64,000 bases of DNA from Polyangiaceae bacterium (GTDB lineage: Bacteria > Myxococcota_A > Polyangia > Polyangiales > Polyangiaceae), in NCBI GenBank assembly GCA_019637295.1, contig JAHBVX010000005.1:62001-126000 (forward strand), written 5' to 3'. Below are positions 1 to 64,000 of the stretch, piece by piece (the first letter of the stretch is position 1; every line of letters begins with the position of its first letter). Both the position numbers and the translations under genes were made by a program. The notes beneath the pieces are model-generated. The model saw only the letters and a list, made by a program, of their open reading frames with translations. It was not told where the DNA came from and did no database searches.

Positions 1-92
1 ATGGGCGTGCCCGGGTGACCGCTGTTCGCTTGCTCCACCGCGTCGACGGACAGGAATCGGACCGTGCGGACCGCCGTCTCGAGATCGTTCAT
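1..92 (-). CDS. tkt: Transketolase, N-terminal fragment (cut by window edge)
   Basis: Only the first 30 codons are in the window; the gene continues beyond position 1. Read on the minus strand from the ATG at 92, the peptide contains VRFLSVDAVEQANSGHPGTP, the highly conserved N-terminal transketolase segment whose His takes part in substrate and thiamine diphosphate chemistry. Transketolase moves two-carbon ketol units between sugar phosphates in the non-oxidative pentose phosphate pathway and acts in the cytoplasm. The start lies 54 bases downstream of the mltG stop on the same strand, so it may be the distal gene of a ruvX-mltG-tkt transcript. The family call rests on one short but diagnostic motif. 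Confidence 0.85.
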   Translation of the reverse strand, partial: MNDLETAVRTVRFLSVDAVEQANSGHPGTP

Positions 93-146
93 GGCGCGCG
101 ACTAACCCGTGCGCGCCGGCCCGTAAAGCGTGCAAGCCGCCGGCGC

Positions 147-1298
147 TCAGCGCCGCTTGTCGATGGCTCGATTGTGCTCCTCCAGGGTGCGACTGAAGGT
201 GTGTCGCCCCTGCCCCGTCGCCACGAAGAAGAGGTAGTCGGTGCGCGTGGGCGAGAGCACCGCCTCGAGCGCGCCGGCGCCGGCGTTGGCGATGGGACCC
301 GGCGGCAGCCCCGCGTGGCGGTAGGTGTTGTAGGGATTCTCCGGGTCCCGCAGCATGGCCGGCGTGACCTTGCCGTCGAAGCCCGTGCAGGAGGGGATCT
401 CGGACCCCCGGATCAGGCACCCGTACGCGGCGGTCGGATCGGCCTGCAGCATGCGCTTGGGACGGAAGTCAGGATCATCGAGCCGGTTGTAGTAGACGCT
501 CGCGATCGTCGGCCGCTCGTCGGCGTGAGCAGCTTCCTTCTCCACGATGGAGGCGAGCGTCGCGATCTCGTGCTCCGACCAACCACGCGTGCGGGTGAGC
601 TCGAGTCGCTGCTGCGGGTAGCGCTCGGAGAGCTTCGCGAGTCGCGCGCGGAACGTCTTGACCATCGTGCGCACGACCGAAGACGCAGCGCTGTTGACCC
701 CGAGCTCGTAGGTCGCTGGAAAGAGCAGCCCCTCGGCGCTGCTGCCCCGGATGGACAGCTCGGCTAGGAGCGCGCGCGAGTGGACGGCGTCGAGGAACGC
801 GCTCTTGGAGCACACCTCGAGCTTCTCGAGCCGCTCCCCGAGCTGGACATGATTGAAGCCCTCGGGTACGGCGACCTTCACCGTGGGGCGGGAGGGCAAG
901 CGAGCCAGCCGCTGAACCAGCTCTCTGGGCGAGAGTCGGTCATTCAGCAGGTGGGCACCCGCGGCCGGCTCGACGCTCGGGCGCACGAGCCGCAGGTAGA
1001 GCTCGAACAGCCTCGGGCTCGCGATGAGCCCGTGCTCGGCCAGCCGCTCGCCGGCGCTGCTGGTCGGCGCCGCAGCCGACCAGTGCACCTGCACGACCTG
1101 CCCGGCCCCCGGCCCGGGCAACAGCGCCCAGGTCCACAGACCTCCGAGGCCGACCAGGAGCACGAGGCATACGCCGAGCAACCCCAAGCCCACCGGGCGC
1201 TTCCAGCGCGCGTGACGGACGCCGCGGCGCCGCGAGCGCGGCTTGGTTGCAGCAGCAGCCTGGCGCGGTCTCGCGCGGCGTGCGCGCGGCGCGCTCAC
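147..1298 (-). CDS. mltG: Endolytic murein transglycosylase MltG (YceG-like)
   Basis: Membrane-anchored lytic transglycosylase that cleaves nascent glycan strands and is thought to set their length. The 383-residue protein has an Arg-rich cytoplasmic N-terminus, one membrane segment at about residues 36-60, a LysM-like region, and the YceG catalytic domain with the IVEKE motif (about 251-255) that carries the catalytic glutamate, followed by the family's YYNRL and LPPGPI segments. I chose the GTG at 1298 because it overlaps the ruvX stop as GTGA, the commonest coupling in this genome; an earlier GTG at 1328 would add ten unconserved residues. It is downstream of ruvX on the same strand, a common neighbourhood in bacteria. 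Confidence 0.9.
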   Translation of the reverse strand: MSAPRARRARPRQAAAATKPRSRRRGVRHARWKRPVGLGLLGVCLVLLVGLGGLWTWALLPGPGAGQVVQVHWSAAAPTSSAGERLAEHGLIASPRLFELYLRLVRPSVEPAAGAHLLNDRLSPRELVQRLARLPSRPTVKVAVPEGFNHVQLGERLEKLEVCSKSAFLDAVHSRALLAELSIRGSSAEGLLFPATYELGVNSAASSVVRTMVKTFRARLAKLSERYPQQRLELTRTRGWSEHEIATLASIVEKEAAHADERPTIASVYYNRLDDPDFRPKRMLQADPTAAYGCLIRGSEIPSCTGFDGKVTPAMLRDPENPYNTYRHAGLPPGPIANAGAGALEAVLSPTRTDYLFFVATGQGRHTFSRTLEEHNRAIDKRR

Positions 1299-1717
1299 GA
1301 CGCTTCGACCCGGTGGGCGTCCATCCACGCCTGCAGCAGCACCGCGGCGGCAGCGCTGTCGATTCGCTGCCGCCCTTGGCGCTCGCGGACGCCGCCCTCC
1401 CGCAGCCGGCGGCGGGCCTCGACGGTCGTCCAGCGCTCATCGGTCAGCTCCACTCGCTTGCCCGAGCGCTCGGCGAGGGCGACGGCGAAGCTCCGCGCGC
1501 GGCGGGTGCTCGCGCTCTCGCGGCCGTCGAGCCGGGTGGGCAGCCCGACCACGAACAGGTCGATCCCCTCGGCCGCCGCGAGGCGGCACAGCTCGCCGAT
1601 GAGGGCGGCGCGGTCGCGGCCGTCGAGGTGCGGACGGGGGTGGGCGAGCAGCCCGAGCTCATCGCTGACGGCGATGCCCACACGGACCGTGCCGAGATCG
1701 ACGCCAACCGCGCGCAT
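1295..1717 (-). CDS. ruvX: Holliday junction resolvase-like RuvX (YqgF)
   Basis: Small RNase H-fold nuclease linked to 5' pre-16S rRNA processing and Holliday-junction resolution. The 140-residue product has the expected length and family landmarks: VDLGT with the first catalytic Asp near residue 7, DERWTTVEA in the middle, and a C-terminal DSAAAAVLLQ segment holding the last acidic residue. Its TGA overlaps the GTG start of mltG, so the two are probably translationally coupled. It is divergent from hisS, separated by about 150 bases. Confidence 0.93.
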   Translation of the reverse strand: MRAVGVDLGTVRVGIAVSDELGLLAHPRPHLDGRDRAALIGELCRLAAAEGIDLFVVGLPTRLDGRESASTRRARSFAVALAERSGKRVELTDERWTTVEARRRLREGGVRERQGRQRIDSAAAAVLLQAWMDAHRVEAS

Positions 1718-1796
1718 GCGCCACGTTTAGCCCGATTTTCGGGTGCTGGCCAACACGCGTCGCCGCGCGGGCCCCGGCGCGCGGGGCACCGACTGC

Positions 1797-1825
1797 TTGA
1801 CCCGACCTTCCGCCACGAGCATAAG
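1797..1825 (+). promoter_or_regulatory. Probable sigma-70-type promoter of hisS
   Basis: TTGACC at 1797-1802 and CATAAG at 1820-1825 are separated by 17 bases, a near-consensus vegetative arrangement. Transcription would begin near 1832, giving a GC-rich leader of about 38 bases before the hisS ATG at 1870. This is sequence inspection only. Confidence 0.6.
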
Positions 1826-1869
1826 CCGGGGCCGCGGCCCGGTGGCCGCTCGTCGCACGCTGCTTGGTC

Positions 1870-3144
1870 ATGGCTTTTCGCGCCGTCAAAGGGATGAACG
1901 ACATCCTGCCCAACGCCTCGGGTCGTTGGCAGCGGCTCGAGGCGACCTTCCGGCGTCACGCCGACCTGCACGGCTTCGAGGAGGTGCGGGTCCCGATTCT
2001 GGAGCACACGGAGCTGTTCGTGCGCTCGATCGGCGAGGTGACCGACATCGTCGAGAAGGAGATGTACTCGTTCGTGCACCGCGACGAGGCGTTGACGCTG
2101 CGGCCGGAGGGGACTGCCGGTGTGGCGCGCGCGTTGGTCGAGCACAAGCTGTACGCGACGGCGCCGGTTACCCGTTGGTACTACCTCGGCCCCATGTTTC
2201 GTGCGGAGCGCCCCCAGCGCGGAAGGCTGCGGCAGTTCCATCAGGCCGGTTGCGAGATTTTCGGTGATCCCGGCCCCGCGTGCGACGCCGAGCTGATCTC
2301 CATGATCGTGGATCTCCTCACCGACCTCGGCGTGGCCGAGCTCGAGGTGGCCATCAACTCGCTCGGCGGCCCGGGCACCCGCGCGCGCTATCGGCAGGCG
2401 CTGCTCGGCTACCTCGCGCCGCGGGCCGGCGAGCTGAGCGACACGGCGCGCGCCCGGCTCGAGGCCAACCCCCTGCGCATCTTGGACTCTAAGCATCCCA
2501 GAGACGTGGAGGTTTGCGCCGCCGCCCCGAGCATCCTGGACGTGCTCGACGCCGAGGACCGCGCCCACTTCGACGGACTGCGGGCCGCGCTGGACGCGCT
2601 GGGGACGCCCTACGCCGTCGAGCCGCGGCTCGTGCGCGGCCTCGACTACTACACCCACACCTCGTTCGAGATCCGCTCCCGCGCCGGCGAGCTCGGCTCA
2701 CAGAACACGCTGGCGGGGGGCGGGCGCTACGACGCGATGGTCGCCGAGCTGGGCGGCCCAGGCACACCGGCCATCGGCTTCGCCATGGGTCTCGAGCGGA
2801 TCTTGCTCGCGCTCCCGGAGCCGGCGCCCTCCCCTCGACGAGGCTGCTTCCTCGCGCCGATGGGTCAGGCTGCCACCTCGCGCGCCCTCGGGCTCGCCCG
2901 CGAGCTGCGCGCGGCGGGCGTGCGCGCCGAGCTCGACGCCCGCGGAGGCTCCCTGCGCAGCCTCCTGCGGCGCGCCGACGGCAGCGGCGCGCGCGTGTGT
3001 ATCGTGCTCGGCGACGCCGAGCTCGGGCGGGGCGTCGCTCAGGTCAAGGACCTCGAGCTGCACGCGCAAGAGGACGTGCCCCTGCCCGAGGTGGTCGCCC
3101 ACGCGGCTGCCCTCACCGGCTCCGCAGCGGAGGCCGCGTCATGA
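1870..3144 (+). CDS. hisS: Histidine--tRNA ligase
   Basis: Cytoplasmic class II aminoacyl-tRNA synthetase charging tRNA-His. The 424-residue protein begins MAFRAVKGMNDILP, the family's usual start. It has motif 1 near EVRVPILEHTELF, motif 2 with FRAERPQRGRLRQFHQ, the histidine-binding segment around LVRGLDYYTHTSFEI, motif 3 with GFAMGLERILL, and a C-terminal anticodon-binding domain from roughly residue 320. A TTG six bases earlier is also open, but the ATG at 1870 fits the family. The stop is overlapped by the ATG of the next gene (ATGA), so hisS and the exported-repeat gene are probably cotranscribed. Confidence 0.97.
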   Translation: MAFRAVKGMNDILPNASGRWQRLEATFRRHADLHGFEEVRVPILEHTELFVRSIGEVTDIVEKEMYSFVHRDEALTLRPEGTAGVARALVEHKLYATAPVTRWYYLGPMFRAERPQRGRLRQFHQAGCEIFGDPGPACDAELISMIVDLLTDLGVAELEVAINSLGGPGTRARYRQALLGYLAPRAGELSDTARARLEANPLRILDSKHPRDVEVCAAAPSILDVLDAEDRAHFDGLRAALDALGTPYAVEPRLVRGLDYYTHTSFEIRSRAGELGSQNTLAGGGRYDAMVAELGGPGTPAIGFAMGLERILLALPEPAPSPRRGCFLAPMGQAATSRALGLARELRAAGVRAELDARGGSLRSLLRRADGSGARVCIVLGDAELGRGVAQVKDLELHAQEDVPLPEVVAHAAALTGSAAEAAS

Positions 3145-4865
3145 GCCCGCGCTCGAGCCTGGCCACGCTCGCGCTGCTGGCCCTGGGCTTGGTGGCGGGC
3201 GCGGCCCGCGCCCAAGATCCTTACGGCCCGGGCGTCTCGCCCATCGGCGGTCCGACTCCCGGCGGGCCCGCACCCTCGGGCCCCTCGCCGGGCAAGGCGC
3301 CTCCAGGTACGCCCGAGACGCACGCGGCGGGTGGCGGCGAGAGCCTGCTGCCGCCGAGCACCGAGCCGTCCCTGCCCGACGATCCGCTGAAGATCCCGCG
3401 CCGGGTGCGGGCTCGCATCGGCACCGACCTGCAGCTGGACGACGTGCCCCGGGGCGAGGACCCGCCCGCGACGCGGCGCTTCTACGGTCCGTACTACGAC
3501 GAGCAGAACGGCCGGCACCGCTTCCGGCTCGCGTTCCCGGTCTGGGCCGAGCGCACCCAGCCGTCCGCGACCCGGCCCGAGGTCATCGACCGCGCGTCGC
3601 TGTTCGGCGGGCTGTACTACAACCGCCGCAGCGCCGAGCGCGCGGACGACGTCCTGTTCCCGCTCTTCTGGAACATGCGCGACCTGACCGAGGACAGCCG
3701 GACGACCATCGTCGGGCCGTTCGTCAACCGCGTGACGCCCACCGAGCGCGACAACTGGCTGGCGCCGCTGTACTTCACCGGCAAGCGCAAGACCGGCGGC
3801 TACACCGTGATCCCTCCGCTGCTCACCTACACGAAGACGGATGGTCACGGAGGGTTCAACCTGGTCGGACCCATGTTCTGCTCCTGGACGGGGGGTTCGC
3901 ATTGCGATCCCCGTACGGCTCACGACTTGGATTTCGGCGTCGCGCCGTTCTACTTCTACGGCCAGAACGAGACCCGGAAGTACGAGGTCATCCCGCCGCT
4001 CTTGCACTACTACCGCTACGACGACGACCGCGAGTCCTGGCTCAACATCTGGGGGCCGTACTACCGCGAGCACACGCGCGAGCGCGAGCTGTTGCACCTG
4101 ATGCCCCTGTACTGGAGCATCTGGGGCAAGAACGAGCGCCACACCACCGTCCTGCCGTTCTTCCACTACGGGTACAAGGGCAACGCCTCCCTGTTCGTGA
4201 ACCCGCTGTACCTTCTCAAGAAGGGTGAAGAGGGCGAGACGACGCTGGTCACGTGGGGCTACGCGCGCCACCGTGGCCGCACCGAGCTCGACATGATCAC
4301 GCCATTTTACTGGGCGTACCGCGATCCCGACATCGGGCTCGACCAGAAGCTCTTGTTCCCCTTCCTCTACTCGCGCACCAGCCCGCGCGAGTCGAATCAG
4401 GTGTTCTTCCCGTTCTGGGGCAAGTTCAAGCGCTTCGGCGTCAGCGAGAGCACCTGGGTGACGCCCTTCTTTCAGCACACCACGGATCTGCGCGGCTGGT
4501 CGACGAACATCCACCCCATCGTGTACCTGGGCCGCAGCGGGGACCGCACCCACACGGTGGTCGCGCCGTTCTTCTGGGACTTCGCGGGACCGGATTCGCG
4601 CGCCACGGTGGGCTTCCCCATCTTCTGGCGCTTCTCGGATCGCGAGAGCGTCTCGCAGCTCGTGGGCAACGTCTACTACCACGAGCGCAAGGTGAAGAAC
4701 GGCCTCGACTGGCAGGTGCATCTGTTCCCCGCCTTCTCCTACGGCGAGACGCCGGACGGCCACTGGTGGAACGTGCTCTACGGACTGGCGGGTTACACGC
4801 GGCGGGGCGCGAGCGCGAAGGTGCGCACCCTCTGGATCCCGATCACGGTCAGCGGCGACGAGTGA
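3141..4865 (+). CDS. Exported aromatic-rich repeat protein of unknown function
   Basis: Function not recognised. The 574-residue product starts with a clear Sec signal peptide (MSPRSSLATLALLALGLVAG, cut expected after ARAQ), then about 60 Pro/Gly-rich residues. The rest is built from degenerate units of roughly 40-50 residues in which aromatic clusters recur: LFPLFWNM, APLYFTG, APFYFYG, LMPLYWSIWG, VLPFFHYGY, ITPFYWAY, LFPFLYSR, FFPFWGKF, VTPFFQH, APFFWDF, GFPIFWRF. Such alternating patterns suggest a beta-rich fold, for example a propeller-like periplasmic domain or an outer-membrane barrel. The ATG overlaps the hisS stop by four bases, so expression is probably coupled to hisS, although a functional link is not obvious. 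Confidence 0.85.
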   Translation: MSPRSSLATLALLALGLVAGAARAQDPYGPGVSPIGGPTPGGPAPSGPSPGKAPPGTPETHAAGGGESLLPPSTEPSLPDDPLKIPRRVRARIGTDLQLDDVPRGEDPPATRRFYGPYYDEQNGRHRFRLAFPVWAERTQPSATRPEVIDRASLFGGLYYNRRSAERADDVLFPLFWNMRDLTEDSRTTIVGPFVNRVTPTERDNWLAPLYFTGKRKTGGYTVIPPLLTYTKTDGHGGFNLVGPMFCSWTGGSHCDPRTAHDLDFGVAPFYFYGQNETRKYEVIPPLLHYYRYDDDRESWLNIWGPYYREHTRERELLHLMPLYWSIWGKNERHTTVLPFFHYGYKGNASLFVNPLYLLKKGEEGETTLVTWGYARHRGRTELDMITPFYWAYRDPDIGLDQKLLFPFLYSRTSPRESNQVFFPFWGKFKRFGVSESTWVTPFFQHTTDLRGWSTNIHPIVYLGRSGDRTHTVVAPFFWDFAGPDSRATVGFPIFWRFSDRESVSQLVGNVYYHERKVKNGLDWQVHLFPAFSYGETPDGHWWNVLYGLAGYTRRGASAKVRTLWIPITVSGDE

Positions 4866-4905
4866 GTCGCTCGGCAGAGCCCTCGACCCGAGGCTGGTCC
4901 CCGGC

Positions 4906-5193
4906 TCACCACCGCTCCCAGATGACGTCGATCCCCTCGCCCGCAGGCTGTGGGGTCGCTCGATAGGAGCCCCCGCCGCCTTGGCCGGACGCGTCGAGCA
5001 GCGCCAAGCGCAGTTGCTCGAGGACCGCGGCGTCGCACTCGCGCGCGCGCAGGTAGCCGAGCGTGGCCGCGTCGATGTAGTAGTCGTCGTCGTCGGGTCG
5101 CTCACGAGCGAGCAACAGTTCGAACTGCTCGAACTGGGCGTCCGTCAGGGTGGCGATCAGTCGCCCCTGCCTGGTGCGCAGAGTCACGGGCAT
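4906..5193 (-). CDS. Conserved small hypothetical protein
   Basis: A 95-residue soluble protein with no signal peptide or membrane segment. The start is taken at the ATG at 5193 (MPVTLRTRQGRLIATLTDAQ); the longer reading frame begins only with a TTG. It holds an acidic DDDDYYID stretch near residues 34-41 and a Gly-rich segment (GQGGGGSYR) before a conserved-looking end, GIDVIWERW. No function recognised. It lies convergent to the exported-repeat gene and downstream of a TPR gene on the same strand. Confidence 0.6.
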   Translation of the reverse strand: MPVTLRTRQGRLIATLTDAQFEQFELLLARERPDDDDYYIDAATLGYLRARECDAAVLEQLRLALLDASGQGGGGSYRATPQPAGEGIDVIWERW

Positions 5194-5232
5194 CAGCGGT
5201 CGAGCCCGATGATACGCCAAGCACCCTGGGGG

Positions 5233-5715
5233 TCAGTTCAGCTGCCGGAGCTCGGCGATCATCGTGCCGATCGGCAGGTTGTCCGGGGCGAACTCTCGGG
5301 CCTGCATGAGCTCGCCAAGGGCGCGCACCACGAAGCCGCGCCGCGCGTAGATGCGCGCCAAGTTCACGTGCGGGAAGTGCCGCGCGTCGTAGCGCGTCGC
5401 TTGCTTGGCGCGCTCCAGCCACACGATGGCGTCGTCTAGCTCGTTCTGCTCGATCAGGTAGGCGCCGATGTCGTTGTAGGGATTGCCCAGCTCCGGATCG
5501 ACGTCGATGGCCCGTTTGCACTCGTCGATGGCGCGCTCCACGTCGCCCCGCCGCGAGTAGACCCAGCCGAGGAAGGTGTGCGCCTCGGCGGTGGGGTGGA
5601 GGGCCAGGGACTGGCGGTAGAGCGCTTCGGCCGCGTCCACGTCTTCAGCCTTTTGGCGCTGGACGCCCTGCTCCCACAGGACGAGGGCTTGCTCACGCAG
5701 GGTGTCGGGGGTCAT
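5233..5715 (-). CDS. Tetratricopeptide-repeat protein
   Basis: A 160-residue, all-helical protein with at least three TPR units, for example AEALYRQSLALHPTAEAHTFLG, here shortened to its core AEALYRQSLALHP, then AIDECKRAIDVDPELG and AIVWLERAKQA. TPR proteins act as protein-interaction scaffolds. It has no signal peptide and is probably cytoplasmic. Start taken at the ATG at 5715; a GTG nine bases upstream is also possible. It is divergent from argC, with under 80 bases between the starts. Confidence 0.8.
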   Translation of the reverse strand: MTPDTLREQALVLWEQGVQRQKAEDVDAAEALYRQSLALHPTAEAHTFLGWVYSRRGDVERAIDECKRAIDVDPELGNPYNDIGAYLIEQNELDDAIVWLERAKQATRYDARHFPHVNLARIYARRGFVVRALGELMQAREFAPDNLPIGTMIAELRQLN

Positions 5716-5754
5716 GGGGGCCACAATAAGTCTCGGATTGCCGTACGCCAGGCC

Positions 5755-5785
5755 TTGACACGGACGCAGGGCACGCGGCTATGTC
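5755..5785 (+). promoter_or_regulatory. Probable promoter of argCB with -10 overlapping the first possible ATG
   Basis: A perfect TTGACA -35 box at 5755-5760 is followed by 19 bases and TATGTC at 5780-5785. That -10 hexamer contains the ATG at 5781, so transcription would begin near 5792-5793, exactly at the second ATG (5793). This predicts a leaderless or nearly leaderless argCB transcript and argues for the downstream start codon. Confidence 0.5.
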
Positions 5786-5792
5786 CAGAGCC

Positions 5793-6842
5793 ATGAAGCC
5801 CATCCAGGCTGCGATCATCGGGGGGTCGGGCTACGGCGGCGGCGAGCTGATCCGCCGCTTGCTGGGCCACCCCCAGGTGGAGCTCTGCAGGGTCAGCTCC
5901 CTCGACTTCGTCGGTGAGCCCGTCAGCGCGGCCCACCCGAACCTCGAGGGGTGCACGGAGCTCCGCTTCGAGAAGCTCGAGCCCGAGGACGCTGCGCGCG
6001 GCATGGACGTAGTCCTGCTCGGGCTACCCCACAAGGTCAGCGCCGAGGTCGTGCCCCGGCTGTTGCCGCAGGGGGTGAAGATCATCGACATGAGCGGCGA
6101 CTTTCGCTTGCGCGATCCAGCCGCCTACGAGCGGTACTACGGCAAGCGCCACCCCTGCCCCGAGCTCTTGCCGCGCTTCGTCTACGGCCTGCCCGAGCTG
6201 AACCGCGATCGGCTCCGAGCCGCTGAGTGCGTGGCGAGTCCGGGGTGCTTCGCTACGACCATCGAGTTGTCGGTCCTGCCCCTGGCCAAGGCCGGGCTGC
6301 TCGACGGACCCATCGACACGGTGGCGATGACCGGCTCGAGCGGCAGCGGGGTGGTGGCCAGCGCCGGTACCCACCACCCCACCCGCTCGGGCAACATCAA
6401 GACGTACAAGACCCTCGACCACCAGCACACCCCCGAGATCCTGCAGACCCTCGAGGCTGCGGGCGCGATTCACTCGGAGCTGCGGTTCGTACCCGTGTCG
6501 GCGCCGCTGGCGCGCGGGATCTTCGCGACCTCGTTCGTGCGCGTGCCGGCGCGGCTCGGCGCGGACGAGCTCACTGCGCTGTACCGGGAGTCGTATGCCA
6601 GCGAACCCTTCGTCCGCGTGCCCGAGCGTCGGCTGCCGGAGGTGATCGCCGTGGCGGGCTCCAACTACGCGGAGGTGGGCATCGTCCTGGGCCCGAGCGA
6701 GGGCGAGCGGCGCCTGCTCACCTGCTTCGCGGCGACGGACAACCTGATCAAGGGCGGCGCTGGCCAGGCGATTCAGAACATGAACCTCGTGCTCGGGCTC
6801 GATGAACGCCTCGGCCTGGAGGATCCCGGGAGCTACCCGTGA
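5793..6842 (+). CDS. argC: N-acetyl-gamma-glutamyl-phosphate reductase (LysY-like subtype)
   Basis: NADPH-dependent reduction of N-acetylglutamyl phosphate to the semialdehyde, the third step of arginine synthesis. The N-terminal Rossmann fold shows AAIIGGSGYGGGELIRRLL; the catalytic Cys is in ASPGCFATT. The segment after it reads THHPTRSGNIKTYKTLDHQH. That HHP-x-R layout resembles LysY/ArgC enzymes that work on carrier-bound or variant substrates more than the classical GAGR type, so the exact acyl substrate is uncertain. The ATG at 5793 is preferred because the likely -10 box overlaps the ATG at 5781, which would add only MSRA. The argB GTG overlaps the stop. Confidence 0.88.
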   Translation: MKPIQAAIIGGSGYGGGELIRRLLGHPQVELCRVSSLDFVGEPVSAAHPNLEGCTELRFEKLEPEDAARGMDVVLLGLPHKVSAEVVPRLLPQGVKIIDMSGDFRLRDPAAYERYYGKRHPCPELLPRFVYGLPELNRDRLRAAECVASPGCFATTIELSVLPLAKAGLLDGPIDTVAMTGSSGSGVVASAGTHHPTRSGNIKTYKTLDHQHTPEILQTLEAAGAIHSELRFVPVSAPLARGIFATSFVRVPARLGADELTALYRESYASEPFVRVPERRLPEVIAVAGSNYAEVGIVLGPSEGERRLLTCFAATDNLIKGGAGQAIQNMNLVLGLDERLGLEDPGSYP

Positions 6843-7663
6843 GCCGCCCGACGGTCGTGGTCAAGCTCGGCGGGGAGGTCATCCGCGGGTCACGCTTGGG
6901 CGCGATCGCCCGCGAGCTGGCGGGGCTCGCGGCGCTCGATGACGCGGGCTCGGGCGCGCGGGTGGTGATCACTCACGGCGGCGGGCCCCAGACCACCGCG
7001 CTGCAGCAAGCGCTCGGTCAGAAGCCGGACATCGTCGCTGGCCGCCGCATCACCGACGACGCCGCGCTCGAGGCCATCAAGATGGCGGTGGCCGGCGTGG
7101 CGAACGTCGATCTCTGCGCAGCCTTGCTGGCAGAGGGGCTGGCCCCGGTAGGGCTCCACGGCGCCAGCGCCAAGGTGGTCCGCGCCACCCGCAGACCCCC
7201 CCGCGTCGTGACGGGCGGTGGTCCGCACCCGATCGACTTCGGCCACGTGGGGGACGTCGCCAGCGTCAACCGCGAGCTGCTCGAGGTGCTCCTGGCCCAC
7301 GGCTACTCGCCGGTGCTCGCTTGCCTCGGGGCTGACGACGCGGGACGCGTGTACAACATCAACGCGGACATCGTCGCCACCCGGGTGGCGATCGCCGTCG
7401 GGGCGACGGATCTGTTCCTGCTCATGGATGTGCCCGGTGTGCTGCGCGAGGTCAGCGACCCATCGAGCCGGATCTCCCGCCTCACGATGGACGAGGCGCG
7501 CCGGCTGATCGGCGCTGGAGCGGTCGCCGGCGGCATGATCCCCAAGCTGGAAGAGTCCTTCGCGGCTCTGGAGGGTGGCGTCGCCCGAGTACACCTGCTG
7601 CCGGGCGAGCTGGCTCGCGCCGCTCGGGATCCCGGCTCCGTCGGCACGCTGCTCGTCCCTTGA
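6839..7663 (+). CDS. argB: Acetylglutamate kinase
   Basis: Amino-acid-kinase-fold enzyme phosphorylating N-acetylglutamate in arginine synthesis. The 274-residue protein has the VVKLGGEVI phosphate-binding start, THGGGPQ, a GRRITDDAALE segment, and the YNINADIVATRVA nucleotide-binding motif, then LLMDVPGVL and AGGMIPKLE. The central part (VRATRRPPRVVTGGG and DFGHVGDV) differs from the usual SGKDG-type proteobacterial enzyme and resembles the variant clade I associate with acetyl- or succinyl-ornithine transcarbamylase pathways; that placement is from memory. It starts with a GTG overlapping the argC TGA, so the pair is translationally coupled. Confidence 0.9.
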   Translation: MSRPTVVVKLGGEVIRGSRLGAIARELAGLAALDDAGSGARVVITHGGGPQTTALQQALGQKPDIVAGRRITDDAALEAIKMAVAGVANVDLCAALLAEGLAPVGLHGASAKVVRATRRPPRVVTGGGPHPIDFGHVGDVASVNRELLEVLLAHGYSPVLACLGADDAGRVYNINADIVATRVAIAVGATDLFLLMDVPGVLREVSDPSSRISRLTMDEARRLIGAGAVAGGMIPKLEESFAALEGGVARVHLLPGELARAARDPGSVGTLLVP

Positions 7664-7679
7664 CGCCTCAGGGGGCGTC
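7662..7679. terminator. Hairpin between convergent argB and FGE-fold gene
   Basis: GACGCC (7662-7667) and GGCGTC (7674-7679) form a six-pair stem over the argB stop and the stop of the convergent gene. There is no T tract, so it is at best a weak or Rho-assisted bidirectional terminator. Confidence 0.3.
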
Positions 7680-8555
7680 GGGCGCGTCGGAGCAGCAACG
7701 GAAGCCGGTCTCGGTGCCGTTGTAGTAGCGGTCATGCGCGGTCTGCGCGGCCCGGCAGTGGTTGCGGCTGGGTTGCCAGTAGGCCCCCTTCATGGCCGGC
7801 CGGGACGGGATGGAGCCGTCGATGGTGACGAACTCCTCCAGGTTGCCGCTGAGGTCGAACACGCCGAAAGGGCTCTCACAGCGCGGGTAGGCGCCGGGCG
7901 GGGCGCGCATGTCGCGCAGCTTGCCGTCCGCGCCGACGACGTCGTAGTGGTCCGCGTTGCACGCCGTCGCGTCGCGCTTCCAGCCGTAGGGGTAGGGGCG
8001 CATCTCCTCGCCCTCGCAGGCGAAGTTGTACTCGCTCTCGAGACAGACGCGCTTGCCGAGGGAGCCGCAGGTCTGCGACGCGTGGGTCCAGCTGCGGTTG
8101 TTGGCGGGCAAGGACTCGCCGGGCTCGCGGTACTCGTACTTGTCCATGCAGAAGCGCAGGCGCCGCTTGGGCTTCAAGCACTGCGCCGGCTGCGCGTACT
8201 CCGCGCAGCGGAAGTACTCGTAGCGGCCTGGTGGATCCATGTACTTGGTGCAGTTGTGGCGGACGTCTGGGCAGTAGTCCCCCTCGACCAGCGCCATGCC
8301 GTCCGGGCAGCTGGCCGGCTCCTCGGCCCTGACCTCGGGCAGTACGAGATTCGGGCTCAGGACCGCGACCAGCACCGGCGGCTCGATGACCTCGGCGGCC
8401 GAGGGTTCGAGCGCGAGGGAGGTCTGCGGGCTGACGTCCCGCTGACACGCCAGCGTCACGAGCCCGAGCGCGATCCACGTGAGGCTGCGCCGAAGGTGCC
8501 TACCGGAGGCTGGGGGTCGTAGGGGCACCCAGGGACGCGGTCGAGCCGTCTGCAC
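7668..8555 (-). CDS. FGE-sulfatase-fold lipoprotein
   Basis: Lipoprotein with a formylglycine-generating-enzyme/sulfatase-modifying-factor fold. A basic N-terminus and hydrophobic stretch lead to a lipobox ending LVTLAC. The fold is marked by CPDGMALVEGDYC, CMDKYEY, the CEGEEMRPYPYGW segment, FDLSGNLEEFV and TGFRCC. In true FGE two cysteines spaced C-x4-C bind copper; here only the second position is Cys (SRNHCR), so sulfatase-activating chemistry is doubtful. Fourteen or so cysteines suggest disulfides outside the cytoplasm. Start GTG 8555; a GTG at 8528 is equally possible. Its neighbour at 8700-9578 is a close paralogue in the same orientation. Confidence 0.8.
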   Translation of the reverse strand: MQTARPRPWVPLRPPASGRHLRRSLTWIALGLVTLACQRDVSPQTSLALEPSAAEVIEPPVLVAVLSPNLVLPEVRAEEPASCPDGMALVEGDYCPDVRHNCTKYMDPPGRYEYFRCAEYAQPAQCLKPKRRLRFCMDKYEYREPGESLPANNRSWTHASQTCGSLGKRVCLESEYNFACEGEEMRPYPYGWKRDATACNADHYDVVGADGKLRDMRAPPGAYPRCESPFGVFDLSGNLEEFVTIDGSIPSRPAMKGAYWQPSRNHCRAAQTAHDRYYNGTETGFRCCSDAPDAP

Positions 8556-8699
8556 GCGGTCCCGACTCTTCGGTGGACCGCGAGTGCCGTCAAGCAGAAA
8601 TTGTTGCGCGGCGGCAAAAACCGGAACGAAACCGAGCTATTGACCGAACAGATCTGATCCTGAACAGAGCCGACCTTGCGCGGGGGCATGACCCCGAGG
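8556..8699. other. Intergenic spacer between two paralogous FGE-fold genes
   Basis: 144 bases between two minus-strand genes. It is less GC-rich than its surroundings, with short A/T-containing stretches at about 8600-8660, which would suit a promoter for the downstream gene. No clear hairpin or consensus boxes were identified. Confidence 0.3.
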
Positions 8700-9578
8700 T
8701 CAGCCCTTGTCGCCGGGGACTCCCGGCAGGTCGCCGCAGCAGCGCACGCCGACCTGGATGTCGTTGTAGTGGTCGTCGTGCTTGGTGGTGGCGGGCCGAC
8801 AGCGATTGCGCGCGGCCATCCACCAGCCGCCCTTGAGCCCGTTGCGGTACGGCGGATTGAAACGGGCGATCTCGCGCAGCACGGGCTCATCGAGGTTGCC
8901 GACCATGTTGTAGACCCCGAAGGGGCTCACGCATTCGGAGAGCGCCTCGCTCGCCATGCGGTTGTCTTTGAGGATCTGACGGCGCGGGTTCGGCTCGTAG
9001 AGGTCCTCGCGGTCCTGGTTGCACTTGGGCTCGCGAGTCCAGCCGTAGGGATAGGGGCGCATTTCCTCGCCTTCGCACGCGAAGTTCCACTCACTCTCGG
9101 TGCAAATCCGCTTGCCGAGGGACTTGCAGAGCCGGCTGCCGGTCACGAAGCTCTGCCAGTTGAGCGGCTTGTCCTCGCCGGGTGCCGTGTACTCGTGCCG
9201 GTCGATGCAGAAGCGCTGGGCCACCCGTTGCCCGACGCATCGGGCCGGCTGCGCGTACTCCTTGCAGCGGGCGTAGGGCAGCTTCGGATCGTCGAGCCAC
9301 TTCACACAGTCGTGCCGCACCTCCGTACAGTACTCACCCTCGACCAGCACCATCTCGGCTGGGCACGTATTGCCCTGAGTGGCCACGCCCCCGGGCGGGA
9401 GCGCGGCGACGCCCCCCGCTGTGGCGATGTGACGCGTCACAGCGGGCAGCGTGACGGCCTGTGACATCTCGGCCACCAGGGGCGCGACCTTCATCGCCGG
9501 GGCCGGACTGCGCGGCAGGGCGGCGCCGCCAGCGGCCAGAAGTCCCAGGGTTCCAAGCGTGATCGTCCAGAGCCGCAT
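8700..9578 (-). CDS. FGE-sulfatase-fold exported protein, paralogue of the downstream gene
   Basis: A 292-residue protein with a signal peptide (MRLWTITLGTLGLLAAGGAAL), a spacer, and the same FGE-like domain as its neighbour: CPAEMVLVEGEYC, CIDRHEYTAPG, CEGEEMRPYPYGW, VYNMVGNLDE and VGVRCC. As in the paralogue only one of the two copper-binding cysteine positions is Cys (ARNRCR). I start it at the ATG at 9578, preceded by an AAAGG-type ribosome site, because upstream residues in the longer frame do not look exported. No lipobox is evident, unlike the paralogue. A tandem duplication followed by divergence is likely; function unknown. Confidence 0.8.
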   Translation of the reverse strand: MRLWTITLGTLGLLAAGGAALPRSPAPAMKVAPLVAEMSQAVTLPAVTRHIATAGGVAALPPGGVATQGNTCPAEMVLVEGEYCTEVRHDCVKWLDDPKLPYARCKEYAQPARCVGQRVAQRFCIDRHEYTAPGEDKPLNWQSFVTGSRLCKSLGKRICTESEWNFACEGEEMRPYPYGWTREPKCNQDREDLYEPNPRRQILKDNRMASEALSECVSPFGVYNMVGNLDEPVLREIARFNPPYRNGLKGGWWMAARNRCRPATTKHDDHYNDIQVGVRCCGDLPGVPGDKG

Positions 9579-9711
9579 CCGAAACCTACCTTTCCCTACA
9601 CCGCCGTCAGCGTGACGTGGGTAGCTCCCCGCTGGCAACTTCCCGACAGACTCGACCATGGTGTCCGGGGCAATGCATCGAGCGTGCCCGGGCCAGGTCG
9701 ATGGCGAGGGG

Positions 9712-10536
9712 CTAGTGACCCTCGCCGAGGAACGGCACGAAGCGGACAGCCAGCAAGCGCTCGGTTCGAAACGCGCTCGGCTCCGAGCCAGGCGCGACCC
9801 GGAGCCAGCGCTCGAGATCCTGGCCCGTACGCTGCTGACCCACCGGGATGATGAGGCGTCCGCCGACGGCGAGCTGCGCGAGCAACGGGGCGGGCACGCG
9901 CTCGGGCGCGGCGGTGACGAGGATGACCTGGAACGGCGCGCGCTCCGGCCAGCCGAGGTAGCCGTCACCGACCCGCAGCGCAACCCGCGCGGCACCGTAG
10001 CCCTGGCTCCGCAAGTTTTTCTCTCCTTGGGCCGCGACCTCGGGCAGGTACTCGATGGTGTAGGTCTCGGCGCAGAGCTCGGCGAGGACGGCGGCTTGAT
10101 AGCCGCTGCCGGTGCCAATCTCGAGGCAGCGATCCGTGGCTTCGATGCGCGCGGCTTCGCTCATGAACGCCACGATGTAGGGCTGGCTGATGGTCTGCCC
10201 GTGCCCAATCGACAGCGGTCGGTCGAGGTACGCCTGGCCGCGGTTCGCCTCCGGCACGAAGGCGTGGCGCGGCACGGTGCGCAAGGCCGCCAGCACTCGA
10301 GGGTCTCGGATCCCCTTGGCGGCGAGGCTCGAGACCAGTCGCTCGCGCTCGATGGCCCGCTCGTCGGCGGCGCGCGAGGGCGAGGCGACGGCGGCGTCGA
10401 TGCCGTCCGCAGCGGGCAGCGGCGGCGGCGCGGTCGCCGGCTCGGCGTCGCGAGTCCTGCCGTCCTCGCGACGCGCGCAGGCAGCCAGCAGAGCGACGGC
10501 GACGAGCAGCGGCGTTCGGTCGAGCACCACGCTCAC
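9712..10536 (-). CDS. pcm: Protein-L-isoaspartate O-methyltransferase with a lipoprotein signal
   Basis: SAM-dependent repair methyltransferase acting on L-isoaspartyl residues of damaged proteins. The catalytic domain has the family landmarks HAFVPE (about 91-96), SIGHGQTISQPY (109-120), motif I LEIGTGSGYQ (138-147) and VGGRLIIPVG near the C-terminus. Unusually, it begins with a hydrophobic segment and a lipobox (VALLAAC, Cys20), then a 35-residue Ala/Pro linker. That predicts an exported, lipid-anchored enzyme, although SAM is not normally available outside the cytoplasm. GTG start overlaps the stop of the upstream M50 gene. Confidence 0.87.
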   Translation of the reverse strand: MSVVLDRTPLLVAVALLAACARREDGRTRDAEPATAPPPLPAADGIDAAVASPSRAADERAIERERLVSSLAAKGIRDPRVLAALRTVPRHAFVPEANRGQAYLDRPLSIGHGQTISQPYIVAFMSEAARIEATDRCLEIGTGSGYQAAVLAELCAETYTIEYLPEVAAQGEKNLRSQGYGAARVALRVGDGYLGWPERAPFQVILVTAAPERVPAPLLAQLAVGGRLIIPVGQQRTGQDLERWLRVAPGSEPSAFRTERLLAVRFVPFLGEGH

Positions 10537-11927
10537 GTCGCGGTCCGCTGCCCCGCCAGGGCGGACGGGAAGTCCGGGTGCTCGGCCAGGGTGCCCAGAT
10601 CCGCGTCCTGTCGCGCGTGGCTCACGTCGTGCCCAGCCCGGACCGCGTCCGCGAGCAGTCGCACGGCGTCGTCTCGCTCGCCACCCCGCGCGAACGCCCG
10701 GGCCGCGGCGAACGCGTCGTTCGCCTCCCCGTCACGCTGGAACAGGGCGGCCAGCAAGCGCGCACCCGCGAGCGGTGCGTCCCCGTCGAACGCCGCCGCG
10801 GCTACCGCTCGCAACTCGTCGGCGTCGGCCGCGTCCACCAGCTCGAGCGCGAGCAGCGCCGCGGCGCCCGGCTCGTCGCTCTCCAGCTCGACCCGCACCA
10901 GGAGGCTGAGCAGCTCGGGCCGAGCGTCGCCGCGCTCCCGGGCCGCGAGCAGCAGCTTCCGCGCGCGGGCGCGGTCCTCGTCCGCCAGCGCGACGGCGGC
11001 CAAGAGATAGGGATCCGCGCCGCCGAGCGCTTCCAGATCCCGCGCCAGCGCTCGGGCGTCGGCGAGCTGCTTGGACTCCAGGGCGATCCAGCCGAGCAGC
11101 TGCAGCGCCTCGCGACGGCCGTCCACGTCATCGGCGGTTTGCGCCAAGACTCGGGCGTAGCCGGCGGCTTGCTCGAGCTCGCCTGCGGCCAGCTGGGCGC
11201 GAGCGCGGTCCAGCAGCTCCCGGCGTGCGTGCGGCGGCAGCCGCGCCGGCGCAGCCCGCAGCGCCGCCAGAAAGCTGGACACGCCGCCCAGCCCGAACAC
11301 CAGCGCGCCGAGCAGCGAGCCCATGCGCAGCAAGACCGCAGCCGTGATCAGCCCGAACACGAGCGAGATCGTGGCTGCCAGCTTGCGGCGCTCGGCGCCC
11401 AGAGCGGTGGCCAGGATCTGTCCGCCGTCGAACGGAAGCACGGGCATCAGATTGATCACACTCCAGAACACGTTCGCGACCAGCAGCAGCCGCAGCGTGC
11501 CAAACAGGAGCCCGCTCTGGCCGCTGTCGGTGCGTTGCCCGGACAGCGCGAGCAACGCCACGAAGGCGAGCGCGCCGAGGGCGAAGCCCGCGCCCGGCCC
11601 CGCGAGGGTGACCAGAATGCGAGCGCGACGGCTGAGCTCGCGGGTCGGGGTCCAGGAGGTGAGCCCGCCCATCATGTGCAGCGCGATCACCGGACGCTCA
11701 CCGTAGGCGCGAGCCGCGAAGGCGTGCCCGAGCTCGTGCACGAGCACGCTGACGAACACGATGCCGACCCAGGCCGCCAGCTCGGCCGCGCTGCGGTCGC
11801 CCGAAAACCCGATGATGAACGCGAGCAGCCAGAACCCCGGCTGGATTTCGACCGGGAAACCGAACAGACGAAAACGGAGCGACGCCACGACGGTGTTCAG
11901 TGTAGGGCCCGATCGCGTTGCCTGCAC
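10533..11927 (-). CDS. Site-2-protease-like M50 zinc metalloprotease with TPR tail
   Basis: Intramembrane metallopeptidase of the M50 family. The zinc motif VHELGH lies at residues 63-68 in a membrane segment, and the third ligand is in NLMPVLPFDGG (Asp167), both typical of rhomboid-unlike S2P enzymes lacking a PDZ domain. About six membrane segments fill residues 28-215. A soluble region of about 240 residues follows, made of helical repeats resembling TPRs (for example LLDRARAQLAAGELEQAAGY), probably for substrate or partner binding. GTG start; 21 bases separate it from the L,D-transpeptidase stop upstream. Such proteases usually cut anti-sigma factors or other membrane regulators; the target here is unknown. 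Confidence 0.88.
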   Translation of the reverse strand: MQATRSGPTLNTVVASLRFRLFGFPVEIQPGFWLLAFIIGFSGDRSAAELAAWVGIVFVSVLVHELGHAFAARAYGERPVIALHMMGGLTSWTPTRELSRRARILVTLAGPGAGFALGALAFVALLALSGQRTDSGQSGLLFGTLRLLLVANVFWSVINLMPVLPFDGGQILATALGAERRKLAATISLVFGLITAAVLLRMGSLLGALVFGLGGVSSFLAALRAAPARLPPHARRELLDRARAQLAAGELEQAAGYARVLAQTADDVDGRREALQLLGWIALESKQLADARALARDLEALGGADPYLLAAVALADEDRARARKLLLAARERGDARPELLSLLVRVELESDEPGAAALLALELVDAADADELRAVAAAAFDGDAPLAGARLLAALFQRDGEANDAFAAARAFARGGERDDAVRLLADAVRAGHDVSHARQDADLGTLAEHPDFPSALAGQRTAT

Positions 11928-11948
11928 ACCCCCGAAGGTGCGTGGCAG

Positions 11949-13814
11949 CTACTCGTGGATGAAGATCGCGGTCCCCTGCCCCATGTCCGCGCCGATGTTC
12001 ACCCCATGCCAGCCGTTTGGAACCGGCGGATCGGTCCACATGAACGCGATGCGGGCGTCGATGGGCGCGAGGTTGATACAGCCGTGGCTGCGGGGAATGC
12101 CGAACACGTCGTGCCAGTAGGCCCCATGCAGCGCGTAGCCCGCAGAAAAGTACTGGATCCAGGGCACGTCCCGCAGCTCGAAGCCGTCCGCGCCGCGGCG
12201 CTTGGTGACGCCGTACTCCGGGTGACGTCCCTTCTTGACGTTGAGCAGCCGCCGCTGGTCCTCCTCGCTGAGCTTGCTTCCGGCCTTCTCCGCCTCCAGC
12301 AGTCGGTCCATGGTGGCGCGAGCTTGCGGACCGATCGATGTGCCCGTGTTGGCGCGAGTGCCTCCGGCGACGGACGAGTTCTCCTCCGAGTCCATGGCCG
12401 CAGCGATGTGCTTGCTCTGGAGGCGGAATTTGCCCATCGGGGTCGCCAGGCTGGTCTTCGGATCACCGAGGCGGTCCCGCCCGGTGCTGACCAGCGTGGC
12501 GTACCAAGGACGCTTGCCTTCGTACAGGACGAGGGTCTGCTGCCGCAGGGAGACGTCGATCCACTTCTCGCCCTTCTCCGCGAACTCGGGCCACTCGGGC
12601 GGCGCTGCGACGATGCTGATGTCGTCCGCGCGTAGCCAGAGCGTCTTGTCCCGCTGCGTCTGGTAGTAGCGGCGTCCGGCCTTGACTCGAGCCGTGCCGC
12701 TCAGCGGCACGATGGCGCGGTGCGGAGCGTCCTCGGTAGCGCGCACCTCGTCCTTGTCCCTGACGAGCTGGTAGACCTTACTGCCCTGCCGGGCGACCCA
12801 GCAGAAGGGAAGCGGGAAGTTCTCGCTCAGCTCGATCCCGTGAAACGTGGAGCCCGAGTCGGGCTTGACCTTGGTCGTGGGGATCAGCCTGAGGTCGACC
12901 GTGATGGCGAAGCGCCGCGCCAGTCCCTCGGACTCGGTGTTGAACGCGCCGACGAACGAGAGCCCGGTCTTCCTGCGCACCCGATCGGCGAAGATGGCGT
13001 ACTCGGGCACCTGAAATGCGGAGACGTTCGGGATGCTTCGCTTGCCACCCTCGAGCCAGAACGGGGGCGGGTCGTCCGGTCCCGCGCCGCCGAACAGCTC
13101 GTTGATGCTGAGCTCGGTGGCCAGGCGATGACCCTGCGGCCGCTTCAGCCCGGGCCGCGCGATGCCCCGCGCGTCGAGCACCACGTCGTTCGAGCCGAGG
13201 TCCACCCGCTGCACTTCCTCCCGATTCTGACTGTACCACTCGAGGTGCTCGTCGAGCTTGAACTCGCTCTTGCGCTGCTCGGCAGCGCTCGGCACGCGCA
13301 GGTACTGAGGCGCGGTGGCCCGCACGAAGCCGTACTTGTAGGGCAACGCGCTGTTCAGATCGGGCCGGCGACTCGCGGCCCGCACGAGCGGCGCGTCGAC
13401 GTCGGTGGTCGCGTCGTCGAGGCACACGTAGCCCATGGGGTAGATGCGATGGAAGCCGGCCTTGCAGCCTGCGCCGGCGACTGGGCTCGGGTCGCGCTCT
13501 ACGCTGCCGCCGAGCCGGATGTAGCCCAGCCGCCGGGAGTCGGTGCTCGGCAGCTTGTACACGGTGGCGGCGATGGTGGCGGCGGCCAGCCTGGGGGAGC
13601 TCGCGGGCGCCTTGGTGTCGAGCTCGCCGTGATCGACGACCAGGGTCGAGAGCGGCGCGGCGTGGGTGAGCGACCCCACGGCCGGATCCCCCGACGCAGA
13701 CGCGCCCGGAGCGGGCGACTCGTCGGTCGCCGCTGGCGCTCGGCTCTTGCCGCAGCCCTGACTGACGCCAAGGGCCAGCAGCAGAGCCCATGGCCAGAGG
13801 GCTCGCTTGCTCAC
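11949..13814 (-). CDS. L,D-transpeptidase (YkuD) lipoprotein
   Basis: A 621-residue exported protein with a lipobox ending LGVSQGC. Residues 30-440 form a long N-terminal region without recognised enzymatic motifs. The YkuD domain begins near 440 (WIDVSLRQQTLVLYEG) and carries ALHG (His563) and the catalytic SHGCIN motif (His577, Cys579). These enzymes make 3-3 peptidoglycan crosslinks or attach proteins to peptidoglycan. The domain is interrupted by roughly 90 residues between LATPMGKF and the catalytic part, including a helical, charged stretch. GTG start. It lies between vanW and the M50 gene on the same strand in an envelope-related block. Confidence 0.92.
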   Translation of the reverse strand: MSKRALWPWALLLALGVSQGCGKSRAPAATDESPAPGASASGDPAVGSLTHAAPLSTLVVDHGELDTKAPASSPRLAAATIAATVYKLPSTDSRRLGYIRLGGSVERDPSPVAGAGCKAGFHRIYPMGYVCLDDATTDVDAPLVRAASRRPDLNSALPYKYGFVRATAPQYLRVPSAAEQRKSEFKLDEHLEWYSQNREEVQRVDLGSNDVVLDARGIARPGLKRPQGHRLATELSINELFGGAGPDDPPPFWLEGGKRSIPNVSAFQVPEYAIFADRVRRKTGLSFVGAFNTESEGLARRFAITVDLRLIPTTKVKPDSGSTFHGIELSENFPLPFCWVARQGSKVYQLVRDKDEVRATEDAPHRAIVPLSGTARVKAGRRYYQTQRDKTLWLRADDISIVAAPPEWPEFAEKGEKWIDVSLRQQTLVLYEGKRPWYATLVSTGRDRLGDPKTSLATPMGKFRLQSKHIAAAMDSEENSSVAGGTRANTGTSIGPQARATMDRLLEAEKAGSKLSEEDQRRLLNVKKGRHPEYGVTKRRGADGFELRDVPWIQYFSAGYALHGAYWHDVFGIPRSHGCINLAPIDARIAFMWTDPPVPNGWHGVNIGADMGQGTAIFIHE

Positions 13815-13883
13815 GGCGAGCGGATCTAAATCAGAGCGTGGGGCCCTGCAACCGATCGTCGCGGTCGCGCGCCCGCTCCGGCG

Positions 13884-15338
13884 TCAACCGGGCGTAACCA
13901 CGACGTCCGCGGAGTCCCCGGAGTGCCCTGCGGTCGGCTCTTCCCCGCGCTTCTGGCCGTCGACCTCGACGTGGCGGGCGCCATCCGGCAGCTCCGGCAA
14001 ATCCGCTTCGTTGGTCCCCGGACCGATCCAGAACACCTCGGGCACCGGGCGATACCAGGAGAAGTAACGCGTCTCTTCGCTGCGTCCGTCGGGGAATCGG
14101 GTGCGGACCACGCTGAGTACGTCGTAGCCCTTGATCCCGCGCTGGCGCTTGATGCTCTTGCCCTCGGACAGGTGAGGCTTGGTCCACACCCGGCGATAGA
14201 AGTCGTGGGTTCGGATCACCGCGTAGGTGTGCTCCACCTTACCCACGGGCTCGGCGCCCAGGAACTCGACGCGGATGGTATAGGGAGTGGGCAAGAACGC
14301 ATGCAGGATGAGCGGCGTGGGCGAGGTGTTCTTGATCTTGAGATCCACCTCGCCGTAGACCACCGTGGCATCGAGGCCCAGGGGGGCGTAGCCGCTCGGC
14401 CGGCTGTGGCTGCGCCGCTCTTGGATGTGCAGGCGGCCGAGCACCGCCGCCGCGTGCAGCGTCGAGGCGACCTGACAGGCGCCGCCCCCGACGCCCGGCT
14501 CGAGCTCGTCCGCGATGATGACTGGCGCCCAGGTGAAGCCCCGATCGATGCGCCTCGGGCCGACCACCTCGTTGAAGCTGAGGGTTTGGCCCGGCGCGAG
14601 CACGGTGCCGTTGAGATACTCCGCGGCCTTGCGGATGTTCGTGTCGCGCGAGCGCGGCTTGTAGCGGAAGTCGGTCTCGTAGGCGCCGAGCACCTTGGAC
14701 ACGTCCACGTTCGCGAGCATCTCGCTGGTGACCGCCGCCCGCGCTTCGCGGGTCCAGACCGGAATGACCGCGTCCTCACCCCGCTCGGCGTCGGCGATCA
14801 AGGTCAGTGTGCCCTCGACGTCGAGTTCGCGCCCCGGCACGTCGTCGACCCGTCGGTAGTTCTCGAGCTCGAGCCGCGCGTCCGTGGGCTCCCGACGCAC
14901 GTGCGGCGCGAGCCGCGCGAGGGTCTGTCGCGCCCGCTCGCGGTCGAAGCGAAACGCCAGGGGCAGGTCGGTCTCCCCGCGGCGAGCGACCCGGGCGCGA
15001 TGCAGCCGCGCGCCCAAGCTGCCCTCCCGGGCGTGGCGATGAACGACGCGCATGGTCTCGCCCACGTCGAGCTCGACGCCGAGCGCGGCGAACTTCACCG
15101 CCACGTTACCGTCGCCGTCCGGTAGCTCGAGGTAGGCCTGACGCGACCCGAGCTCCACCCGGCGCCGCTCGAGCCAGTCCCCGAGGGACTCCTCTGCCGG
15201 CTGCAGCCGCCCCCCGACGAACGTGCCGGGCAGCGCACGCCCGCTGGGCAGGAAGTGGCCGTAGCCATAGGCCAGCCCGGCGCCAGCGCCGAGAGCGACG
15301 GTGGCGAGCAGCCCGGTGAGTACGGAGCGGAGACGCAC
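13884..15338 (-). CDS. VanW family protein with peptidoglycan-binding-like N-terminus
   Basis: A 484-residue protein with an N-terminal signal anchor (SVLTGLLATVALGAGAGLAYGYG). The central region around residues 40-220 resembles the putative peptidoglycan-binding domain of YoaR-type proteins. The VanW domain follows at about 235-400, recognised by NIRKAAEYLNGTVLAPGQTLSFNEVVG, cut here to LNGTVLAPGQTLSFNEVVG, and by GGGACQVASTLHAAAV. VanW occurs near glycopeptide-resistance genes but its biochemical role is unknown. No resistance operon is present here. GTG start; upstream of the L,D-transpeptidase by 69 bases, so a common transcript is likely. Confidence 0.88.
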   Translation of the reverse strand: MRLRSVLTGLLATVALGAGAGLAYGYGHFLPSGRALPGTFVGGRLQPAEESLGDWLERRRVELGSRQAYLELPDGDGNVAVKFAALGVELDVGETMRVVHRHAREGSLGARLHRARVARRGETDLPLAFRFDRERARQTLARLAPHVRREPTDARLELENYRRVDDVPGRELDVEGTLTLIADAERGEDAVIPVWTREARAAVTSEMLANVDVSKVLGAYETDFRYKPRSRDTNIRKAAEYLNGTVLAPGQTLSFNEVVGPRRIDRGFTWAPVIIADELEPGVGGGACQVASTLHAAAVLGRLHIQERRSHSRPSGYAPLGLDATVVYGEVDLKIKNTSPTPLILHAFLPTPYTIRVEFLGAEPVGKVEHTYAVIRTHDFYRRVWTKPHLSEGKSIKRQRGIKGYDVLSVVRTRFPDGRSEETRYFSWYRPVPEVFWIGPGTNEADLPELPDGARHVEVDGQKRGEEPTAGHSGDSADVVVTPG

Positions 15339-15462
15339 GGCTTTCGGGATCCTATCGGTAAGCGCGGGCCGCCGGCAAACCGACGACTGATTTCTCTACG
15401 CTCGGCAGCCGACGATTTCTTCCGTGGCCGGCCGCCGACGGCTCCGCTAAGTTCTGGCGGCC

Positions 15463-15663
15463 GTGGACATCATCGTCAATGGAGAGCCCCGCCAGGTGCC
15501 AGCCGGGCTGAGCGTTCGTGGCTTGATCGAGCACCTGGGTCTGTTGGACGGTCCCGTCGCGGTCGAGCAGAATCGGCAGGTCGTGCCCCGGGCCCGCCAC
15601 GACTCCACCGCCGTCGCCGAGGGCGACGTGATCGAGGTGGTGCACTTCGTGGGCGGGGGCTGA
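15463..15663 (+). CDS. thiS: Sulfur carrier protein ThiS
   Basis: A 66-residue ubiquitin-like sulfur carrier for the thiazole part of thiamine. It begins [15 protein letters not shown] and ends in VVHFVGGG, with the required C-terminal Gly-Gly tail plus one extra glycine. The C-terminus is adenylated by a ThiF-type enzyme and carries sulfur as a thiocarboxylate. It starts with GTG. It stands alone: thiG, thiF and thiH are not nearby, so partners must be elsewhere. It is divergent from the vanW gene and convergent with the carbonic anhydrase gene. Confidence 0.9.
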
Positions 15664-15672
15664 GAGGCGCCC

Positions 15673-16185
15673 TCAGCCGCGATACAGCCGGGCGAGCTCG
15701 CTGTAGGCCACGGCGCCGTCCAACCCCAGCCGCCGCTCCTGTTCGCTGACCTCGCGGATGATCTTGGCGGGAGCGCCGCGCACGAGCATCCGCGGCGGCA
15801 CCTTCATGCGCGGCGGCACGACGCTGCCGGCGGCGACCAGACACTCTTCGCCGATCTCGACGTTGTCGAGCAAGACCGAGCCCATGCCGATCAACGCCCG
15901 GTCCCCAATCCGTGCGCCGTGCAAGACCACACCGTGGCCGATGGTGACGTCCGAGCCGACCTCGGTGTGGCTGACGCCGGTGGTCATGTGTACGCAGCTC
16001 AGATCCTGCACGTTGGACCGCTCACCGATGCGGATGCGCCCGCAGTCGCCGCGCAGTACGGCTCCGTACCAGACGCTGGCACCCGCGGCGACCACCACGT
16101 CTCCGATGAGCGTCGCGTTCTCCGCGATGAACGCGTCCGAGGCGATCCGTGGGCTGACTCCGTTGAACGCTCGAAGGATGGGCAT
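15673..16185 (-). CDS. Gamma-type carbonic anhydrase / left-handed beta-helix protein
   Basis: A 170-residue trimeric left-handed beta-helix protein of the YrdA/CaiE/PaaY class. Hexapeptide turns run through most of the chain (for example VVVAAGASVW, VTIGHGVVLHGARIG, ALIGMGSVLLDNVEIG). The three zinc-ligand histidines are present at 66 (SCVHMT), 84 and 89 (GHGVVLHG), consistent with an active gamma-carbonic anhydrase, although many relatives have no measured activity. The ATG overlaps the miaB TGA by one base (TGATG), so translation is coupled to miaB. Confidence 0.9.
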   Translation of the reverse strand: MPILRAFNGVSPRIASDAFIAENATLIGDVVVAAGASVWYGAVLRGDCGRIRIGERSNVQDLSCVHMTTGVSHTEVGSDVTIGHGVVLHGARIGDRALIGMGSVLLDNVEIGEECLVAAGSVVPPRMKVPPRMLVRGAPAKIIREVSEQERRLGLDGAVAYSELARLYRG

Positions 16186-17648
16186 CACAGCACCGGCAGG
16201 CTGCGGGCTCGGGCCGACGGCGCGCGCTCGCGAGCCCCGCGCCGCTCCGGGAGGGGGGCCGACAGCGTCGCGTCCGACTCCCGCCCCTCGAGGGAGTTCT
16301 TGAAGGCCCGCGCGATGGTCAGCTCCACGATCTGGCCCACGCGCTGCGCGCGCGAGCCGAAGTGGACGATCTCGTTCTGCTCGGTGCGGCCCGTGTAGCC
16401 GCCCTGTGCGCTCAGACCCTCCACCAAGACCCGCTGGGTGCTCCCGACCAGGGCAGTGAGGTGGTCGCGCCGAAGTCGATCCGTCAAGGCAAACAGCTCG
16501 GCAAGTCGCTCGGACTTGTCGCCCTCGGACACGTCGTCGGCGAGCTTCTGCGCAGGCGTGTGCGGTCGCGCCGAGTACTTGAAGCCAAAGGTGCCGGTGA
16601 ATCCGATGCGCTGGACGAGGGCGAGGGTCTGCTCGAAGTCGGCGCGGGACTCGCCGGGAAACCCGACGATGATGTCCGTCGAGAGCGTGATGCCCGGCAC
16701 GGACGCGCGCAGTCGGGCGACGCGCTCGCTGTACTCCGCCACGTCGTAGCGACGCAGCATGCGCCGTAGCACGCGATCGCTGCCGGACTGGACGGGCAGG
16801 TGCACGTGGCGGCACAACACCGGCAGCTCCTGGTGCGCGCGGATGAGCGACATCGTCAGGTGTCGGGGATGCGGGCTCGTGTAGCGCAGCCGCAGCAGGT
16901 CGGGCACTCGCTCGCTGATCGCGCGCAAGAGCGCCGCGAACTCGCTCTCGTCCGCGCGCGCCGTGCTCGGGTGGGTCGCCGTCCAGGGCAGCTCCCCGGC
17001 GCCGGGTGCCGGGCCGAGCGCGGCCTCGGGATCGGCGTAGCTGTTGACCGTCTGGCCGAGCAGGGTCACCTCCCGCGTGCCCGCGGCCACCAGGCGCGCG
17101 ATCTCGTCGATCACCTCGCGGGCGGGGCGGTAGCGCTCGGGGCCGCGAGTGTGCGGCACGATGCAGAAGGTGCAGCGCTCGTTGCAGCCCTTCATCACCG
17201 TGACGAAGGCGGAGCGGGGGGCGTCGGTCGGGTGAGCCTCGAGGAAGCGCGGCGCGTCGAGATCGAACTCGGTACGGACCCGCGGCGGCCCGCCGCCGTC
17301 GAGCTCCCGGAGCAGGTCCGGCAGCTCCCCGATGTTGTCCGGGCCAACGACGAGATCGATCTGCGGCATCGACCGCGCGAGGCGCTCACCCTCCTGCTGC
17401 GCGACGCAGCCCGCGACGCCGATGAGCAACTCCGGTCGCTGGCGCTTGAGCAGACCCAGGCGCCCAACCTCGCTGCGCAGTTTCTGCTCGGCTTTCTCGC
17501 GCACGCTGCAGGTATTGAGCAGCACCAGATCTGCCAAGGCGGGCTCGTCGACCCGCGACAACCCCGCCCGACCGAGCACCTCCTCGATCCGCTCGGAGTC
17601 GTGCTGGTTCATCTGGCAGCCGAAGGTGACCAAGGCGAAGGAGCGCAT
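16185..17648 (-). CDS. miaB: tRNA-2-methylthio-N6-dimethylallyladenosine synthase
   Basis: Radical SAM methylthiotransferase that adds a methylthio group to i6A37 of tRNAs. The N-terminal UPF0004 domain has the three auxiliary-cluster cysteines (Cys11 in GCQMNQHDSE, Cys47 in NTCSVREKA, Cys81 in AGCVAQQEG). The radical SAM cluster is CNERCTFC (155-162), and a TRAM RNA-binding domain follows near residues 385-445. At 487 residues it is slightly long because of about 25 extra residues after GQTVNSY and a basic C-terminal tail. Start at the ATG at 17648 matches the family. This enzyme is housekeeping and unrelated in role to the radical SAM locus downstream. Confidence 0.96.
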   Translation of the reverse strand: MRSFALVTFGCQMNQHDSERIEEVLGRAGLSRVDEPALADLVLLNTCSVREKAEQKLRSEVGRLGLLKRQRPELLIGVAGCVAQQEGERLARSMPQIDLVVGPDNIGELPDLLRELDGGGPPRVRTEFDLDAPRFLEAHPTDAPRSAFVTVMKGCNERCTFCIVPHTRGPERYRPAREVIDEIARLVAAGTREVTLLGQTVNSYADPEAALGPAPGAGELPWTATHPSTARADESEFAALLRAISERVPDLLRLRYTSPHPRHLTMSLIRAHQELPVLCRHVHLPVQSGSDRVLRRMLRRYDVAEYSERVARLRASVPGITLSTDIIVGFPGESRADFEQTLALVQRIGFTGTFGFKYSARPHTPAQKLADDVSEGDKSERLAELFALTDRLRRDHLTALVGSTQRVLVEGLSAQGGYTGRTEQNEIVHFGSRAQRVGQIVELTIARAFKNSLEGRESDATLSAPLPERRGARERAPSARARSLPVL

Positions 17649-17683
17649 CGCGACTGGCCGTCTGTACCACGAGAGAACGGAGC

Positions 17684-17712
17684 TTGCCCGAATCCCGTAA
17701 CCCGACCAGACT
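17684..17712 (+). promoter_or_regulatory. Possible promoter of the P-domain lipoprotein gene
   Basis: TTGCCC at 17684-17689 and CAGACT at 17707-17712 are 17 bases apart. Transcription would start only a few bases before the ATG at 17721, implying an almost leaderless message. Weak consensus, sequence inspection only. Confidence 0.35.
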
Positions 17713-17720
17713 GCGCCTTG

Positions 17721-18521
17721 ATGCGCCTCGGCGTCGTCCTTGGACTCTCGCTCGCCCCCTACCTGCTGCTCGCTTGCTCGCTCGATCCCCAGGGCACGGG
17801 TGGCGCGGGGCTGGCGGGAGCCGCCGGCGCCGCCGGGACCGCGGGCAGCGGCGGCAGCGGCGGCGCGCCCCCTACGGGGGGCAGCGGTGGCGGTCTGCCG
17901 CAGCCGTGCAACGGTCAGTGCGTCGACGTCAACGCGAGCTGCACCCCAGCCGACGTGTGTGAATGTGCTGGCGCTTACTTCGACGCGGACGGTCAGCCGG
18001 ACACCAAGGCCAGCTGCGTCGGGCGCATCACCAGCGCGACAGTGGACGTGACCCTGGACCATCCCTGGATCGGGCACGTCACGATCCAGCTCATCCCCCC
18101 CACCGGCACCCCGCTCACCCTGGCTAGCCGACCCGGTGCCGGGGCACCCCTCGAGCCCGGTAACAACGCGGTGGCGCAGGCCGCCCACCCGGTGCGCTTC
18201 GCCGGCTCGGGTGAGGCGTCGGCGCAGGTGATGGGGCAGAGCGGCGGCGTCGTGTGTGCCGCCTCCCCTTGCCCGTTCATACCCTACCCCGACTCCCTGG
18301 CGTCGCTGCACGGCCAGCCCTGGCTGGGGACCTGGAAGCTGTGTGTGGGTGACAGCCTCACGACTCACGTCGGTACGCTGCACGGCTTCGAGCTCACGCT
18401 GAACACCATCATGGGACCGAAGACCGGGGCGTCGACGCCCGCGCCGGTGCTCATCCCGGACGGCACCTTCGACAACACCCAAGCGACGATGGCTTGCGCG
18501 ACCTTCGCGCTGGCGCCGTGA
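17721..18521 (+). CDS. Lipoprotein with proprotein-convertase P-domain
   Basis: A 266-residue lipoprotein: signal peptide with lipobox YLLLAC (Cys20), a Gly/Ala/Ser-rich linker to about residue 58, a small Cys-rich segment (CNGQCVDVNASCTPADVC), then a jelly-roll P-domain. P-domain hallmarks are VDVTLDHPWIGHVTIQLIPP and the terminal WLGTWKLCVGDSLTTHVG with HGFELTL. P-domains normally accompany subtilisin-like proteases and stabilise or anchor them; here there is no catalytic domain, so a carbohydrate- or protein-binding surface role is more likely. It is divergent from miaB and convergent with a radical SAM gene. Confidence 0.85.
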   Translation: MRLGVVLGLSLAPYLLLACSLDPQGTGGAGLAGAAGAAGTAGSGGSGGAPPTGGSGGGLPQPCNGQCVDVNASCTPADVCECAGAYFDADGQPDTKASCVGRITSATVDVTLDHPWIGHVTIQLIPPTGTPLTLASRPGAGAPLEPGNNAVAQAAHPVRFAGSGEASAQVMGQSGGVVCAASPCPFIPYPDSLASLHGQPWLGTWKLCVGDSLTTHVGTLHGFELTLNTIMGPKTGASTPAPVLIPDGTFDNTQATMACATFALAP

Positions 18522-18531
18522 GCGGGTGGGG

Positions 18532-19983
18532 TCAAGGAGCCGCGGCACCGGGCCTGTCGAGTCGCGGCAGTTCACCGAGCGCCGAGCGCCGCTCTTCGGG
18601 CAGGAAGAAGAGCAGATCCGCCAGCCGCGCCGCGCGCTCCTGCCGAGCGAACGTCACGGCGCTCGCCGTGAGACGCGCTGCGCCGAGCGCCTCGAGCTTG
18701 GCCAAGGGCCGCGCGAAGGCAGCGGCGATGTCGACCCCGAAGGTGCGCGCGAACAGCGGGCGCGACAGTTCGTCCCCGTCGCGGAACACCAGGGCGATGT
18801 AGGAGAACATCTCGTCGCGCAGCGTGGTCTCCTGACCCACGTAGCGCGCCTCCGGGATGGGCGCGCCGTGGTCGTGCTCCGCACGGTAGTGCAGCCGGCC
18901 GAAGATGCGCGAGCGCGCTGAGTCTCCGAGACCGAGCACGTTGAGGGGGCGGTGCACGCTCGACGGGACGTCGCAGTAGAACAGCCCCTCCTCGGTCCTG
19001 GCCGGACGCCGCGTACCGCCGATGCGCGAGAGCGTGATGGCGTGGCGCCCCTCGCCGCCCACGCGATAGCCCGCGCTCGCCGCCAGCTCGGCCAAGGCGG
19101 CCGGGACGACGGTCTCGAAGGGCGCCAGGAACTCTCTGAACTTGGCGTAGTCCCCCGCGAAGTGCGCGGCGACGTACTCGGCCGTGGGGTAGATGAAGTA
19201 GATGCACAGCTCGTGGGGCTGGTGAGCGCGCATCACCTCCTCGATCTCCCGGAGCATCTGCTCCGGCGTCGTGCCCGACAGACCCAGCAAGAAATCGACG
19301 TTGGCGAAGTCGGCGCCGTGCTCGCCGAGCAGTTTGAACTGCTTCTCGAGGTGCGAGCGGGTCTGTGCGCCACGCTGGTGCAAGCGGTTGATCTCGACGT
19401 CCAGACTCTGGATGCCGAAGGAGAAGCGAGTGAAGCCGAAGCGCGCGAGCACCGCGAAGCGGTCGGCGGTCATGACCATGGGGTCGAACTCGAAGTTCTT
19501 CTGCGCGCCCTCGTGGAAGGAAAACGACTCGAACAAGGCCGTCAGCAAGCGGTCGAGCTGATCGGGGCCAAGCACGCTCGGCGTGCCGCCGCCCACGTAC
19601 AGCCCGCCGAATTCGGCGCCGCGCAGCGCCGGGGCGAACAGGCGCGCCTCGCGTTCCATGAAGGCCACGTACTCGTCGAGTCCGGCGCGAGAGGAGACGT
19701 GGAGCCGCTTGTAGTTGCAGAAATCGCAGATCGACTTGCAGAACGGCACATGGACGTACAGGTTGTTCGCCGTCTCCGGCAGCGCACCCTCGAGCGCGCG
19801 TCGCCAGTGATCCAGCAGCGCCTGCGGCGTGAGGGCGGTCCGCCGCTCGCCGGACAGCTCGTGCACGAACACCGACGGTTCCGGGTAGTCCATCGCCGCG
19901 ATCACGCGGGCGTAGATCTGGCGCTCTCGGTGGAGCCGAGCGAGGCGAGCGTCATTGTGCATGGGAGCGTCCGAGACCGTCAT
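18532..19983 (-). CDS. Radical SAM enzyme A, HemN-like
   Basis: A 483-residue radical SAM protein related to the coproporphyrinogen III oxidase/HemW family. The cluster motif is CKSICDFC (Cys82, 86, 89), preceded by LYVHVPF and followed by GGLYVGGGTPS and FSFGIQSLD, all HemN-like. It lacks the extra cysteine of classical HemN (CxxxCxxCxC), so haem synthesis is not assured. The first ATG lies 14 bases from the divergent TPR gene, and a second ATG at 19962 (MHNDARL) is possible. It borders the 18.5-37.2 kb radical SAM locus and is counted as part of it by position only. Confidence 0.82.
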   Translation of the reverse strand: MTVSDAPMHNDARLARLHRERQIYARVIAAMDYPEPSVFVHELSGERRTALTPQALLDHWRRALEGALPETANNLYVHVPFCKSICDFCNYKRLHVSSRAGLDEYVAFMEREARLFAPALRGAEFGGLYVGGGTPSVLGPDQLDRLLTALFESFSFHEGAQKNFEFDPMVMTADRFAVLARFGFTRFSFGIQSLDVEINRLHQRGAQTRSHLEKQFKLLGEHGADFANVDFLLGLSGTTPEQMLREIEEVMRAHQPHELCIYFIYPTAEYVAAHFAGDYAKFREFLAPFETVVPAALAELAASAGYRVGGEGRHAITLSRIGGTRRPARTEEGLFYCDVPSSVHRPLNVLGLGDSARSRIFGRLHYRAEHDHGAPIPEARYVGQETTLRDEMFSYIALVFRDGDELSRPLFARTFGVDIAAAFARPLAKLEALGAARLTASAVTFARQERAARLADLLFFLPEERRSALGELPRLDRPGAAAP

Positions 19984-19991
19984 GGTACCAT
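19982..19991. promoter_or_regulatory. Palindromic ATGGTACCAT between divergent genes
   Basis: Only 14 bases separate the two start codons here. The ten-base palindrome reads TACCAT on both strands, so it could supply the -10 box for both directions. That would place the radical SAM start at the ATG at 19962. No clear -35 boxes were found. Confidence 0.25.
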
Positions 19992-19997
19992 CCGCTG

Positions 19998-21971
19998 GTG
20001 CCCAAGGGCGCCGCCCGATCGCCCGCGCTCGCGTCCACTGCCCGTGAGCAGCTCAAGGCCGCGCTCCGTGCCGTCCGACAGGGCGAGCTGCGCGCCGCGC
20101 TCGACCAGCTGGACGCGGTGATCGCCAGCGCGCCCGACGAGCCCGAGGTCCGGCTGCTCCGAGCTCGGCTGCGAGCGCGCGCCGGGGTGCGGGGTGCGCG
20201 CGCCGACCTGCGTCACGCGCTGGACCGTGCCGCGCCGGGTAGCGACGTGCACGCGCACGGGGCCGCGGTGCTCGAGCAGCTCGGCCTGTACGCGGACGCC
20301 GCCGACGCGCAGGCGCTCGCGCCGCGCTCCCTGGCGGGCCTGCGCAAGCAGGCCGAGCTGTGCAGCCGCGCGGGCCGCCTGCACGAGGCGATCGCGCTGC
20401 GGCGCGAGGCGGCGGCGTTGGCTCCGGGTGACCCGCGGGTCGCCATCGAGCTGAGTGAGCAGCTCGCGGCGCTCGGCGGCGTCGAGCTGGCCTTCGACGC
20501 GCTCGGCTCGCTCGGCGATGACTCGCCGGACGTGTGGCTGCGCCGCGGTCGTCTGCTGGTCGAGCTCGGGCGCCTCGCTGCCGCCGCCGACGTGGCCCGG
20601 CGCGCGGCGTCGCTGCCGACCGCCACCGCCGAGCAGCTCGTGGCGACGGCGGAGCTGCTCTTGAGCGTCGGCGAGCACGATGACGCCGTCGCGCTCGCCA
20701 CGCGTATCGCCGACGCGACGCCGCGAGCCGCGCTCTTGCAGGCGCGCGCAGCGAACTGCAGCGGGCGGTACGTCGAGGCCCGGGCCTTCGCCGAGCGCGC
20801 GCTGGTCGGGGACGACGCCGAGGCGCTGTGTCAACGCGGGATCGCCCGCTGGCTGCTGGGGGATGCCGAGGGCGCCGGCCGCGATCTGGACCAAGCGCGG
20901 GAGCGAGCGCCCGGGCTCGGCGAAGCGTGGATCTGGAGCAGTGAGGTGTCGTTGCGGCGCGGGGACGTCGAGCGAGCGGTCGAGGAGGTCACCGTTGGTA
21001 TCGAGCGGACGAAGGGCTACCCGCTCGGCGCTCACGTCGCGCAGATCGCCATCCACGCGCGCCGGCGGCGCCCAGAGCCCAGCACCTACCGGGAGCTACT
21101 GGCGCTCCTGCGGCCGGTGCTCGAGGCGCTCGGATTCTCGCCCCTGGACGCGCCTTCGGCGGAGGAACTACGGGCTCGCCTCGCGGCGGTCTTGGCTGCC
21201 CTGCGCGGCAATCGCGGGGCGACGCCGACCTTCATGCTCCCGGCCGCGGGTGGCGGCGAGCGCCTCACGGCGTTGGTGCTCCCCCGGCACGCGCGGTTCC
21301 TCGCGCGAGACGTGCAGGAGCGCATTCGGGTGACGGCGGTCGAGACGGTGCTCGCCGAGCTCGAGGCGCTGGCAGCGGAGCGTCCGCTGGAGCCCACCAT
21401 CCTCTGTCACCGCGGCGAGATCGAGCTGTGGCTTGGTCGCTACGACGCAGCGGAGCGAAGCTTCTCGCGCGCGCTGGGCGTGGCGAGCGACACGCGCTGG
21501 GCTTATGTGGGGCTGTGCGCTGCGGCCCTGCTCGGGGGACGGCTGCAAGAGGCCATCGAGTGGTGCGCGCGGGCCGAGGCGGTGGTCGTGCCGGGACGTA
21601 CCCAGTACGTCTACCGGGGCGAGGCCCATCGCCGCTTGGGTGATCTGACGCGTGCACGCGACGATCTGGCGCGGGATCGCGCGCTCACCCCGTCCCGCAT
21701 CAGCGGCTGGCTGAACGAGGCCTTGCTCGAGCCCGCGCCGCAGCGGCTGCGGGAGGTCTGGGCACGCGTCTGGCAACGAGCCCCAGGCCTGGCTACCGAC
21801 GCCTGCGTCGAACGGGGCGTCGAGCCGGAGCAAGCAGTGGACGAGCCCGAGCGACTCGTGGCGCTGTTCGAACACGTCCTCACGATGATGCGCGGCAACC
21901 GGTCGTCGAACTTCGTGACCTATTTCACCGCGGGAGGGCAGCTTCGCTTCGTCCCGCACGGCAGGGGTTGA
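19998..21971 (+). CDS. Large TPR-repeat protein associated with the radical SAM locus
   Basis: A 657-residue, almost entirely helical protein. TPR-like units run from about residue 15 to 345 (for example GELRAALDQLDAVIASAPDE and GRLHEAIALRREAAALAPGD) and again from 460 to 570 (GRYDAAERSFSRALGVAS). The region between, 350-450, is less repetitive. The last 60 residues do not look like TPRs and end in RGNRSSNFVTYFTAGGQLRF. There is no signal peptide. Its position between radical SAM A and the HExxH enzyme suggests a scaffold or substrate-presenting role in the locus, which is inference. GTG start without an obvious ribosome site. Its stop is seven bases from that of the convergent HExxH gene. 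Confidence 0.85.
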   Translation: MPKGAARSPALASTAREQLKAALRAVRQGELRAALDQLDAVIASAPDEPEVRLLRARLRARAGVRGARADLRHALDRAAPGSDVHAHGAAVLEQLGLYADAADAQALAPRSLAGLRKQAELCSRAGRLHEAIALRREAAALAPGDPRVAIELSEQLAALGGVELAFDALGSLGDDSPDVWLRRGRLLVELGRLAAAADVARRAASLPTATAEQLVATAELLLSVGEHDDAVALATRIADATPRAALLQARAANCSGRYVEARAFAERALVGDDAEALCQRGIARWLLGDAEGAGRDLDQARERAPGLGEAWIWSSEVSLRRGDVERAVEEVTVGIERTKGYPLGAHVAQIAIHARRRRPEPSTYRELLALLRPVLEALGFSPLDAPSAEELRARLAAVLAALRGNRGATPTFMLPAAGGGERLTALVLPRHARFLARDVQERIRVTAVETVLAELEALAAERPLEPTILCHRGEIELWLGRYDAAERSFSRALGVASDTRWAYVGLCAAALLGGRLQEAIEWCARAEAVVVPGRTQYVYRGEAHRRLGDLTRARDDLARDRALTPSRISGWLNEALLEPAPQRLREVWARVWQRAPGLATDACVERGVEPEQAVDEPERLVALFEHVLTMMRGNRSSNFVTYFTAGGQLRFVPHGRG

Positions 21972-21978
21972 CCTGCCC

Positions 21979-23244
21979 TCAGCCGAGGGCGGTGACGCTC
22001 GCGGCGGGATCGACAGGAGCCGACTCGGTCCGCGTCGCCGCGTGCAGCGCCTCGAGGGCCGCGAGCACGCGCCGCCCCAGCGCCGTCGGGCGACCCAGCT
22101 CGCGCAGGGTCGCCAGGCCGTGCTCGTTGGCTCCGTGCACCTCGCGCCGCCGCCGCGAGAACTCTGGTCCCGCGGCCAGCGGATGACCGAGCTCCTCCAG
22201 GCGACGGTGCAGCGCTGCCACCGGAACGAAGGCGTGAACCGCGAGCAGCACGCCGGCGAGGGGGCGCAGATCCGGACGCACGGGGGAGCGGCTCCAGGTC
22301 GAGTCGCCGTTGTCGAGCAGCGGGTCGAACCAGCGCAGCGCGTTGAGCTTGCCGTGTTGCGCCTCGTGGATCAGCGCCTCGGTCATGGTCAGCTCGGATG
22401 GATGCAGAGTGAGGTAGACCAGCCCCGGAGCCTCCCGATACGACGCGGATAGGTGGCGCTCGGGGTCGTAACCGACAGGTATCACGCGCTCGACGCCGGC
22501 CAGCAGCTCCGCGTGGAGGTCCGGCAGCGTCTGCTCGATGAGCGTGAAGGCGGCCGACAGGCGGTCGCACCACTGCTCGGGGCTGCGGCCGCCCAGGTCC
22601 ACGGCGTTGCCTTGCTTGTCCGGGTGCTCCTCGAGGTCGAACAACGGATTGCTGTCCGAGAGGGCGAGCACGGGGCCGCCGGGCGTGACGGCATGAAAAC
22701 GCTGTCGAGCGACGACGTCTTCCGGCAGCGCCGCGCTGAGCCCAAGGGCGTCGAAGCGGGCGCCTGAGGCGCTGCGGATCTCCACGCCCGAGGGATCCGC
22801 GAGCACGCCCTGGGCCGGCGGGCTGAACTCGAGGGTGCGTTCGCCCAGAGCATCGAACAGGCGAGTGAAGCGGACGTCCCAGAGCAGGGTCTCGCGCGGA
22901 CCCCGACGCCCCGAGCGGCGGCACAGCCCCACCAGCAGCGCGGGCACGGCGGTCGACAGCGCGGTCGATGCGTCGATCACGCCGCCGCGCAGCGCGAGCA
23001 CGCTCGTGAGCACGTCGACCTGGCCCAGGGCGCCGAGCAAGGCGTGGCGCTCCTCGCTCCGCGCCGTCCGTTCGAGCCAAGACTGCAGCCGACTGACCGG
23101 ACCGTGGATCGGTCGGGCGCTCGGGGCAGGAAGCGTCAGCAGCGTGTGCAGGCACAAAAGAGCGAGCTTGTCCCGCAGCTGCGCGAGGGTGCGATCCCCC
23201 GGGGGCGGCAAGGCCAAGAGGCCGCGCGGTAGCTCGGTCGACAC
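21979..23244 (-). CDS. HExxH-motif peptide-modification protein (aKG-HExxH hydroxylase-like)
   Basis: A 421-residue protein with the metal-binding motif ALIHEAQHGKLNAL (HEAQH at 293-297), followed by SPVRPDLRPLAGVLLAVHAF. That HExxH plus RPD-x-RPL-x-G layout is the signature of the family known as HEXXH motif-containing peptide-modification proteins, recently interpreted as alpha-ketoglutarate-dependent peptide beta-hydroxylases (from memory). Members usually sit in RiPP gene clusters. The N-terminal 180 residues are helical and not recognised. The GTG at 23244 is chosen because GGGG lies eight bases upstream and no ATG fits. It is divergent from radical SAM B with 33 bases between the starts. 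Confidence 0.75.
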   Translation of the reverse strand: MSTELPRGLLALPPPGDRTLAQLRDKLALLCLHTLLTLPAPSARPIHGPVSRLQSWLERTARSEERHALLGALGQVDVLTSVLALRGGVIDASTALSTAVPALLVGLCRRSGRRGPRETLLWDVRFTRLFDALGERTLEFSPPAQGVLADPSGVEIRSASGARFDALGLSAALPEDVVARQRFHAVTPGGPVLALSDSNPLFDLEEHPDKQGNAVDLGGRSPEQWCDRLSAAFTLIEQTLPDLHAELLAGVERVIPVGYDPERHLSASYREAPGLVYLTLHPSELTMTEALIHEAQHGKLNALRWFDPLLDNGDSTWSRSPVRPDLRPLAGVLLAVHAFVPVAALHRRLEELGHPLAAGPEFSRRRREVHGANEHGLATLRELGRPTALGRRVLAALEALHAATRTESAPVDPAASVTALG

Positions 23245-23267
23245 GATGCTGCCCCAGACTGTACGAT
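23238..23267 (+). promoter_or_regulatory. Probable promoter of the radical SAM B-C pair
   Basis: TCGACA (23238-23243) and TACGAT (23262-23267) are 18 bases apart, five of six and four of six matches to the vegetative consensus. Initiation would be near 23274, almost at the ATG at 23278. The -35 overlaps the start codon of the divergent HExxH gene. Confidence 0.45.
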
Positions 23268-23277
23268 CCGGTGGGCC

Positions 23278-24735
23278 ATGAGTGCAAAAGCCAGCGCGCG
23301 ACACCTGCCGCTCGTCGGCCAGGGCCCGGTGGGCGAGGCTCACCACAGGACCAAGGGGCTGCTTCGCGTGACCATGGCGTGCAACGAACGCTGCCCGTTC
23401 TGTAACGTCCCCGTCGAGGACTACCCGCGTCCCACGCCGCCCGAGTCCGAGCTCGAGGCAGAGCTCGAGCTCTTTCTGGCCTCCGGCGAGCGCACCCTCA
23501 CGCTCTCGGGGGGCGAGCCCACGCTCTACCCCAAGCGAGTGCTGATGCTCACGGCCCGGGCGCGCTCGCGCGGGGTTCCCTTCGTGGAGCTGCAGACCAA
23601 CGCCGTGCTCGTCGATCGCGAGCTCGCGGTCGCCCTCGCCGAGGCGGGGCTGACCTCCGCCTTCGTGTCGCTGCTGTCCGACGTCCCCGAGCTCCACGAC
23701 GAGCTGGCCGGACTCGAGGGCGCCTTCGCCCGCTGTTTGGCGGGCATCGACGCGCTGCTCGACGCCGGGGTCGCCGTCACCCTCAATCCCGTGATCGCCA
23801 CCCAGACTCAAGAGCGCGTCGCGGACTACGTCGAGTTCGTCGCTCGTCGCCTACCACGGGTGCGCGTGATCTCGCTGTCCGCCGTGCAGCCGCACGGACG
23901 TGCCGCCCACGGCACGAGCCTACTGCCGGACTACGCCGTGCTCGGCGAGCAGGTGAAGCTCGCTCGCGCGCGCGCTGCCGAGCACGACATCCTGCTCATC
24001 AACCCGTATTGCGGTCTGCCCTTGTGCGTCGGCTGGCACGACGACCCATCGCGCAGCGTGGAGGCCATCGAGGCGGCGAGCCGCCGTGAACTCGGCGGGC
24101 TCGCGGCGCACGGCATCGACAACCAGGGCAACAAGGCCCACGGCCCGCCCTGCGGCGGGTGCGCGCTGCGCACGCGCTGCGGGGGGGCGTGGCACGCCTA
24201 CTGGACCGTGCGCGGAGGCAGCGGCCTGGCCGCGGTGGAGCCCCGGCTCGAGCCCTGGCAGCAGGGCGCCGACCGGGCCCCGGCCCAGCGGATCGTGGGC
24301 GCCGCGGGCGGACTCGGTCCCGCCGAGCTCGCGGCGGTGCGCGGCGCCACCGAGCCGACGGTGTGGCTGGTGACCGAGCGTCTGGGCGAGGGCGACGGCA
24401 GCCGGCTGTGGTCCGCCGGCGGCACCGACCTGTTGCTGCTGGGCGAGGCGCCCGCGCTCCTGGACGACGCGGTCACGCGCGCGGAGCTTCGCTCCATCGC
24501 GCGCGACAACCACCGCCGAGAGCCCCAGTCGAAGCTTCGCGTCGTGGTCGGCCTCAGGCGCTTGGGCTCCTTTCGCCACGCCCACCAGCTGCTCACTGAG
24601 CATCGCGGCGACGTCGACGCCGTTCGTTTGCTGGTCCAAGGCGATCAGCGGCTGGAGCGCTTTGCCGCGGCGGTCCGGGCCAGCCTCGGGCTGGACGTCA
24701 CCGCGGCGACCAGGGCAGAGTCGGCGCTGGTGTGA
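23278..24735 (+). CDS. Radical SAM enzyme B with SPASM-like cysteines
   Basis: A 485-residue radical SAM protein. The cluster motif CNERCPFC is at residues 35-42, followed by LTLSGGEPTLYP and the SAM-contact strand VELQTNAVL. A second cysteine set at about 240-305 (CGLPLC, then CGGCALRTRC) follows the SPASM/twitch pattern, which holds auxiliary iron-sulfur clusters in peptide-modifying radical SAM enzymes. The last 150 residues form a separate alpha/beta region of unknown role. It has the same core architecture as enzymes C, F and G, suggesting duplication within the locus. The next radical SAM gene starts 30 bases downstream, so the two are probably cotranscribed. Confidence 0.88.
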   Translation: MSAKASARHLPLVGQGPVGEAHHRTKGLLRVTMACNERCPFCNVPVEDYPRPTPPESELEAELELFLASGERTLTLSGGEPTLYPKRVLMLTARARSRGVPFVELQTNAVLVDRELAVALAEAGLTSAFVSLLSDVPELHDELAGLEGAFARCLAGIDALLDAGVAVTLNPVIATQTQERVADYVEFVARRLPRVRVISLSAVQPHGRAAHGTSLLPDYAVLGEQVKLARARAAEHDILLINPYCGLPLCVGWHDDPSRSVEAIEAASRRELGGLAAHGIDNQGNKAHGPPCGGCALRTRCGGAWHAYWTVRGGSGLAAVEPRLEPWQQGADRAPAQRIVGAAGGLGPAELAAVRGATEPTVWLVTERLGEGDGSRLWSAGGTDLLLLGEAPALLDDAVTRAELRSIARDNHRREPQSKLRVVVGLRRLGSFRHAHQLLTEHRGDVDAVRLLVQGDQRLERFAAAVRASLGLDVTAATRAESALV

Positions 24736-24765
24736 TACCGTTCGCTGGATGCTCCGAAGGACGCG

Positions 24766-26592
24766 ATGAGCCAGCTGCCGGACACCGAGAACATGCTCTG
24801 GAAGGAGCGCGTCGCGAACACGCCCAAGCACTGGGTTCGCGCGGTGACCGCCTGCAACAGCCGCTGTCTGTTCTGCCTGGACTCGGACACTCCGCGCAAC
24901 GTGTACCTGCCCGTGGACGAGATCCGGCGCGAGCTCGACCGCGGGCGGGAGCAGCTCGGCGCGGTGAAGGTGATCATCTCCGGAGGCGAAGCGACGTTGC
25001 ACCCTGCCTTCCCCGAGCTGGTTCGCTATGCGCTCGCGTCCGGCTACGAGCGGGTGCAGACCGTCACCAACGGGTACCGGCTCGCGGATCCGGAGTTCTT
25101 CGACGCCTGCTTGGACGCGGGCCTGGGCGAGATCACCTTCAGCCTGCATGGTCATGACGCCGCGCTGCACGATCGGCTGACGCAGACGCCGGGCGCGTTC
25201 AAGCGCCTCATCAAGGGCATGGTGCGCGCGCTGCGCGACGGCAGGCCGATCGTGAACGTGGACGTCGTCATCAACAAGCAGAACGTCGCCGTGCTCGACA
25301 AGATCGTGGAGCTGTGCATTTCGCTGGGCGTCACCGAGTTCGACCTGCTGCACGTCATCCCGCAGGCCGCGGCCTTCGAGCACCGGGACGAGCTGTTCTA
25401 CGACGTGCGGGAGCACTTGCCGGTGCTGCACAAGGTCTTCCGCCTCAATCGACACCCGCGCTTCGTGGTCTGGACGAACCGCTTCCCGGTGTCCTACCTG
25501 GAGGGGCTCGAGGATCTGATCCAAGACCCCCACAAGATGCTGGACGAGGTGAACGGGCGTCGCTTCCAGGTGCGCCGCTACCTGGACGAAGGCCTGCCCC
25601 TCGACTGCCGCCATCCGGAGCGCTGCCCCCACTGCTTCATCGAGCCGTTCTGCACCAGCATGGATCGCGTGATCGAGGCGCAGCACGCCGAGCGCTTCGA
25701 GGTGTACCTCGTCTCGGAGGTCCCGGCCGAGGTCCCCGCCCTGCCCTACGGCTGCACGAAGCTGGGGCTGTCCGCGGGGACCTTCGCGCAGTTGCCCCCG
25801 GGGGTCGGCTGCTATGCGCTGCTAGAGAGCGCCGAGCCGATCCCGAGAGAGCTCGGCGTCGGTCGTGAGGTGACGCTGGTCGCGGGCAGGCCTGAGCAGC
25901 TCGACGCCTGGCTCGGCGCGCCGCTGCCGGCGGGGGTCGAGCTGGAGATACGGCTGAACCACCGAACCGCGGACTGGTTGCTCGAGCACCGCGGGCTGCT
26001 GGAGGCCCAGCTCGATCGGGTCCTCATCCATCAGCCGAGCCATGAGCACCTGCAGCAGGCGATCGCCGAGGACGTGCGGCAGCCGCGGGCGTTCTTCGCG
26101 GCGCTGGAGCTGCCGGTGAGGGTCAGCGGGCTGCCGCCATGCCAGGTGCCCGGCGCTGCCTGGGTGCCCGAGCGGCTGATCCTGGACGCAGCCCTGTTCG
26201 AGCCCGAGACCGGCCGCTTGGCGATCCGCGAGCTGGCTCGGCACCACGTGCAGAGCCGCTACCGCGCCAAGAGCGTGCGCTGCTCGGAGTGTCGTGTGAC
26301 GGATCGCTGCGACGGCGCCGCCATCAACATGGTGCGGGATCAGGGGCTCGCCATCCTCACGCCCGTCACTGGCGGGGACGCAGCGGACGCCATCGTGCGG
26401 CGCCTGACCGAGCTCTTGCCGGAACCCCCGCGGCGGGTCGAGCTGGGCGCGCCGCCGCTACCTCCGAGCGTGAGCCTGCCGGGCTACGCAGCCCCGGGCC
26501 CGGCACCGCCGGATCCCCTCGCGGTCATCGAGCAGCAGCGACAGGCCAAGGCTCGGCTCCGCCGGCGAGCGCTGCCGCTAGTGTCCGGCTGA
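24766..26592 (+). CDS. Radical SAM enzyme C with two C-terminal cysteine knots
   Basis: A 608-residue radical SAM protein with CNSRCLFC at residues 30-37, VIISGGEATLHP and ITFSLHGHDAALHDRL, the latter shared in form with enzymes F and G. It has two C-terminal SPASM-like cysteine groups: CRHPERCPHCFIEPFC near residue 285-300 and CSECRVTDRC near 505-515, separated by about 200 residues of alpha/beta sequence. This suggests either two auxiliary-cluster domains or a fusion. A GAAGGA ribosome site precedes the ATG. The gene ends 15 bases inside the convergent radical SAM D gene, so the two 3' ends overlap. Confidence 0.88.
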   Translation: MSQLPDTENMLWKERVANTPKHWVRAVTACNSRCLFCLDSDTPRNVYLPVDEIRRELDRGREQLGAVKVIISGGEATLHPAFPELVRYALASGYERVQTVTNGYRLADPEFFDACLDAGLGEITFSLHGHDAALHDRLTQTPGAFKRLIKGMVRALRDGRPIVNVDVVINKQNVAVLDKIVELCISLGVTEFDLLHVIPQAAAFEHRDELFYDVREHLPVLHKVFRLNRHPRFVVWTNRFPVSYLEGLEDLIQDPHKMLDEVNGRRFQVRRYLDEGLPLDCRHPERCPHCFIEPFCTSMDRVIEAQHAERFEVYLVSEVPAEVPALPYGCTKLGLSAGTFAQLPPGVGCYALLESAEPIPRELGVGREVTLVAGRPEQLDAWLGAPLPAGVELEIRLNHRTADWLLEHRGLLEAQLDRVLIHQPSHEHLQQAIAEDVRQPRAFFAALELPVRVSGLPPCQVPGAAWVPERLILDAALFEPETGRLAIRELARHHVQSRYRAKSVRCSECRVTDRCDGAAINMVRDQGLAILTPVTGGDAADAIVRRLTELLPEPPRRVELGAPPLPPSVSLPGYAAPGPAPPDPLAVIEQQRQAKARLRRRALPLVSG

Positions 26593-29500
26593 CGCTCCGC
26601 CCGCGGCAGCCGCCGGCGGGCGCTGCCGACGGGGCAGCGAGCGCTGCATGTGGCGCACGAAGCTGGCCATGATCTGGCCCACCTTGCGGTTGTTCGCCGT
26701 CACGTCTGCCGGGTAGCCGTGGCTGAGCAGGTAGTCGTTGTCGGGCAGATCGAACCACAGTCGATCGAAGGACCCGAGCTCGTCGAGGTGTCCGACCCGC
26801 AGCGAGGCCTTGTGCTCGTTCTCGTGCAGAAAGCCGTTGCCCGAGTAGATCGTGCCGTCGTAGTCGACCGTCAGCTCGCCGTTGAGTAGCACCGGACACG
26901 GGGGAGCCTCGAGGTTCACCAGCATCAGCTCCTCGCCTTGGTCCCAGCGCCGACGCAGCTCCTCGCCAATGCGAAATAGGCCGTCTGCGAAGCAGCGCTG
27001 ATGTTTCGCGGTCCACATCACGCCGAGGGCGAAGTTGATCTGAATGCGGCGAAAGCCGAGGCTTTGGATGTGGAAGAAGCTGTCGGGCATCCGCTCGACG
27101 TTGTGCGGCAGGACGACCATGATCACCTCGTTTGCCAGGCCGGACGACAGAATGGCGTCCGCGCGCGGGGCGATGCCGAACTCGTAGGAGTCCAGCATTC
27201 GCAGGCTGGCCGGGCGTGCGTGGTTCTGAACCGCTCGGTCGCCGTCCAGGCTGAGCTCGAGCTTGACGGGGCGGTCCCGCAGCCAGTCGAGCTTCTGCTC
27301 GTCGAGGGACCAGCCATTGGAGCTCAGGATGAAGGAGATCCGCTTGCCCAGCTCCCGGGCGCGGGCCGTACCGCGCTCGATGCCCCGCTGCACGAGCGCC
27401 CACTCGGTGAGGGCTTCCCCGCCGAAGAACTGCAGCATCACCGCGTCCCGATCGGACGACAGCAACAGCTCGAGCGAGCGGTCGAGCAACTCGGGCGTCA
27501 TGACCCGGCCGTCTTGCTTGGGTATGTAGCAATACTTGCAGCGCAGCTCACACTGCCAGGTCGGGATCACCACCAATCGCGGCGCCGTCTGCTGCGCGGC
27601 GCGCTTGAAGGGCAAGAGCCACTGCTGCCTCGGGCCCAGCAGGCGCTCGGCGGTCGCCAGCGCCTGCCGCTCCTCGTCGGCGGTGCCGCGCTCGGGCCCG
27701 AGCACGCGCTCTCGAGCCCTGCACAGCCGCTGGAACACGAGGCGGCGTGGCAGGTCGTCGAGCACGCGCAAGAGGCGCTCTCGGTCGAGGGTGCGCTCCG
27801 ACTCGTGGGCGGACCAGCGCCGCAGCCACAGCTCTCGCAGACGGGTGAGCGTCGCGGTGTAGCAGTCCTGGTCCGTGAAGATGGACTCGTCTACGTCCCG
27901 GACCCAGAGATCGTCCGGCTCGTCGTGGTCTACGAACGGATAGTCGAACTCGGCGTACCCCGCCGTCCGCGCGTGGCGGCGCACCCGCATCACCTCGCTG
28001 CGGCCCTGGCGGACCAGCCGCCGGTGGCTGGCGGAGGGGAAGTAGGAGACCAAGCGCGGGACGATGGGGAAACGAACGTGAAACCAGCGCGGGTGCGCGA
28101 GCTTGAGGCGGCACAGTTCGCTCAGGGATTCGAGCACGTCCGAGGCGGATGTGTCGGCGTTCGCCAGGATCAGGTAAGCGTCGACGTGAATCTGCTTCTG
28201 CGCCATCACCTGCACGACTCGGCGAACGTGGGCGATGTCGTAGCCCTTGCCCAAGCGGGTGAGCTCACGCTGTGAGAAGGTCTCCACGCCAATCTGCAGG
28301 TACGCGCTCCAGCGTCGCGACTTGTGGTCCGCAACGAAGTCGCGCTCGGGGATGGGCGCGCCACTGTCCGCGAAGCACTCGGGGGACAGGGCGTCCACCA
28401 GCAGCGGGTCGACCTCCGGCAACAAGCGCGTGCCGTCCAAGAGGCACAGATCGGCGATGGACACCTGCACCGACGCCAGTCGGAACGGAGTACGGACGAG
28501 CCCCCGGAAGAAGCTCGCGGCCCGCGCGCGATCGCAGGCGAAGTCGTCGTCCGACAGGTGCAAGCGGAAGGCGTTGTTCGGGACGTCGTCGCCGAACAAC
28601 TCGGCGTAGCGGCGCTGATAGCGCGCGAGCAACTCGAACACCCCCTCGGCGCTGCGCGCTTGGTAGCTCTGCCGTCCGATGATCGAGCAGAACGCGCACT
28701 TGTGGATGCAGCCTCGCGAGGTGGAGAGCTCCACGCCCTGCTGCAAGTGCCGGCGCTCGAGCAGGCTCAGATCGAGCGGGACGCGGTCCAGATCCTCCAC
28801 GCTCACCGTGCGGCCCGGGTTGGACGCGATGAGGGCCTTGCCCGCTCGGTCCAGGGTCAAGAGGCCGTCCATGGCCAACAGGGCGTGCACCTGGCTCGCG
28901 CCGAAGGGCGCGCTGACGTCCGCCTGGCCGACGATGGCGCTCAGGCGCGGCACGAAGTACTCCCCCGCGCCCCGGCACACGAAGGTGACGTCGGCGAGAT
29001 GGGCGGCCACGTGCTCCGGTGTGAGGGTGGGCATCACCCCACCCACGGCGATGTGCGCGCGACAGCCAAGTCGCCGAAGCTCGGTGATGAGCGCTTCGAC
29101 GCCGTCGAAGTAGCCCTCGAGCAGGGTTATGCACACCAGATCGATGGGTCCGCGCGCGAGGACCCTCTCCAGCTCGGACATGCCCAGCACCGGACGCGCG
29201 TCGCCGACGATGCTCATTTTGACGTTCGCCAGCACGACCTCGGTGCCGGAGCCCGCCAGCGTGCTCGCCATGTGCAGCACCCCCTGGGAGATCTCGCCGT
29301 CGTTGTGCGGCATGTCCGTGTTCATCAGGGACTCGAAGAACAGCACGCGTCGCGCTGCGGGACCGCCGCTCGTGGGGGCCCTGGGCGACTCGAGGCGCAA
29401 GCCCGCGACCAGCCCACGCGCGAGGGCGTCGACCGGGTGATGCACCGGGGAGCCTCGAACCACCCTCGCGTCCAGCACCAGGCGCTCATGGCCGTCGGCA

Positions 29501-29793
29501 TCGGTCTCGATCCCCGACTCGGCGTCGCGCAGGGTGACCCGAACGAACCCGCTGCTGCCCAGACCGCTCAGCTCGGCGGCGCGCCCGACCGCTGCCGCGG
29601 CGCGCAGCCAGCAGGCGACCTGCGCCTCCGGGCTGTCGTCCTGCACGTGTACCCGGGCGGCGTAGCCGTGGCGCCGTCGGGTCAGCACCTCGCCCGCGGC
29701 CGTGACGGTCCGACCGCGCTCCGGAGCGTGGCGCCCGGCGTCCGGCTCGCGCACGTAGAAGGTCGCGCCGTCCTCGGGCAGCCGAACCAGCAT
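26578..29793 (-). CDS. Radical SAM enzyme D: fused B12-type and classical radical SAM domains
   Basis: A 1071-residue protein with two radical SAM domains. Residues 1-145 are unrecognised. About 148-290 resembles a cobalamin-binding fold (EISQGVLHMASTL, IAVGGVMPTLTPEHV) but lacks the DxHxxG cobalamin ligand. The first radical SAM motif is CIHKCAFC (362-369), with the STSRGC lead-in typical of B12-binding radical SAM enzymes. The second is CELRCKYC (748-755), with FFGGEALTEW and FILSSNGWS, like peptide-modifying enzymes. Few C-terminal cysteines follow, so no full SPASM domain is evident. Two different chemistries in one chain is uncommon. It lies 33 bases downstream of a lipoprotein gene on the same strand. 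Confidence 0.88.
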   Translation of the reverse strand: MLVRLPEDGATFYVREPDAGRHAPERGRTVTAAGEVLTRRRHGYAARVHVQDDSPEAQVACWLRAAAAVGRAAELSGLGSSGFVRVTLRDAESGIETDADGHERLVLDARVVRGSPVHHPVDALARGLVAGLRLESPRAPTSGGPAARRVLFFESLMNTDMPHNDGEISQGVLHMASTLAGSGTEVVLANVKMSIVGDARPVLGMSELERVLARGPIDLVCITLLEGYFDGVEALITELRRLGCRAHIAVGGVMPTLTPEHVAAHLADVTFVCRGAGEYFVPRLSAIVGQADVSAPFGASQVHALLAMDGLLTLDRAGKALIASNPGRTVSVEDLDRVPLDLSLLERRHLQQGVELSTSRGCIHKCAFCSIIGRQSYQARSAEGVFELLARYQRRYAELFGDDVPNNAFRLHLSDDDFACDRARAASFFRGLVRTPFRLASVQVSIADLCLLDGTRLLPEVDPLLVDALSPECFADSGAPIPERDFVADHKSRRWSAYLQIGVETFSQRELTRLGKGYDIAHVRRVVQVMAQKQIHVDAYLILANADTSASDVLESLSELCRLKLAHPRWFHVRFPIVPRLVSYFPSASHRRLVRQGRSEVMRVRRHARTAGYAEFDYPFVDHDEPDDLWVRDVDESIFTDQDCYTATLTRLRELWLRRWSAHESERTLDRERLLRVLDDLPRRLVFQRLCRARERVLGPERGTADEERQALATAERLLGPRQQWLLPFKRAAQQTAPRLVVIPTWQCELRCKYCYIPKQDGRVMTPELLDRSLELLLSSDRDAVMLQFFGGEALTEWALVQRGIERGTARARELGKRISFILSSNGWSLDEQKLDWLRDRPVKLELSLDGDRAVQNHARPASLRMLDSYEFGIAPRADAILSSGLANEVIMVVLPHNVERMPDSFFHIQSLGFRRIQINFALGVMWTAKHQRCFADGLFRIGEELRRRWDQGEELMLVNLEAPPCPVLLNGELTVDYDGTIYSGNGFLHENEHKASLRVGHLDELGSFDRLWFDLPDNDYLLSHGYPADVTANNRKVGQIMASFVRHMQRSLPRRQRPPAAAAGGASAGH

Positions 29794-29825
29794 GGGCGCT
29801 TACTCTACCATCGAACGGCCGGCGG

Positions 29826-30926
29826 TCAGTCCCCCGGGGCGGGCAGCGCGAAGAGCCGATGACGTCGCTGCGCGTCCAACAGCTGCCGGACGCGCGCTTG
29901 CTCCGCGAGCGGCAGGGACGCGAGCACGCTCGCTCGCGGGGGATCCAGGGCGCCGAGGACGAGCAGCCGCTGGCCGGAGGAAGCCTCGCCGCCGACCGGC
30001 TGAAGGGCGTCGCCCGGCGCGAGCCGAGCGGCGGAGGCGTCGCGCAGCACCTCGTCGATGATGACCTCGCCCCGCGCGGTCGCCGCGTGCACGCGCACGA
30101 CGGCCGTGGCGCGCCACAGCGAGCGCGCCAAGGCGAGGCGCGCGTGGACCCCCTCGCTGAACACCTCGAGCGCGCGGCGCGCGGTCGTGACGTCCCCCTC
30201 AGCGCCGCTGCCGGCGATCCGTAGCCGAACGGGGTGGCGCTCGGGCGCCGCCGCGGTGGGGTTCTCGCTCGCGGTCAAGCTCTGGAACCGCGCCAAGAGC
30301 GCGTCCTGTGCGGCGCGCTCCGCGGGCTCGAGCTCGCCGATGACCGCGACCCGGCCGCGCCGGTGCTGCACGAGCAGCCCCGCCCGGGTGGTGACCAGCG
30401 CCAGCGCCGGCTCCGCAGCCTCGTCGCGCTCGAAGCTCAAGGCGAAGTCCGACAAATGAGGCTCGATCGCGCTGCGCGCCGACGGGTCGAGGTGGTGGAG
30501 TGCCTCGATGCGCTCGCTGCCCGGCTCCGGCCGGAGCAGCCACAGCCGCGGCTGACCGGTCAGGCGGCCAAGCTCGTCGCCGGGCCGCGCGACCTGCAGC
30601 GAGCCAGACGGCTGCAGCCCCAGGGTCGTAGCGTCGAGCAGGACGTGCACGATCTCGAGGCGGGCTTGCTGGCAGTCGCAGCGAGCGAGATCATCGACGG
30701 CGCCGACGCGGGCGATGATGGCGATCGGACTGGCCAGCGCGACGGCGTGGAGCGGCGGGCGCTCGTGGCTCAGGACCAACGACTTGGCGGCCGGCGGGGG
30801 CCGCGGCGCGTGCACGGGCGCGACGGAGGCCGAGGGCGGCCCGCTCGGCGGAGCGCCGTCCGGCGCGGCCGCCGGAGTGGCGCAGGCCGCCACGGCAACC
30901 AGGCATGGCCAGGTCCAGCGCCACAT
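29826..30926 (-). CDS. Lipoprotein of unknown function upstream of radical SAM D
   Basis: A 366-residue lipoprotein with a short signal peptide and lipobox VAVAAC (Cys14), then a Pro/Ala-rich linker to about residue 50. The mature part has no family that I recognise; it contains a CDC motif near residue 84, long Leu/Ala/Arg-rich helices and a repeated theme of LxLV strands. A charged C-terminus ends LFALPAPGD. Start at the ATG at 30926, which gives a proper signal peptide. It is the first gene of a two-gene minus-strand unit with radical SAM D and diverges from the hxs operon. Confidence 0.78.
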   Translation of the reverse strand: MWRWTWPCLVAVAACATPAAAPDGAPPSGPPSASVAPVHAPRPPPAAKSLVLSHERPPLHAVALASPIAIIARVGAVDDLARCDCQQARLEIVHVLLDATTLGLQPSGSLQVARPGDELGRLTGQPRLWLLRPEPGSERIEALHHLDPSARSAIEPHLSDFALSFERDEAAEPALALVTTRAGLLVQHRRGRVAVIGELEPAERAAQDALLARFQSLTASENPTAAAPERHPVRLRIAGSGAEGDVTTARRALEVFSEGVHARLALARSLWRATAVVRVHAATARGEVIIDEVLRDASAARLAPGDALQPVGGEASSGQRLLVLGALDPPRASVLASLPLAEQARVRQLLDAQRRHRLFALPAPGD

Positions 30927-31094
30927 CGGCGCGATTGTTACCCGCTTCGGCCCGCGCGCGGCCGGGTTTCGTAACCGCGCACACCCTATCCCACAATGTG
31001 TGCGGCGAGCGGCGAGGACTCTCGGCTTTGCGCGCCTGTCAGGCTGAGATACTCTTGTTTCGCAGCGCTCGGCTGCGCGCTTGGAGGCTCGGCA
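30927..31094. other. Divergent regulatory region of the hxs operon
   Basis: 168 bases separate the lipoprotein and the first gene of the eight-gene operon. It is the largest non-coding gap in the locus. A GATACT hexamer at 31048-31053 resembles a -10 box for the plus strand, but the best upstream partner (TTGCGC, 31028-31033) is only 14 bases away. A GGAGG ribosome site lies at 31083-31087, seven bases before the ATG at 31095. Confidence 0.4.
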
Positions 31095-31607
31095 ATGCGG
31101 CGACGAGAATTCTTCGGTGGAGTGCTTTCGGCCACGGCGGCGCTGGGTGTGACCGCGCCGAGCGACGGCGCCGAGGCTGCTCTCGCGACGGACCCGGCCC
31201 TCGAGCCCGACGAGACGTTGGGCAACGAGCAGCTGCTGGCGCTGCTCGCGCCGCTCGAGCTCGGGCAGGTCGTGGGCCTCGGCTGGCGGCTGGCCGAGTT
31301 GACCGATGTCGTGAAAGGCGGCGCCGTGCTGACGCTGTACCACGACGAGTCCGCCCGAGAAGCTCGCGTGCACGTCTGCCGCAAGGGCGAGGTGGCTCGC
31401 GGCGCGGCGCAGAGTGAGACCCTCGACTTCCTGCTCATGAACGATGGCGACGGCTCGCGCCCGACGGACGAGAGCCTGGGGCGAGTGCTGCGGGTGATCG
31501 CGCTGGTCGCACGCGGCAACGAAGGCTCGGGCCTGAGCGCGCCGCGCGGGCTCTTGTCCCACGACGCCCGAGTCTCCGCGTTTCGCCGCTCGCGCGCGCT
31601 CGTCTAG
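31095..31607 (+). CDS. Small exported protein with Tat-like leader, first gene of hxs operon
   Basis: A 170-residue protein beginning MRRREFFGGVLSATAALGVT, which resembles a twin-arginine leader (RRxFF followed by a moderately hydrophobic stretch) with a likely cut near AEA. The mature part of about 140 residues is not recognised; it contains LLALLAPLELGQVVGLGW and a strand-rich central region (VLTLYHDESAREARVHVCR). An excellent GGAGG site supports the ATG at 31095. It is the first gene of a run of eight tightly packed genes, with 15 bases to hxsD, so it should be expressed with the maturation enzymes. A role as an exported partner or alternative substrate is speculation. Confidence 0.75.
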   Translation: MRRREFFGGVLSATAALGVTAPSDGAEAALATDPALEPDETLGNEQLLALLAPLELGQVVGLGWRLAELTDVVKGGAVLTLYHDESAREARVHVCRKGEVARGAAQSETLDFLLMNDGDGSRPTDESLGRVLRVIALVARGNEGSGLSAPRGLLSHDARVSAFRRSRALV

Positions 31608-31622
31608 TATCCTGAGCCCATC

Positions 31623-32069
31623 ATGAGCGAAGAGACCGCAGACTTCACCTTCGAGCTATCCGAGCGCGAGCTCAGCTTCGATGTCGACGAGGAACTGTAC
31701 GCGCTCGATGCCATCTACGGCGCCGCCTACCTGTTCGTCGATCGGGCGTACGTCTTTCTGGCGCGGCCAGCCGAGCGGAAGGTCCGAGTCCGCCTGCGGA
31801 GCAAGGAGGCGACCACGCCAGAGGCGCTCGAGGCCTTGGCTGGAGAGTTCGCCAACGAGCTGTTGAACAGCCAACTCCGCGTGCGCATCGGACGTTCCAC
31901 CGCTGCGCTGCGAGAGCAGTACATGAGTCGCGCGTTCTTCGGCCAGCAGCAGAGCTCCACCATCGCCGAGCTGCTCGCTGAGCTCGACGCCGAAGAGATG
32001 GCGGAGGAGCCCCTGGAGGTGCCCGTACCCTGGGCCAAGGGCTCGGGCGCGGAGGCCAGCGATGGCTGA
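31623..32069 (+). CDS. hxsD: His-Xaa-Ser system protein HxsD
   Basis: A 148-residue soluble protein. It matches the HxsD family by its SFDVDEELYALDAIYGAAY start, an alternating central strand region, and the segment ANELLNSQLRVRIGRSTAALRE, cut here to ELLNSQLRVRIGRSTAALRE. The family model was originally named for a LLNDYxLRE motif, to which LLNSQLRVRI corresponds. HxsD accompanies the radical SAM pair HxsB/HxsC and the repeat protein HxsA; its biochemical role is unknown, possibly peptide recognition. The acidic C-terminal 35 residues exceed the usual length. The next gene's ATG overlaps its stop by eight bases. Confidence 0.75.
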   Translation: MSEETADFTFELSERELSFDVDEELYALDAIYGAAYLFVDRAYVFLARPAERKVRVRLRSKEATTPEALEALAGEFANELLNSQLRVRIGRSTAALREQYMSRAFFGQQQSSTIAELLAELDAEEMAEEPLEVPVPWAKGSGAEASDG

Positions 32070-32277
32070 GACGCTCCACTTCACTCGCTCGCTGTACGCG
32101 CCCGAGGCGGTGCAAGAGGCAGCGCGGGCGTTCGGGCACCTGGCGACGATCGACGTCTCGCAGGGCGAGGACGACATCGCCCTGGTGGCGACGGACATCG
32201 ATCCGGAGGTCGCGCACGTCCTGTTGGACGAGCTCGCCAACCATGCCTTGGTGCTCACGGTTCAGGCCCGCGGATGA
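32062..32277 (+). CDS. Small HxsD-like partner protein
   Basis: A 71-residue protein that looks like a second, shortened HxsD. Both share LYAxxAxxxAAxxF near the N-terminus (SLYAPEAVQEAARAF here, ELYALDAIYGAAYLF in HxsD), a run of short strands, and a C-terminal LLDELANHAL that parallels the FANELLNSQL of HxsD. No signal peptide. Its ATG lies within the end of hxsD, and its stop is overlapped by the hxsB ATG (ATGA), so all three are translationally coupled. The homology to HxsD is my reading of the two sequences. A role as the second half of a peptide-binding heterodimer is possible but untested. Confidence 0.7.
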   Translation: MAETLHFTRSLYAPEAVQEAARAFGHLATIDVSQGEDDIALVATDIDPEVAHVLLDELANHALVLTVQARG

Positions 32278-33788
32278 GCACCACACAGACTCGCACCCTG
32301 AGCGTCGTTCGCCTGCCCCTGGTGGAGGACAAGCTCAACTTCTTCCGCTACGGCGACGTCGCGGGCAAGAAGCTGGTGACCAACGACACCGGCGCGTGGC
32401 ACTTCCTGGACGAGGCCTCGTTCCGGGACTTGCTCGCGGGTCGGGTCGAGCCGGGACACGCCCACTACGAGGCGCTCGCGGAGAAGGGCTTCCTGCGTAG
32501 CGGCTTGGACCTCGGGCGCTTCGCCGAGAAGATGGCTCGGAAGAAGCGGTTCGTCGGACAGGGTCCGCACCTGCACATCGTGATCACCACCCTGCGCTGC
32601 AACCAGTCGTGCAAGTACTGCCACGCCTCGCGCACCAACATGGACCGCGTGGACACCGACATGTCGCTGGAAACCGCCAAGAAGGTGGTCGATCACGCGA
32701 TGCAGAGCCCGTCGCCCTACATCAACTTCGAGTTTCAGGGCGGAGAGCCCACCGTCAACATGCCGGTGCTGAAGTTCATCGTCGAATACAGCCGCGAGAA
32801 GAACCGATACGAGAACAAGCAGCTCGAGCACTCCCTCGTCACCAACATGACGTACATGACCGAGGAGAACGCCGAGTGGCTCATCGACAACGAGGTGCTG
32901 GTGTGCACCAGCCTCGACGGCCCGGAGGAGCTGCACAACTACAACCGCACCTGGAGCAAGGAGAAGAACGCCTACGCCGACGTGCGCCGCTGGATCGACT
33001 ACTTCAATCGCCGCTACGTCGAGAAAGGTCGCGACCCGCAGCTCTGGCACGTAGACGCCCTGATGACCACCTCCCGCAAGACCTTCGACCACTGGAAGCA
33101 GGTCGTGGATCTGTATGTCGAGCTCGGGATGCACACCATCTTCCTGCGGCCCCTCAACCCCTACGGCTTCGCGCTCGATACCTGGAAGCGCATCGGGTAC
33201 ACCACCGACGAGTACTTGGGGTTCTACCGGCAGGCGCTGGACTACATCTTGGAACTGAACCGCGCGGGCACGGAGATCGTGGAGGGCACCGCGGCGGTGT
33301 TTCTGATGAAGATGCTCACCGGTGACGACCCGAACTTCGTCGACATCCGCTCGCCCTGCGGCGCCGGGACGGGCCAGGTCGCCTACAACTACGACGGCAA
33401 GATCTTTACCTGCGACGAGGCCCGCATGACCGCCGCGATGGGCAACGACATGTTCGAGATCGGGGAGGCTGGCGTCACGAGCTACGAAGCGGCCTATGGC
33501 CACCCCACGGTCAAGGCCATGGCCGTGGCTAGCCTGCAGGACTCCCTGCCCCACTGCGAGACCTGCTGGAACAAGCCTTTTTGCGGGGTTTGTCCGATGC
33601 ACAACTACATGACCAGCGGGGATCTGTTCGGTCAACGTCCGAACTCGCCCAAGTGCAAAGAACATTATACAATTGCCTCGTTGCTGTTCGAGCGTCTGGC
33701 CGACGACCCGGACGGCAAGCTCGAGCAGATTTTCCGTCGCTGGACGCTGACCCGCCCTCGGGAACAGGGTTCTAGCTGCGCAGTGTGA
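32274..33788 (+). CDS. hxsB: His-Xaa-Ser system radical SAM maturase HxsB
   Basis: A 504-residue radical SAM/SPASM enzyme. The first 90 residues carry the HxsB-type leader region (NFFRYGD, LVTNDTGAWHFLDE, YEALAEKGFL). The catalytic motif CNQSCKYC is at 109-116, followed by FEFQGGEPTVN. The C-terminal SPASM region contains SPCGAG, FTCDEARM, CETCWNKPFCGVCPMHNY and a last Cys in SPKCKEH, enough for two auxiliary clusters. Family knowledge: HxsB is paired with HxsC and thought to modify HxsA-type repeat peptides. Here the putative substrate gene follows directly, starting within or 11 bases after the stop. It is AT-richer than its neighbours at places (for example AAAGAACATTATACAATTG near 33658). 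Confidence 0.82.
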   Translation: MSTTQTRTLSVVRLPLVEDKLNFFRYGDVAGKKLVTNDTGAWHFLDEASFRDLLAGRVEPGHAHYEALAEKGFLRSGLDLGRFAEKMARKKRFVGQGPHLHIVITTLRCNQSCKYCHASRTNMDRVDTDMSLETAKKVVDHAMQSPSPYINFEFQGGEPTVNMPVLKFIVEYSREKNRYENKQLEHSLVTNMTYMTEENAEWLIDNEVLVCTSLDGPEELHNYNRTWSKEKNAYADVRRWIDYFNRRYVEKGRDPQLWHVDALMTTSRKTFDHWKQVVDLYVELGMHTIFLRPLNPYGFALDTWKRIGYTTDEYLGFYRQALDYILELNRAGTEIVEGTAAVFLMKMLTGDDPNFVDIRSPCGAGTGQVAYNYDGKIFTCDEARMTAAMGNDMFEIGEAGVTSYEAAYGHPTVKAMAVASLQDSLPHCETCWNKPFCGVCPMHNYMTSGDLFGQRPNSPKCKEHYTIASLLFERLADDPDGKLEQIFRRWTLTRPREQGSSCAV

Positions 33789-33799
33789 GGGACACCGCC

Positions 33800-34087
33800 A
33801 TGGATAAGAAGGACCCCAAGAGCAAGCTGCCCCGCCTCCAGAAACGACCCGCGGATTTCCTGCAGTCCGAGGAGCAGCGTCAAGCCACCAAGCCCGCGAC
33901 TACTGGCGATCTGCTCAGCCGCGCGGACGTCCGCCTCGACGGGCTCGAGGGCGGCTTCAACGCCCACGCCTCGCACGCCTCCCACGGCTCCCACGGCTCC
34001 CACGGCTCCCACGGCTCCCACGGCTCCCACGGCTCCCACGGCTCCCACGGCTCCCACGGGTCGCATGGCTCGCACGGTCAGTGGTGA
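33800..34087 (+). CDS. hxsA: HxsA-type precursor peptide with Ser-His-Gly repeats
   Basis: A 95-residue peptide, the best candidate substrate of the locus. Residues 1-53 form a charged leader (MDKKDPKSKLPRLQKRPADF at the start, then a mixed helical part ending LDGLEGGFN). From residue 55 it is AHASHA followed by eleven Ser-His-Gly units (61-93) and a final Gln-Trp, giving twelve overlapping His-Xaa-Ser triplets and 13 histidines. There is no signal peptide and no cysteine. The ATG at 33800 has a GAGGGA site; a GTG at 33785 overlapping the hxsB stop is also possible. The next radical SAM gene starts inside its stop codon, so peptide and enzymes are translationally coupled. Confidence 0.85.
   Translation: MDKKDPKSKLPRLQKRPADFLQSEEQRQATKPATTGDLLSRADVRLDGLEGGFNAHASHASHGSHGSHGSHGSHGSHGSHGSHGSHGSHGSHGQW
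33980..34078 (+). repeat. Eleven 9-bp tandem repeats in the precursor gene
   Basis: Eleven consecutive nine-base units encode Ser-His-Gly. The first eight, 33980-34051, are identical at every base (TCCCACGGC); the last three differ only at synonymous positions. Identical codon use over eight units suggests recent expansion by slippage, so copy number probably varies between strains. Confidence 0.95.
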
Positions 34088-35055
34088 GCCAGCTCATCCT
34101 GACCGTAACGCGACGCTGCAACCTTCGATGCAACTACTGTCCCACGGCGAAGGATGGCTTCCCCTCGCTGACCCCGCGCGACGCGCTGCGGGCGCTCGCC
34201 GTATTTCGTGATCGCTTCGGGGGCGGCGACGTGAAGCTGTTCGGCGGCGAGCCGCTGCTCGAGCCCGAGGTCGTTCGAGCGGTGTTCGAGGCGGCGCGGC
34301 GCGAGCCGCGGATCGGCCGGGTGTACCTGTCCACCAACGGTCTGGGGCTGGACTCCGAGTGGTTGGCGTACCTGGCCGGTCACGACAAGGCCGTGCTCAC
34401 CCTCTCTCTCGACGGCCGTCCGGGCGATCACCGCCGGCTCCGACGCGCCTTGCCGAACGTGGGGGACGCGTACGAGCACGTCCTCGGGCTGCTCCCCGAG
34501 TTGCTCGCCATGCCCCGGCTGGTCGTCACCCAGACCATCGCACCGTCGACGGCAGCGTCGGCGGATCAGAACTTCGCGCACCTGCTCGGCCTGGGGTTTC
34601 GCCGCTTCAACTTCCTGCCGGGCTATTACCTCCCCTGGCGTGACGAGCAACTCCGCGCCCTGCGCCAAGGTTTCGAGGCGATCGCCTCACGCATCGCGGA
34701 ACGCTGGCAACAGGGTCGGTTCACCTACGTTCGAAACCTGTTCACCTGGGCGCCCACGCCATTCTTCAACACGGGAGTAGTGGTCGACTCGGATGGCAGC
34801 ATCCACCCGAACAACCTGGGGCTGGCCTCAGCCCTCGACGAGCTGTTGCCCCGTAGCCGCAGCGGCAGCCTGGACGACCCACCCACCCTCGACGAGCTGG
34901 AGCGCAAGGCCCGCGACGTCGACGCCTGGCTGCAGGAGAAGCTGCCTGCCGACGTGATGCGCTCCACGGTCGCGGTCGACGCCGAGCTGAGCCGGTTCTG
35001 CCGTGGTTTGTACCCCGAGTTCGCGGCCTACCGCCGGCGCAGGAGCGCCGCGTGA
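34084..35055 (+). CDS. Radical SAM enzyme E, directly downstream of the precursor
   Basis: A 323-residue radical SAM protein starting with a GTG that overlaps the precursor stop (GTGA). The cluster motif CNLRCNYC occupies residues 12-19, followed by VKLFGGEPLLEPEV and LSLDGRPGDHRR. It is compact and has only one or two C-terminal cysteines, so it lacks a SPASM domain. Its position corresponds to that of HxsC in other His-Xaa-Ser systems, but it does not show features that I can firmly tie to HxsC, so no symbol is assigned. The stop is overlapped by the next radical SAM gene. Confidence 0.87.
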   Translation: MSQLILTVTRRCNLRCNYCPTAKDGFPSLTPRDALRALAVFRDRFGGGDVKLFGGEPLLEPEVVRAVFEAARREPRIGRVYLSTNGLGLDSEWLAYLAGHDKAVLTLSLDGRPGDHRRLRRALPNVGDAYEHVLGLLPELLAMPRLVVTQTIAPSTAASADQNFAHLLGLGFRRFNFLPGYYLPWRDEQLRALRQGFEAIASRIAERWQQGRFTYVRNLFTWAPTPFFNTGVVVDSDGSIHPNNLGLASALDELLPRSRSGSLDDPPTLDELERKARDVDAWLQEKLPADVMRSTVAVDAELSRFCRGLYPEFAAYRRRRSAA

Positions 35056-36065
35056 TGCACCTGCCGGTTCTCCCGAGCGCCGCCCCGAAGCCGGCGGCGG
35101 ACACGCCCTGGATCGGTCCGAACGGGCGGGCGATGGAGCGACTCGAGCTGCACCTGACCTACACGTGCCCCGAGCGCTGCAGCTTCTGTTCGGAGGAGCA
35201 CCGCATGAAGGCCTATCGCGGCTACCCCGTGACCTGGGGGCGGGTCGCCACCGTGCTGCGTCTGCACGCGAGTCGAGGGGTTCGCGGCGTGCACTTGACG
35301 GGTGGCGAGCCGACCATCCATCCGCAGTTCATCGAGACCCTGGTCCTGGCCAAGAAGCTGGGTATGCGGACGAGCGTCGGGACCATCGGCACCCGCCTCG
35401 CCGACGAGGCGTTTGCCCGTCAGGCGCTGCCGCACCTGGACGAGGCGCTCTTCTCGCTGCACGGTCCGAGCGCCGCAGTGCACGATCGCATGGCTGGTCG
35501 TGACGGGAGCTTCGCGCGCGTAGTGCTCGCGCTCGAGAACTCCCTGCGCCTGAAGCCGGGCTTCGGCGCCTACGTGAACACGGTGGTCACCCGTCACAAC
35601 GTGGACGCGCTCGCCGACACCGTGGCGCTCGCGGACCAACTGGGCGCCAAGTTGATCGTGATCTCCAACACCACCCCGGAGGGCGCAGGGCTCGACCGCT
35701 ACGACGAACTGGCAGTTCCGCTCGACGAGCTCGCGCGGGTACTGCCGCTGGCGGCGGAGCGCGCAGCGGCCGCCATCGTCCGCTTCTTTGGCGTGCCCAT
35801 GTGTCTGCTCGGCGCGCACTCGATGCTCTCCAACGATCTGCACTGGGACCCGCGGGTCACGGTGGAGTGGCAGAGCGCACCCGGCAAGGTGGTGTTCGAC
35901 GGGATCTACTCGTGGGCGCCGGACCGCAAGCGTGTGCACACCCTGGCCTGCGAGCGCTGCACCCGCAAGGGCGTGTGCATGGGGGTCTTCGATCGGTACG
36001 CCGAGCTGTATCCGACCGAGGCGCTCGTCCCCTTCACCGAGTCGGGCGCGGGGGACGACGCGTGA
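35055..36065 (+). CDS. Radical SAM enzyme F
   Basis: A 336-residue radical SAM protein with CPERCSFC at 38-45, GVHLTGGEPTIHP, and ALFSLHGPSAAVHDRM, the same SxHG motif seen in enzymes C and G. One short C-terminal cysteine group, CERCTRKGVC near residue 298-307, could hold part of an auxiliary cluster. The ATG at 35055 overlaps the preceding TGA by one base; a GTG at 35052 is the alternative. The next gene begins with a GTG overlapping its stop. The substrate is unknown; the operon position points to the adjacent repeat peptide. Confidence 0.86.
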   Translation: MHLPVLPSAAPKPAADTPWIGPNGRAMERLELHLTYTCPERCSFCSEEHRMKAYRGYPVTWGRVATVLRLHASRGVRGVHLTGGEPTIHPQFIETLVLAKKLGMRTSVGTIGTRLADEAFARQALPHLDEALFSLHGPSAAVHDRMAGRDGSFARVVLALENSLRLKPGFGAYVNTVVTRHNVDALADTVALADQLGAKLIVISNTTPEGAGLDRYDELAVPLDELARVLPLAAERAAAAIVRFFGVPMCLLGAHSMLSNDLHWDPRVTVEWQSAPGKVVFDGIYSWAPDRKRVHTLACERCTRKGVCMGVFDRYAELYPTEALVPFTESGAGDDA

Positions 36066-37192
36066 GCAACCAAGTCCAGAGCCCGCTACGCGACCGGCGC
36101 CGCAACGTCGAGATCAACGTCGGCAAGAGCTGCAACAACAAGTGCGTCTTCTGCCTCGATGGGATGCCGAGCAAGGAGGACAAGCGCTTCATCGACTTCG
36201 AGGTCATGAAGGCGGAGCTCGATCGCTGGCGCAGTGAGGGTCACGAGTCGGTCGGCTTCCTGGGCGGCGAGCCCACGACCTACTCGCGCATCACCGAGTC
36301 CATCGCCTACGCGAAGCAGATCGGGTTCACGCGGATCGCGGTGGCTACCAACGCCATGATGTTTCGCCGCGAGGCCTTCGTCGACGAGCTCGTGGACGCT
36401 GGGCTCACCCGGGTCACCATCTCCATGCACGGCCACACCGCCGCTCTCGAGGACCGGCTCACGGCGGTGCCCGGTGGCTTCGAGAAGAAGTGCGCGGCGA
36501 TTCGCAACCTCCAGAAGCGCCAGGCGCGCGGGGATCTCGCCGACGGACTGAGCGTGAACCTGGTCCTCAACGGCTGGAACTACCGCCACCTGCCCAAGAT
36601 GATGCGCTTCTTCTTCGAGCAGATGGGCCTCGAGGACCTGCGAGTGAACTTCATCCGCCCGGAGGGCTACGCCGAGGGCAGCGCGGATCTGACCCCCACG
36701 CTGACGGACGTGGTGCCGCTCTTGATGAAGGCGGTGCTGCTCAACGAGTACCACTTCCGCAAGATCTTCACCTTCGCCGCCGTTCCGTTCTGCGTCCTGC
36801 CGCCGGAGCTCTTGAACAGCAAGAACCTCTTGGCCAAGTACGTCGGGGACGTATACCGAGACCTGTCCACGGATTGCTCCATCCGTAACGAGGGTTTCGA
36901 CATCGGCGTGGCCCGAGTGGAAAATGGCCGCTCGCGCTTCAACTGGCAAGATCGCAAGCGCTTCGACCTGAAGGACCAGCCGGACGGCTGTCGCACCTGC
37001 GTGATGGCCGAGATGTGCGAGGGGGTGTGGCGGGGTTACCTCGACATCTACGGTGACGGCGAGCTCGCGCCGCTCGCTGCCGAGGGAGGGCGCCTCGGCC
37101 GTCGCGCGCCCTTGCCCGCTCGGGCCCCCCAGCCCCGGCCCGTCACGCCGAAGCCCGCGTTCCCCGTGCGCCTCACGGTCTTGTCTCGCTGA
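36062..37192 (+). CDS. Radical SAM enzyme G, last gene of the hxs operon
   Basis: A 376-residue radical SAM protein. The cluster motif CNNKCVFC is at 24-31, with FLGGEPTTYS and VTISMHGHTAALEDRL resembling enzyme C closely. A C-terminal group CRTCVMAEMC near residue 308-317 is SPASM-like. It starts with GTG overlapping the stop of enzyme F (GTGA). The last 35 residues are Pro/Arg-rich. It ends the plus-strand run and is followed by a hairpin and a convergent lipoprotein gene. Confidence 0.86.
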   Translation: MSNQVQSPLRDRRRNVEINVGKSCNNKCVFCLDGMPSKEDKRFIDFEVMKAELDRWRSEGHESVGFLGGEPTTYSRITESIAYAKQIGFTRIAVATNAMMFRREAFVDELVDAGLTRVTISMHGHTAALEDRLTAVPGGFEKKCAAIRNLQKRQARGDLADGLSVNLVLNGWNYRHLPKMMRFFFEQMGLEDLRVNFIRPEGYAEGSADLTPTLTDVVPLLMKAVLLNEYHFRKIFTFAAVPFCVLPPELLNSKNLLAKYVGDVYRDLSTDCSIRNEGFDIGVARVENGRSRFNWQDRKRFDLKDQPDGCRTCVMAEMCEGVWRGYLDIYGDGELAPLAAEGGRLGRRAPLPARAPQPRPVTPKPAFPVRLTVLSR

Positions 37193-37216
37193 GAGCCGCC
37201 GGGACAGGCCGGCTCT
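37192..37216. terminator. Hairpin between convergent hxs operon and MopE-repeat lipoprotein gene
   Basis: AGAGCCG (37192-37198) pairs perfectly with CGGCTCT (37210-37216) across an 11-base loop, filling exactly the gap between two convergent stop codons. A T tract is missing, so it is a probable bidirectional but not classical terminator. Confidence 0.45.
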
Positions 37217-39034
37217 TCAGTACTTACCGTTCGAGAGCTCGATGTTGTACGGGGCGCAGGTCGGGGCGCCGACGTTGTAGATGCGCACGAAGTAGCTCGC
37301 GGTGTCGTTGCTGCACACGTTGCGGTTTGGTACCGGCGTCGCGGTGCAGTTGCCCTCGCCGCACGGGGCGGAGACGGTGCAGCCGGTGTTGGTCCAGTTC
37401 TGGTCCACGTACCAGTCGACGGCGTCGGGCTGAGAGCTGCCGATCGTGGTCCCTCCCGCGCCGGGGCAGCCGCCGCGGTGCACGTCCATGCGGTAGTTGC
37501 CGCCCGGGTTGCTCAGGAAGCGGACGTCCACGTGGAACTCGTCGCCGTTGGTGTCGGTGTCGTCGGTAGCCTGGAACGTGTACCACACGCTCCTCCCGCT
37601 GAAGGGCGCGTTGCCCTGGCGGGTCGTGGTGGCCGCGGACACGTCCGCGAGGGTACCCACGTTGATGGCCGTGGCGCAGGTAGCGCCCGTGGCCACGGGG
37701 CTCGGGCTGGCCTGGCACTCACAGCCGTTCGCGAAGGTGCTGTCGATGTCGTAGTAGTTGGCGGCGCAGCTCTGTATGCCGCAGCCGAGGGCGCCGTTGC
37801 ACTGAGTCGACGTCGCGTTGGGCGGGGACGGACACAAGATGTTGGCCGGCACCTCGGACTGGTCGACGATGTTGTTGCAGTTGTTGTCCTTGCCGTCGCA
37901 CTTCTCCGGGTTGCCGGGGAAATTGGTCGGGTCGTTGTCGTTGCAGTCCGCGCAGGACAGGCTGCCGTCGCCGTCGTTGTCGATCTCACCGCCGCTGGCC
38001 CAGGTCAGCGAGTTACAGTCGTTGTCTTTGCCGTCACAGATCTCCGGGTTGCCCGGAAAGCGCGCGGGATCGTTGTCGTCGCAGTCGATGCAGGCGGGTG
38101 CGCCGTCCCCGTCCGCGTCTTGCTCGCCGCCAGGGAAGTCCGCCTGGCCGTTGCAGTCGTTGTCCTTGCCGTCGCACTTCTCGGTGTTGCCCGGGTAGTT
38201 GTTCTTGTCGTTGTCGTCGCAGTCCAGGCACACCGGCACGCCGTCGCCGTCCTGATCCACCTCGCCACCCGGGAAGTTCGCGAGGCCGTCACAGTTGTTG
38301 TCCTTGCCGTCGCACTTCTCGGTGTTGCCGGGGAAGTTGTCCTTGTCGTTGTCGTCGCAGTCCAGGCACGAGAGCACGCCGTCGCCGTCGTTGTCGACCT
38401 CGCCGCCCGGGTGGCTGGCCGAGCCGTTACAGTTGTTGTCCTTGCCGTCGCACAGCTCCGGCGCCCCCGGGTAGACGGTGTTGTCCGAGTCGTCGCAGTC
38501 CTGGCAAGCCGGGTGGCCGTCGCCGTCCGCGTCCACGTAGCCCACCGAGCCGTCGCAGTTGTAGTCGTTGGGGTCGTCGCAGTTGTTCTCGAGCGCGCCC
38601 GGGTGGAACTTGGGGTCGTTGTCGTTGCAGTCGCCTACCTGCTCGGCGAAGCCGTCCGGCTTGTTGCACGCGACCTTGGTCTCGCCGGTGGACACGCCGT
38701 AGCCATCGGCGTCCTTGTCCTCGTACCAGGTCTTGGCGTCAGTGGCGTCGTTGTCGATCAGACCGTCGCAGTCGTTGTCTTTTCCGTCGCAGACTTCCTC
38801 TTCGGGCACGCAGCTCGAGGCGTCGCCCGCCCCGCCGCCAGTGCCGCCGGTGCCGCCACCATCGCCGCTGCCGCCGCCGGTCGCGCCGCTACCTGCGGCG
38901 CCGGTCCCCGAGTCCGCTTTGGTCCCGGGTTTGGTGTCGGCATCGCTGCCGCCCGCGCACGCGGGCGCCACGAACACGGCGCACAGCGTCGCTGCGCATA
39001 TCCCTTTTAGCCAATGCAAGCCTGCCTGCGGCAC
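37217..39034 (-). CDS. Lipoprotein with MopE-type metal-binding repeats
   Basis: A 605-residue lipoprotein. The signal peptide ends in a lipobox-like APAC, then a Gly-rich linker to about residue 75. Residues 75-400 carry six CDGKDN-D/N-C motifs alternating with six DC-D/N-D-x-D segments ending in PGN or PGA; this is the MopE putative metal-binding repeat, in which acidic and cysteine residues are thought to bind calcium or copper. The C-terminal 180 residues form a beta-rich domain (VWYTFQATDDTDTNGDEFHV) like those found in secreted bacterial proteins. GTG start with a perfect GGAGGTG ribosome site. Surface-exposed function is inferred. Confidence 0.88.
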   Translation of the reverse strand: MPQAGLHWLKGICAATLCAVFVAPACAGGSDADTKPGTKADSGTGAAGSGATGGGSGDGGGTGGTGGGAGDASSCVPEEEVCDGKDNDCDGLIDNDATDAKTWYEDKDADGYGVSTGETKVACNKPDGFAEQVGDCNDNDPKFHPGALENNCDDPNDYNCDGSVGYVDADGDGHPACQDCDDSDNTVYPGAPELCDGKDNNCNGSASHPGGEVDNDGDGVLSCLDCDDNDKDNFPGNTEKCDGKDNNCDGLANFPGGEVDQDGDGVPVCLDCDDNDKNNYPGNTEKCDGKDNDCNGQADFPGGEQDADGDGAPACIDCDDNDPARFPGNPEICDGKDNDCNSLTWASGGEIDNDGDGSLSCADCNDNDPTNFPGNPEKCDGKDNNCNNIVDQSEVPANILCPSPPNATSTQCNGALGCGIQSCAANYYDIDSTFANGCECQASPSPVATGATCATAINVGTLADVSAATTTRQGNAPFSGRSVWYTFQATDDTDTNGDEFHVDVRFLSNPGGNYRMDVHRGGCPGAGGTTIGSSQPDAVDWYVDQNWTNTGCTVSAPCGEGNCTATPVPNRNVCSNDTASYFVRIYNVGAPTCAPYNIELSNGKY

Positions 39035-39199
39035 GATTCACCTCCGAACCACGACACAGCCACTCTATCACCAGAACGAGCGGAACACGACCGATCGCAA
39101 GCGGAACACCTCTGCGCACCAGGTGGGCGCATGTGTGCCGGCGGCGGTCGCCGAGTTGTGGTTCGTCGCCAGGGGTCGCGCTATGCTCTGCCGCAGCAA
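39035..39199. other. Divergent promoter region of two surface-protein genes
   Basis: 165 bases between divergent lipoprotein genes. A TATGCT hexamer at 39182-39187 (in CGCGCTATGCT) lies 12 bases before the ATG at 39200, and the same CGCGCTATGCT occurs before the CAP-domain gene at 45298-45308. A ribosome site GGAGGTG precedes the minus-strand GTG at 39034. Confidence 0.45.
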
Positions 39200-41020
39200 A
39201 TGCGGCTGCCGATTTCACGCCTGGCCGGCTTTCTCTGTCTGATGGGCGTCGGCTACGCGCCCGGCTGTGGCTCCGGCGCCGACGCTCCGCCGGGCGCGTC
39301 CTTCGGCGGGGGCGGCAGCGGCGGGTCGAGCGGCTCCGGAGGCGGAGGCGGCCCCAGCGGCGGGGCCGGCGGCAGCGCCGCGACCGACTCGGGCAGCGGC
39401 GGCGGCATCCAGTTCGACGGTGGCGGCTGCACCGGCCCGCACTGCTCCGACGATCTGCGCTCGATCGTGGACTGCGACGGCAAGGTGCTCGAAGCGTGTC
39501 TCGGCGCCGAGGGTTGCGACCAGAAGACCGTGACGTGCATGAACGCTTGCGCGGCCAGCGAGAGCGCCAAGCGCTCCATCGGCTGCGAGTACTACGCGGT
39601 GTTCATGGATCAGCTCGACCAGGCGTCGTGCTTTGCCGTGTTCGTCGCCAACAGCTGGGGCCAGAGCGCCCAGCTCGCGCTCGAGTACGACGGTCAGCCG
39701 CTGCCGGTGGAGCAGTTTGCCTATCTGCCCGTGGGCACGGGAACGAACACCACGTACGTCCCCATCACCAGCGCCGGGCTGCCGCCCGACAAGGTGGCCA
39801 TCTTGTTCTTGGCGGGCCCGAGCGGGACGCCCAGCAAAGACAACCCCGTGTGCCCCAAGCCAGCGGCGGTGCCCAGCGGGGCGATGCTCACCAACGCCAC
39901 GGGTAAGAGCCGCGCGTTCCGCATCACCAGCGACGTCCCGGTGGTGGCCTACCAGATCAACCCGTTCGGGGGTGGGAGCGCCGCCGTCACCGGCGCATCG
40001 CTGCTGATCCCCACCGCGGCTTGGGATACCCGCTATCTCGCGGTCCACGCGGCGGAGCCCGGCCCGTATCCGGCTAGCCTGAACATCGTGGCGAGGGAGC
40101 CGACCAACGTCACGCTGCTGCCCGCCAAGGCCATCACGGGGGGCGGGGTCCTGCCCAGCGGCGCCGCGAACGTTCCCTACACGTTCTCGCTCGGCGCCGG
40201 GGAGCACGCCCAGTTTACCCAGGTCGCCTCCCTCGACGGCACCGTGATCGAGGCGGACAAGCCCGTGGGGCTGTTCGGCGGCGGGCGCTGCGCGCAGGTG
40301 CCCACGACTCAGTACGCCTGCGACCACGTGGAGCAGATGATCCCGCCGGTTCAGGCCCTCGGCAGCGAGTACGTGGGCGTGAGTCACAAGTCGCGCAGCG
40401 GAGAGCCGGGCTTCTGGCGCATGATGGGCGTGGTGGACGGGACCAAGCTCACCTGGTCGAGCGACGTCGGCGGCCCCGCGACGCTCAACCGCGGCGAGGT
40501 GGCCCACTTCTTCAGCTCGTTCCCGTTCGTGGTCAAGAGCCAGAGCCGCGATCACCCGTTCGTGCTCATCGCGCACATGACCGGCGGCAGCACGAACAAC
40601 ATGCAGGGCGTCGGGGACGCCGACTCGGTGCTGATCATCCCGCCGGAGCAGTACCTCCGCAACTATCTGTTCTTCGCGGATCCCACCTACCCCATCACCA
40701 ACCTGGTCGTCGTCCGCTCCCCGGAGCCCGAGGGGGGCTTCGCCGACGTCACCCTCGACTGCGCGGGGGTGCTCGGCGGCTGGAAGCCGGTGGGCAAGTA
40801 CGAGTACACCCGCGTGGACCTGACGGTGGGAGACTTCCAGAACGCGGGCAGCTGCACCACCGGCTCGCGCAAGATGCACTCGGCTGGCAAGTTCGGGCTG
40901 TGGGTCTGGGGCTGGGGCTCACCGCAGACCGCCTCGTTCACGTCCTACGTGTCCTACGGCTACCCGGGGGGCATGAACGTGCAGCCCATCAACGAAGTCG
41001 TCGTCAGCATCCCGCGCTGA
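39200..41020 (+). CDS. IgGFc-binding-like surface lipoprotein
   Basis: A 606-residue protein with signal peptide and lipobox-like GYAPGC, a long Gly/Ser linker (residues 30-70), a small Cys-rich segment (CTGPHC to CMNAC), and a C-terminal 470-residue domain of the IgGFc-binding N-terminal type. Typical segments are FAVFVANSWGQSAQL, VVAYQINPFGG, LLIPTAAWDTRYLAV, VGLFGGGRCAQVP and HVEQMIPPVQALGSEYVGV. Such domains occur in many secreted proteins from Myxococcota, and antibody binding is not implied. ATG at 39200 gives the signal peptide directly. A GC-rich hairpin follows the stop. Confidence 0.85.
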   Translation: MRLPISRLAGFLCLMGVGYAPGCGSGADAPPGASFGGGGSGGSSGSGGGGGPSGGAGGSAATDSGSGGGIQFDGGGCTGPHCSDDLRSIVDCDGKVLEACLGAEGCDQKTVTCMNACAASESAKRSIGCEYYAVFMDQLDQASCFAVFVANSWGQSAQLALEYDGQPLPVEQFAYLPVGTGTNTTYVPITSAGLPPDKVAILFLAGPSGTPSKDNPVCPKPAAVPSGAMLTNATGKSRAFRITSDVPVVAYQINPFGGGSAAVTGASLLIPTAAWDTRYLAVHAAEPGPYPASLNIVAREPTNVTLLPAKAITGGGVLPSGAANVPYTFSLGAGEHAQFTQVASLDGTVIEADKPVGLFGGGRCAQVPTTQYACDHVEQMIPPVQALGSEYVGVSHKSRSGEPGFWRMMGVVDGTKLTWSSDVGGPATLNRGEVAHFFSSFPFVVKSQSRDHPFVLIAHMTGGSTNNMQGVGDADSVLIIPPEQYLRNYLFFADPTYPITNLVVVRSPEPEGGFADVTLDCAGVLGGWKPVGKYEYTRVDLTVGDFQNAGSCTTGSRKMHSAGKFGLWVWGWGSPQTASFTSYVSYGYPGGMNVQPINEVVVSIPR

Positions 41021-41022
41021 TC

Positions 41023-41040
41023 CACCGGCATCCGCCGGTG
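41023..41040. terminator. GC-rich hairpin after the IgGFc-binding-like gene
   Basis: CACCGGC (41023-41029) and GCCGGTG (41034-41040) form a perfect seven-pair stem with a four-base loop directly after the stop codon. There is no T tract. It separates the lipoprotein gene from the nuo promoter. Confidence 0.5.
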
Positions 41041-41044
41041 AGGC

Positions 41045-41074
41045 TTGAACGCCTGGGCCGCCGGGTGCTAAGAG
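41045..41074 (+). promoter_or_regulatory. Probable promoter of nuoABCD
   Basis: TTGAAC at 41045-41050 and TAAGAG at 41069-41074 are 18 bases apart, with an extended TGC just before the -10 box. Initiation would be near 41081, leaving a leader of about 33 bases before the nuoA ATG at 41114. Confidence 0.45.
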
Positions 41075-41113
41075 CCAACGCGCTTCCCTCTGCTCGAAGC
41101 GAGTCCCCGGATC

Positions 41114-41473
41114 ATGCAGGCCTGGCAAAGTGCGCTGTCCTTCTTGCTGCTCTCGGCGTTCGTCGGTGTCAGTATGCTCCTCGCGGCGCGGGTGCTGCGC
41201 GTGCGCGCCAAGAAGGAGTCGCCCCTCAAGGAGCTGACCTACGAGTGCGGCGAGGAGCCCGAGGGCACGGCGTGGATCAAGTTCCACCCCCGCTACTACG
41301 TCGTGGCGCTCGTGTTCGTGCTGTTCGACGTGGAGGTGGTGTTCCTGTTCCCCTGGGCGCTCGTGATCCGTGAGCTCGGCGCGCTGGCGATCATCGAGAT
41401 GTTTCTGTTCGTCGGCATCCTCCTGCTCGGTTGGGCTTACGCCCTGCGCAAAGGAGCGCTCAAGTGGCAGTAG
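41114..41473 (+). CDS. nuoA: NADH-quinone oxidoreductase subunit A
   Basis: A 119-residue membrane subunit of complex I with three transmembrane helices at about 7-28, 63-85 and 92-112. The conserved loop LKELTYECGEEPEGTAWIKF, just after the first helix, carries the cysteine of the quinone-tunnel loop, and FVLFDVEVVFLFPWA is the standard second-helix signature. The nuoB GTG lies ten bases inside its 3' end. It heads the nuoABCD block. Confidence 0.96.
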   Translation: MQAWQSALSFLLLSAFVGVSMLLAARVLRVRAKKESPLKELTYECGEEPEGTAWIKFHPRYYVVALVFVLFDVEVVFLFPWALVIRELGALAIIEMFLFVGILLLGWAYALRKGALKWQ

Positions 41474-42228
41474 ACGAGAAGGACCGCACCTTCAGCCATC
41501 CGCTGTATGACTACCTGGAGCGGGTGCCGGGGCTCGACGTCGCCACCACGAGCGTGGACAAGCTGCTGACCTGGGGCATGAACAATGCCCTGTGGATCTT
41601 CCCGATGGCGACCAGCTGCTGTGGCATCGAGTTCATGGCAGCGGCGGCCAGCCGCGTGGATCTGGATCGCATGGGCACCATCGTGCGCGGCACCCCCCGG
41701 CAGTGTGACGTCATGGTGGTGGCCGGCACCATCACCGTGAAAATGGCGCCCCGCGTACGCAAGCTGTGGGATCAGATGCCCGAGCCGAAGTGGTGCATCG
41801 CCATGGGCTCCTGCGCCATCAGCGGCGACTTCTACCGGGACATCTACAGCGTCGTCCCGGGCATCGACACCTTTCTTCCCGTGGACGTGTACGTGCCGGG
41901 GTGCCCTCCCAACCCCGAGGAGCTGATGCACGGCCTGCTGCGCTTGCAGGAGAAGGTGCGCGCCGTGCGGGAGGGCTCCTGGCGCGAGGCCGAGACTCGG
42001 CCCCCCACCTCGCAGTACCAGCGGCAGCCGAGCATCCCACGCATCGGCGATCCGACCCGACCCGCCGCCCTCACCGAGCTGCAGACGCTGAGCGCCGGCT
42101 CTCTGGGCGCCACCGGGCAGCTCAACCTGGCTCAGGTTCGCGCGAGCAAGCACGGCAAGGCGCTGGCCGCGGGCGCGCAGCTCGACGAGCCAGACCACGA
42201 CCCGGCGAGCGAGGAGGACGACAGCTGA
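41464..42228 (+). CDS. nuoB: NADH-quinone oxidoreductase subunit B
   Basis: Peripheral-arm subunit holding iron-sulfur cluster N2, the last electron carrier before quinone. The four cluster ligands are visible: tandem Cys52-Cys53 in TSCCGIEF, Cys118 in GSCAISG and Cys148 in [11 protein letters not shown]. At 254 residues it is longer than usual because of about 80 extra C-terminal residues, Pro/Ala/Ser-rich and acidic at the end, after the normal fold. A GTG start overlapping nuoA is supported by an AAAGGAG ribosome site eight bases upstream. The nuoC ATG overlaps its stop (TGATG). Confidence 0.96.
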
Positions 42229-42722
42229 TGCCGGCCAAAGGCTCGCCGCCGGATCCCGAGTTCGAGGCGCTGCTCGCGGAGCGCTTCGGGGTCGCCGAGT
42301 TTCCAGCGGACGCGCCGCCGATCGTGGACGGAGCGCGCCACCGAGAGCTGGCGCTCTTGCTGCGCAAGCGCGGCTACCGCGTCTACGTCACCGTCGTTGC
42401 GACGCACTTTCTGGCCAAGGGCGCCGACAAGGCCGGACCCGAGGCTCCCGAGCGCTACGAAGTGGCCACCGCGCTCAGAACCGTGGGGCCCGGCTCCAAG
42501 CTGGCGCTGTGGCGGGTGGTCGTCCCCGTGGGCGGAAGCATCGATTCGCTCGCGTCGATCTTCGCCGGCGCGGACTGGCAAGAGCGCGAGCAGTTCGACC
42601 TCGTCGGCGTGCGATTCGAGGGGCACCCGGACCTGCGACGGCTGATGATGCCCGAGGACTGGGAGGGGCACCCTCTCCGTAAGGACTACGCCATCGACAC
42701 GCCGTGCTCGCCATGGCGGTAG
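42228..42722 (+). CDS. nuoC: NADH-quinone oxidoreductase subunit C
   Basis: A 164-residue 30-kDa-type subunit of the complex I peripheral arm. It shows the family signature in its C-terminal half: [20 protein letters not shown] followed by [20 protein letters not shown], given here in two parts. The ATG overlaps the nuoB TGA by one base, and nuoD starts ten bases after the stop. It is separate from nuoD, not fused as in some bacteria. Confidence 0.95.
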
Positions 42723-42732
42723 AGGCAATGCC

Positions 42733-43938
42733 ATGAGCGCTCGAGTCACCAGCGGTGCCGTCTCCCGAGGTCGCCCCGATCCCTACTTGGACATCGAGGA
42801 CTACGATCCCGAAGCGGATTTGATGGTGCTCAACCTAGGGCCGCAGCACCCGAGCACCCACGGGGTGTTTCACGTCAAGCTGTACCTGGACGGCGAAGTG
42901 ATCGTCAAAGCAGTGCCCTACGCCGGCTACCTGCACCGCGGCGTCGAGAAGCTGTGCGAGAAGCTGATGTTCACGCAGATCACGCCCATCGTGGACAAGA
43001 ACGACTACGTCTCGCCGATGATGAACGAGCAGGCCATCAACATGGCCTTCGAGGCGCTCATGGGCGTCGAGGTACCGCGCCGGGCGCGCTACCTCCGCAC
43101 CATCGTCGCGGAGCTGCAGCGCGTCGCGAGCCACCTGCTCTGGCTCGGGACCTTCGCCATGGACCTGGGCGGCGCCCTCGGCGGCGGCACGAGCGTGTTC
43201 ATGTACTGCTTCCGCGAGCGCGAGTCGATCCTCGACCTGTTCGAGGACCTGACGGGCTGCCGCTTCCACTACAATACCCACACCATCGGCGGCAATCGCC
43301 ACGACATCCCCGAGGGGTGGGCCGCCGCGGTCAAGTCCACGCTCACGAACATCGCCGAGCACGCCGAGGACTACGCGTCGCTGATGATGGGCAACTCCAT
43401 CTATGTCGCGCGCACGCGCGGGGTCGGCGTCATCGATCGCAAGCTCAGCGCCGAGCTGGGCATCACCGGTCCCATCGGCCGAGCCGCGGGGCTCGATCAC
43501 GACCTGCGGCGGGACGCGCCCTACCACGTCTACGACGAGATCGCGGTGAACGTCGCCACCGAGCAGGCGGGCGACTGCCAAGCCCGGGCGCTGGTTCGCA
43601 TCAAGGAGATCGTCGAGAGCATCCGCATCGTGCGCGAGCTGATCGACGGCGTGCCCGAGGGACCGATCTGTGGCCACCGACCGATCAAGATCGCCGCGCA
43701 GGAGCGGGCGGTGTCGGGTCAGACGTACACCTGCCTCGAGTCTCCCCGGGGCGAGCTGGGCACCTACCTGATCGGCGGCGGGGACAACAAGGGCGCGAGC
43801 CCCTACCGGCTGAAGATCCGCCCCCCGAGTCTGCACGCCGTCGCGGCGATCCCCTACGTCTTTCCAGGCCACTCGGTGAGCGACGCGGTGGCCATCCTCG
43901 GCAGCATCGACCCCATCATGGGCGAAGTGGATCGCTGA
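42733..43938 (+). CDS. nuoD: NADH-quinone oxidoreductase subunit D
   Basis: A 401-residue 49-kDa-type subunit lining the quinone-binding cavity with NuoB. Diagnostic segments are LNLGPQHPSTHGVFH near the N-terminus (His and the quinone-binding region), GYLHRGVEKL, THTIGGNRHDIPEGW and the closing DPIMGEVDR, the standard C-terminus of this subunit. Gene order nuoA-B-C-D is typical, but nuoE, F and G do not follow; a convergent lipoprotein gene does. Confidence 0.97.
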   Translation: MSARVTSGAVSRGRPDPYLDIEDYDPEADLMVLNLGPQHPSTHGVFHVKLYLDGEVIVKAVPYAGYLHRGVEKLCEKLMFTQITPIVDKNDYVSPMMNEQAINMAFEALMGVEVPRRARYLRTIVAELQRVASHLLWLGTFAMDLGGALGGGTSVFMYCFRERESILDLFEDLTGCRFHYNTHTIGGNRHDIPEGWAAAVKSTLTNIAEHAEDYASLMMGNSIYVARTRGVGVIDRKLSAELGITGPIGRAAGLDHDLRRDAPYHVYDEIAVNVATEQAGDCQARALVRIKEIVESIRIVRELIDGVPEGPICGHRPIKIAAQERAVSGQTYTCLESPRGELGTYLIGGGDNKGASPYRLKIRPPSLHAVAAIPYVFPGHSVSDAVAILGSIDPIMGEVDR

Positions 43939-43956
43939 GGCGCCGCTCCCGCGGGC

Positions 43957-45210
43957 TCACGGCAGACAGCACACGGTGACGGGCCCCGCGGGTGTGGCCG
44001 AGCCGGTGGCCGTCGGGCTGCCGCTCGGCGGACAGCTGCCAGGGTTGGTCAGCGCGTAGCCGATCCGCGCCATACCCCAGTTGTTGTCGCCGTTGTTGGC
44101 GTCGGTGAACGTGGTGCACGTGCCGCTCGCCGGCACCGTCGCGAGCGGGCCCGAGCCGCAGTTGTTGGCGGCGTTGACGCGGACGCCGCAGGGCGTCGAG
44201 GTGCAGCCGCACTCGGCGCCCGCAGACGCGCCGCAGCTGCAGCCCGTGGCGCTGCAGGCGCGGGTGTCGTTCAGCGTGCCGTCGGCGTAAGAGCGCTTCT
44301 GTGAGTACGCGCTGCCCGCCGGACACTCGTGGTCTCCGGGCTGCGCGATGCAAGGTCCGACGGCGCCAGCCAGCTTGGCCACGCAGGCCTCTGCGGCAGC
44401 GGCGCACTTGCCTGCGGCGGTGGGCTGGCAGCTGCGCGCGCTCGCGTCCCAGGCCGCAGGCGGGACGTCGGTCTTGACCTGCGTCGCGCAGGTACCCGGC
44501 GCGACCCCGCTGCCGCTGACCCGGCACGAGTACGTGGCTCCCTGGGTCTGAAAGCTGATCTGACTGCACCCTGCGATGGACAGGGTCTGGGTGGTGGTGC
44601 AGCTGGTGCCGCCGTTGCAGCGGATCTGGGCGCGACACGACGCGGTCGTGGTGTTCGGCGTGTCGCAGCCGCACTCACAATTCGCGGGCTTGGCGTCGAG
44701 CTTGGCAGGATCGTACAGCGCGCTGCCGGCTTGGTAGCCCGATGGGCAGGCGTCCTGGGGCTTCTCGTCGACGAAGCCGATGACCTGCCAACCCGTGGGC
44801 GGAGCGGGGGTGCAGACGTAGCCAGCTTGACACTGGGGATCGGCGCAGTCGATGAGGCCGTCGGCGTTGTCGTCCACGCCGTTGGTGCAGTCTTCGGCGC
44901 CGCCGCCGCCGGTCCCACCGCTGGGGCTCGCACCCACGCCCCCGCTGCCGCCAGCCGGGCCGGCTCCAGTGCCGCCCGCCGGGGCCGCGCCCGTGCCGCC
45001 ACCGCTCGGGACCGCGCCCGTGCCGCCGCTGCCGCCGCTCGGGGCCGCGCCCGTGCCGCCGGTCTGGCCGCCAGCTCCGCCGGTCGCCCCCCCGTCCGCG
45101 GCCGCCGCGCCGCCGGTGCCCGAACCCCCAAACAACTCGCCATCGTCGCTGCCGCCGCAGGCCAGAGCGAAGGCTGCCAAGCTCATGAAGGTCAGTGAAG
45201 CGCGCCGCAT
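43957..45210 (-). CDS. Cys-rich lipoprotein with Gly-rich linker
   Basis: A 417-residue lipoprotein: signal peptide and lipobox FALAC (Cys18), a Gly/Ala/Pro/Ser-rich linker of about 85 residues, an acidic Asp-rich segment (CTNGVDDNADGLIDCADPQC) that resembles a calcium-binding type of repeat found in Myxococcota proteins, and a Cys-rich C-terminal region. About 30 cysteines point to a disulfide-stabilised exported protein. No enzymatic motif is recognised. An AAGGAG site five bases before the ATG supports the start at 45210. It lies convergent to nuoD, interrupting the nuo gene order. Confidence 0.8.
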   Translation of the reverse strand: MRRASLTFMSLAAFALACGGSDDGELFGGSGTGGAAAADGGATGGAGGQTGGTGAAPSGGSGGTGAVPSGGGTGAAPAGGTGAGPAGGSGGVGASPSGGTGGGGAEDCTNGVDDNADGLIDCADPQCQAGYVCTPAPPTGWQVIGFVDEKPQDACPSGYQAGSALYDPAKLDAKPANCECGCDTPNTTTASCRAQIRCNGGTSCTTTQTLSIAGCSQISFQTQGATYSCRVSGSGVAPGTCATQVKTDVPPAAWDASARSCQPTAAGKCAAAAEACVAKLAGAVGPCIAQPGDHECPAGSAYSQKRSYADGTLNDTRACSATGCSCGASAGAECGCTSTPCGVRVNAANNCGSGPLATVPASGTCTTFTDANNGDNNWGMARIGYALTNPGSCPPSGSPTATGSATPAGPVTVCCLP

Positions 45211-45317
45211 GTGTTCTCCTTGTCGCGGCCGACACTGTAGCGCAAATCGGGGTTCGTCGCTCGTTCGCCGCGAGGGCGATGACGTCCAGCGCCTGGCCGC
45301 GCTATGCTGGCGCTCAC

Positions 45318-45857
45318 ATGACGCGCATCGCTGCGATCCTGGCCGTTGGTCTGCTGAGTCTGGGCTGCGGCTCGTCGTCGGATGACGACGGCGGGGGCGC
45401 GAGCGGTGGAGGCTGCGACACCAGCGGCACGAGCCCGTCGGCGCTGGAGTGCCAGATCTTGGCGTTGGTGAACCAGACTCGCGCCGCGGGCACGACCTGC
45501 GGCGGACAGTCCAAGCCGCCGGCCCCGCCCCTGAAGATGAACTCGATCTTGCGCGGCGCCGCCCGGGCGCACGCCGTGGACATGGCGGAGAACGACTACT
45601 TCTCACACGACGGCCTGGACGGGCGGGACCCCTTCGACCGCATGAGCGACGCAGGCTACGGCTTCAGCAAGGCGGGCGAGAACATCGCCGCCGGCTCGGC
45701 GACGGCCGAGGGGTCGATGCAGCAGTGGCTGGGCAGCGCGGGTCACTGCGGCAACATCATGGACCCGGGCTTCGAGGATCTGGGCGTCGGCTACGCGTTC
45801 AACGCCAGCCACCAGTACCGGCACGTGTGGGTGCAGAAGTTCGGGCGCCCCAAGTAG
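45318..45857 (+). CDS. CAP-domain (SCP/PR1-like) lipoprotein
   Basis: A 179-residue lipoprotein with lipobox LLSLGC (Cys17) and an acidic, Gly-rich spacer. The CAP domain follows: ECQILALVNQTRAAGTTCGG, then ARAHAVDMAENDYFSHDG, AGENIAAGS, GHCGNIMDPGFEDLGVGYA and HVWVQKFG. The metal- or substrate-pocket residues of the family (His in AHAVDM, Glu in GEN, His in GHC) are present. CAP proteins have varied extracellular roles in bacteria. Start at the ATG at 45318, ten bases downstream of a TATGCT box. It lies between the convergent lipoprotein gene and nuoH. Confidence 0.88.
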   Translation: MTRIAAILAVGLLSLGCGSSSDDDGGGASGGGCDTSGTSPSALECQILALVNQTRAAGTTCGGQSKPPAPPLKMNSILRGAARAHAVDMAENDYFSHDGLDGRDPFDRMSDAGYGFSKAGENIAAGSATAEGSMQQWLGSAGHCGNIMDPGFEDLGVGYAFNASHQYRHVWVQKFGRPK

Positions 45858-45928
45858 CCTCGCGGCCGCCTTCGAGCCCGAAGTCCCTCGCCTCGCGCCG
45901 GGAGTTGCTCTAGCCTGCCGCCCTCGCC

Positions 45929-46972
45929 ATGGACGCCTGGCTCAGCAATCCGTTCGTGCACGGCCTCGTGTACGGCGTCGTGGTCGTCACCGCCCTGATG
46001 ACCGTTACCGCCTGGAGCATCTGGTTCGAGCGCAAGTTCGCTGGTCGCATGCAGAGTCGGACCGGTCCGACCCTGGTGGGTCCCTACGGCTTGCTGCAGC
46101 CCCTGGCCGACGCCCTCAAGCTGCTACAGAAGGAAGACATCGTCCCCAAGGACGCCGACCGTGTCCTGTTCAACGTCGCCCCGCCCCTGACGGTCCTGTT
46201 CGCGCTCGGCGCCGCCGCCGTCGTCCCCTGGGGCCCCGAGCAGATCGCCGCCGATCTGGACGTCGGCGTGCTGTTCATCCTGGCGATGGGCGGCATGGTC
46301 GTGTTTCCGGTCTGGATCGCCGGCTGGGCCAGCAACAACAAGTACGCGCTGCTCGGCGGGATGCGCTCGGTGGCGCAGGGCATCAGCTACGAGATCCCGC
46401 TCGTGATGGCGGCGCTCGTGCCGGTGGTGCTATGCGGCAGCATGAGCGTGTCGGACATCGTGCGCTTTCAGCTCGAGCACGGCTGGCTGATCTACTCCGC
46501 GCCGGTGGTCGGGTTCCTGGCCTTCCTGCTCTTCTTCCTCGCGTCCCTCGCCGAGGCCAATCGCATCCCGTTCGACATCCCCGAGGCAGAGAGCGAGCTC
46601 GTCGCAGGGGTCACGACCGAGTACACGGGCATGAAGTTCGGCCTCTTCTACCTGGCCGAGTACCTGCACACGCTGGTCATCAGCGCCGTCGCCTCGGCGC
46701 TGTTTCTCGGGGGCTGGGGCGGGATCGGGGGGCTCGCGCCCGGGCTGCACTGGATGGTGCTCAAGACGCTGCTGCTGTTCGGCGCCATCTTCTGGATCCG
46801 CTGGACCTTGCTCCGCTTCCGCGCCGATCAGCTCATGACTCTGTGCTGGAAGTACCTCGTCCCCGGCGGACTCGCGCTGGTGATGGCCGCGGCCGCCTGG
46901 GTCCACTGGGGCGCCTTCGCGGGTACCACGGCCACGCCCGCGCCCGCGCCCGCCGAGCAAGGTGCGCGCTGA
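45929..46972 (+). CDS. nuoH: NADH-quinone oxidoreductase subunit H
   Basis: A 347-residue membrane subunit with about eight transmembrane helices, next to the quinone site. Diagnostic motifs are FERKFAGRMQSRTGPTLVGP, QPLADALKLLQKEDI, SYEIPLVMAAL and the loop EANRIPFDIPEAESELVAG, which is part of the quinone tunnel. The final residues are Ala/Pro-rich. Its stop is overlapped by the nuoI ATG (TGATG). In most genomes nuoH follows nuoG; here it begins a separate block after two lipoprotein genes. Confidence 0.96.
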   Translation: MDAWLSNPFVHGLVYGVVVVTALMTVTAWSIWFERKFAGRMQSRTGPTLVGPYGLLQPLADALKLLQKEDIVPKDADRVLFNVAPPLTVLFALGAAAVVPWGPEQIAADLDVGVLFILAMGGMVVFPVWIAGWASNNKYALLGGMRSVAQGISYEIPLVMAALVPVVLCGSMSVSDIVRFQLEHGWLIYSAPVVGFLAFLLFFLASLAEANRIPFDIPEAESELVAGVTTEYTGMKFGLFYLAEYLHTLVISAVASALFLGGWGGIGGLAPGLHWMVLKTLLLFGAIFWIRWTLLRFRADQLMTLCWKYLVPGGLALVMAAAAWVHWGAFAGTTATPAPAPAEQGAR

Positions 46973-47577
46973 TGGGCTACTTCCTCGACACGGTTCGCGC
47001 GCTCGGCACCACCTTCAAGCATCTGTTCCGGAAGCCGGTCACCGTCCATTACCCCGCGCAGAAGCGGACCCGCTCCGAGCGCTATCGCAACACCTTCGCG
47101 CTGCTACACGAGGCCGATGGCGACGAAGCCTGCGTCGGATGCCTGCAGTGCGAGCGCATCTGCCCGTCGCAGGTCATCACCGTCATCGCGGAGAAGAAGG
47201 AGTCGCCCATCAGCGGCAAGCGTCGCGGCTACGCCAAGGACTTCGTGCTGGATCTGAACGCGTGCATCTACTGTGAGCTGTGCGTTCAGGTCTGCCCGAC
47301 GGACGCCATCGTCATGACGCGCGTTCCAGAGCAGCCAGGCTACAGTCGCGAAGAGCTGTGCCTGACCATGGAGCGCCTGTACGAGAACGAGACGCAGAAG
47401 CCGCTGACCTGGGGGACCGCTTCGAAGTTGATGCAGATGCAGGATCCGAAGCGCGGCCAGCCGCCCCCCGAGCCCAAGGTGGCCAAGAAGGCTCCCGCCG
47501 CGGAGGCTGCGGCCGCCGCCGACGACGCGAAAGCGCCCGAGGGCGGCCCAGCCGGGCCGCCGCGCAACGAGAGCTGA
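46972..47577 (+). CDS. nuoI: NADH-quinone oxidoreductase subunit I
   Basis: A 201-residue subunit with two [4Fe-4S] clusters (N6a and N6b). The two ferredoxin motifs are complete: CVGCLQCERIC (54-64) and CIYCELCVQVC (98-108). An amphipathic N-terminal helix (YFLDTVRALGTTFKHLF) contacts the membrane arm. The last 50 residues form an Ala/Pro/Lys-rich tail that is longer than in most homologues. It is coupled to nuoH by a one-base overlap. Confidence 0.96.
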   Translation: MGYFLDTVRALGTTFKHLFRKPVTVHYPAQKRTRSERYRNTFALLHEADGDEACVGCLQCERICPSQVITVIAEKKESPISGKRRGYAKDFVLDLNACIYCELCVQVCPTDAIVMTRVPEQPGYSREELCLTMERLYENETQKPLTWGTASKLMQMQDPKRGQPPPEPKVAKKAPAAEAAAAADDAKAPEGGPAGPPRNES

Positions 47578-47587
47578 AGCGTTGCGC

Positions 47588-48775
47588 ATGAGTCCGAGCT
47601 GCCCGCACTGCTCGAGCCCGCTGCCGGAGGGCGCCATCGATCGCGTGCGCGAGATCGCCACCTGCCCCGGCTGTCAGCGCCTCGTCGATGTGCAGCCGCT
47701 GTTGGCGGTCGCCGCCCAGTCACCGGGCGCCGCGGGGGTCGAAGCCCCGCGACGCATGCGCCCGGTCGTGGCCCTGCCCGCGGGCCTGACCATCGCCCAC
47801 GAAGGACACGACGGCATCGTCATCGGCTACCGAGGCGAAGCGGAGCGGCGGACGCTGATCATCACGCGCCGCTGGCGGCGCGTGAAGCACTACGTGATGG
47901 CCTCGGTCGTGCTGGGCCTCGGGTTCTGGTGGAGCCGCGCGGTCGCCGAGGACGGCATCGGAGTGTGGACGAGCATCGCCGCGGTGATGTTGCTGGGTTG
48001 GGTCTGGATGCTCGCGGGGATGTTGTTCAATCGAACGACGATCCGCGTGGAGCCGACGCGCATCAGCGTCAGCCATGGGCCGCTGCCGAGTCCGATCCTC
48101 GCGCGCTCGGTGGAGCTGCCGGTCCTGCGCATCAAGCAGCTCTTCGCCAAGAAGGCCGGCAGCTTCGAGGTGCGCGCGGCGTTGGTGGACGGTCAGGAGC
48201 TCACCCTGGTCAGGCCCCTCGTCAGCGCCGAGCAAGCCCTGTTCATCGAGCAACAGCTCGAGCAGCAGCTCGGCCTGGTCGACTTCGAGGTGCCCGGGGA
48301 GGTGGGCGGGGTGCTCGCGGTCGGGAGCTTGCCGGGCCCCGCCAAGCTCGCCATCGGCGCCGCGAGCGCGCTGCCCTTGGTGATCATGGTCGGCGTCGGC
48401 GGGCTGGTGTTCGCGCTGTTCCCCAAGACTCGCCTCTCGGGACAGCTCGAGCTCGGCGGGCCGGCCGACGCGGTCACCTTCGCGCCGAACGACTGCGACT
48501 CGGGGCAGCCGACGGGCTATTTCGGGGTCGAGCTGCGCGGCGAGCAGGCTCCGGGGATCCGGGTGCGGGTGGTCCAGGATCCCGTGCGCGGCCCCGCCGT
48601 CGTCGTGCACAATGGCGGAAGTCAGCAGAGCCTGACCGCTGCCGACTGCGAACTTCTCGAGGTACGGGTGCGCCCGACCAACACCACCGTCAACGACGTG
48701 CGGGTGCTCGAGGGCTCCCTCGACGCGCGCTGCTCGTCGCTGCGGGGACGGGTCGACTTCGAGGGCTGTTACTAG
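47588..48775 (+). CDS. Membrane protein with zinc ribbon, unknown function
   Basis: A 395-residue protein starting with a zinc-ribbon-like pair (CPHC at 6-9 and CPGC near 26-29). Two membrane segments lie at about 103-117 and 123-142 (ASVVLGLGFWWSRAV, IAAVMLLGWVWMLAGMLF), followed by a soluble, strand-rich region, a third segment near 260-277 (LPLVIMVGVGGLVFALF), and an exported Cys-containing C-terminal domain. The layout resembles PH-domain-like membrane proteins, but no family is certain. The ATG at 47588 is chosen over a TTG six bases upstream. It begins ten bases after nuoI and is followed two bases after its stop by a glycosyltransferase gene. Confidence 0.75.
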   Translation: MSPSCPHCSSPLPEGAIDRVREIATCPGCQRLVDVQPLLAVAAQSPGAAGVEAPRRMRPVVALPAGLTIAHEGHDGIVIGYRGEAERRTLIITRRWRRVKHYVMASVVLGLGFWWSRAVAEDGIGVWTSIAAVMLLGWVWMLAGMLFNRTTIRVEPTRISVSHGPLPSPILARSVELPVLRIKQLFAKKAGSFEVRAALVDGQELTLVRPLVSAEQALFIEQQLEQQLGLVDFEVPGEVGGVLAVGSLPGPAKLAIGAASALPLVIMVGVGGLVFALFPKTRLSGQLELGGPADAVTFAPNDCDSGQPTGYFGVELRGEQAPGIRVRVVQDPVRGPAVVVHNGGSQQSLTAADCELLEVRVRPTNTTVNDVRVLEGSLDARCSSLRGRVDFEGCY

Positions 48776-48776
48776 C

Positions 48777-49922
48777 GTGGCTCGCCGCCTTCACCGCATC
48801 GCGATCGATGCGCGCTCCGTGCTCGACAAGAAGAGCGGCATCGGCAATTACGTGGCAGCGCTGCTTCGTCACTTGGTGCCCATGGCGGAGGACATGCAGT
48901 TTCTCCTGCTGCGGCATCCGAGCGCGCGTGAGCCGATCATCGAGCACTCGCGCGCCACGGAAATCCGCCTGGGCGGCGAGACGAAGAGCATGCGGACCGT
49001 ATTTCGCCTGGGCCGCGAGCACGACTTCAGCCGCTACGATCTCTATCACGGGCCCGCGGACCTGATCCCGCTCGGCGTCGGCTGCCGCTGGGTCGTGACG
49101 ATTCACGATCTGATGTGGTTCGAGGCGCCCGCTCTGGCCTCGGCGTTCCTGCCCGTCCGAGTCGCCAACGGCCTCTGGTATCGCAGCAACATCCGTCGCG
49201 CCGTCCGGGGCGCCGAGCGTGTGATCGCCATCTCCGAGGCCACCCGGGCCGCGATGGGTCGCGTCTTTCCCGACCACGTCAACAAGGTGCACGTCGTCCA
49301 TCATGGCATCGACCCCGCGGTGTACGCCGCCGCGCGTGCCGGACCGCGCTCGCTGCTCGATCGTTGGCTGTCGCCCGCCGAGCGCTACTCGCTGATCGTG
49401 GGTCAGGGCTCCCCCTACAAGAACCACCTGGGCATGGTCGCCGCTTTCGTGGAGGCGACGCGAGACGATCCGGCCCACAAGTTGGTGTTGGTGCGGCGCT
49501 TCTCGCGCATCGATCGCGCGATGTCGAGCCTGCTGGCGCGACCCGACGTCGCCGCCCGCGTCATCGCGATCCCGAGCGTGACGGATCTCGAGTTGCTCAC
49601 CCTCTATCGCCACGCCCACATGTTCTTGTTCGCGTCGCACTGTGAGGGTTTCGGGCTGCCGGCGCTCGAGGCCATGAGCCTCGGCACCCCCGTCCTCGGC
49701 TCGCGGGCGCCGGCGGTCGCCGAGATCGCCGGGGACGCGGCGCTCTTGGCGGAGCCGTCCAGCCACGGCGACTTGGTCGCCAAGCTCCGCGCACTCGATC
49801 GGGATACCGCGCTGAGGCAGCGCTTGATCCGCGCAGGCGCCGCGCGGGTAGCGCAGTTCACCTGGCCAGCCGCCGCCGAGCGCACCCTCTCGGTCTATCG
49901 CGACGCCCTCGCGGTCGGCTGA
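48777..49922 (+). CDS. Glycosyltransferase family 4-type protein
   Basis: A 381-residue GT-B-fold glycosyltransferase. The N-terminal domain opens with IAIDARSVLDKKSGIGNYV and contains VVTIHDLMWFEAP and ERVIAISEATRAAMGR. The C-terminal nucleotide-sugar domain has the GT4 signature FASHCEGFGLPALEAMSLGTPVLGS, given here in part as EGFGLPALEAMSLGTPVL, with the two conserved glutamates, and a final TWPAAAERTL. It likely transfers a sugar from a nucleotide donor to a lipid or polysaccharide acceptor; the acceptor is unknown. GTG start, one base after the previous stop. No polysaccharide operon surrounds it. Confidence 0.9.
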   Translation: MARRLHRIAIDARSVLDKKSGIGNYVAALLRHLVPMAEDMQFLLLRHPSAREPIIEHSRATEIRLGGETKSMRTVFRLGREHDFSRYDLYHGPADLIPLGVGCRWVVTIHDLMWFEAPALASAFLPVRVANGLWYRSNIRRAVRGAERVIAISEATRAAMGRVFPDHVNKVHVVHHGIDPAVYAAARAGPRSLLDRWLSPAERYSLIVGQGSPYKNHLGMVAAFVEATRDDPAHKLVLVRRFSRIDRAMSSLLARPDVAARVIAIPSVTDLELLTLYRHAHMFLFASHCEGFGLPALEAMSLGTPVLGSRAPAVAEIAGDAALLAEPSSHGDLVAKLRALDRDTALRQRLIRAGAARVAQFTWPAAAERTLSVYRDALAVG

Positions 49923-49932
49923 GGTCGACGGC

Positions 49933-50700
49933 TCACGGTTCGTGCTCTCGGTCCACCATCGACTCGCGCCGTGCCCAGCGCCGGTACGCGCTCGGCGGGA
50001 AGAACGCCAGCCCGATGCACACCGCGGCGATGGTGCCGAGGACGCTCACCGAGCTCAGGGCCCAGACGTGTACCCGCAGCCCGGTGCCGAAGACGAGCCG
50101 GTGAGCCACCGTGCCCGCGTAGGCCAGCGCAGACGCGCCGATACCCACGCCCCACAGCAGCACCCGCTGCACGACCAGCGGATCCGCCAGGCCGATGGCG
50201 AGGCGGCGCCGCAGCTGAGCGTGGAAGCGAAAGCACTCCAGGGCCATCCACGCGGGAGCGCTGGCGCGCGCCGAGAGCGCGAGCGGCAGCTCCGGACCCG
50301 AGATGGGCTCGAGGTCCGAGTAGCGCAGGTGCTGACCCGAGCTGACCTCGGCCGCCAGCGTGCCGCAGATGAACAGCGCCAGCAGCACGGCGAAGCCGGC
50401 AGCAGCTCGGCTCCTGGGGTGGAACACCCGCCAGGAGAAGGCCACCAGGCTCAGGTGACCCACGCACTCGATCGACAGCCCCAGGATGGTCAGCAGGCTG
50501 CGCGTCTCGGGGGTCGCCTCGAGCAACAGCTTGCCGGCGGTGCCCACGGCGTAGGCCAGAAACCCGACGCAGAGCAGCGCCGATCCGAGCAGCAACTCCG
50601 GGAGCTTGCGGCTGCGCGCATAGAGCGCGAGCAGCCGTACGCCGACGCCCAGAGACGCCAACATGAACAGCACCACGCCCGCGAGGCTCAAGAGCTTCAT
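49933..50700 (-). CDS. Seven-helix integral membrane protein
   Basis: A 255-residue protein made mostly of about seven membrane-spanning helices, for example LSLAGVVLFMLASLGVGVRL, LLLGSALLCVGFLAYAVG, GFAVLLALFICGTLAAEV and SSVSVLGTIAAVCIGLAFF. No catalytic motif is recognised. Start at the ATG at 50700, which overlaps the TGA of the upstream small gene (ATGA); upstream sequence in the longer frame is not membrane-like. It seems to form a two-gene unit with that gene. Confidence 0.75.
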   Translation of the reverse strand: MKLLSLAGVVLFMLASLGVGVRLLALYARSRKLPELLLGSALLCVGFLAYAVGTAGKLLLEATPETRSLLTILGLSIECVGHLSLVAFSWRVFHPRSRAAAGFAVLLALFICGTLAAEVSSGQHLRYSDLEPISGPELPLALSARASAPAWMALECFRFHAQLRRRLAIGLADPLVVQRVLLWGVGIGASALAYAGTVAHRLVFGTGLRVHVWALSSVSVLGTIAAVCIGLAFFPPSAYRRWARRESMVDREHEP

Positions 50701-51029
50701 GGCTTGGACCTCCGCGAGGAGTCCATCCGCTCGAAGACGTCGTACGCACTCTCCGCGACGACCTCGGCGTGCTGCTGGGCGTGCGCGACCAGATCCGCGG
50801 CCAGCTCCCGGCACAGGGCCGAGGCCTCACCCACCCGGCGCTTGCCGAGCGCCGCCGGGAGCAGCCGCTCGACCACCACTTGCATCTGGTGCACCGAGAC
50901 GCTGGCCGGCTCGAGACCGACGTTCTTGAGCACCAGCCGCAGCGTGCCCCTGGCCTCGATGCGTGACAACGCAGTGCGCGCCTCGAGCTCGGCGCTGACC
51001 CACTCGAAGGCGAGCGACTCGGTCAGCAT
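50697..51029 (-). CDS. Small cytoplasmic protein paired with membrane protein
   Basis: A 110-residue helical protein with no signal peptide. Notable segments are ALSRIEARGTLRLVLKNVGL, SVSVHQMQVVVERLLPAALG and a Ser/Arg/Lys-rich end. I recall similar small proteins in other Myxococcota but know no function. It is translationally coupled to the downstream membrane protein gene, so the two products may act together. Confidence 0.65.
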   Translation of the reverse strand: MLTESLAFEWVSAELEARTALSRIEARGTLRLVLKNVGLEPASVSVHQMQVVVERLLPAALGKRRVGEASALCRELAADLVAHAQQHAEVVAESAYDVFERMDSSRRSKP

Positions 51030-51075
51030 CCGGCGGCTCCAGGCCCCGCCGCTGCCCGGAGCGAGGGCGCCGGGC

Positions 51076-52038
51076 TCACCCCGTGCAGACGGCCTGATTG
51101 ACGAGGGGGGGAACCGCCGCGCATTGGGCGCCGACGCACGAGAAGCTCTGACACTCGATGGCCTGCGCGCAGGGCGCTCCGCCTACCTTGGCCTTGGTGC
51201 ACTTGCTGCTCGTCTTGTTGCAGTAGAAGCCGAGCCCGCACTCCAGGTTGATCACCTTGACGCCGTTGCAGTCGCCGCCCGCGGGGGTCGCCTGCTTGCA
51301 GATCCCGGAGTAGGGCGGGCCGACCAGAAACTCGGCGTCGCAGTACAGTCCGGGCGCACAATATTCGCTGATTCCGTCGCCGACCTGACACGCTTGATTC
51401 TGACTCAGCAGCTTGCTGTGTCGGCAGACCTTGGTCAACTGATTGCAGTCGACCAGCACCGCGGGATCCGCCGACGCCTCACACTGCGAGTCCCGCTGGC
51501 AGGCGCCGCCTTCTGGCACCTTACCGTCCAGGATCCCGCCGCAGGTGAGCAGGGAGTCGAAGCCAACGAGCAGGTCATCGATGGCGAGCACGCACTTGTT
51601 CAGGAAGCCGTCGGTGGCTGCGATGCAGGCGTGGACGTCGCTGCCGTCGTAGCTGAGCTCCGACGCCTTGACCGCCGCGACGTCGGCCTCGCACTGGGCG
51701 GTGAGCAAGGTCGTGCAGCCGGCGGCGTCGTGCCCGAAGCCGCTACCCTCGCAGCAGCTCTTCGCGGAGGCGCAGTACTTGGGCACCCAGGTCTGGCAAA
51801 AGTCGTCGAGGGCCACGGGGCCCGCTGCCGAGCCGCCGCTGCCGGCGGACCCGGCTGCCCCGGAGAGGCCTCCTGACCCGGCCGCGCCGGCGCTGCCCGA
51901 CGCTCCGCCGGCGCCACCCGTCGTGCCCGCGCCGGACCCACCCGAGCCGCCGCTGGCGGCCAGCCCCGTGTCCGAGCTGCCGCCGCAGGCCAGCATCAAC
52001 CCCGCCACGCCACCCAACGTCCCTAATCGCACGCCCAT
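51076..52038 (-). CDS. Cys-rich lipoprotein with Gly/Ser/Ala linker
   Basis: A 320-residue lipoprotein with lipobox GLMLAC (Cys18), a linker of about 55 residues rich in Gly, Ser and Ala, and a mature Cys-rich domain with roughly 20 cysteines. Segments such as YCASAKSCCEGSGF, CVGAQCAAVPP and the repeated pattern C-x(5)-C-x(6)-C resemble many predicted outer-surface lipoproteins of Myxococcota. Enzymatic motifs are absent. Start at the ATG at 52038 because it yields a signal peptide. It lies upstream of and divergent from nuoJ. Confidence 0.8.
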   Translation of the reverse strand: MGVRLGTLGGVAGLMLACGGSSDTGLAASGGSGGSGAGTTGGAGGASGSAGAAGSGGLSGAAGSAGSGGSAAGPVALDDFCQTWVPKYCASAKSCCEGSGFGHDAAGCTTLLTAQCEADVAAVKASELSYDGSDVHACIAATDGFLNKCVLAIDDLLVGFDSLLTCGGILDGKVPEGGACQRDSQCEASADPAVLVDCNQLTKVCRHSKLLSQNQACQVGDGISEYCAPGLYCDAEFLVGPPYSGICKQATPAGGDCNGVKVINLECGLGFYCNKTSSKCTKAKVGGAPCAQAIECQSFSCVGAQCAAVPPLVNQAVCTG

Positions 52039-52148
52039 GGCGTGCTTCTTACCACCGCCGCCCAGCGGCCGCCCGATCCGTTGCGGCGGTCGCGAATTTG
52101 CTTGCCATTTCCGTGTCGAAACCGCTGGCCCGTGAACGCCAAAAAGGG

Positions 52149-52178
52149 CTGACGAGTCCACTGTCGGCGCAGTAGTCT
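52149..52178 (+). promoter_or_regulatory. Possible promoter of nuoJKLMN
   Basis: CTGACG (52149-52154) and TAGTCT (52173-52178) are 18 bases apart, upstream of the nuoJ ATG at 52213. The sequence TAG-T/C-CTGCCGCC at the -10 position also occurs before nuoH (45911-45922), hinting at a shared promoter element of the split nuo blocks. Confidence 0.4.
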
Positions 52179-52212
52179 GCCGCCGCCCCGCCCGCGGGCG
52201 GGCCCGTTTCCC

Positions 52213-52731
52213 ATGGAGCAAATCGGTTTCGGGATCATCAGCGCGTGTCTGCTGGGCGCGGCCCTCGGCGTCGTCACGGGCAAGAACCTCGTGCACTCGG
52301 TGCTGTGGCTGGCCGTCACGTTGGTCACCACCGCGGCGCTGTATGTCTTTTTGAACGCGACCTTCCTCGCGGGCATTCAGGTCATCCTGTACACCGGCGG
52401 CGTGATCACGCTGATGCTGTTCGGTGTGATGCTGACCCGGCGCGACGAGCGCGTGATGGTCGAGAACGAGCAGAACGGCAGGCGCCTGTGGATCGCGGCG
52501 CTGGCCGCCCTGGGCTTGTTCGCGCTGCTCGCAGCCGCCACCTTCAAGACTCCGGGCCTGCCCCGCACCCAGGCCGAGCCCACCACGACCGACGCCATCG
52601 GTCGCGCGTTCCTGACAGAGCATTTGCTGGCCTTCGAGGTGCTGAGCCTGCTGCTCTTGGCCGCGATGGTGGGAGCCATCGTGTTGGCCCGCCGCCACGA
52701 CGCAGGCGCTGACGCGCGAGGGGGCCTCTGA
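52213..52731 (+). CDS. nuoJ: NADH-quinone oxidoreductase subunit J
   Basis: A 172-residue membrane subunit with five helices. The third helix region, ATFLAGIQVILYTGGVITLMLFGVML, given here in part as IQVILYTGGVITLMLFGVML, is the NuoJ signature with the glycine-linked bulge. A soluble loop with RRDERVMVENEQ follows, then two more helices. The nuoK ATG overlaps its stop (TGATG). It starts the third nuo block. Confidence 0.95.
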   Translation: MEQIGFGIISACLLGAALGVVTGKNLVHSVLWLAVTLVTTAALYVFLNATFLAGIQVILYTGGVITLMLFGVMLTRRDERVMVENEQNGRRLWIAALAALGLFALLAAATFKTPGLPRTQAEPTTTDAIGRAFLTEHLLAFEVLSLLLLAAMVGAIVLARRHDAGADARGGL

Positions 52732-53030
52732 TGCCGCTGACGAGCGTGCTCCTGCTCAGCATGGCGCTGTTCTGCATCGGCGTGTTCGGAGTGCTCAGCC
52801 GCCGCAACGCCATTGGGATCCTGCTCGGCGTGGAGCTCATGGCCAACGCCGTGAACATCAACCTGGTAGCCTTTTCCCGCTTCCAGGGCGGGGTGGTCGG
52901 CCAGGTCTTCGCCGTCTTCGCCATCGCGCTCACCGTCGCCGAGGTGGTGGTGGGGCTGGCGCTGGTGATCTTGCTCTATCGGTCCAGAAAGGACGTGCGC
53001 GTGGACGAGGCCAACGCGCTCAGCGGCTAG
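52731..53030 (+). CDS. nuoK: NADH-quinone oxidoreductase subunit K
   Basis: A 99-residue three-helix subunit of the proton-pumping arm. The helix IGILLGVELMANAVNINLVAF contains the conserved glutamate (GVELM) needed for proton translocation, and VFAVFAIALTVAEVVVGLAL holds the second (AEVVVGLA). Typical length. It starts within the nuoJ stop and is followed three bases later by nuoL. Confidence 0.96.
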   Translation: MPLTSVLLLSMALFCIGVFGVLSRRNAIGILLGVELMANAVNINLVAFSRFQGGVVGQVFAVFAIALTVAEVVVGLALVILLYRSRKDVRVDEANALSG

Positions 53031-53033
53031 CGC

Positions 53034-54854
53034 ATGATCGTGCTCCCTCCCCTCGTGTGGGCGCTGCTCGCGCTCTTCTGTCCGCTGCTGGCGGCGATCT
53101 TCATCGGTTTGTTCGCGCGCTACTCCGGGCGCTTCTCGTCGTGGCTATCTTTGGCGGCGGTGCTCACCAGCCTCGGCGCCGCGATCACGCTGCTGCGGGC
53201 ACAGTTGGCGCGGCCCGAGCGCTTCCTCGAGGAGACCGTGCGCTGGCTGCCGCAGGGCGGCGAGACGCTGGCCGAGCTCGGTATCCGGCTCGATGGCACC
53301 AGCATCACGATGTTGGTCGTGGTGACGGCGGTGGCCACCCTCGTTCAGGTGTTCAGCCTGGAGTACATGCAGGAGGAGTCGAGCCACGCCTTCGGTCGCT
53401 ACTTCGGCTACCACTCCCTGTTCGTCTTCAGCATGAACCTGCTCGTGCTGGCGCCGAACCTGCTGCAGCTCTTCTTGGGCTGGGAGCTGGTGGGCCTGAC
53501 GAGCTACCTGCTCATCGGCTTCTACTGGCGCAAGCCGAGCGCGGCGCGCGCCGCGGTCAAGGCCTTCTGGATGACCAAGCTGGCCGACATGGGCCTGGTG
53601 CTGGGCCTGGTGGTGCTCTTCACCCACAGCGGCGGCTTCTCCTGGACGGCGACGCTGACCCCCGAGGTGGCCACCTGGGTCAGCGGGCTGCTGTTCTTGG
53701 CAGTGATGGGCAAGAGCGCGCAGTTTCCGCTGCACGTGTGGCTGCCCGACGCGATGGAAGGCCCCACGCCCGTCAGCGCCCTGCTGCACGCGGCCACCAT
53801 GGTCGCCGCTGGCGTGTATTTGATCGTGCGCACGTTCCCGCTGTTCGAGCAGGCGCCGGACACGCTGACAGTGATGACCTACCTGGGCGCGTTCACCGCG
53901 CTGTTCGCTGCGGTCATCGCGGTGGTGCAGACGGACATCAAGAAGGTGCTCGCGTACTCCACGTGCTCGCAGCTCGGCTACATGATCGCCGCGCTCGGCG
54001 CTGGCTCGGTGATGGCAGGCTACTTCCACCTGACCACCCATGCGTGCTTCAAGGCGCTGCTCTTCCTCGGGGCCGGCGCGGTCATCCACGCGGTGCACTC
54101 CAACGAGCTGTCGAAGATGGGCGGCCTCTCGAGGTCGATGAAGCTCACGACGGTCACCTTCGTGATCGGCGCCCTCGCGCTGGCCGGCGTGCCTGGCCTG
54201 GCCGGCTTCTTCAGCAAGGACCTGATCCTGGAGACGCTGTACGAGAAGCGGCTCTGGGTGCCGCTCGGGCTCCTGCTCGCGGCGGCTGGGCTCACGGCCT
54301 TCTACATGGGCCGAGTGGTGCTGCTGGCGTTCTTCGGCGAGCCCAGGAGCCGCGCCGCGGAGCACGCCCACGACGGGGACGCCGCCATGAGCGCACCGCT
54401 GATCGCGCTGGCGGTGGCCACGGTGGGCGTCGGCTACGCGGCGAGCCGCTTCGCCGCGTTGATCGGCGCAAGCTACGCCTTCCACGTCGGCCCGGTCGGC
54501 GTCCTGGGCACGGCGCTCGGACTCGGCGGGCTCGCGCTCGCCTACATGGTCTATGGCAGCGGCGCGGTCCGACTCGAGAGCTTCGCGCTGCTCGCGCCGG
54601 TCGGCCGCCTGGCGCGGTCCGGGGGCGTCGACCGCGCCTGGCAGTATGGGTTTCGTCGCATCGCCCTGGGCATCGCCGCGGCGGTGGGCTTCATCGATCG
54701 CTACGTGATCGATGGCTTCATGAACTTCCTCGGCTGGGGCACCATCGTCCTCGCCCGGCGGCTGCGCCGGCTGCAGACGGGCAACGTGAGCGACTACGTG
54801 CTGGCCGTCGTGGTCGGCACCATCGCGCTCGTGGCCTGGGGGCTGTACGGATGA
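53034..54854 (+). CDS. nuoL: NADH-quinone oxidoreductase subunit L
   Basis: A 606-residue antiporter-like subunit at the distal end of the membrane arm, with about 16 helices and the long lateral C-terminal helix. Recognised by LFLGWELVGLTSYLLIGFYW, SAQFPLHVWLPDAMEGPTPV with the discontinuous-helix proline, VQTDIKKVLAYSTCSQLGYM and GVPGLAGFFSKDLILE. The lysine and glutamate residues of the proton channels occur in these segments. The nuoM ATG overlaps the stop by four bases (ATGA). Confidence 0.97.
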   Translation: MIVLPPLVWALLALFCPLLAAIFIGLFARYSGRFSSWLSLAAVLTSLGAAITLLRAQLARPERFLEETVRWLPQGGETLAELGIRLDGTSITMLVVVTAVATLVQVFSLEYMQEESSHAFGRYFGYHSLFVFSMNLLVLAPNLLQLFLGWELVGLTSYLLIGFYWRKPSAARAAVKAFWMTKLADMGLVLGLVVLFTHSGGFSWTATLTPEVATWVSGLLFLAVMGKSAQFPLHVWLPDAMEGPTPVSALLHAATMVAAGVYLIVRTFPLFEQAPDTLTVMTYLGAFTALFAAVIAVVQTDIKKVLAYSTCSQLGYMIAALGAGSVMAGYFHLTTHACFKALLFLGAGAVIHAVHSNELSKMGGLSRSMKLTTVTFVIGALALAGVPGLAGFFSKDLILETLYEKRLWVPLGLLLAAAGLTAFYMGRVVLLAFFGEPRSRAAEHAHDGDAAMSAPLIALAVATVGVGYAASRFAALIGASYAFHVGPVGVLGTALGLGGLALAYMVYGSGAVRLESFALLAPVGRLARSGGVDRAWQYGFRRIALGIAAAVGFIDRYVIDGFMNFLGWGTIVLARRLRRLQTGNVSDYVLAVVVGTIALVAWGLYG

Positions 54855-56386
54855 CTCACTGGCTGAGCCTGATCGTGGCTGCGCCGGCCGTCGCCGCGCT
54901 GCTGCTCATCGCCGTGCCGGCGAGCGCGCGCCTGCTCGTGCGCTGGGTCAGCCTCGCCGGGGCGCTGGTGTCACTCTTCGGCAGCATCGAGGTCGCGCGC
55001 CAGTACGACACCGTCGCCGGCGGCCTGCAGCTGGTGGAGTCCTACCCGGTCGTCCCCTCCCTGGGCATCCATCTCACGCTCGCCGTCGACGGCTGGGGCG
55101 TGAGCCTGCTGCTACTCACCGGCATCATCATCGTGGCTGGCGTGATGGCCACCTGGACCCTGAAGGATCGCGAGAAGGAGTTCTACATCTTCTTGTTGGT
55201 GCTGGTCGCCGGGGTGTTCGGCGTCTTCGTGTCCCAGGATCTGTTCATCTTCTTCCTGTTCTACGAGATCGCCGTCCTGCCGATGTACCTGCTGATCGGC
55301 ATCTGGGGTAGCAGCCAGGCAGTCACCGAAGCGGGGCCCTTCCGCTACGTGTGGAAGGTGCTCGACATCGGCGGCAAGCAGTACGCGGCGATGAAGCTCA
55401 CCCTGATGCTGCTCGTCGGGTCTGCGTTCATCTTGGCGGCCATGTTCGGGTTGTACGTGGCGGCCGGCAGTTCGAGCTTCGACCTCGCCCACCTGGGCAG
55501 CGTGAAGTACGACCGCACGCTGCAGCTCTGGGCGTTCCCCTTCTTGTGGCTCGGCTTCGGCTCGCTGGCGGGGGTGTTTCCCTTCCACACCTGGTCGCCG
55601 GACGGCCACGCGTCGGCGCCGACGGCGGTGAGCATGCTGCACGCCGGCGTGCTGATGAAGCTCGGAGCCTTCGGCATCATGCGGGTGGGCATGGTGCTGC
55701 TGCCGGAGGGCGCGTTGACGTGGGCGCCGCTGGTCGGCGGCGTGGCGGTGGTCAACATCGTGTACGGCGCGCTCTCCGCGATGAGCCAGAAAGATCTGAA
55801 GTACATCATCGCGTACTCGTCCGTGAGCCACATGGGCATCGTGTTGCTCGGCGCCGCGACCCTCACCCCGAACGGCTGGAACGGCGCGGTCTACCAGATG
55901 TTCGCCCACGGCATCATGACGGGCCTGTTCTTCGCCCTGGTCGGCCTCGTGTACGAGCGCGCGCACACGCGGCTGATCGGCAAGATGGGCGGCTTCGCCC
56001 GCGTCATGCCTGGCGTCGCGGTGTTCTTCACCCTGGCGGGCCTGTCGTCCCTGGGCTTGCCGGGCACGGCGGGCTTCGTGGCCGAGCTGCTCGTGTTCCT
56101 CGGCGCCTATCAGAGCGCTCACTCGTGGTGGGCCATCCCTGCCATCCTCGGCGCCTTCATCACCGCCGTGTACGTGCTGCGTGCGGTGCGCGCCATCTTC
56201 TGGGGCAAGGGTCCGAGCCGAGAGTTCTCCGAGCTGTCGGACGCCCGCGGGACCGAGTGGGCTGCGCTCTGGATCCTGGGGCTCTCGCTGATTGCGTTCG
56301 GGGTCTGGCCGGATCTCATCCTGGTGTTCATCGACCGCACCACACCGGACTATCTGTTGCTCGTGCTCGCGGGAGGGGCGCCATGA
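54851..56386 (+). CDS. nuoM: NADH-quinone oxidoreductase subunit M
   Basis: A 511-residue antiporter-like subunit with about 14 helices. Segments characteristic of NuoM are FFLFYEIAVLPMYLLIGIWG, FPFHTWSPDGHASAPTAVSM, MSQKDLKYIIAYSSVSHMGI and GLPGTAGFVAELLVFLGAY. A loop near residues 155-180 contains YVWKVLDIGGKQYAAMKLTL, slightly longer than in many homologues. The start overlaps the nuoL stop; nuoN starts in its own stop (ATGA). Confidence 0.97.
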   Translation: MTHWLSLIVAAPAVAALLLIAVPASARLLVRWVSLAGALVSLFGSIEVARQYDTVAGGLQLVESYPVVPSLGIHLTLAVDGWGVSLLLLTGIIIVAGVMATWTLKDREKEFYIFLLVLVAGVFGVFVSQDLFIFFLFYEIAVLPMYLLIGIWGSSQAVTEAGPFRYVWKVLDIGGKQYAAMKLTLMLLVGSAFILAAMFGLYVAAGSSSFDLAHLGSVKYDRTLQLWAFPFLWLGFGSLAGVFPFHTWSPDGHASAPTAVSMLHAGVLMKLGAFGIMRVGMVLLPEGALTWAPLVGGVAVVNIVYGALSAMSQKDLKYIIAYSSVSHMGIVLLGAATLTPNGWNGAVYQMFAHGIMTGLFFALVGLVYERAHTRLIGKMGGFARVMPGVAVFFTLAGLSSLGLPGTAGFVAELLVFLGAYQSAHSWWAIPAILGAFITAVYVLRAVRAIFWGKGPSREFSELSDARGTEWAALWILGLSLIAFGVWPDLILVFIDRTTPDYLLLVLAGGAP

Positions 56387-57846
56387 CGCTGGGCTGGGCG
56401 GACTTCGCGCCGCTGGCGATCGATCTGGCGCTGGTGGCGGCCATCTTGATCGTGCTGATCGGCGATCTGGCGGGTGGGCCCAGGGCCGGGCGCGGCATCG
56501 GCTACTTGTGCGGGATCCTGCTGTTGGGGCTGTTCGCCGGCAGCTTCTTCCTGGATCTGAGCGGACCGTCCATGGGCGGCACCTATGTCGGTGATGCCTG
56601 GAGCACGTTCTTCAAGCGGTTGTTCCTGGCCGCGGGCGCGCTGGCCATCTTCGGCAGCGCCGACCACGTAGCCCGCCACACCCCGACCCGGCAGAGCGAG
56701 TACCACCTGCTGATCCTGTTCTCGGTGCTCGGCATGTCCTTGCTCCCGGGGGCGCGGGATCTGCTGCTGCTGGTGGTCGCCTTCGAGCTCATGGGCCTGC
56801 CCCTGTTCGTGCTCGCGGCCTGGGCGAAGACGGACGACCCGCGAGGCGTTGGACGCCACGCGCCGGAGGCCGCGCTCAAGCTGTACCTGGTTGGAGCGGC
56901 GAGTACCGCCATCACCCTCTTCGGCCTGTCTCTGATCGTTGGCCTGTCCGGCACCACCAACATCGACGCTTGGATCCGCACCGCTCCCTCCCCGCTGTGG
57001 TTCGCGGGTGGCTTCCTGGTGCTGGCCGGGATGGGCTTCAAGATCGGCGCGGTCCCTTTCCACTTCTGGGTGCCGGACACCTACCAAGGTTCGAGCACCC
57101 CGTTCGTCGCGTTCTTGTCGGTGGCGCCCAAGCTCGCTGGCTTCGCTGCGCTGATCGCGATCATCCACCGTGGCCTGGGCGCGGGGCTGCTGCACCGGCC
57201 CACCTTGGTCACCCTGGCGGTCGCGAGCATCTTGCTCGGCAACCTGCTGGCCGTCGCCCAGACGGACGTCAAGCGCCTGCTCGCGTTCAGCGGCATCGGC
57301 CACATCGGCTTCATGTTGCTGGCCTTCCTGCCGGGCACCACCGAGTCCATCCAGATGCTGCTGTTCTACGGCGGCGCCTACGTGGTCACCAACATCGGAG
57401 CCTTCCTGATCGTGGAGCAGGTGGAGGACGCCGCGGGCGGCTCGAGCATCGACGACTTCGCGGGGCTCGTGTACCGCTCGCCGTCGCTCGCGACGGCCAT
57501 GCTCCTGTTCCTGCTCTCCCTCGCCGGGATCCCCTTCGTGGTCGGCTTCTGGGCCAAGCTCTACGTCTTCCTGGCGGCCTGGGAGGCGGGCCTGCAGTGG
57601 ATCGTGGTGCTCGGCGCGATCGTCAGCGTCGTGGGGCTCTTCTATTACCTGCAGATCGCCCGCGCGATGTTCATGCGCAAGCCCGCCGCGGAGGCTCCAC
57701 CGCTCGGCTCGAGCTTGGGCATGACCTTCGCGATCTCGTTGTGCCTGGCCGCCGTGGTGGTGCTCGGCGCCTTTCCGGCGCCGCTGCTCGGCGAGGCCGA
57801 AGCCGCAGCCAAGGCGTTCGTCGCCAAGCCCACTGGCGCTCGCTAG
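56383..57846 (+). CDS. nuoN: NADH-quinone oxidoreductase subunit N
   Basis: A 487-residue antiporter-like subunit closest to the NuoJ/K/A part of the membrane arm, with about 14 helices. Diagnostic segments are VAFELMGLPLFVLAAWAKTD, KIGAVPFHFWVPDTYQGSST, VAQTDVKRLLAFSGIGHIGF and LAGIPFVVGFWAKLYVFLAA. It ends the nuoJKLMN block; an imperfect hairpin follows the stop. Confidence 0.96.
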   Translation: MTLGWADFAPLAIDLALVAAILIVLIGDLAGGPRAGRGIGYLCGILLLGLFAGSFFLDLSGPSMGGTYVGDAWSTFFKRLFLAAGALAIFGSADHVARHTPTRQSEYHLLILFSVLGMSLLPGARDLLLLVVAFELMGLPLFVLAAWAKTDDPRGVGRHAPEAALKLYLVGAASTAITLFGLSLIVGLSGTTNIDAWIRTAPSPLWFAGGFLVLAGMGFKIGAVPFHFWVPDTYQGSSTPFVAFLSVAPKLAGFAALIAIIHRGLGAGLLHRPTLVTLAVASILLGNLLAVAQTDVKRLLAFSGIGHIGFMLLAFLPGTTESIQMLLFYGGAYVVTNIGAFLIVEQVEDAAGGSSIDDFAGLVYRSPSLATAMLLFLLSLAGIPFVVGFWAKLYVFLAAWEAGLQWIVVLGAIVSVVGLFYYLQIARAMFMRKPAAEAPPLGSSLGMTFAISLCLAAVVVLGAFPAPLLGEAEAAAKAFVAKPTGAR

Positions 57847-57883
57847 GACCCGCCAGGCCGAGACACACGCGTCGGCGGGGGTC
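57847..57883 (+). terminator. Imperfect hairpin after nuoN
   Basis: GACCCGCC (57847-57854) can pair with GGCG (57874-57877) and GGTC (57880-57883), leaving a two-base bulge. It sits directly downstream of the nuoN stop and before a convergent gene remnant. Only two Ts follow, so this is a weak call. Confidence 0.35.
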
Positions 57884-58765
57884 TTACGGGTCCGCCAGAG
57901 GCGGCTCGCCCGGCCCGAGCAGCGCCAGCGGGTAGCGCACGATCGACCAGGAGAAGTACGGCGGCACGCCCGCGTCGTGCTGGTTCGGCATGCCCTCCTC
58001 GAGCGCGATCTCCGTATCGGTGATGTAGAGCGGGTGCCCCCAGTTGCGCACGTCGCGTCGAGGGACGCTCCACATCACGCCGTCGGAGAGACGCACGATG
58101 ACGGGCAGGTACTCCTGCCCTGCGTCGCTCGTCACGAACTCGTTCGTGGCGGCGTAGTCCCCGCTCACGAGCCACGGCTTGCACCCGGTCCCATCACCGG
58201 GCAACGCTCGCAGCTTGGTCGGCTTCAGCGCCGCCGGATCCGAAGTGAACGGCGCGGGCGAGGTGTCGGGGAACGACAATGGGCTTGCCCGCGCGCACGG
58301 CTGCGATGCCCGCGCTCACCCTCGTGTCTCGGAGCACGGGCAGGCTGACCACCTCGCCGGTGCCGGCCGGTTCCGGGGATGAGCCCGCCGCTCTGCCAGC
58401 GCTGCCTGTCCCACGGGTAGTCCCAGCGGCCGAAGTCCACGGGCGAGCCGGGGAACGCGACGGACTCCGGGCGCCCGACGCAGTCATCGTTGGGTTGACC
58501 GACGAGGAATGGACAGAACAGCGCGTGGAGCCGCCGGATGCGACGCCACGTGGTCTGGGGCGGCGGTCACGATCCAGTTCGGCTGGATCACTGTCGCGAA
58601 GCACCTGTTGTTGCTGCTGCCCTGCACCGTCATGCGGACGACTGACTCGGGCAGTCCGAGTTGGTCGTGACCCGTGAGCGCTAACGTGCTCGCGGATGCA
58701 CCTTCGTTCGTCTCGCCCCCGCTGCAGCCCACACTACCCCCCCCCCGGCGAAGAACATGCCACAC
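57884..58765 (-). pseudogene. Frameshifted exported-protein gene, possibly trypsin-like at its N-terminus
   Basis: One gene seems to be spread over successive minus-strand frames. From 58765 the frame gives GCSGGETNEGAS and PESVVRMTVQGSSNNRCFAT, then VIQPNWIVTAA, like the start of trypsin-like S1 domains of Myxococcota lipoproteins, but His does not follow as expected. Near 58520 sense moves to a frame giving FCPFLVGQPNDDCVGRPESV and VDFGRWDYPWDRQRW; near 58375 to TGEVVSLPVLRDTRV; near 58275 to FPDTSPAPFTSDPAALKPTK and on to the TAA-type end at 57884. A run of ten C at 58737-58746 may be a fourth frame change, cutting off a signal peptide (RLAIACGMFFA). Either a true pseudogene or sequence errors. 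Confidence 0.6.
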
Positions 58766-59065
58766 GCAATGGCCAACCTTCCCAACCCGCGCAACTCACC
58801 CTTGCCTCGGCCGACCTTGCCGCGCAAGCAGTGGCAAGCGCTGCGAGTTCGTACGCACGACCGCCGTGCCCGCGTCGGCCCGACACGCGGATCGAACCCC
58901 GTCAGGCCTCTCGGCCCGACCAGAGGGCATCAACGGTCAGCGGGGGACTCGAACGCGACCATCACATCGATGAACCGTCGGCCCGTAGTTGACCGCCCCC
59001 GGGACGCGTGATTACGGTCCGCCCGCTCGCCCGTGGGCGAGGGATCTTGCGAGGGAAGACTCACC
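58766..59065. other. Non-coding gap upstream of the acyl-CoA synthetase gene
   Basis: 300 bases with no convincing gene. TTGACC at 58989-58994 could be the -35 box of the acyl-CoA synthetase gene, with a poor -10 near 59010-59017. CTCGCC and GGCGAG (59026-59031, 59036-59041) form a hairpin in the predicted leader, 25 bases before the ATG. The left part may contain the displaced signal-peptide end of the frameshifted gene. Confidence 0.4.
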
Positions 59066-60829
<1,764 letters not shown>

Positions 60830-60835
60830 CCCTCC

Positions 60836-62749
60836 TCAACCTCCCGTGAGCTCGAGCTCGAGCCGCTCCCACTTGTCGAGCAGCAGCGCCTGTTCGCTCG
60901 AGAGGCGGGCTCGCTCGTCCTGCAGACGCACCACCTCGGCGGGGTCGGCCTGTTCGAAGAACCCGGGCTCACAGTAGCGGGCTTCGATCTCGGCCACCCG
61001 CGCGTCGAGGGCCTCGAGGCGCGCGACCACGGCGTCCCGCTCCCGCGGCAGGGCGCGATGCTTGCTCTTGCTCGGACCAGCCGTCCGAGACGGCCCGCCC
61101 TTACCTACGGCGTTCTCGAGCTGCCGATCGCGCTTGGCGCGCAGCTCGACCTGCTCCCGGTCGAGGTGGTCGTCCCCTGCTCGCTCCAGGTACTCGGCGT
61201 AAGTTCCGTTGAAGTCGAGCAGGCCGTCCGCCCGCACCTCGATGATCCGGGTCGCGAGCTCCGAGACGAACCAGCGGTCGTGCGAGACGAAGACGAGGGT
61301 GCCGTCGTACTTCCCCAGGGCCTCGACCAGCGCCTCGATGGACTCGAGGTCCAGGTGATTGGTCGGCTCGTCGAGCACCAGCACGTTGGGCTTCTGCACC
61401 ATCAGTCGGCTCATCACCAGCCTCGTGGCCTCCCCGCCGCTGAGGCTCTCGACCTTCTTCTCGACGTCCGGACCCGAGAACAAGAGGCGACCGAGCACGC
61501 CGCGCACGAAGCTCGTGCCCTCGGCCGGGCACGAGTCCCACAGGTAGTCGAGCGCGGTCTGCTCCGGATCGAGCAGCTGCTCCTTGTGGTCCTGCGCGAA
61601 GTAGCCGACGTGCGTCTCGTGGCCCCAGGTGACGGTGCCCGCGTCGCTCGCGAGGTTACCCGTCACGATCTTGAGCAAGGTCGACTTGCCCAGGCCGTTG
61701 GCCCCGATCACCGCCACGCGTTCCCCGCGCCGCACCGTGAGGTCCACGTTGGCCAGCACCGCTTTGGGGCCGTAGCTCTTGCTGATCGCCTCGACCACCA
61801 GCACGTCCTTGCCGCTCGGACGCACCGTGTCGAAGCGAAATTTCGGATAGCGACGCGACGACGGCGCGAGCTGCTCGACCTCGATCTTCTCGATCTGCTT
61901 GACGCGGCTCTGCGCCTGGCGCGCCTTGGTCGCCTTGGCGCGGAAGCGCTCGACGAACGCCTTCTTCTCGGCGATCACCTTCTCTTGCCGCGCGATCGCC
62001 GCCTCCTTCTGGTCCCGGGTGGCGAGCTTCTGAGCCCCGAACGCCTCGTAGTTGCCGACGTACGGCGTGATGGTGCCGTAGTCCACGTCGAGGATGTGCG
62101 TGGCCACGTTGTTCAGGAAGTGTTGGTCGTGGCTGATGACCACCGCGCAACCGCGAAACGCGGCCAAGAACCGCTCGAGCCAGCGGATGGACAGGATGTC
62201 CAGGTGGTTGGTGGGCTCGTCGAGCAAGAGCACGTCGGGCCGGCCCACCAGCACCTGCGCTAGCAGCACCCGCAGCTTGTAGCCGCCGCTCAGGGTGCGG
62301 AGCGGCTGCCGGATGGACGGCTCAGGGATGCCGAGACCCATCAGCACCTGCGCCGCGCGGGACTCGAGGGTGTAGCCGTCGTGGGCGCGGAGGATCTCGT
62401 CGACGTCGCCGATCCGCTCCGGGTCGGGGGACTCCTGCAAGGCGAGCGCGTCTTGGTCCGCGAGCGCGCGGTGGACCACCTCGTCGCCCATCATCGCGAC
62501 GTCGAGGATCAGCTGGTCGTCGCTCTGGAAGCGGTCCTGCTTCAGCACGCCGATCCGCGCATGCTTTGGGAACGTCACCTCGCCGCCGCTCGCGGGCTCG
62601 TCGCCGATCAAGATCTTGAGGAACGTGGTCTTCCCGGAGCCGTTCGCGCCCACGAGGCCGTAGCGGCTACCCGCGTTCAGCTGTAACGTCACGTTCTCGA
62701 ACAGCGCCTGCCGTCCGAAGCTCTTGCTGAGGTTGGTGATGCCGATCAC
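60836..62749 (-). CDS. ABC-F family ATPase
   Basis: A 637-residue soluble protein with two ABC ATPase domains and no membrane region, as in ABC-F translation factors. Domain 1: Walker A GANGSGKTT near residue 35, signature LSGGYKLRVLLAQ, Walker B LLLDEPTNHLD. Domain 2: Walker A GANGLGKST, signature LSGGEATRLVMSRL, Walker B LVLDEPTNHLD. Between them lies the charged P-site tRNA-interaction linker (about 240-305, rich in Lys and Arg). A C-terminal coiled-coil extension runs from about 560. These proteins bind the ribosomal E site and regulate elongation or, in some clades, protect from antibiotics; the exact clade is not determined. GTG start. Confidence 0.93.
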   Translation of the reverse strand: MIGITNLSKSFGRQALFENVTLQLNAGSRYGLVGANGSGKTTFLKILIGDEPASGGEVTFPKHARIGVLKQDRFQSDDQLILDVAMMGDEVVHRALADQDALALQESPDPERIGDVDEILRAHDGYTLESRAAQVLMGLGIPEPSIRQPLRTLSGGYKLRVLLAQVLVGRPDVLLLDEPTNHLDILSIRWLERFLAAFRGCAVVISHDQHFLNNVATHILDVDYGTITPYVGNYEAFGAQKLATRDQKEAAIARQEKVIAEKKAFVERFRAKATKARQAQSRVKQIEKIEVEQLAPSSRRYPKFRFDTVRPSGKDVLVVEAISKSYGPKAVLANVDLTVRRGERVAVIGANGLGKSTLLKIVTGNLASDAGTVTWGHETHVGYFAQDHKEQLLDPEQTALDYLWDSCPAEGTSFVRGVLGRLLFSGPDVEKKVESLSGGEATRLVMSRLMVQKPNVLVLDEPTNHLDLESIEALVEALGKYDGTLVFVSHDRWFVSELATRIIEVRADGLLDFNGTYAEYLERAGDDHLDREQVELRAKRDRQLENAVGKGGPSRTAGPSKSKHRALPRERDAVVARLEALDARVAEIEARYCEPGFFEQADPAEVVRLQDERARLSSEQALLLDKWERLELELTGG

Positions 62750-62878
62750 GTCGGCCGCGGTCTAGCGCATTTCCTCCGACGGTCCTACCCCGACTCAGGC
62801 GCCGGCTTGACGACGCGACGCGCGCGTGTCATCTCTCTCGCCCATGACGTGTCTCGACCAGAGCCAGACGGCGATCAT

Positions 62879-63010
62879 GCGCGGTTTCCCGCGCGTGAGT
62901 TGCCAGCGTGCTCGCGGCGAGCACCCGGAGCGGCGGATGCGTTGAGCTGAGCCCTCCCCCCCGAAGCCCTTCGCCGCGGGCACCGAATGATCGGTGCCCG
63001 TTTTTCTTTT
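62879..63010 (+). ncRNA. Candidate structured leader or small RNA upstream of the MATE gene
   Basis: Three perfect helices occur within 130 bases that hold no gene: GCGCGG/CCGCGC with a TTTC loop (62879-62894), GTGCTCG/CGAGCAC with a three-base loop (62908-62924), and the terminator stem (62978-62999). GCGGCG (62930-62935) can also pair with CGCCGC (62972-62977) just before the terminator. The order folded region, terminator, start codon 25 bases later is what is expected of a riboswitch or attenuator, or of a free small RNA. I do not recognise a known class. Confidence 0.5.
62978..63010 (+). terminator. Strong intrinsic terminator upstream of the MATE gene
   Basis: GGGCACCGA (62978-62986) pairs over all nine positions with TCGGTGCCC (62991-62999), loop ATGA, followed by G and then TTTTTCTTTT (63001-63010). 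The T tract makes it directional for the plus strand. No plus-strand gene lies upstream, so it must end either a small RNA or the leader of the MATE transcript. Confidence 0.9.
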
Positions 63011-63034
63011 GTCCGCTTGCCTGTGAAAGCCCCC

Positions 63035-64000
63035 ATGTTCCCCGAGAAAGACCCCCTACCCTGGCGATTGAAACCCATCCCCGAGCTGGTCCGGCTGGCG
63101 TGGCCGACCGCCGTCTCGATGCTGTCCTTCAGCGTCATGACGCTGGTCGACACGCTGTTCGTCGGCCGGCTCGGGGCTAGTCAGCTCGCTGCCGTGAGCC
63201 TCGGCGGCGTGCTGGCCTTCGTTGTCATCTGCTTTGGATTCGGGCTGCTGCGAGCCACCAAGCTGCTCGTCGCGCAGGCGGTCGGCGCCGGGCGCGCTCG
63301 CGACGTCCCCGCCCTGACCGGCGCCGCGGTGTGGCTGGCGCTGGGGCTCGGAGTCCTCGCCATTCTTGGCGGTCAGCTGCTCAGCGGGGCGGCCGCCGCG
63401 CTCGGACCCGATGCGGCGACCGGGGAGTGGGCCGCGCGCTACTTCTCCATCCGCAACCTGGGCGCGCCGCTGTTCTACGTGGCGGTCGCGCTGCGAGAGT
63501 CGAGCTACGGCCAGGGTAACGCGCGGCTACCGATGCGTGCGACGCTGCTCGCGAACGCGACGAACATCGCGCTCGACGCCCTGCTCATCTTCTGCCTCGG
63601 CTGGGGCGTGGACGGCGCGGCGTGGGCTACCGTCGGCGCCTATGGCGTCGAGGTAGCCGTGTTGCTCTGCGTCTCGGCCAAACGCGCCGTGGTCTGGGCG
63701 CCGCCCCGCCTCAGCCGAGTGTCGGAGCTGGTTCGGGTCGGCGTCCCGCTCGGACTGCAGTTCGTGCTCGAGTTCGGCGCATTCGCCGTGCTCGTGGCCT
63801 TGCTCGCGCGCGCGGGCAAGGAGCAGCTGGCGGCGCACCAGATCGCGATGCAGCTCGTCCACTTCTCCTTCCTGCCGGCGCTGGCGATGGGCGAGGCCGC
63901 ATCGGTGCTGGCGGGTCAAGCGGTGGGCGCCAATCGGGACGACCTGGTCCGTCGGGTCGCCCGCGCCGCCCTCGGCTTGGCCGCGCTGTACACGGGCCTG
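63035..64000 (+). CDS. MATE family efflux transporter, N-terminal part (cut by window edge)
   Basis: 322 codons are visible and the frame is open at the window end. The product starts MFPEKDPLPWRLKPIPELVR and continues with hydrophobic helices; SMLSFSVMTLVDTLFVGRLG is the family-typical first helix, and GLLRATKLLVAQAVGAGR, SYGQGNARLPMRATL and AHQIAMQLVHFSFLPALAMG follow the normal MATE pattern. MATE proteins are antiporters that export cationic drugs or metabolites using sodium or proton gradients. An in-frame GTG at 63023 is an alternative start. The strong terminator 25 bases upstream suggests regulated read-through. Confidence 0.92.
   Translation, partial: MFPEKDPLPWRLKPIPELVRLAWPTAVSMLSFSVMTLVDTLFVGRLGASQLAAVSLGGVLAFVVICFGFGLLRATKLLVAQAVGAGRARDVPALTGAAVWLALGLGVLAILGGQLLSGAAAALGPDAATGEWAARYFSIRNLGAPLFYVAVALRESSYGQGNARLPMRATLLANATNIALDALLIFCLGWGVDGAAWATVGAYGVEVAVLLCVSAKRAVVWAPPRLSRVSELVRVGVPLGLQFVLEFGAFAVLVALLARAGKEQLAAHQIAMQLVHFSFLPALAMGEAASVLAGQAVGANRDDLVRRVARAALGLAALYTGL

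Follow-up and report, generated by a model that had tools for sequence, protein, structure and literature searches.

Gene content of the locus

Scanning the window, the 64,000-nucleotide stretch of Polyangiaceae DNA analyzed here, for ORFs and motifs, we found nine CxxxCxxC motifs in eight ORFs between positions 18532 and 37192: 18532-19983 (-), 23278-24735 (+), 24766-26592 (+), 26578-29793 (-, two motifs), 32274-33788 (+), 34081-35055 (+), 35052-36065 (+), and 36062-37192 (+). All eight radical SAM (rSAM) proteins match Pfam Radical_SAM above its cut-off, confirming the number and placement given in a preliminary description of this DNA. Chance clustering is ruled out by the whole-genome count, since 8 of the 64 Radical_SAM places in 7.65 Mb lie inside these 18.7 kb, where an even spread would put about 0.16. 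Another rSAM gene, in 16185-18575, was rejected as a member, being that of the tRNA enzyme MiaB (over cut-off).

The right half is an operon on the plus strand, in which each of the seven adjacent gene pairs from the Tat gene to rSAM8 either overlaps or is separated by 15 bp. It opens with a Tat-signal protein (31095..31607, start approximate and taken from the alignment), followed by HxsD (31623..32069; TIGR03976, 55.1 bits versus a cut-off of 50), a small HxsD-like protein, HxsDr (32062..32277; NF038315, 59.4 versus 41), the radical SAM/SPASM maturase HxsB (32274..33788; TIGR03978, 503.3 versus 370), and the precursor HxsA4 (33785..34087; NF038313, 94.9 versus 55), which consists of a leader and a (Ser-His-Gly)n-Gln-Trp core. 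The HxsB- and HxsD-type proteins and the Ser-His-Gly repeat peptide of the preliminary description are thereby assigned to families, while HxsDr had been overlooked there and three gene starts are revised: about 31095 for the Tat gene, 36062 for rSAM8, and, for HxsA4, more likely the ATG at 33800 than the GTG at 33785. Three more rSAM genes complete the operon: PapB-like rSAM6 (34081..35055), in which only the CxxxCxxC cysteines are conserved (37 sequences); rSAM7 (35052..36065), resembling mycofactocin maturase, HxsC4, and PqqE, with four further conserved cysteines; and rSAM8 (36062..37192), which is closest to HxsC4 and, queried from 36059, aligns over nearly the whole model at 136.1 bits (cut-off 500).

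The left half holds genes on both strands. From left to right they encode the HemW/HemN-like rSAM1 (18532..19983, minus strand; motif CKSICDFC, Pfam 49.2 bits), which exceeds the cut-off of no NCBIfam family; a TPR protein identified by domain match (19998..21971, plus strand), whose homologues (30-33%) adjoin rSAM1 in three other genomes (G089, G122, and G133); a homologue of the alpha-ketoglutarate HExxH-type peptide beta-hydroxylases (21979..23250, start approximate, minus strand; TIGR04267, 97.9 bits versus 40), which bears out the HExxH enzyme described earlier; the HxsC-like rSAM2 (23278..24735, plus strand), with auxiliary-cluster cysteines conserved in 5 sequences; the HxsC4-like rSAM3 (24766..26592, plus strand; HxsC4 94.7 bits, cut-off 500), with two C-terminal cysteine clusters and 11 conserved cysteines in 27 sequences; and, according to two motifs and domain searches, a B12-binding rSAM domain fused to a second, PapB-like rSAM domain (26578..29793, minus strand). 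Pfam Radical_SAM calls only the second domain of this fusion; the assignment of the first draws on its motif, on matches to B12/rSAM families that stay under their cut-offs, and on a B12-binding domain scoring 35.5 bits (cut-off 32.1). The 37 loci that carry this HxsB type gave nothing above 60 bits for either of two lipoproteins, at about 17500-18521 and 29826-30926, and the one that the preliminary description had included is accordingly dropped from the gene set.

The catalytic motifs are conserved in alignments across relatives. Counting against the pathway proposed below, every rSAM except HxsB falls below the cut-offs of all families among the up to 25 listed for each. No protein reaches the cut-off of HxsC (best, rSAM2 with 86.2 bits versus 267.9) or HxsC4 (best, rSAM8), so the locus is a variant of the His-Xaa-Ser system.

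Conservation across Myxococcota

In a sample of 377 genomes from the phylum, rSAM7 has orthologues in 43, which span 23 of 234 genera, kin genomes not being independent and each genome search scoring only the best first-look candidates (e.g., 5 per genome in that for the fusion). Around the 42 rSAM7 loci other than the window's own, scored by our own bit thresholds, we found rSAM6 at 37, HxsA4 at 36, HxsB and the Tat protein at 30 each, HxsD and rSAM8 at 29 each, HxsDr at 23, and, within 25 kb, rSAM3 at 22 and the HExxH protein at 20. The strand and order Tat-HxsD-HxsB-HxsA4-rSAM6-rSAM7 are kept in 30 of the 42; of the 12 that deviate, 11 lie on contigs that are cut off. Two observations count against a fixed set: rSAM8 is absent from 9 loci despite more than 2.5 kb of contig downstream, and one genome (G399) carries rSAM7 and rSAM8 without HxsB within 20 kb. 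The remaining genes are sparse (fusion N-part at 5 loci, rSAM2 at 4, rSAM1 at 3, and TPR at 2), partly because contigs end. By these counts, rSAM1, the fusion, and the TPR protein are accessory.

This sparseness, along with the mixed strands on the left, could mean that two neighboring systems lie side by side, an hxs operon (31095-37192) that modifies HxsA4 and, in 18532-29793, unrelated rSAM genes. We regard this as improbable, since the distribution of the left genes argues otherwise. In a sample of 144 relatives, rSAM2 was found in 5, rSAM1 in 4, and the fusion in 4, all of them among the 6 genomes that carry this type of HxsB (identity 68-100%, whereas the next-best match reaches 50%), and none of the three occurs in the other 138 (Fisher p 1.2e-8, 8.7e-7, and 8.7e-7, respectively; by genus, 6.3e-7, 4.9e-5, and 4.9e-5). 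A genome of the same order (G089) has, in a different arrangement on a single contig, all the rSAMs together with TPR, HExxH, Tat, HxsD, HxsDr, and HxsA4, and another (G133) has the same list minus the fusion. The proximity of rSAM3 and the HExxH gene to rSAM7 in about half of the 42 loci also speaks against two systems, as does the genome-wide association of the HExxH gene with HxsA4: it is present in 48 of 55 genomes with HxsA4 versus 8 of 89 without (p 3.5e-22), even when the two genes sit on separate contigs. Here HxsA4 matches below the cut-off were dropped (98 of the 144 match at E 1e-3, 55 over the cut-off), loci were fetched and read for part of the 55, and 1 of 14 control genomes matches, below the cut-off. 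The 7 genomes with HxsA4 that lack the HExxH gene, and the 8 that have it without HxsA4 over the cut-off, count against a strict pairing.

The flanking rSAM genes are therefore conserved beside the hxs operon in relatives and confined to its carriers, which supports the single-system view put forward in the preliminary description. Around this HxsB type, 4 to 8 rSAMs were counted (median, 7; 17 well-covered loci), and these counts are low because the home-made profile used missed rSAM1 and the B12 domain in the window. Since large rSAM sets are usual near this HxsB type, the locus is a typical representative of a conserved type, not an isolated exception.

Precursor repeat and hydroxylase

We compared neighboring repeat units in 74 arrays from fetched loci of relatives, the window's own array not being among them, and counted 1623 synonymous codon differences against 38 that change the amino acid, where a synonymous share of about 19-26% would be expected without selection; the comparison covers arrays in which SHG makes up 60% or more of the units and, within them, units that retain two or more of the three residues, a scope that favors few changes. 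This excess of synonymous differences marks the repeat family as coding sequence in which selection acts on Ser, His, and Gly alike. The repeat can be read as one His-Gly-Ser triplet after another, with little variation at any position of the triplet, and its units carry the aromatic-X-acceptor i/i+2 motif of three-residue cyclophane precursors. Array length ranges from 5 to 52 units. Among loci with an HxsB hit, the tail is Gln-Trp in all 34 full arrays whose HxsB exceeds 500 tblastn bits and Ser-Trp in all 18 whose HxsB scores 150-500 bits, so that array tail and HxsB enzyme type go together.

Other features of the precursor fit less well. A Cys precedes the array in 67 of 69 full arrays of relatives and is missing in the window, G001, and G082. 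Moreover, in 7 of 13 loci lacking a local HxsB, one of them in this genome, the HxsA4 gene has no rSAM within 15 kb by that same home-made profile. A Nif11-like neighbor was considered as a shared feature of these orphan genes, but among the fetched loci it is seen in this genome only.

The His-rich repeat could also be a plain metal-binding peptide, with HxsA4 as a carrier or metal sink and the rSAMs building a separate small molecule or cofactor. A gene with MopE-type metal-binding repeats (PF11617) lies downstream at 37217-39034. In a genome of the same genus (G001), a homologue (58%) lies near rSAM8, and weaker MopE hits scoring above 60 bits come from 12 of the 37 loci with this HxsB type; in Ser-Trp loci, MopE genes number 12 per 325 kb within 5 kb of HxsA4 versus 5 per 479 kb at 5-20 kb. 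However, the corresponding motif counts for the present locus type, 4 per 281 kb versus 5 per 539 kb, give no clear enrichment, simple metal binding would need neither the Ser nor the Gly that are kept besides His, and HxsB and HxsD are families of peptide systems. We consider this explanation unlikely, a shade more so than two adjacent systems. As for the MopE-type gene as a possible member of the locus, the G001 homologue and the hits in 12 of the 37 loci speak for it, whereas the motif counts and the numerous PF11617 places in this genome (61 repeat matches) speak against it.

The HExxH protein matches ChlH (8s5f, E 2.5e-5) and a second structure (22nu, E 3.2e-12), and in alignment with both, the HExxH and RxDLRP-type residues are kept. 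H295, E296, H299, D309, R325, D327, R329, and P330 are conserved in 95% or more of 41 sequences, the window's included. According to PMC12636437, enzymes of this family hydroxylate His or Asp and strings of Gln, one characterized relative acting on His and Asp.

Proposed pathway

The data directly support the gene content, its conservation and co-occurrence, the intact catalytic motifs, and selection on the repeat residues. From these, we consider it likely that the locus encodes an HxsA4-type His-Xaa-Ser pathway for a ribosomally synthesized and post-translationally modified peptide (RiPP), enlarged and in this form conserved across Myxococcota, with the following modification steps. The HxsA4 leader would be presented to the rSAM set, probably aided by HxsD and the HxsD-like protein. 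The predicted model of HxsD is ferredoxin-like (pLDDT 80.6; beta-beta-alpha-beta-beta-alpha) and best matches RPB11-type subunits, weakly (E 2.3e-3, Z below 8); a PqqD-like (winged-helix RRE) fold is absent among the matches listed, all of which are weak. HxsB, rSAM6, rSAM7, rSAM8, and rSAM3 would then work on the repeated His-Gly-Ser core, for which the likeliest reaction, by analogy with known three-residue cyclophane enzymes, would be an i/i+2 bond from the His imidazole to the Ser beta-carbon. The type of cross-link is a guess, because HxsB falls well short of the cut-offs for all three listed cyclophane-maturase families (GrrM/OscB, 48.1 versus 310; YhhB, 53.1 versus 445; AmcB, 46.1 versus 425). 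As its family suggests, the HExxH enzyme may add beta-hydroxyls to core residues, and rSAM2, the B12-rSAM/rSAM fusion, and rSAM1 could perform further tailoring in some lineages. Together, these enzymes would probably form an assembly line in which every His-Gly-Ser unit is processed by i/i+2 cross-linking and beta-hydroxylation.

The Tat protein, whose signal residue R3 is retained in 95% or more of 37 sequences, would be exported and might handle or receive the finished peptide outside the cytoplasm. It matches no Pfam or NCBIfam family, and a fold search gave no usable match from which to read a function (nothing above Z 5.8; best Foldseek E, 0.63). That the modified peptide instead becomes a covalent or bound cofactor or scaffold for this protein, like a peptide-derived redox cofactor, agrees with the Tat gene preceding HxsD in the 30 ordered loci and with the retained signal but is very unlikely for a protein with neither family nor fold match.

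If the His-Xaa-Ser pathway operates as proposed, HxsA4 might, more tentatively, yield a gene-templated polymer in which a number of radical enzymes, together with an oxygen-dependent hydroxylase, convert each of 5 to 52 units to the same cross-linked, hydroxylated ring. With its conserved C-terminal Trp cap, such a periodic chain of His rings could carry metal or electrons in many Myxococcota. Many radical enzymes would then act on one repeated tripeptide, and oxygen-sensitive and oxygen-dependent enzymes would share a single peptide pathway. For functional characterization, this locus type offers a defined core set, a second tier of conserved enzymes, and a repeat in which all residues are selected.

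Comparison with known systems

Triceptide enzymes, the three-residue cyclophane rSAMs such as HaaB, YhhB, and MscB, follow the same i/i+2 motif logic, whereas HxsB of this locus lies far below the cut-offs of the families listed. No triceptide member is known to tile one motif 5 to 52 times with many rSAMs. According to PMC11002830, enzymes of this kind use His-X-Ala, His-X-Arg, and Phe-X-Ser, with known i/i+2 bonds from His C2 to the C-beta of Ala or Arg and from Phe to the C-beta of Ser, so that His donors and Ser acceptors are each known, but separately. The TvgA/TvgB system (PMC9062424 and PMC11002830) likewise has an rSAM whose precursor substrate is a tandem repeat and an iron/alpha-ketoglutarate enzyme in its cluster but differs in its single rSAM, Val cyclopropane chemistry, and unrelated TVGG motif. 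ChlH, PflC, and PosC share family and HExxH/RxDLRP residues with the hydroxylase homologue, which here would have a Ser-His-Gly repeat as its substrate, carries no fused rSAM, and has a weak score against ChlH.

The closest relatives are the His-Xaa-Ser systems themselves. Our literature search found no paper naming HxsA4 or HxsC4, and none, passages of PMC9062424 and PMC8446631 included, describing the product of such a system. In NCBIfam (NF038313 and NF038332), the precursor belongs to HxsA4, and rSAM8 matches HxsC4 nearly end to end but below its cut-off. The classical set, HxsA-D (Haft and Basu, as cited in PMC9062424), has in common with this locus HxsB, HxsD, and a His-Xaa-Ser repeat precursor directly after HxsB. 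In contrast to the classical set, this locus has no HxsC over cut-off, adds a second HxsD-like protein, a Tat protein, and an HExxH hydroxylase, and, in keeping with the larger size first claimed for it, contains eight rSAM domains besides HxsB rather than one (HxsC).

Gene content of the locus

The locus at 18532-37192 holds eight radical SAM (rSAM) proteins with nine CxxxCxxC motifs, as the preliminary description had counted, including a fusion of a B12-binding rSAM with a second rSAM (26578-29793). Family scans agree with its other assignments: an HxsB-type protein (503.3 bits against a cut-off of 370), an HxsD-type protein (55.1 against 50), a Ser-His-Gly repeat peptide, which is the HxsA4 precursor (94.9 against 55), and an HExxH enzyme, which has an alpha-KG HExxH peptide hydroxylase domain (97.9 against 40). 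The scans also found a second HxsD-like protein, HxsDr, at 32062-32277 (59.4 bits against 41). The remaining rSAMs show likeness to the HxsC, HxsC4, PapB, mycofactocin or HemW families, and none other than HxsB reached the cut-off of any listed family. From the Tat-like protein gene (31095) to rSAM8 (37192), neighbouring core genes are separated by 15 bp or share 4-8 bp, a spacing that fits a single transcript. After the operon, at 37217-41020, come genes for a MopE-type protein, in which seven metal-binding repeats were matched, and for a protein with an IgGFc-binding domain (PF17517); G001, of the same genus, has homologues of the two (58% and 64%) close to rSAM8.

The 7.65-Mb genome has Radical_SAM matches at 64 places; the locus contains 8 of these, where an even spread would put about 0.16. 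Other groups in this genome, G000, lie at C20:96027-104429 (6 places) and C1:286493-305105 (5 places). One member of the first array (C20:95970-105434) is 44% like the fusion's C-terminal rSAM, and at C1:285890-293940 three rSAM genes of 554-605 aa are clustered, along with two proteins of about 250 aa.

Conservation of the flanking genes and spread through the phylum

An HxsB search of 144 relatives recovered six carriers of the window-type protein at 68-100% identity (G000, G001, G082, G089, G122 and G133), clearly separated from the next-best genome at no more than 50%. rSAM7 is present in five of the six, the exception being G122, in which the hxs contig is cut. The flanking genes rSAM2 (5/144 genomes), rSAM1 (4/144) and the fusion (4/144) all fall within these six carriers, an association (Fisher p 1.2e-8, 8.7e-7 and 8.7e-7, respectively) that persists when counted by genus (6.3e-7, 4.9e-5 and 4.9e-5) or after the window's own genome is left out (3e-7, 2.1e-5 and 2.1e-5). 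In G089 a single contig carries the fusion, TPR, rSAM1, HExxH, rSAM3, Tat, HxsD, HxsDr, HxsB, HxsA4, rSAM6, rSAM7, rSAM8 and rSAM2, in an order that differs from that of the window; in G001 and G082, rSAM2 is on separate contigs from the hxs locus. Since the flanking genes are confined to carriers and the G089 set stands on one contig, the lack of conservation beside the hxs operon that would speak against the proposed single system is not what we found. Judged from these gene distributions, the locus is real and conserved and appears to be, in the main, one system. Two qualifications apply to its proposed membership: the TPR protein and rSAM1 are accessory, and the lipoprotein is judged to lie outside the set.

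In a sample of genomes from the phylum, rSAM7 orthologues (E at most 1e-80) occur in 43/377 genomes and 23/234 genera. In the 42 rSAM7 loci other than the window's own, all of which were retrieved and scored with presence thresholds of our choice, we found rSAM6 in 37, HxsA4 in 36, HxsB and Tat in 30 each, HxsD and rSAM8 in 29 each, HxsDr in 23, rSAM3 in 22 and HExxH in 20, followed by the fusion N-part (5), rSAM2 (4), rSAM1 (3), TPR (2) and the fusion C-part (2). When the HxsD threshold is relaxed, Tat-HxsD-HxsB-HxsA4-rSAM6-rSAM7 run on one strand in fixed order in 30 of the 42. HxsB is missing from 12 loci, 11 of which have less than 2 kb of upstream contig; the twelfth, in G399, is a genuine exception. 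Nine loci lack rSAM8 despite more than 2.5 kb of downstream contig. HExxH is present in 7/9 named carrier genomes and may sit away from the locus. Among the named carriers, all of them uncultured genomes, 12 loci have HxsB of 61-84% identity; by record label, ten are Myxococcota, Myxococcales, Sandaracinaceae or Deltaproteobacteria, one is Oligoflexia (L097) and one Rhodobacterales (L099).

Repeat units and two HxsA4 classes

The fetched loci, the window's own array left out, contain 74 arrays, which range from 5 to 52 units with a median of 14 and include a 6-unit type in G291. Adjacent units differ by 1623 synonymous against 38 amino-acid-changing codon differences; a synonymous share of about 19-26% is expected without selection. 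The test took units with at least two of Ser-His-Gly in place and arrays at least 60% SHG, which favours few changes. These counts are strong evidence that the Ser, His and Gly of the repeat all matter.

Arrays ending in Gln-Trp pair with HxsB of at least 54% identity, and those ending in Ser-Trp pair with HxsB of 31-49% identity or stand apart from HxsB. The pairing holds in 34/34 Gln-Trp and 18/18 Ser-Trp full arrays with a local HxsB match; 1 Gln-Trp and 16 Ser-Trp full arrays have no such match. Nearly all full arrays in the fetched loci start with His-Cys (33/35 Gln-Trp, 34/34 Ser-Trp), and the two that do not, in G001 and G082, share this trait with the window. In loci flanked on both sides by 10 kb or more of sequence, we counted, within 15 kb, 4-8 rSAM motif domains for the window type (median 7, n=17) and 2-10 for the other type (median 3.5, n=6), counts that run low because our own profile overlooked the window's rSAM1 and B12 domain; HExxH lies within 20 kb in 14/17 and 3/6, respectively. 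The highest count among fetched regions counted in full is at an other-type locus, G139 C13:13598-61642, with 16 domains in 60 kb, all of them in 48 kb around a 52-unit Ser-Trp HxsA4. In one window-type operon, on G389 C119, both HxsA4 and the Tat-protein gene are present twice, the HxsA4 arrays being 20 and 43 units long.

Among the 144 relatives, HxsA4 is over its cut-off in 55 and the HExxH protein is found in 56, with both in 48, only HxsA4 in 7, only HExxH in 8 and neither in 81 (p 3.5e-22). This co-occurrence marks the hydroxylase as a part of HxsA4 systems in general, including those in which it is encoded on a different contig.

G000 also has an orphan HxsA4 of the Ser-Trp class, which adjoins a 122-aa protein with a GG motif and a C-terminal MCCW (region C20:394795-395163 and 395298-395567, both minus strand); we take this neighbour to resemble a Nif11-type precursor. 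No rSAM motif domain was found within 15 kb of the orphan. At C8:35554-36957 the genome encodes another HxsB, which passes its cut-off (550 bits); no HxsA was seen nearby, and this HxsB may serve the orphan in trans.

Proposed chemistry

Excerpts of PMC11002830 describe three-residue cyclophane rSAMs that form a bond from His C2 to an i+2 Ala or Arg at its C-beta, or from Phe to Ser C-beta, and excerpts of PMC12636437 describe HExxH enzymes: ChlH, which hydroxylates His and Asp once the cyclophane has been formed, and PosC and PflC, which hydroxylate Gln strings. Aligned to ChlH (8s5f, E 2.5e-5) and to 22nu (E 3.2e-12), an entry whose deposited name is radical SAM core domain-containing protein, the HExxH protein of the window retains the HExxH and R-x-D-L-R-P residues. 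The repeat units are equally readable as His-Gly-Ser, with His at i, Ser at i+2 and non-overlapping tiling. On these precedents and kept residues, we propose that a ring would be closed across each His-Gly-Ser unit, with beta-hydroxylation alongside, and that the other rSAMs would make further changes.

HxsD is modelled (pLDDT 80.6) as a ferredoxin-like fold that includes a long helix; its nearest matches, with weak scores, are RPB11-type subunits. Such subunits pair with a partner, and HxsD and the adjoining HxsDr could possibly form a pair. Fold comparison of the Tat protein gave no match.

Relation to known systems

HxsB and HxsC are cited, in an excerpt of PMC9062424, as putative His-Xaa-Ser peptide maturases after Haft and Basu, and hxsABCD appears only in a list of the genes of one genomic region in an excerpt of PMC8446631; we found no further relevant literature on His-Xaa-Ser radical SAM systems, Hxs genes or HxsA4/HxsC4/HxsA2/HxsA3. 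HxsA4, HxsC4 and the HxsD-like protein each have a model made by NCBI curators, so parts of the system are already recognised. Because HxsC falls below its cut-off at the locus in the family scan, we file the locus as an HxsA4-type variant and not as a classical HxsABCD system. As read from its genes, it is a variant within the known His-Xaa-Ser kind, and its product would be a modified peptide.
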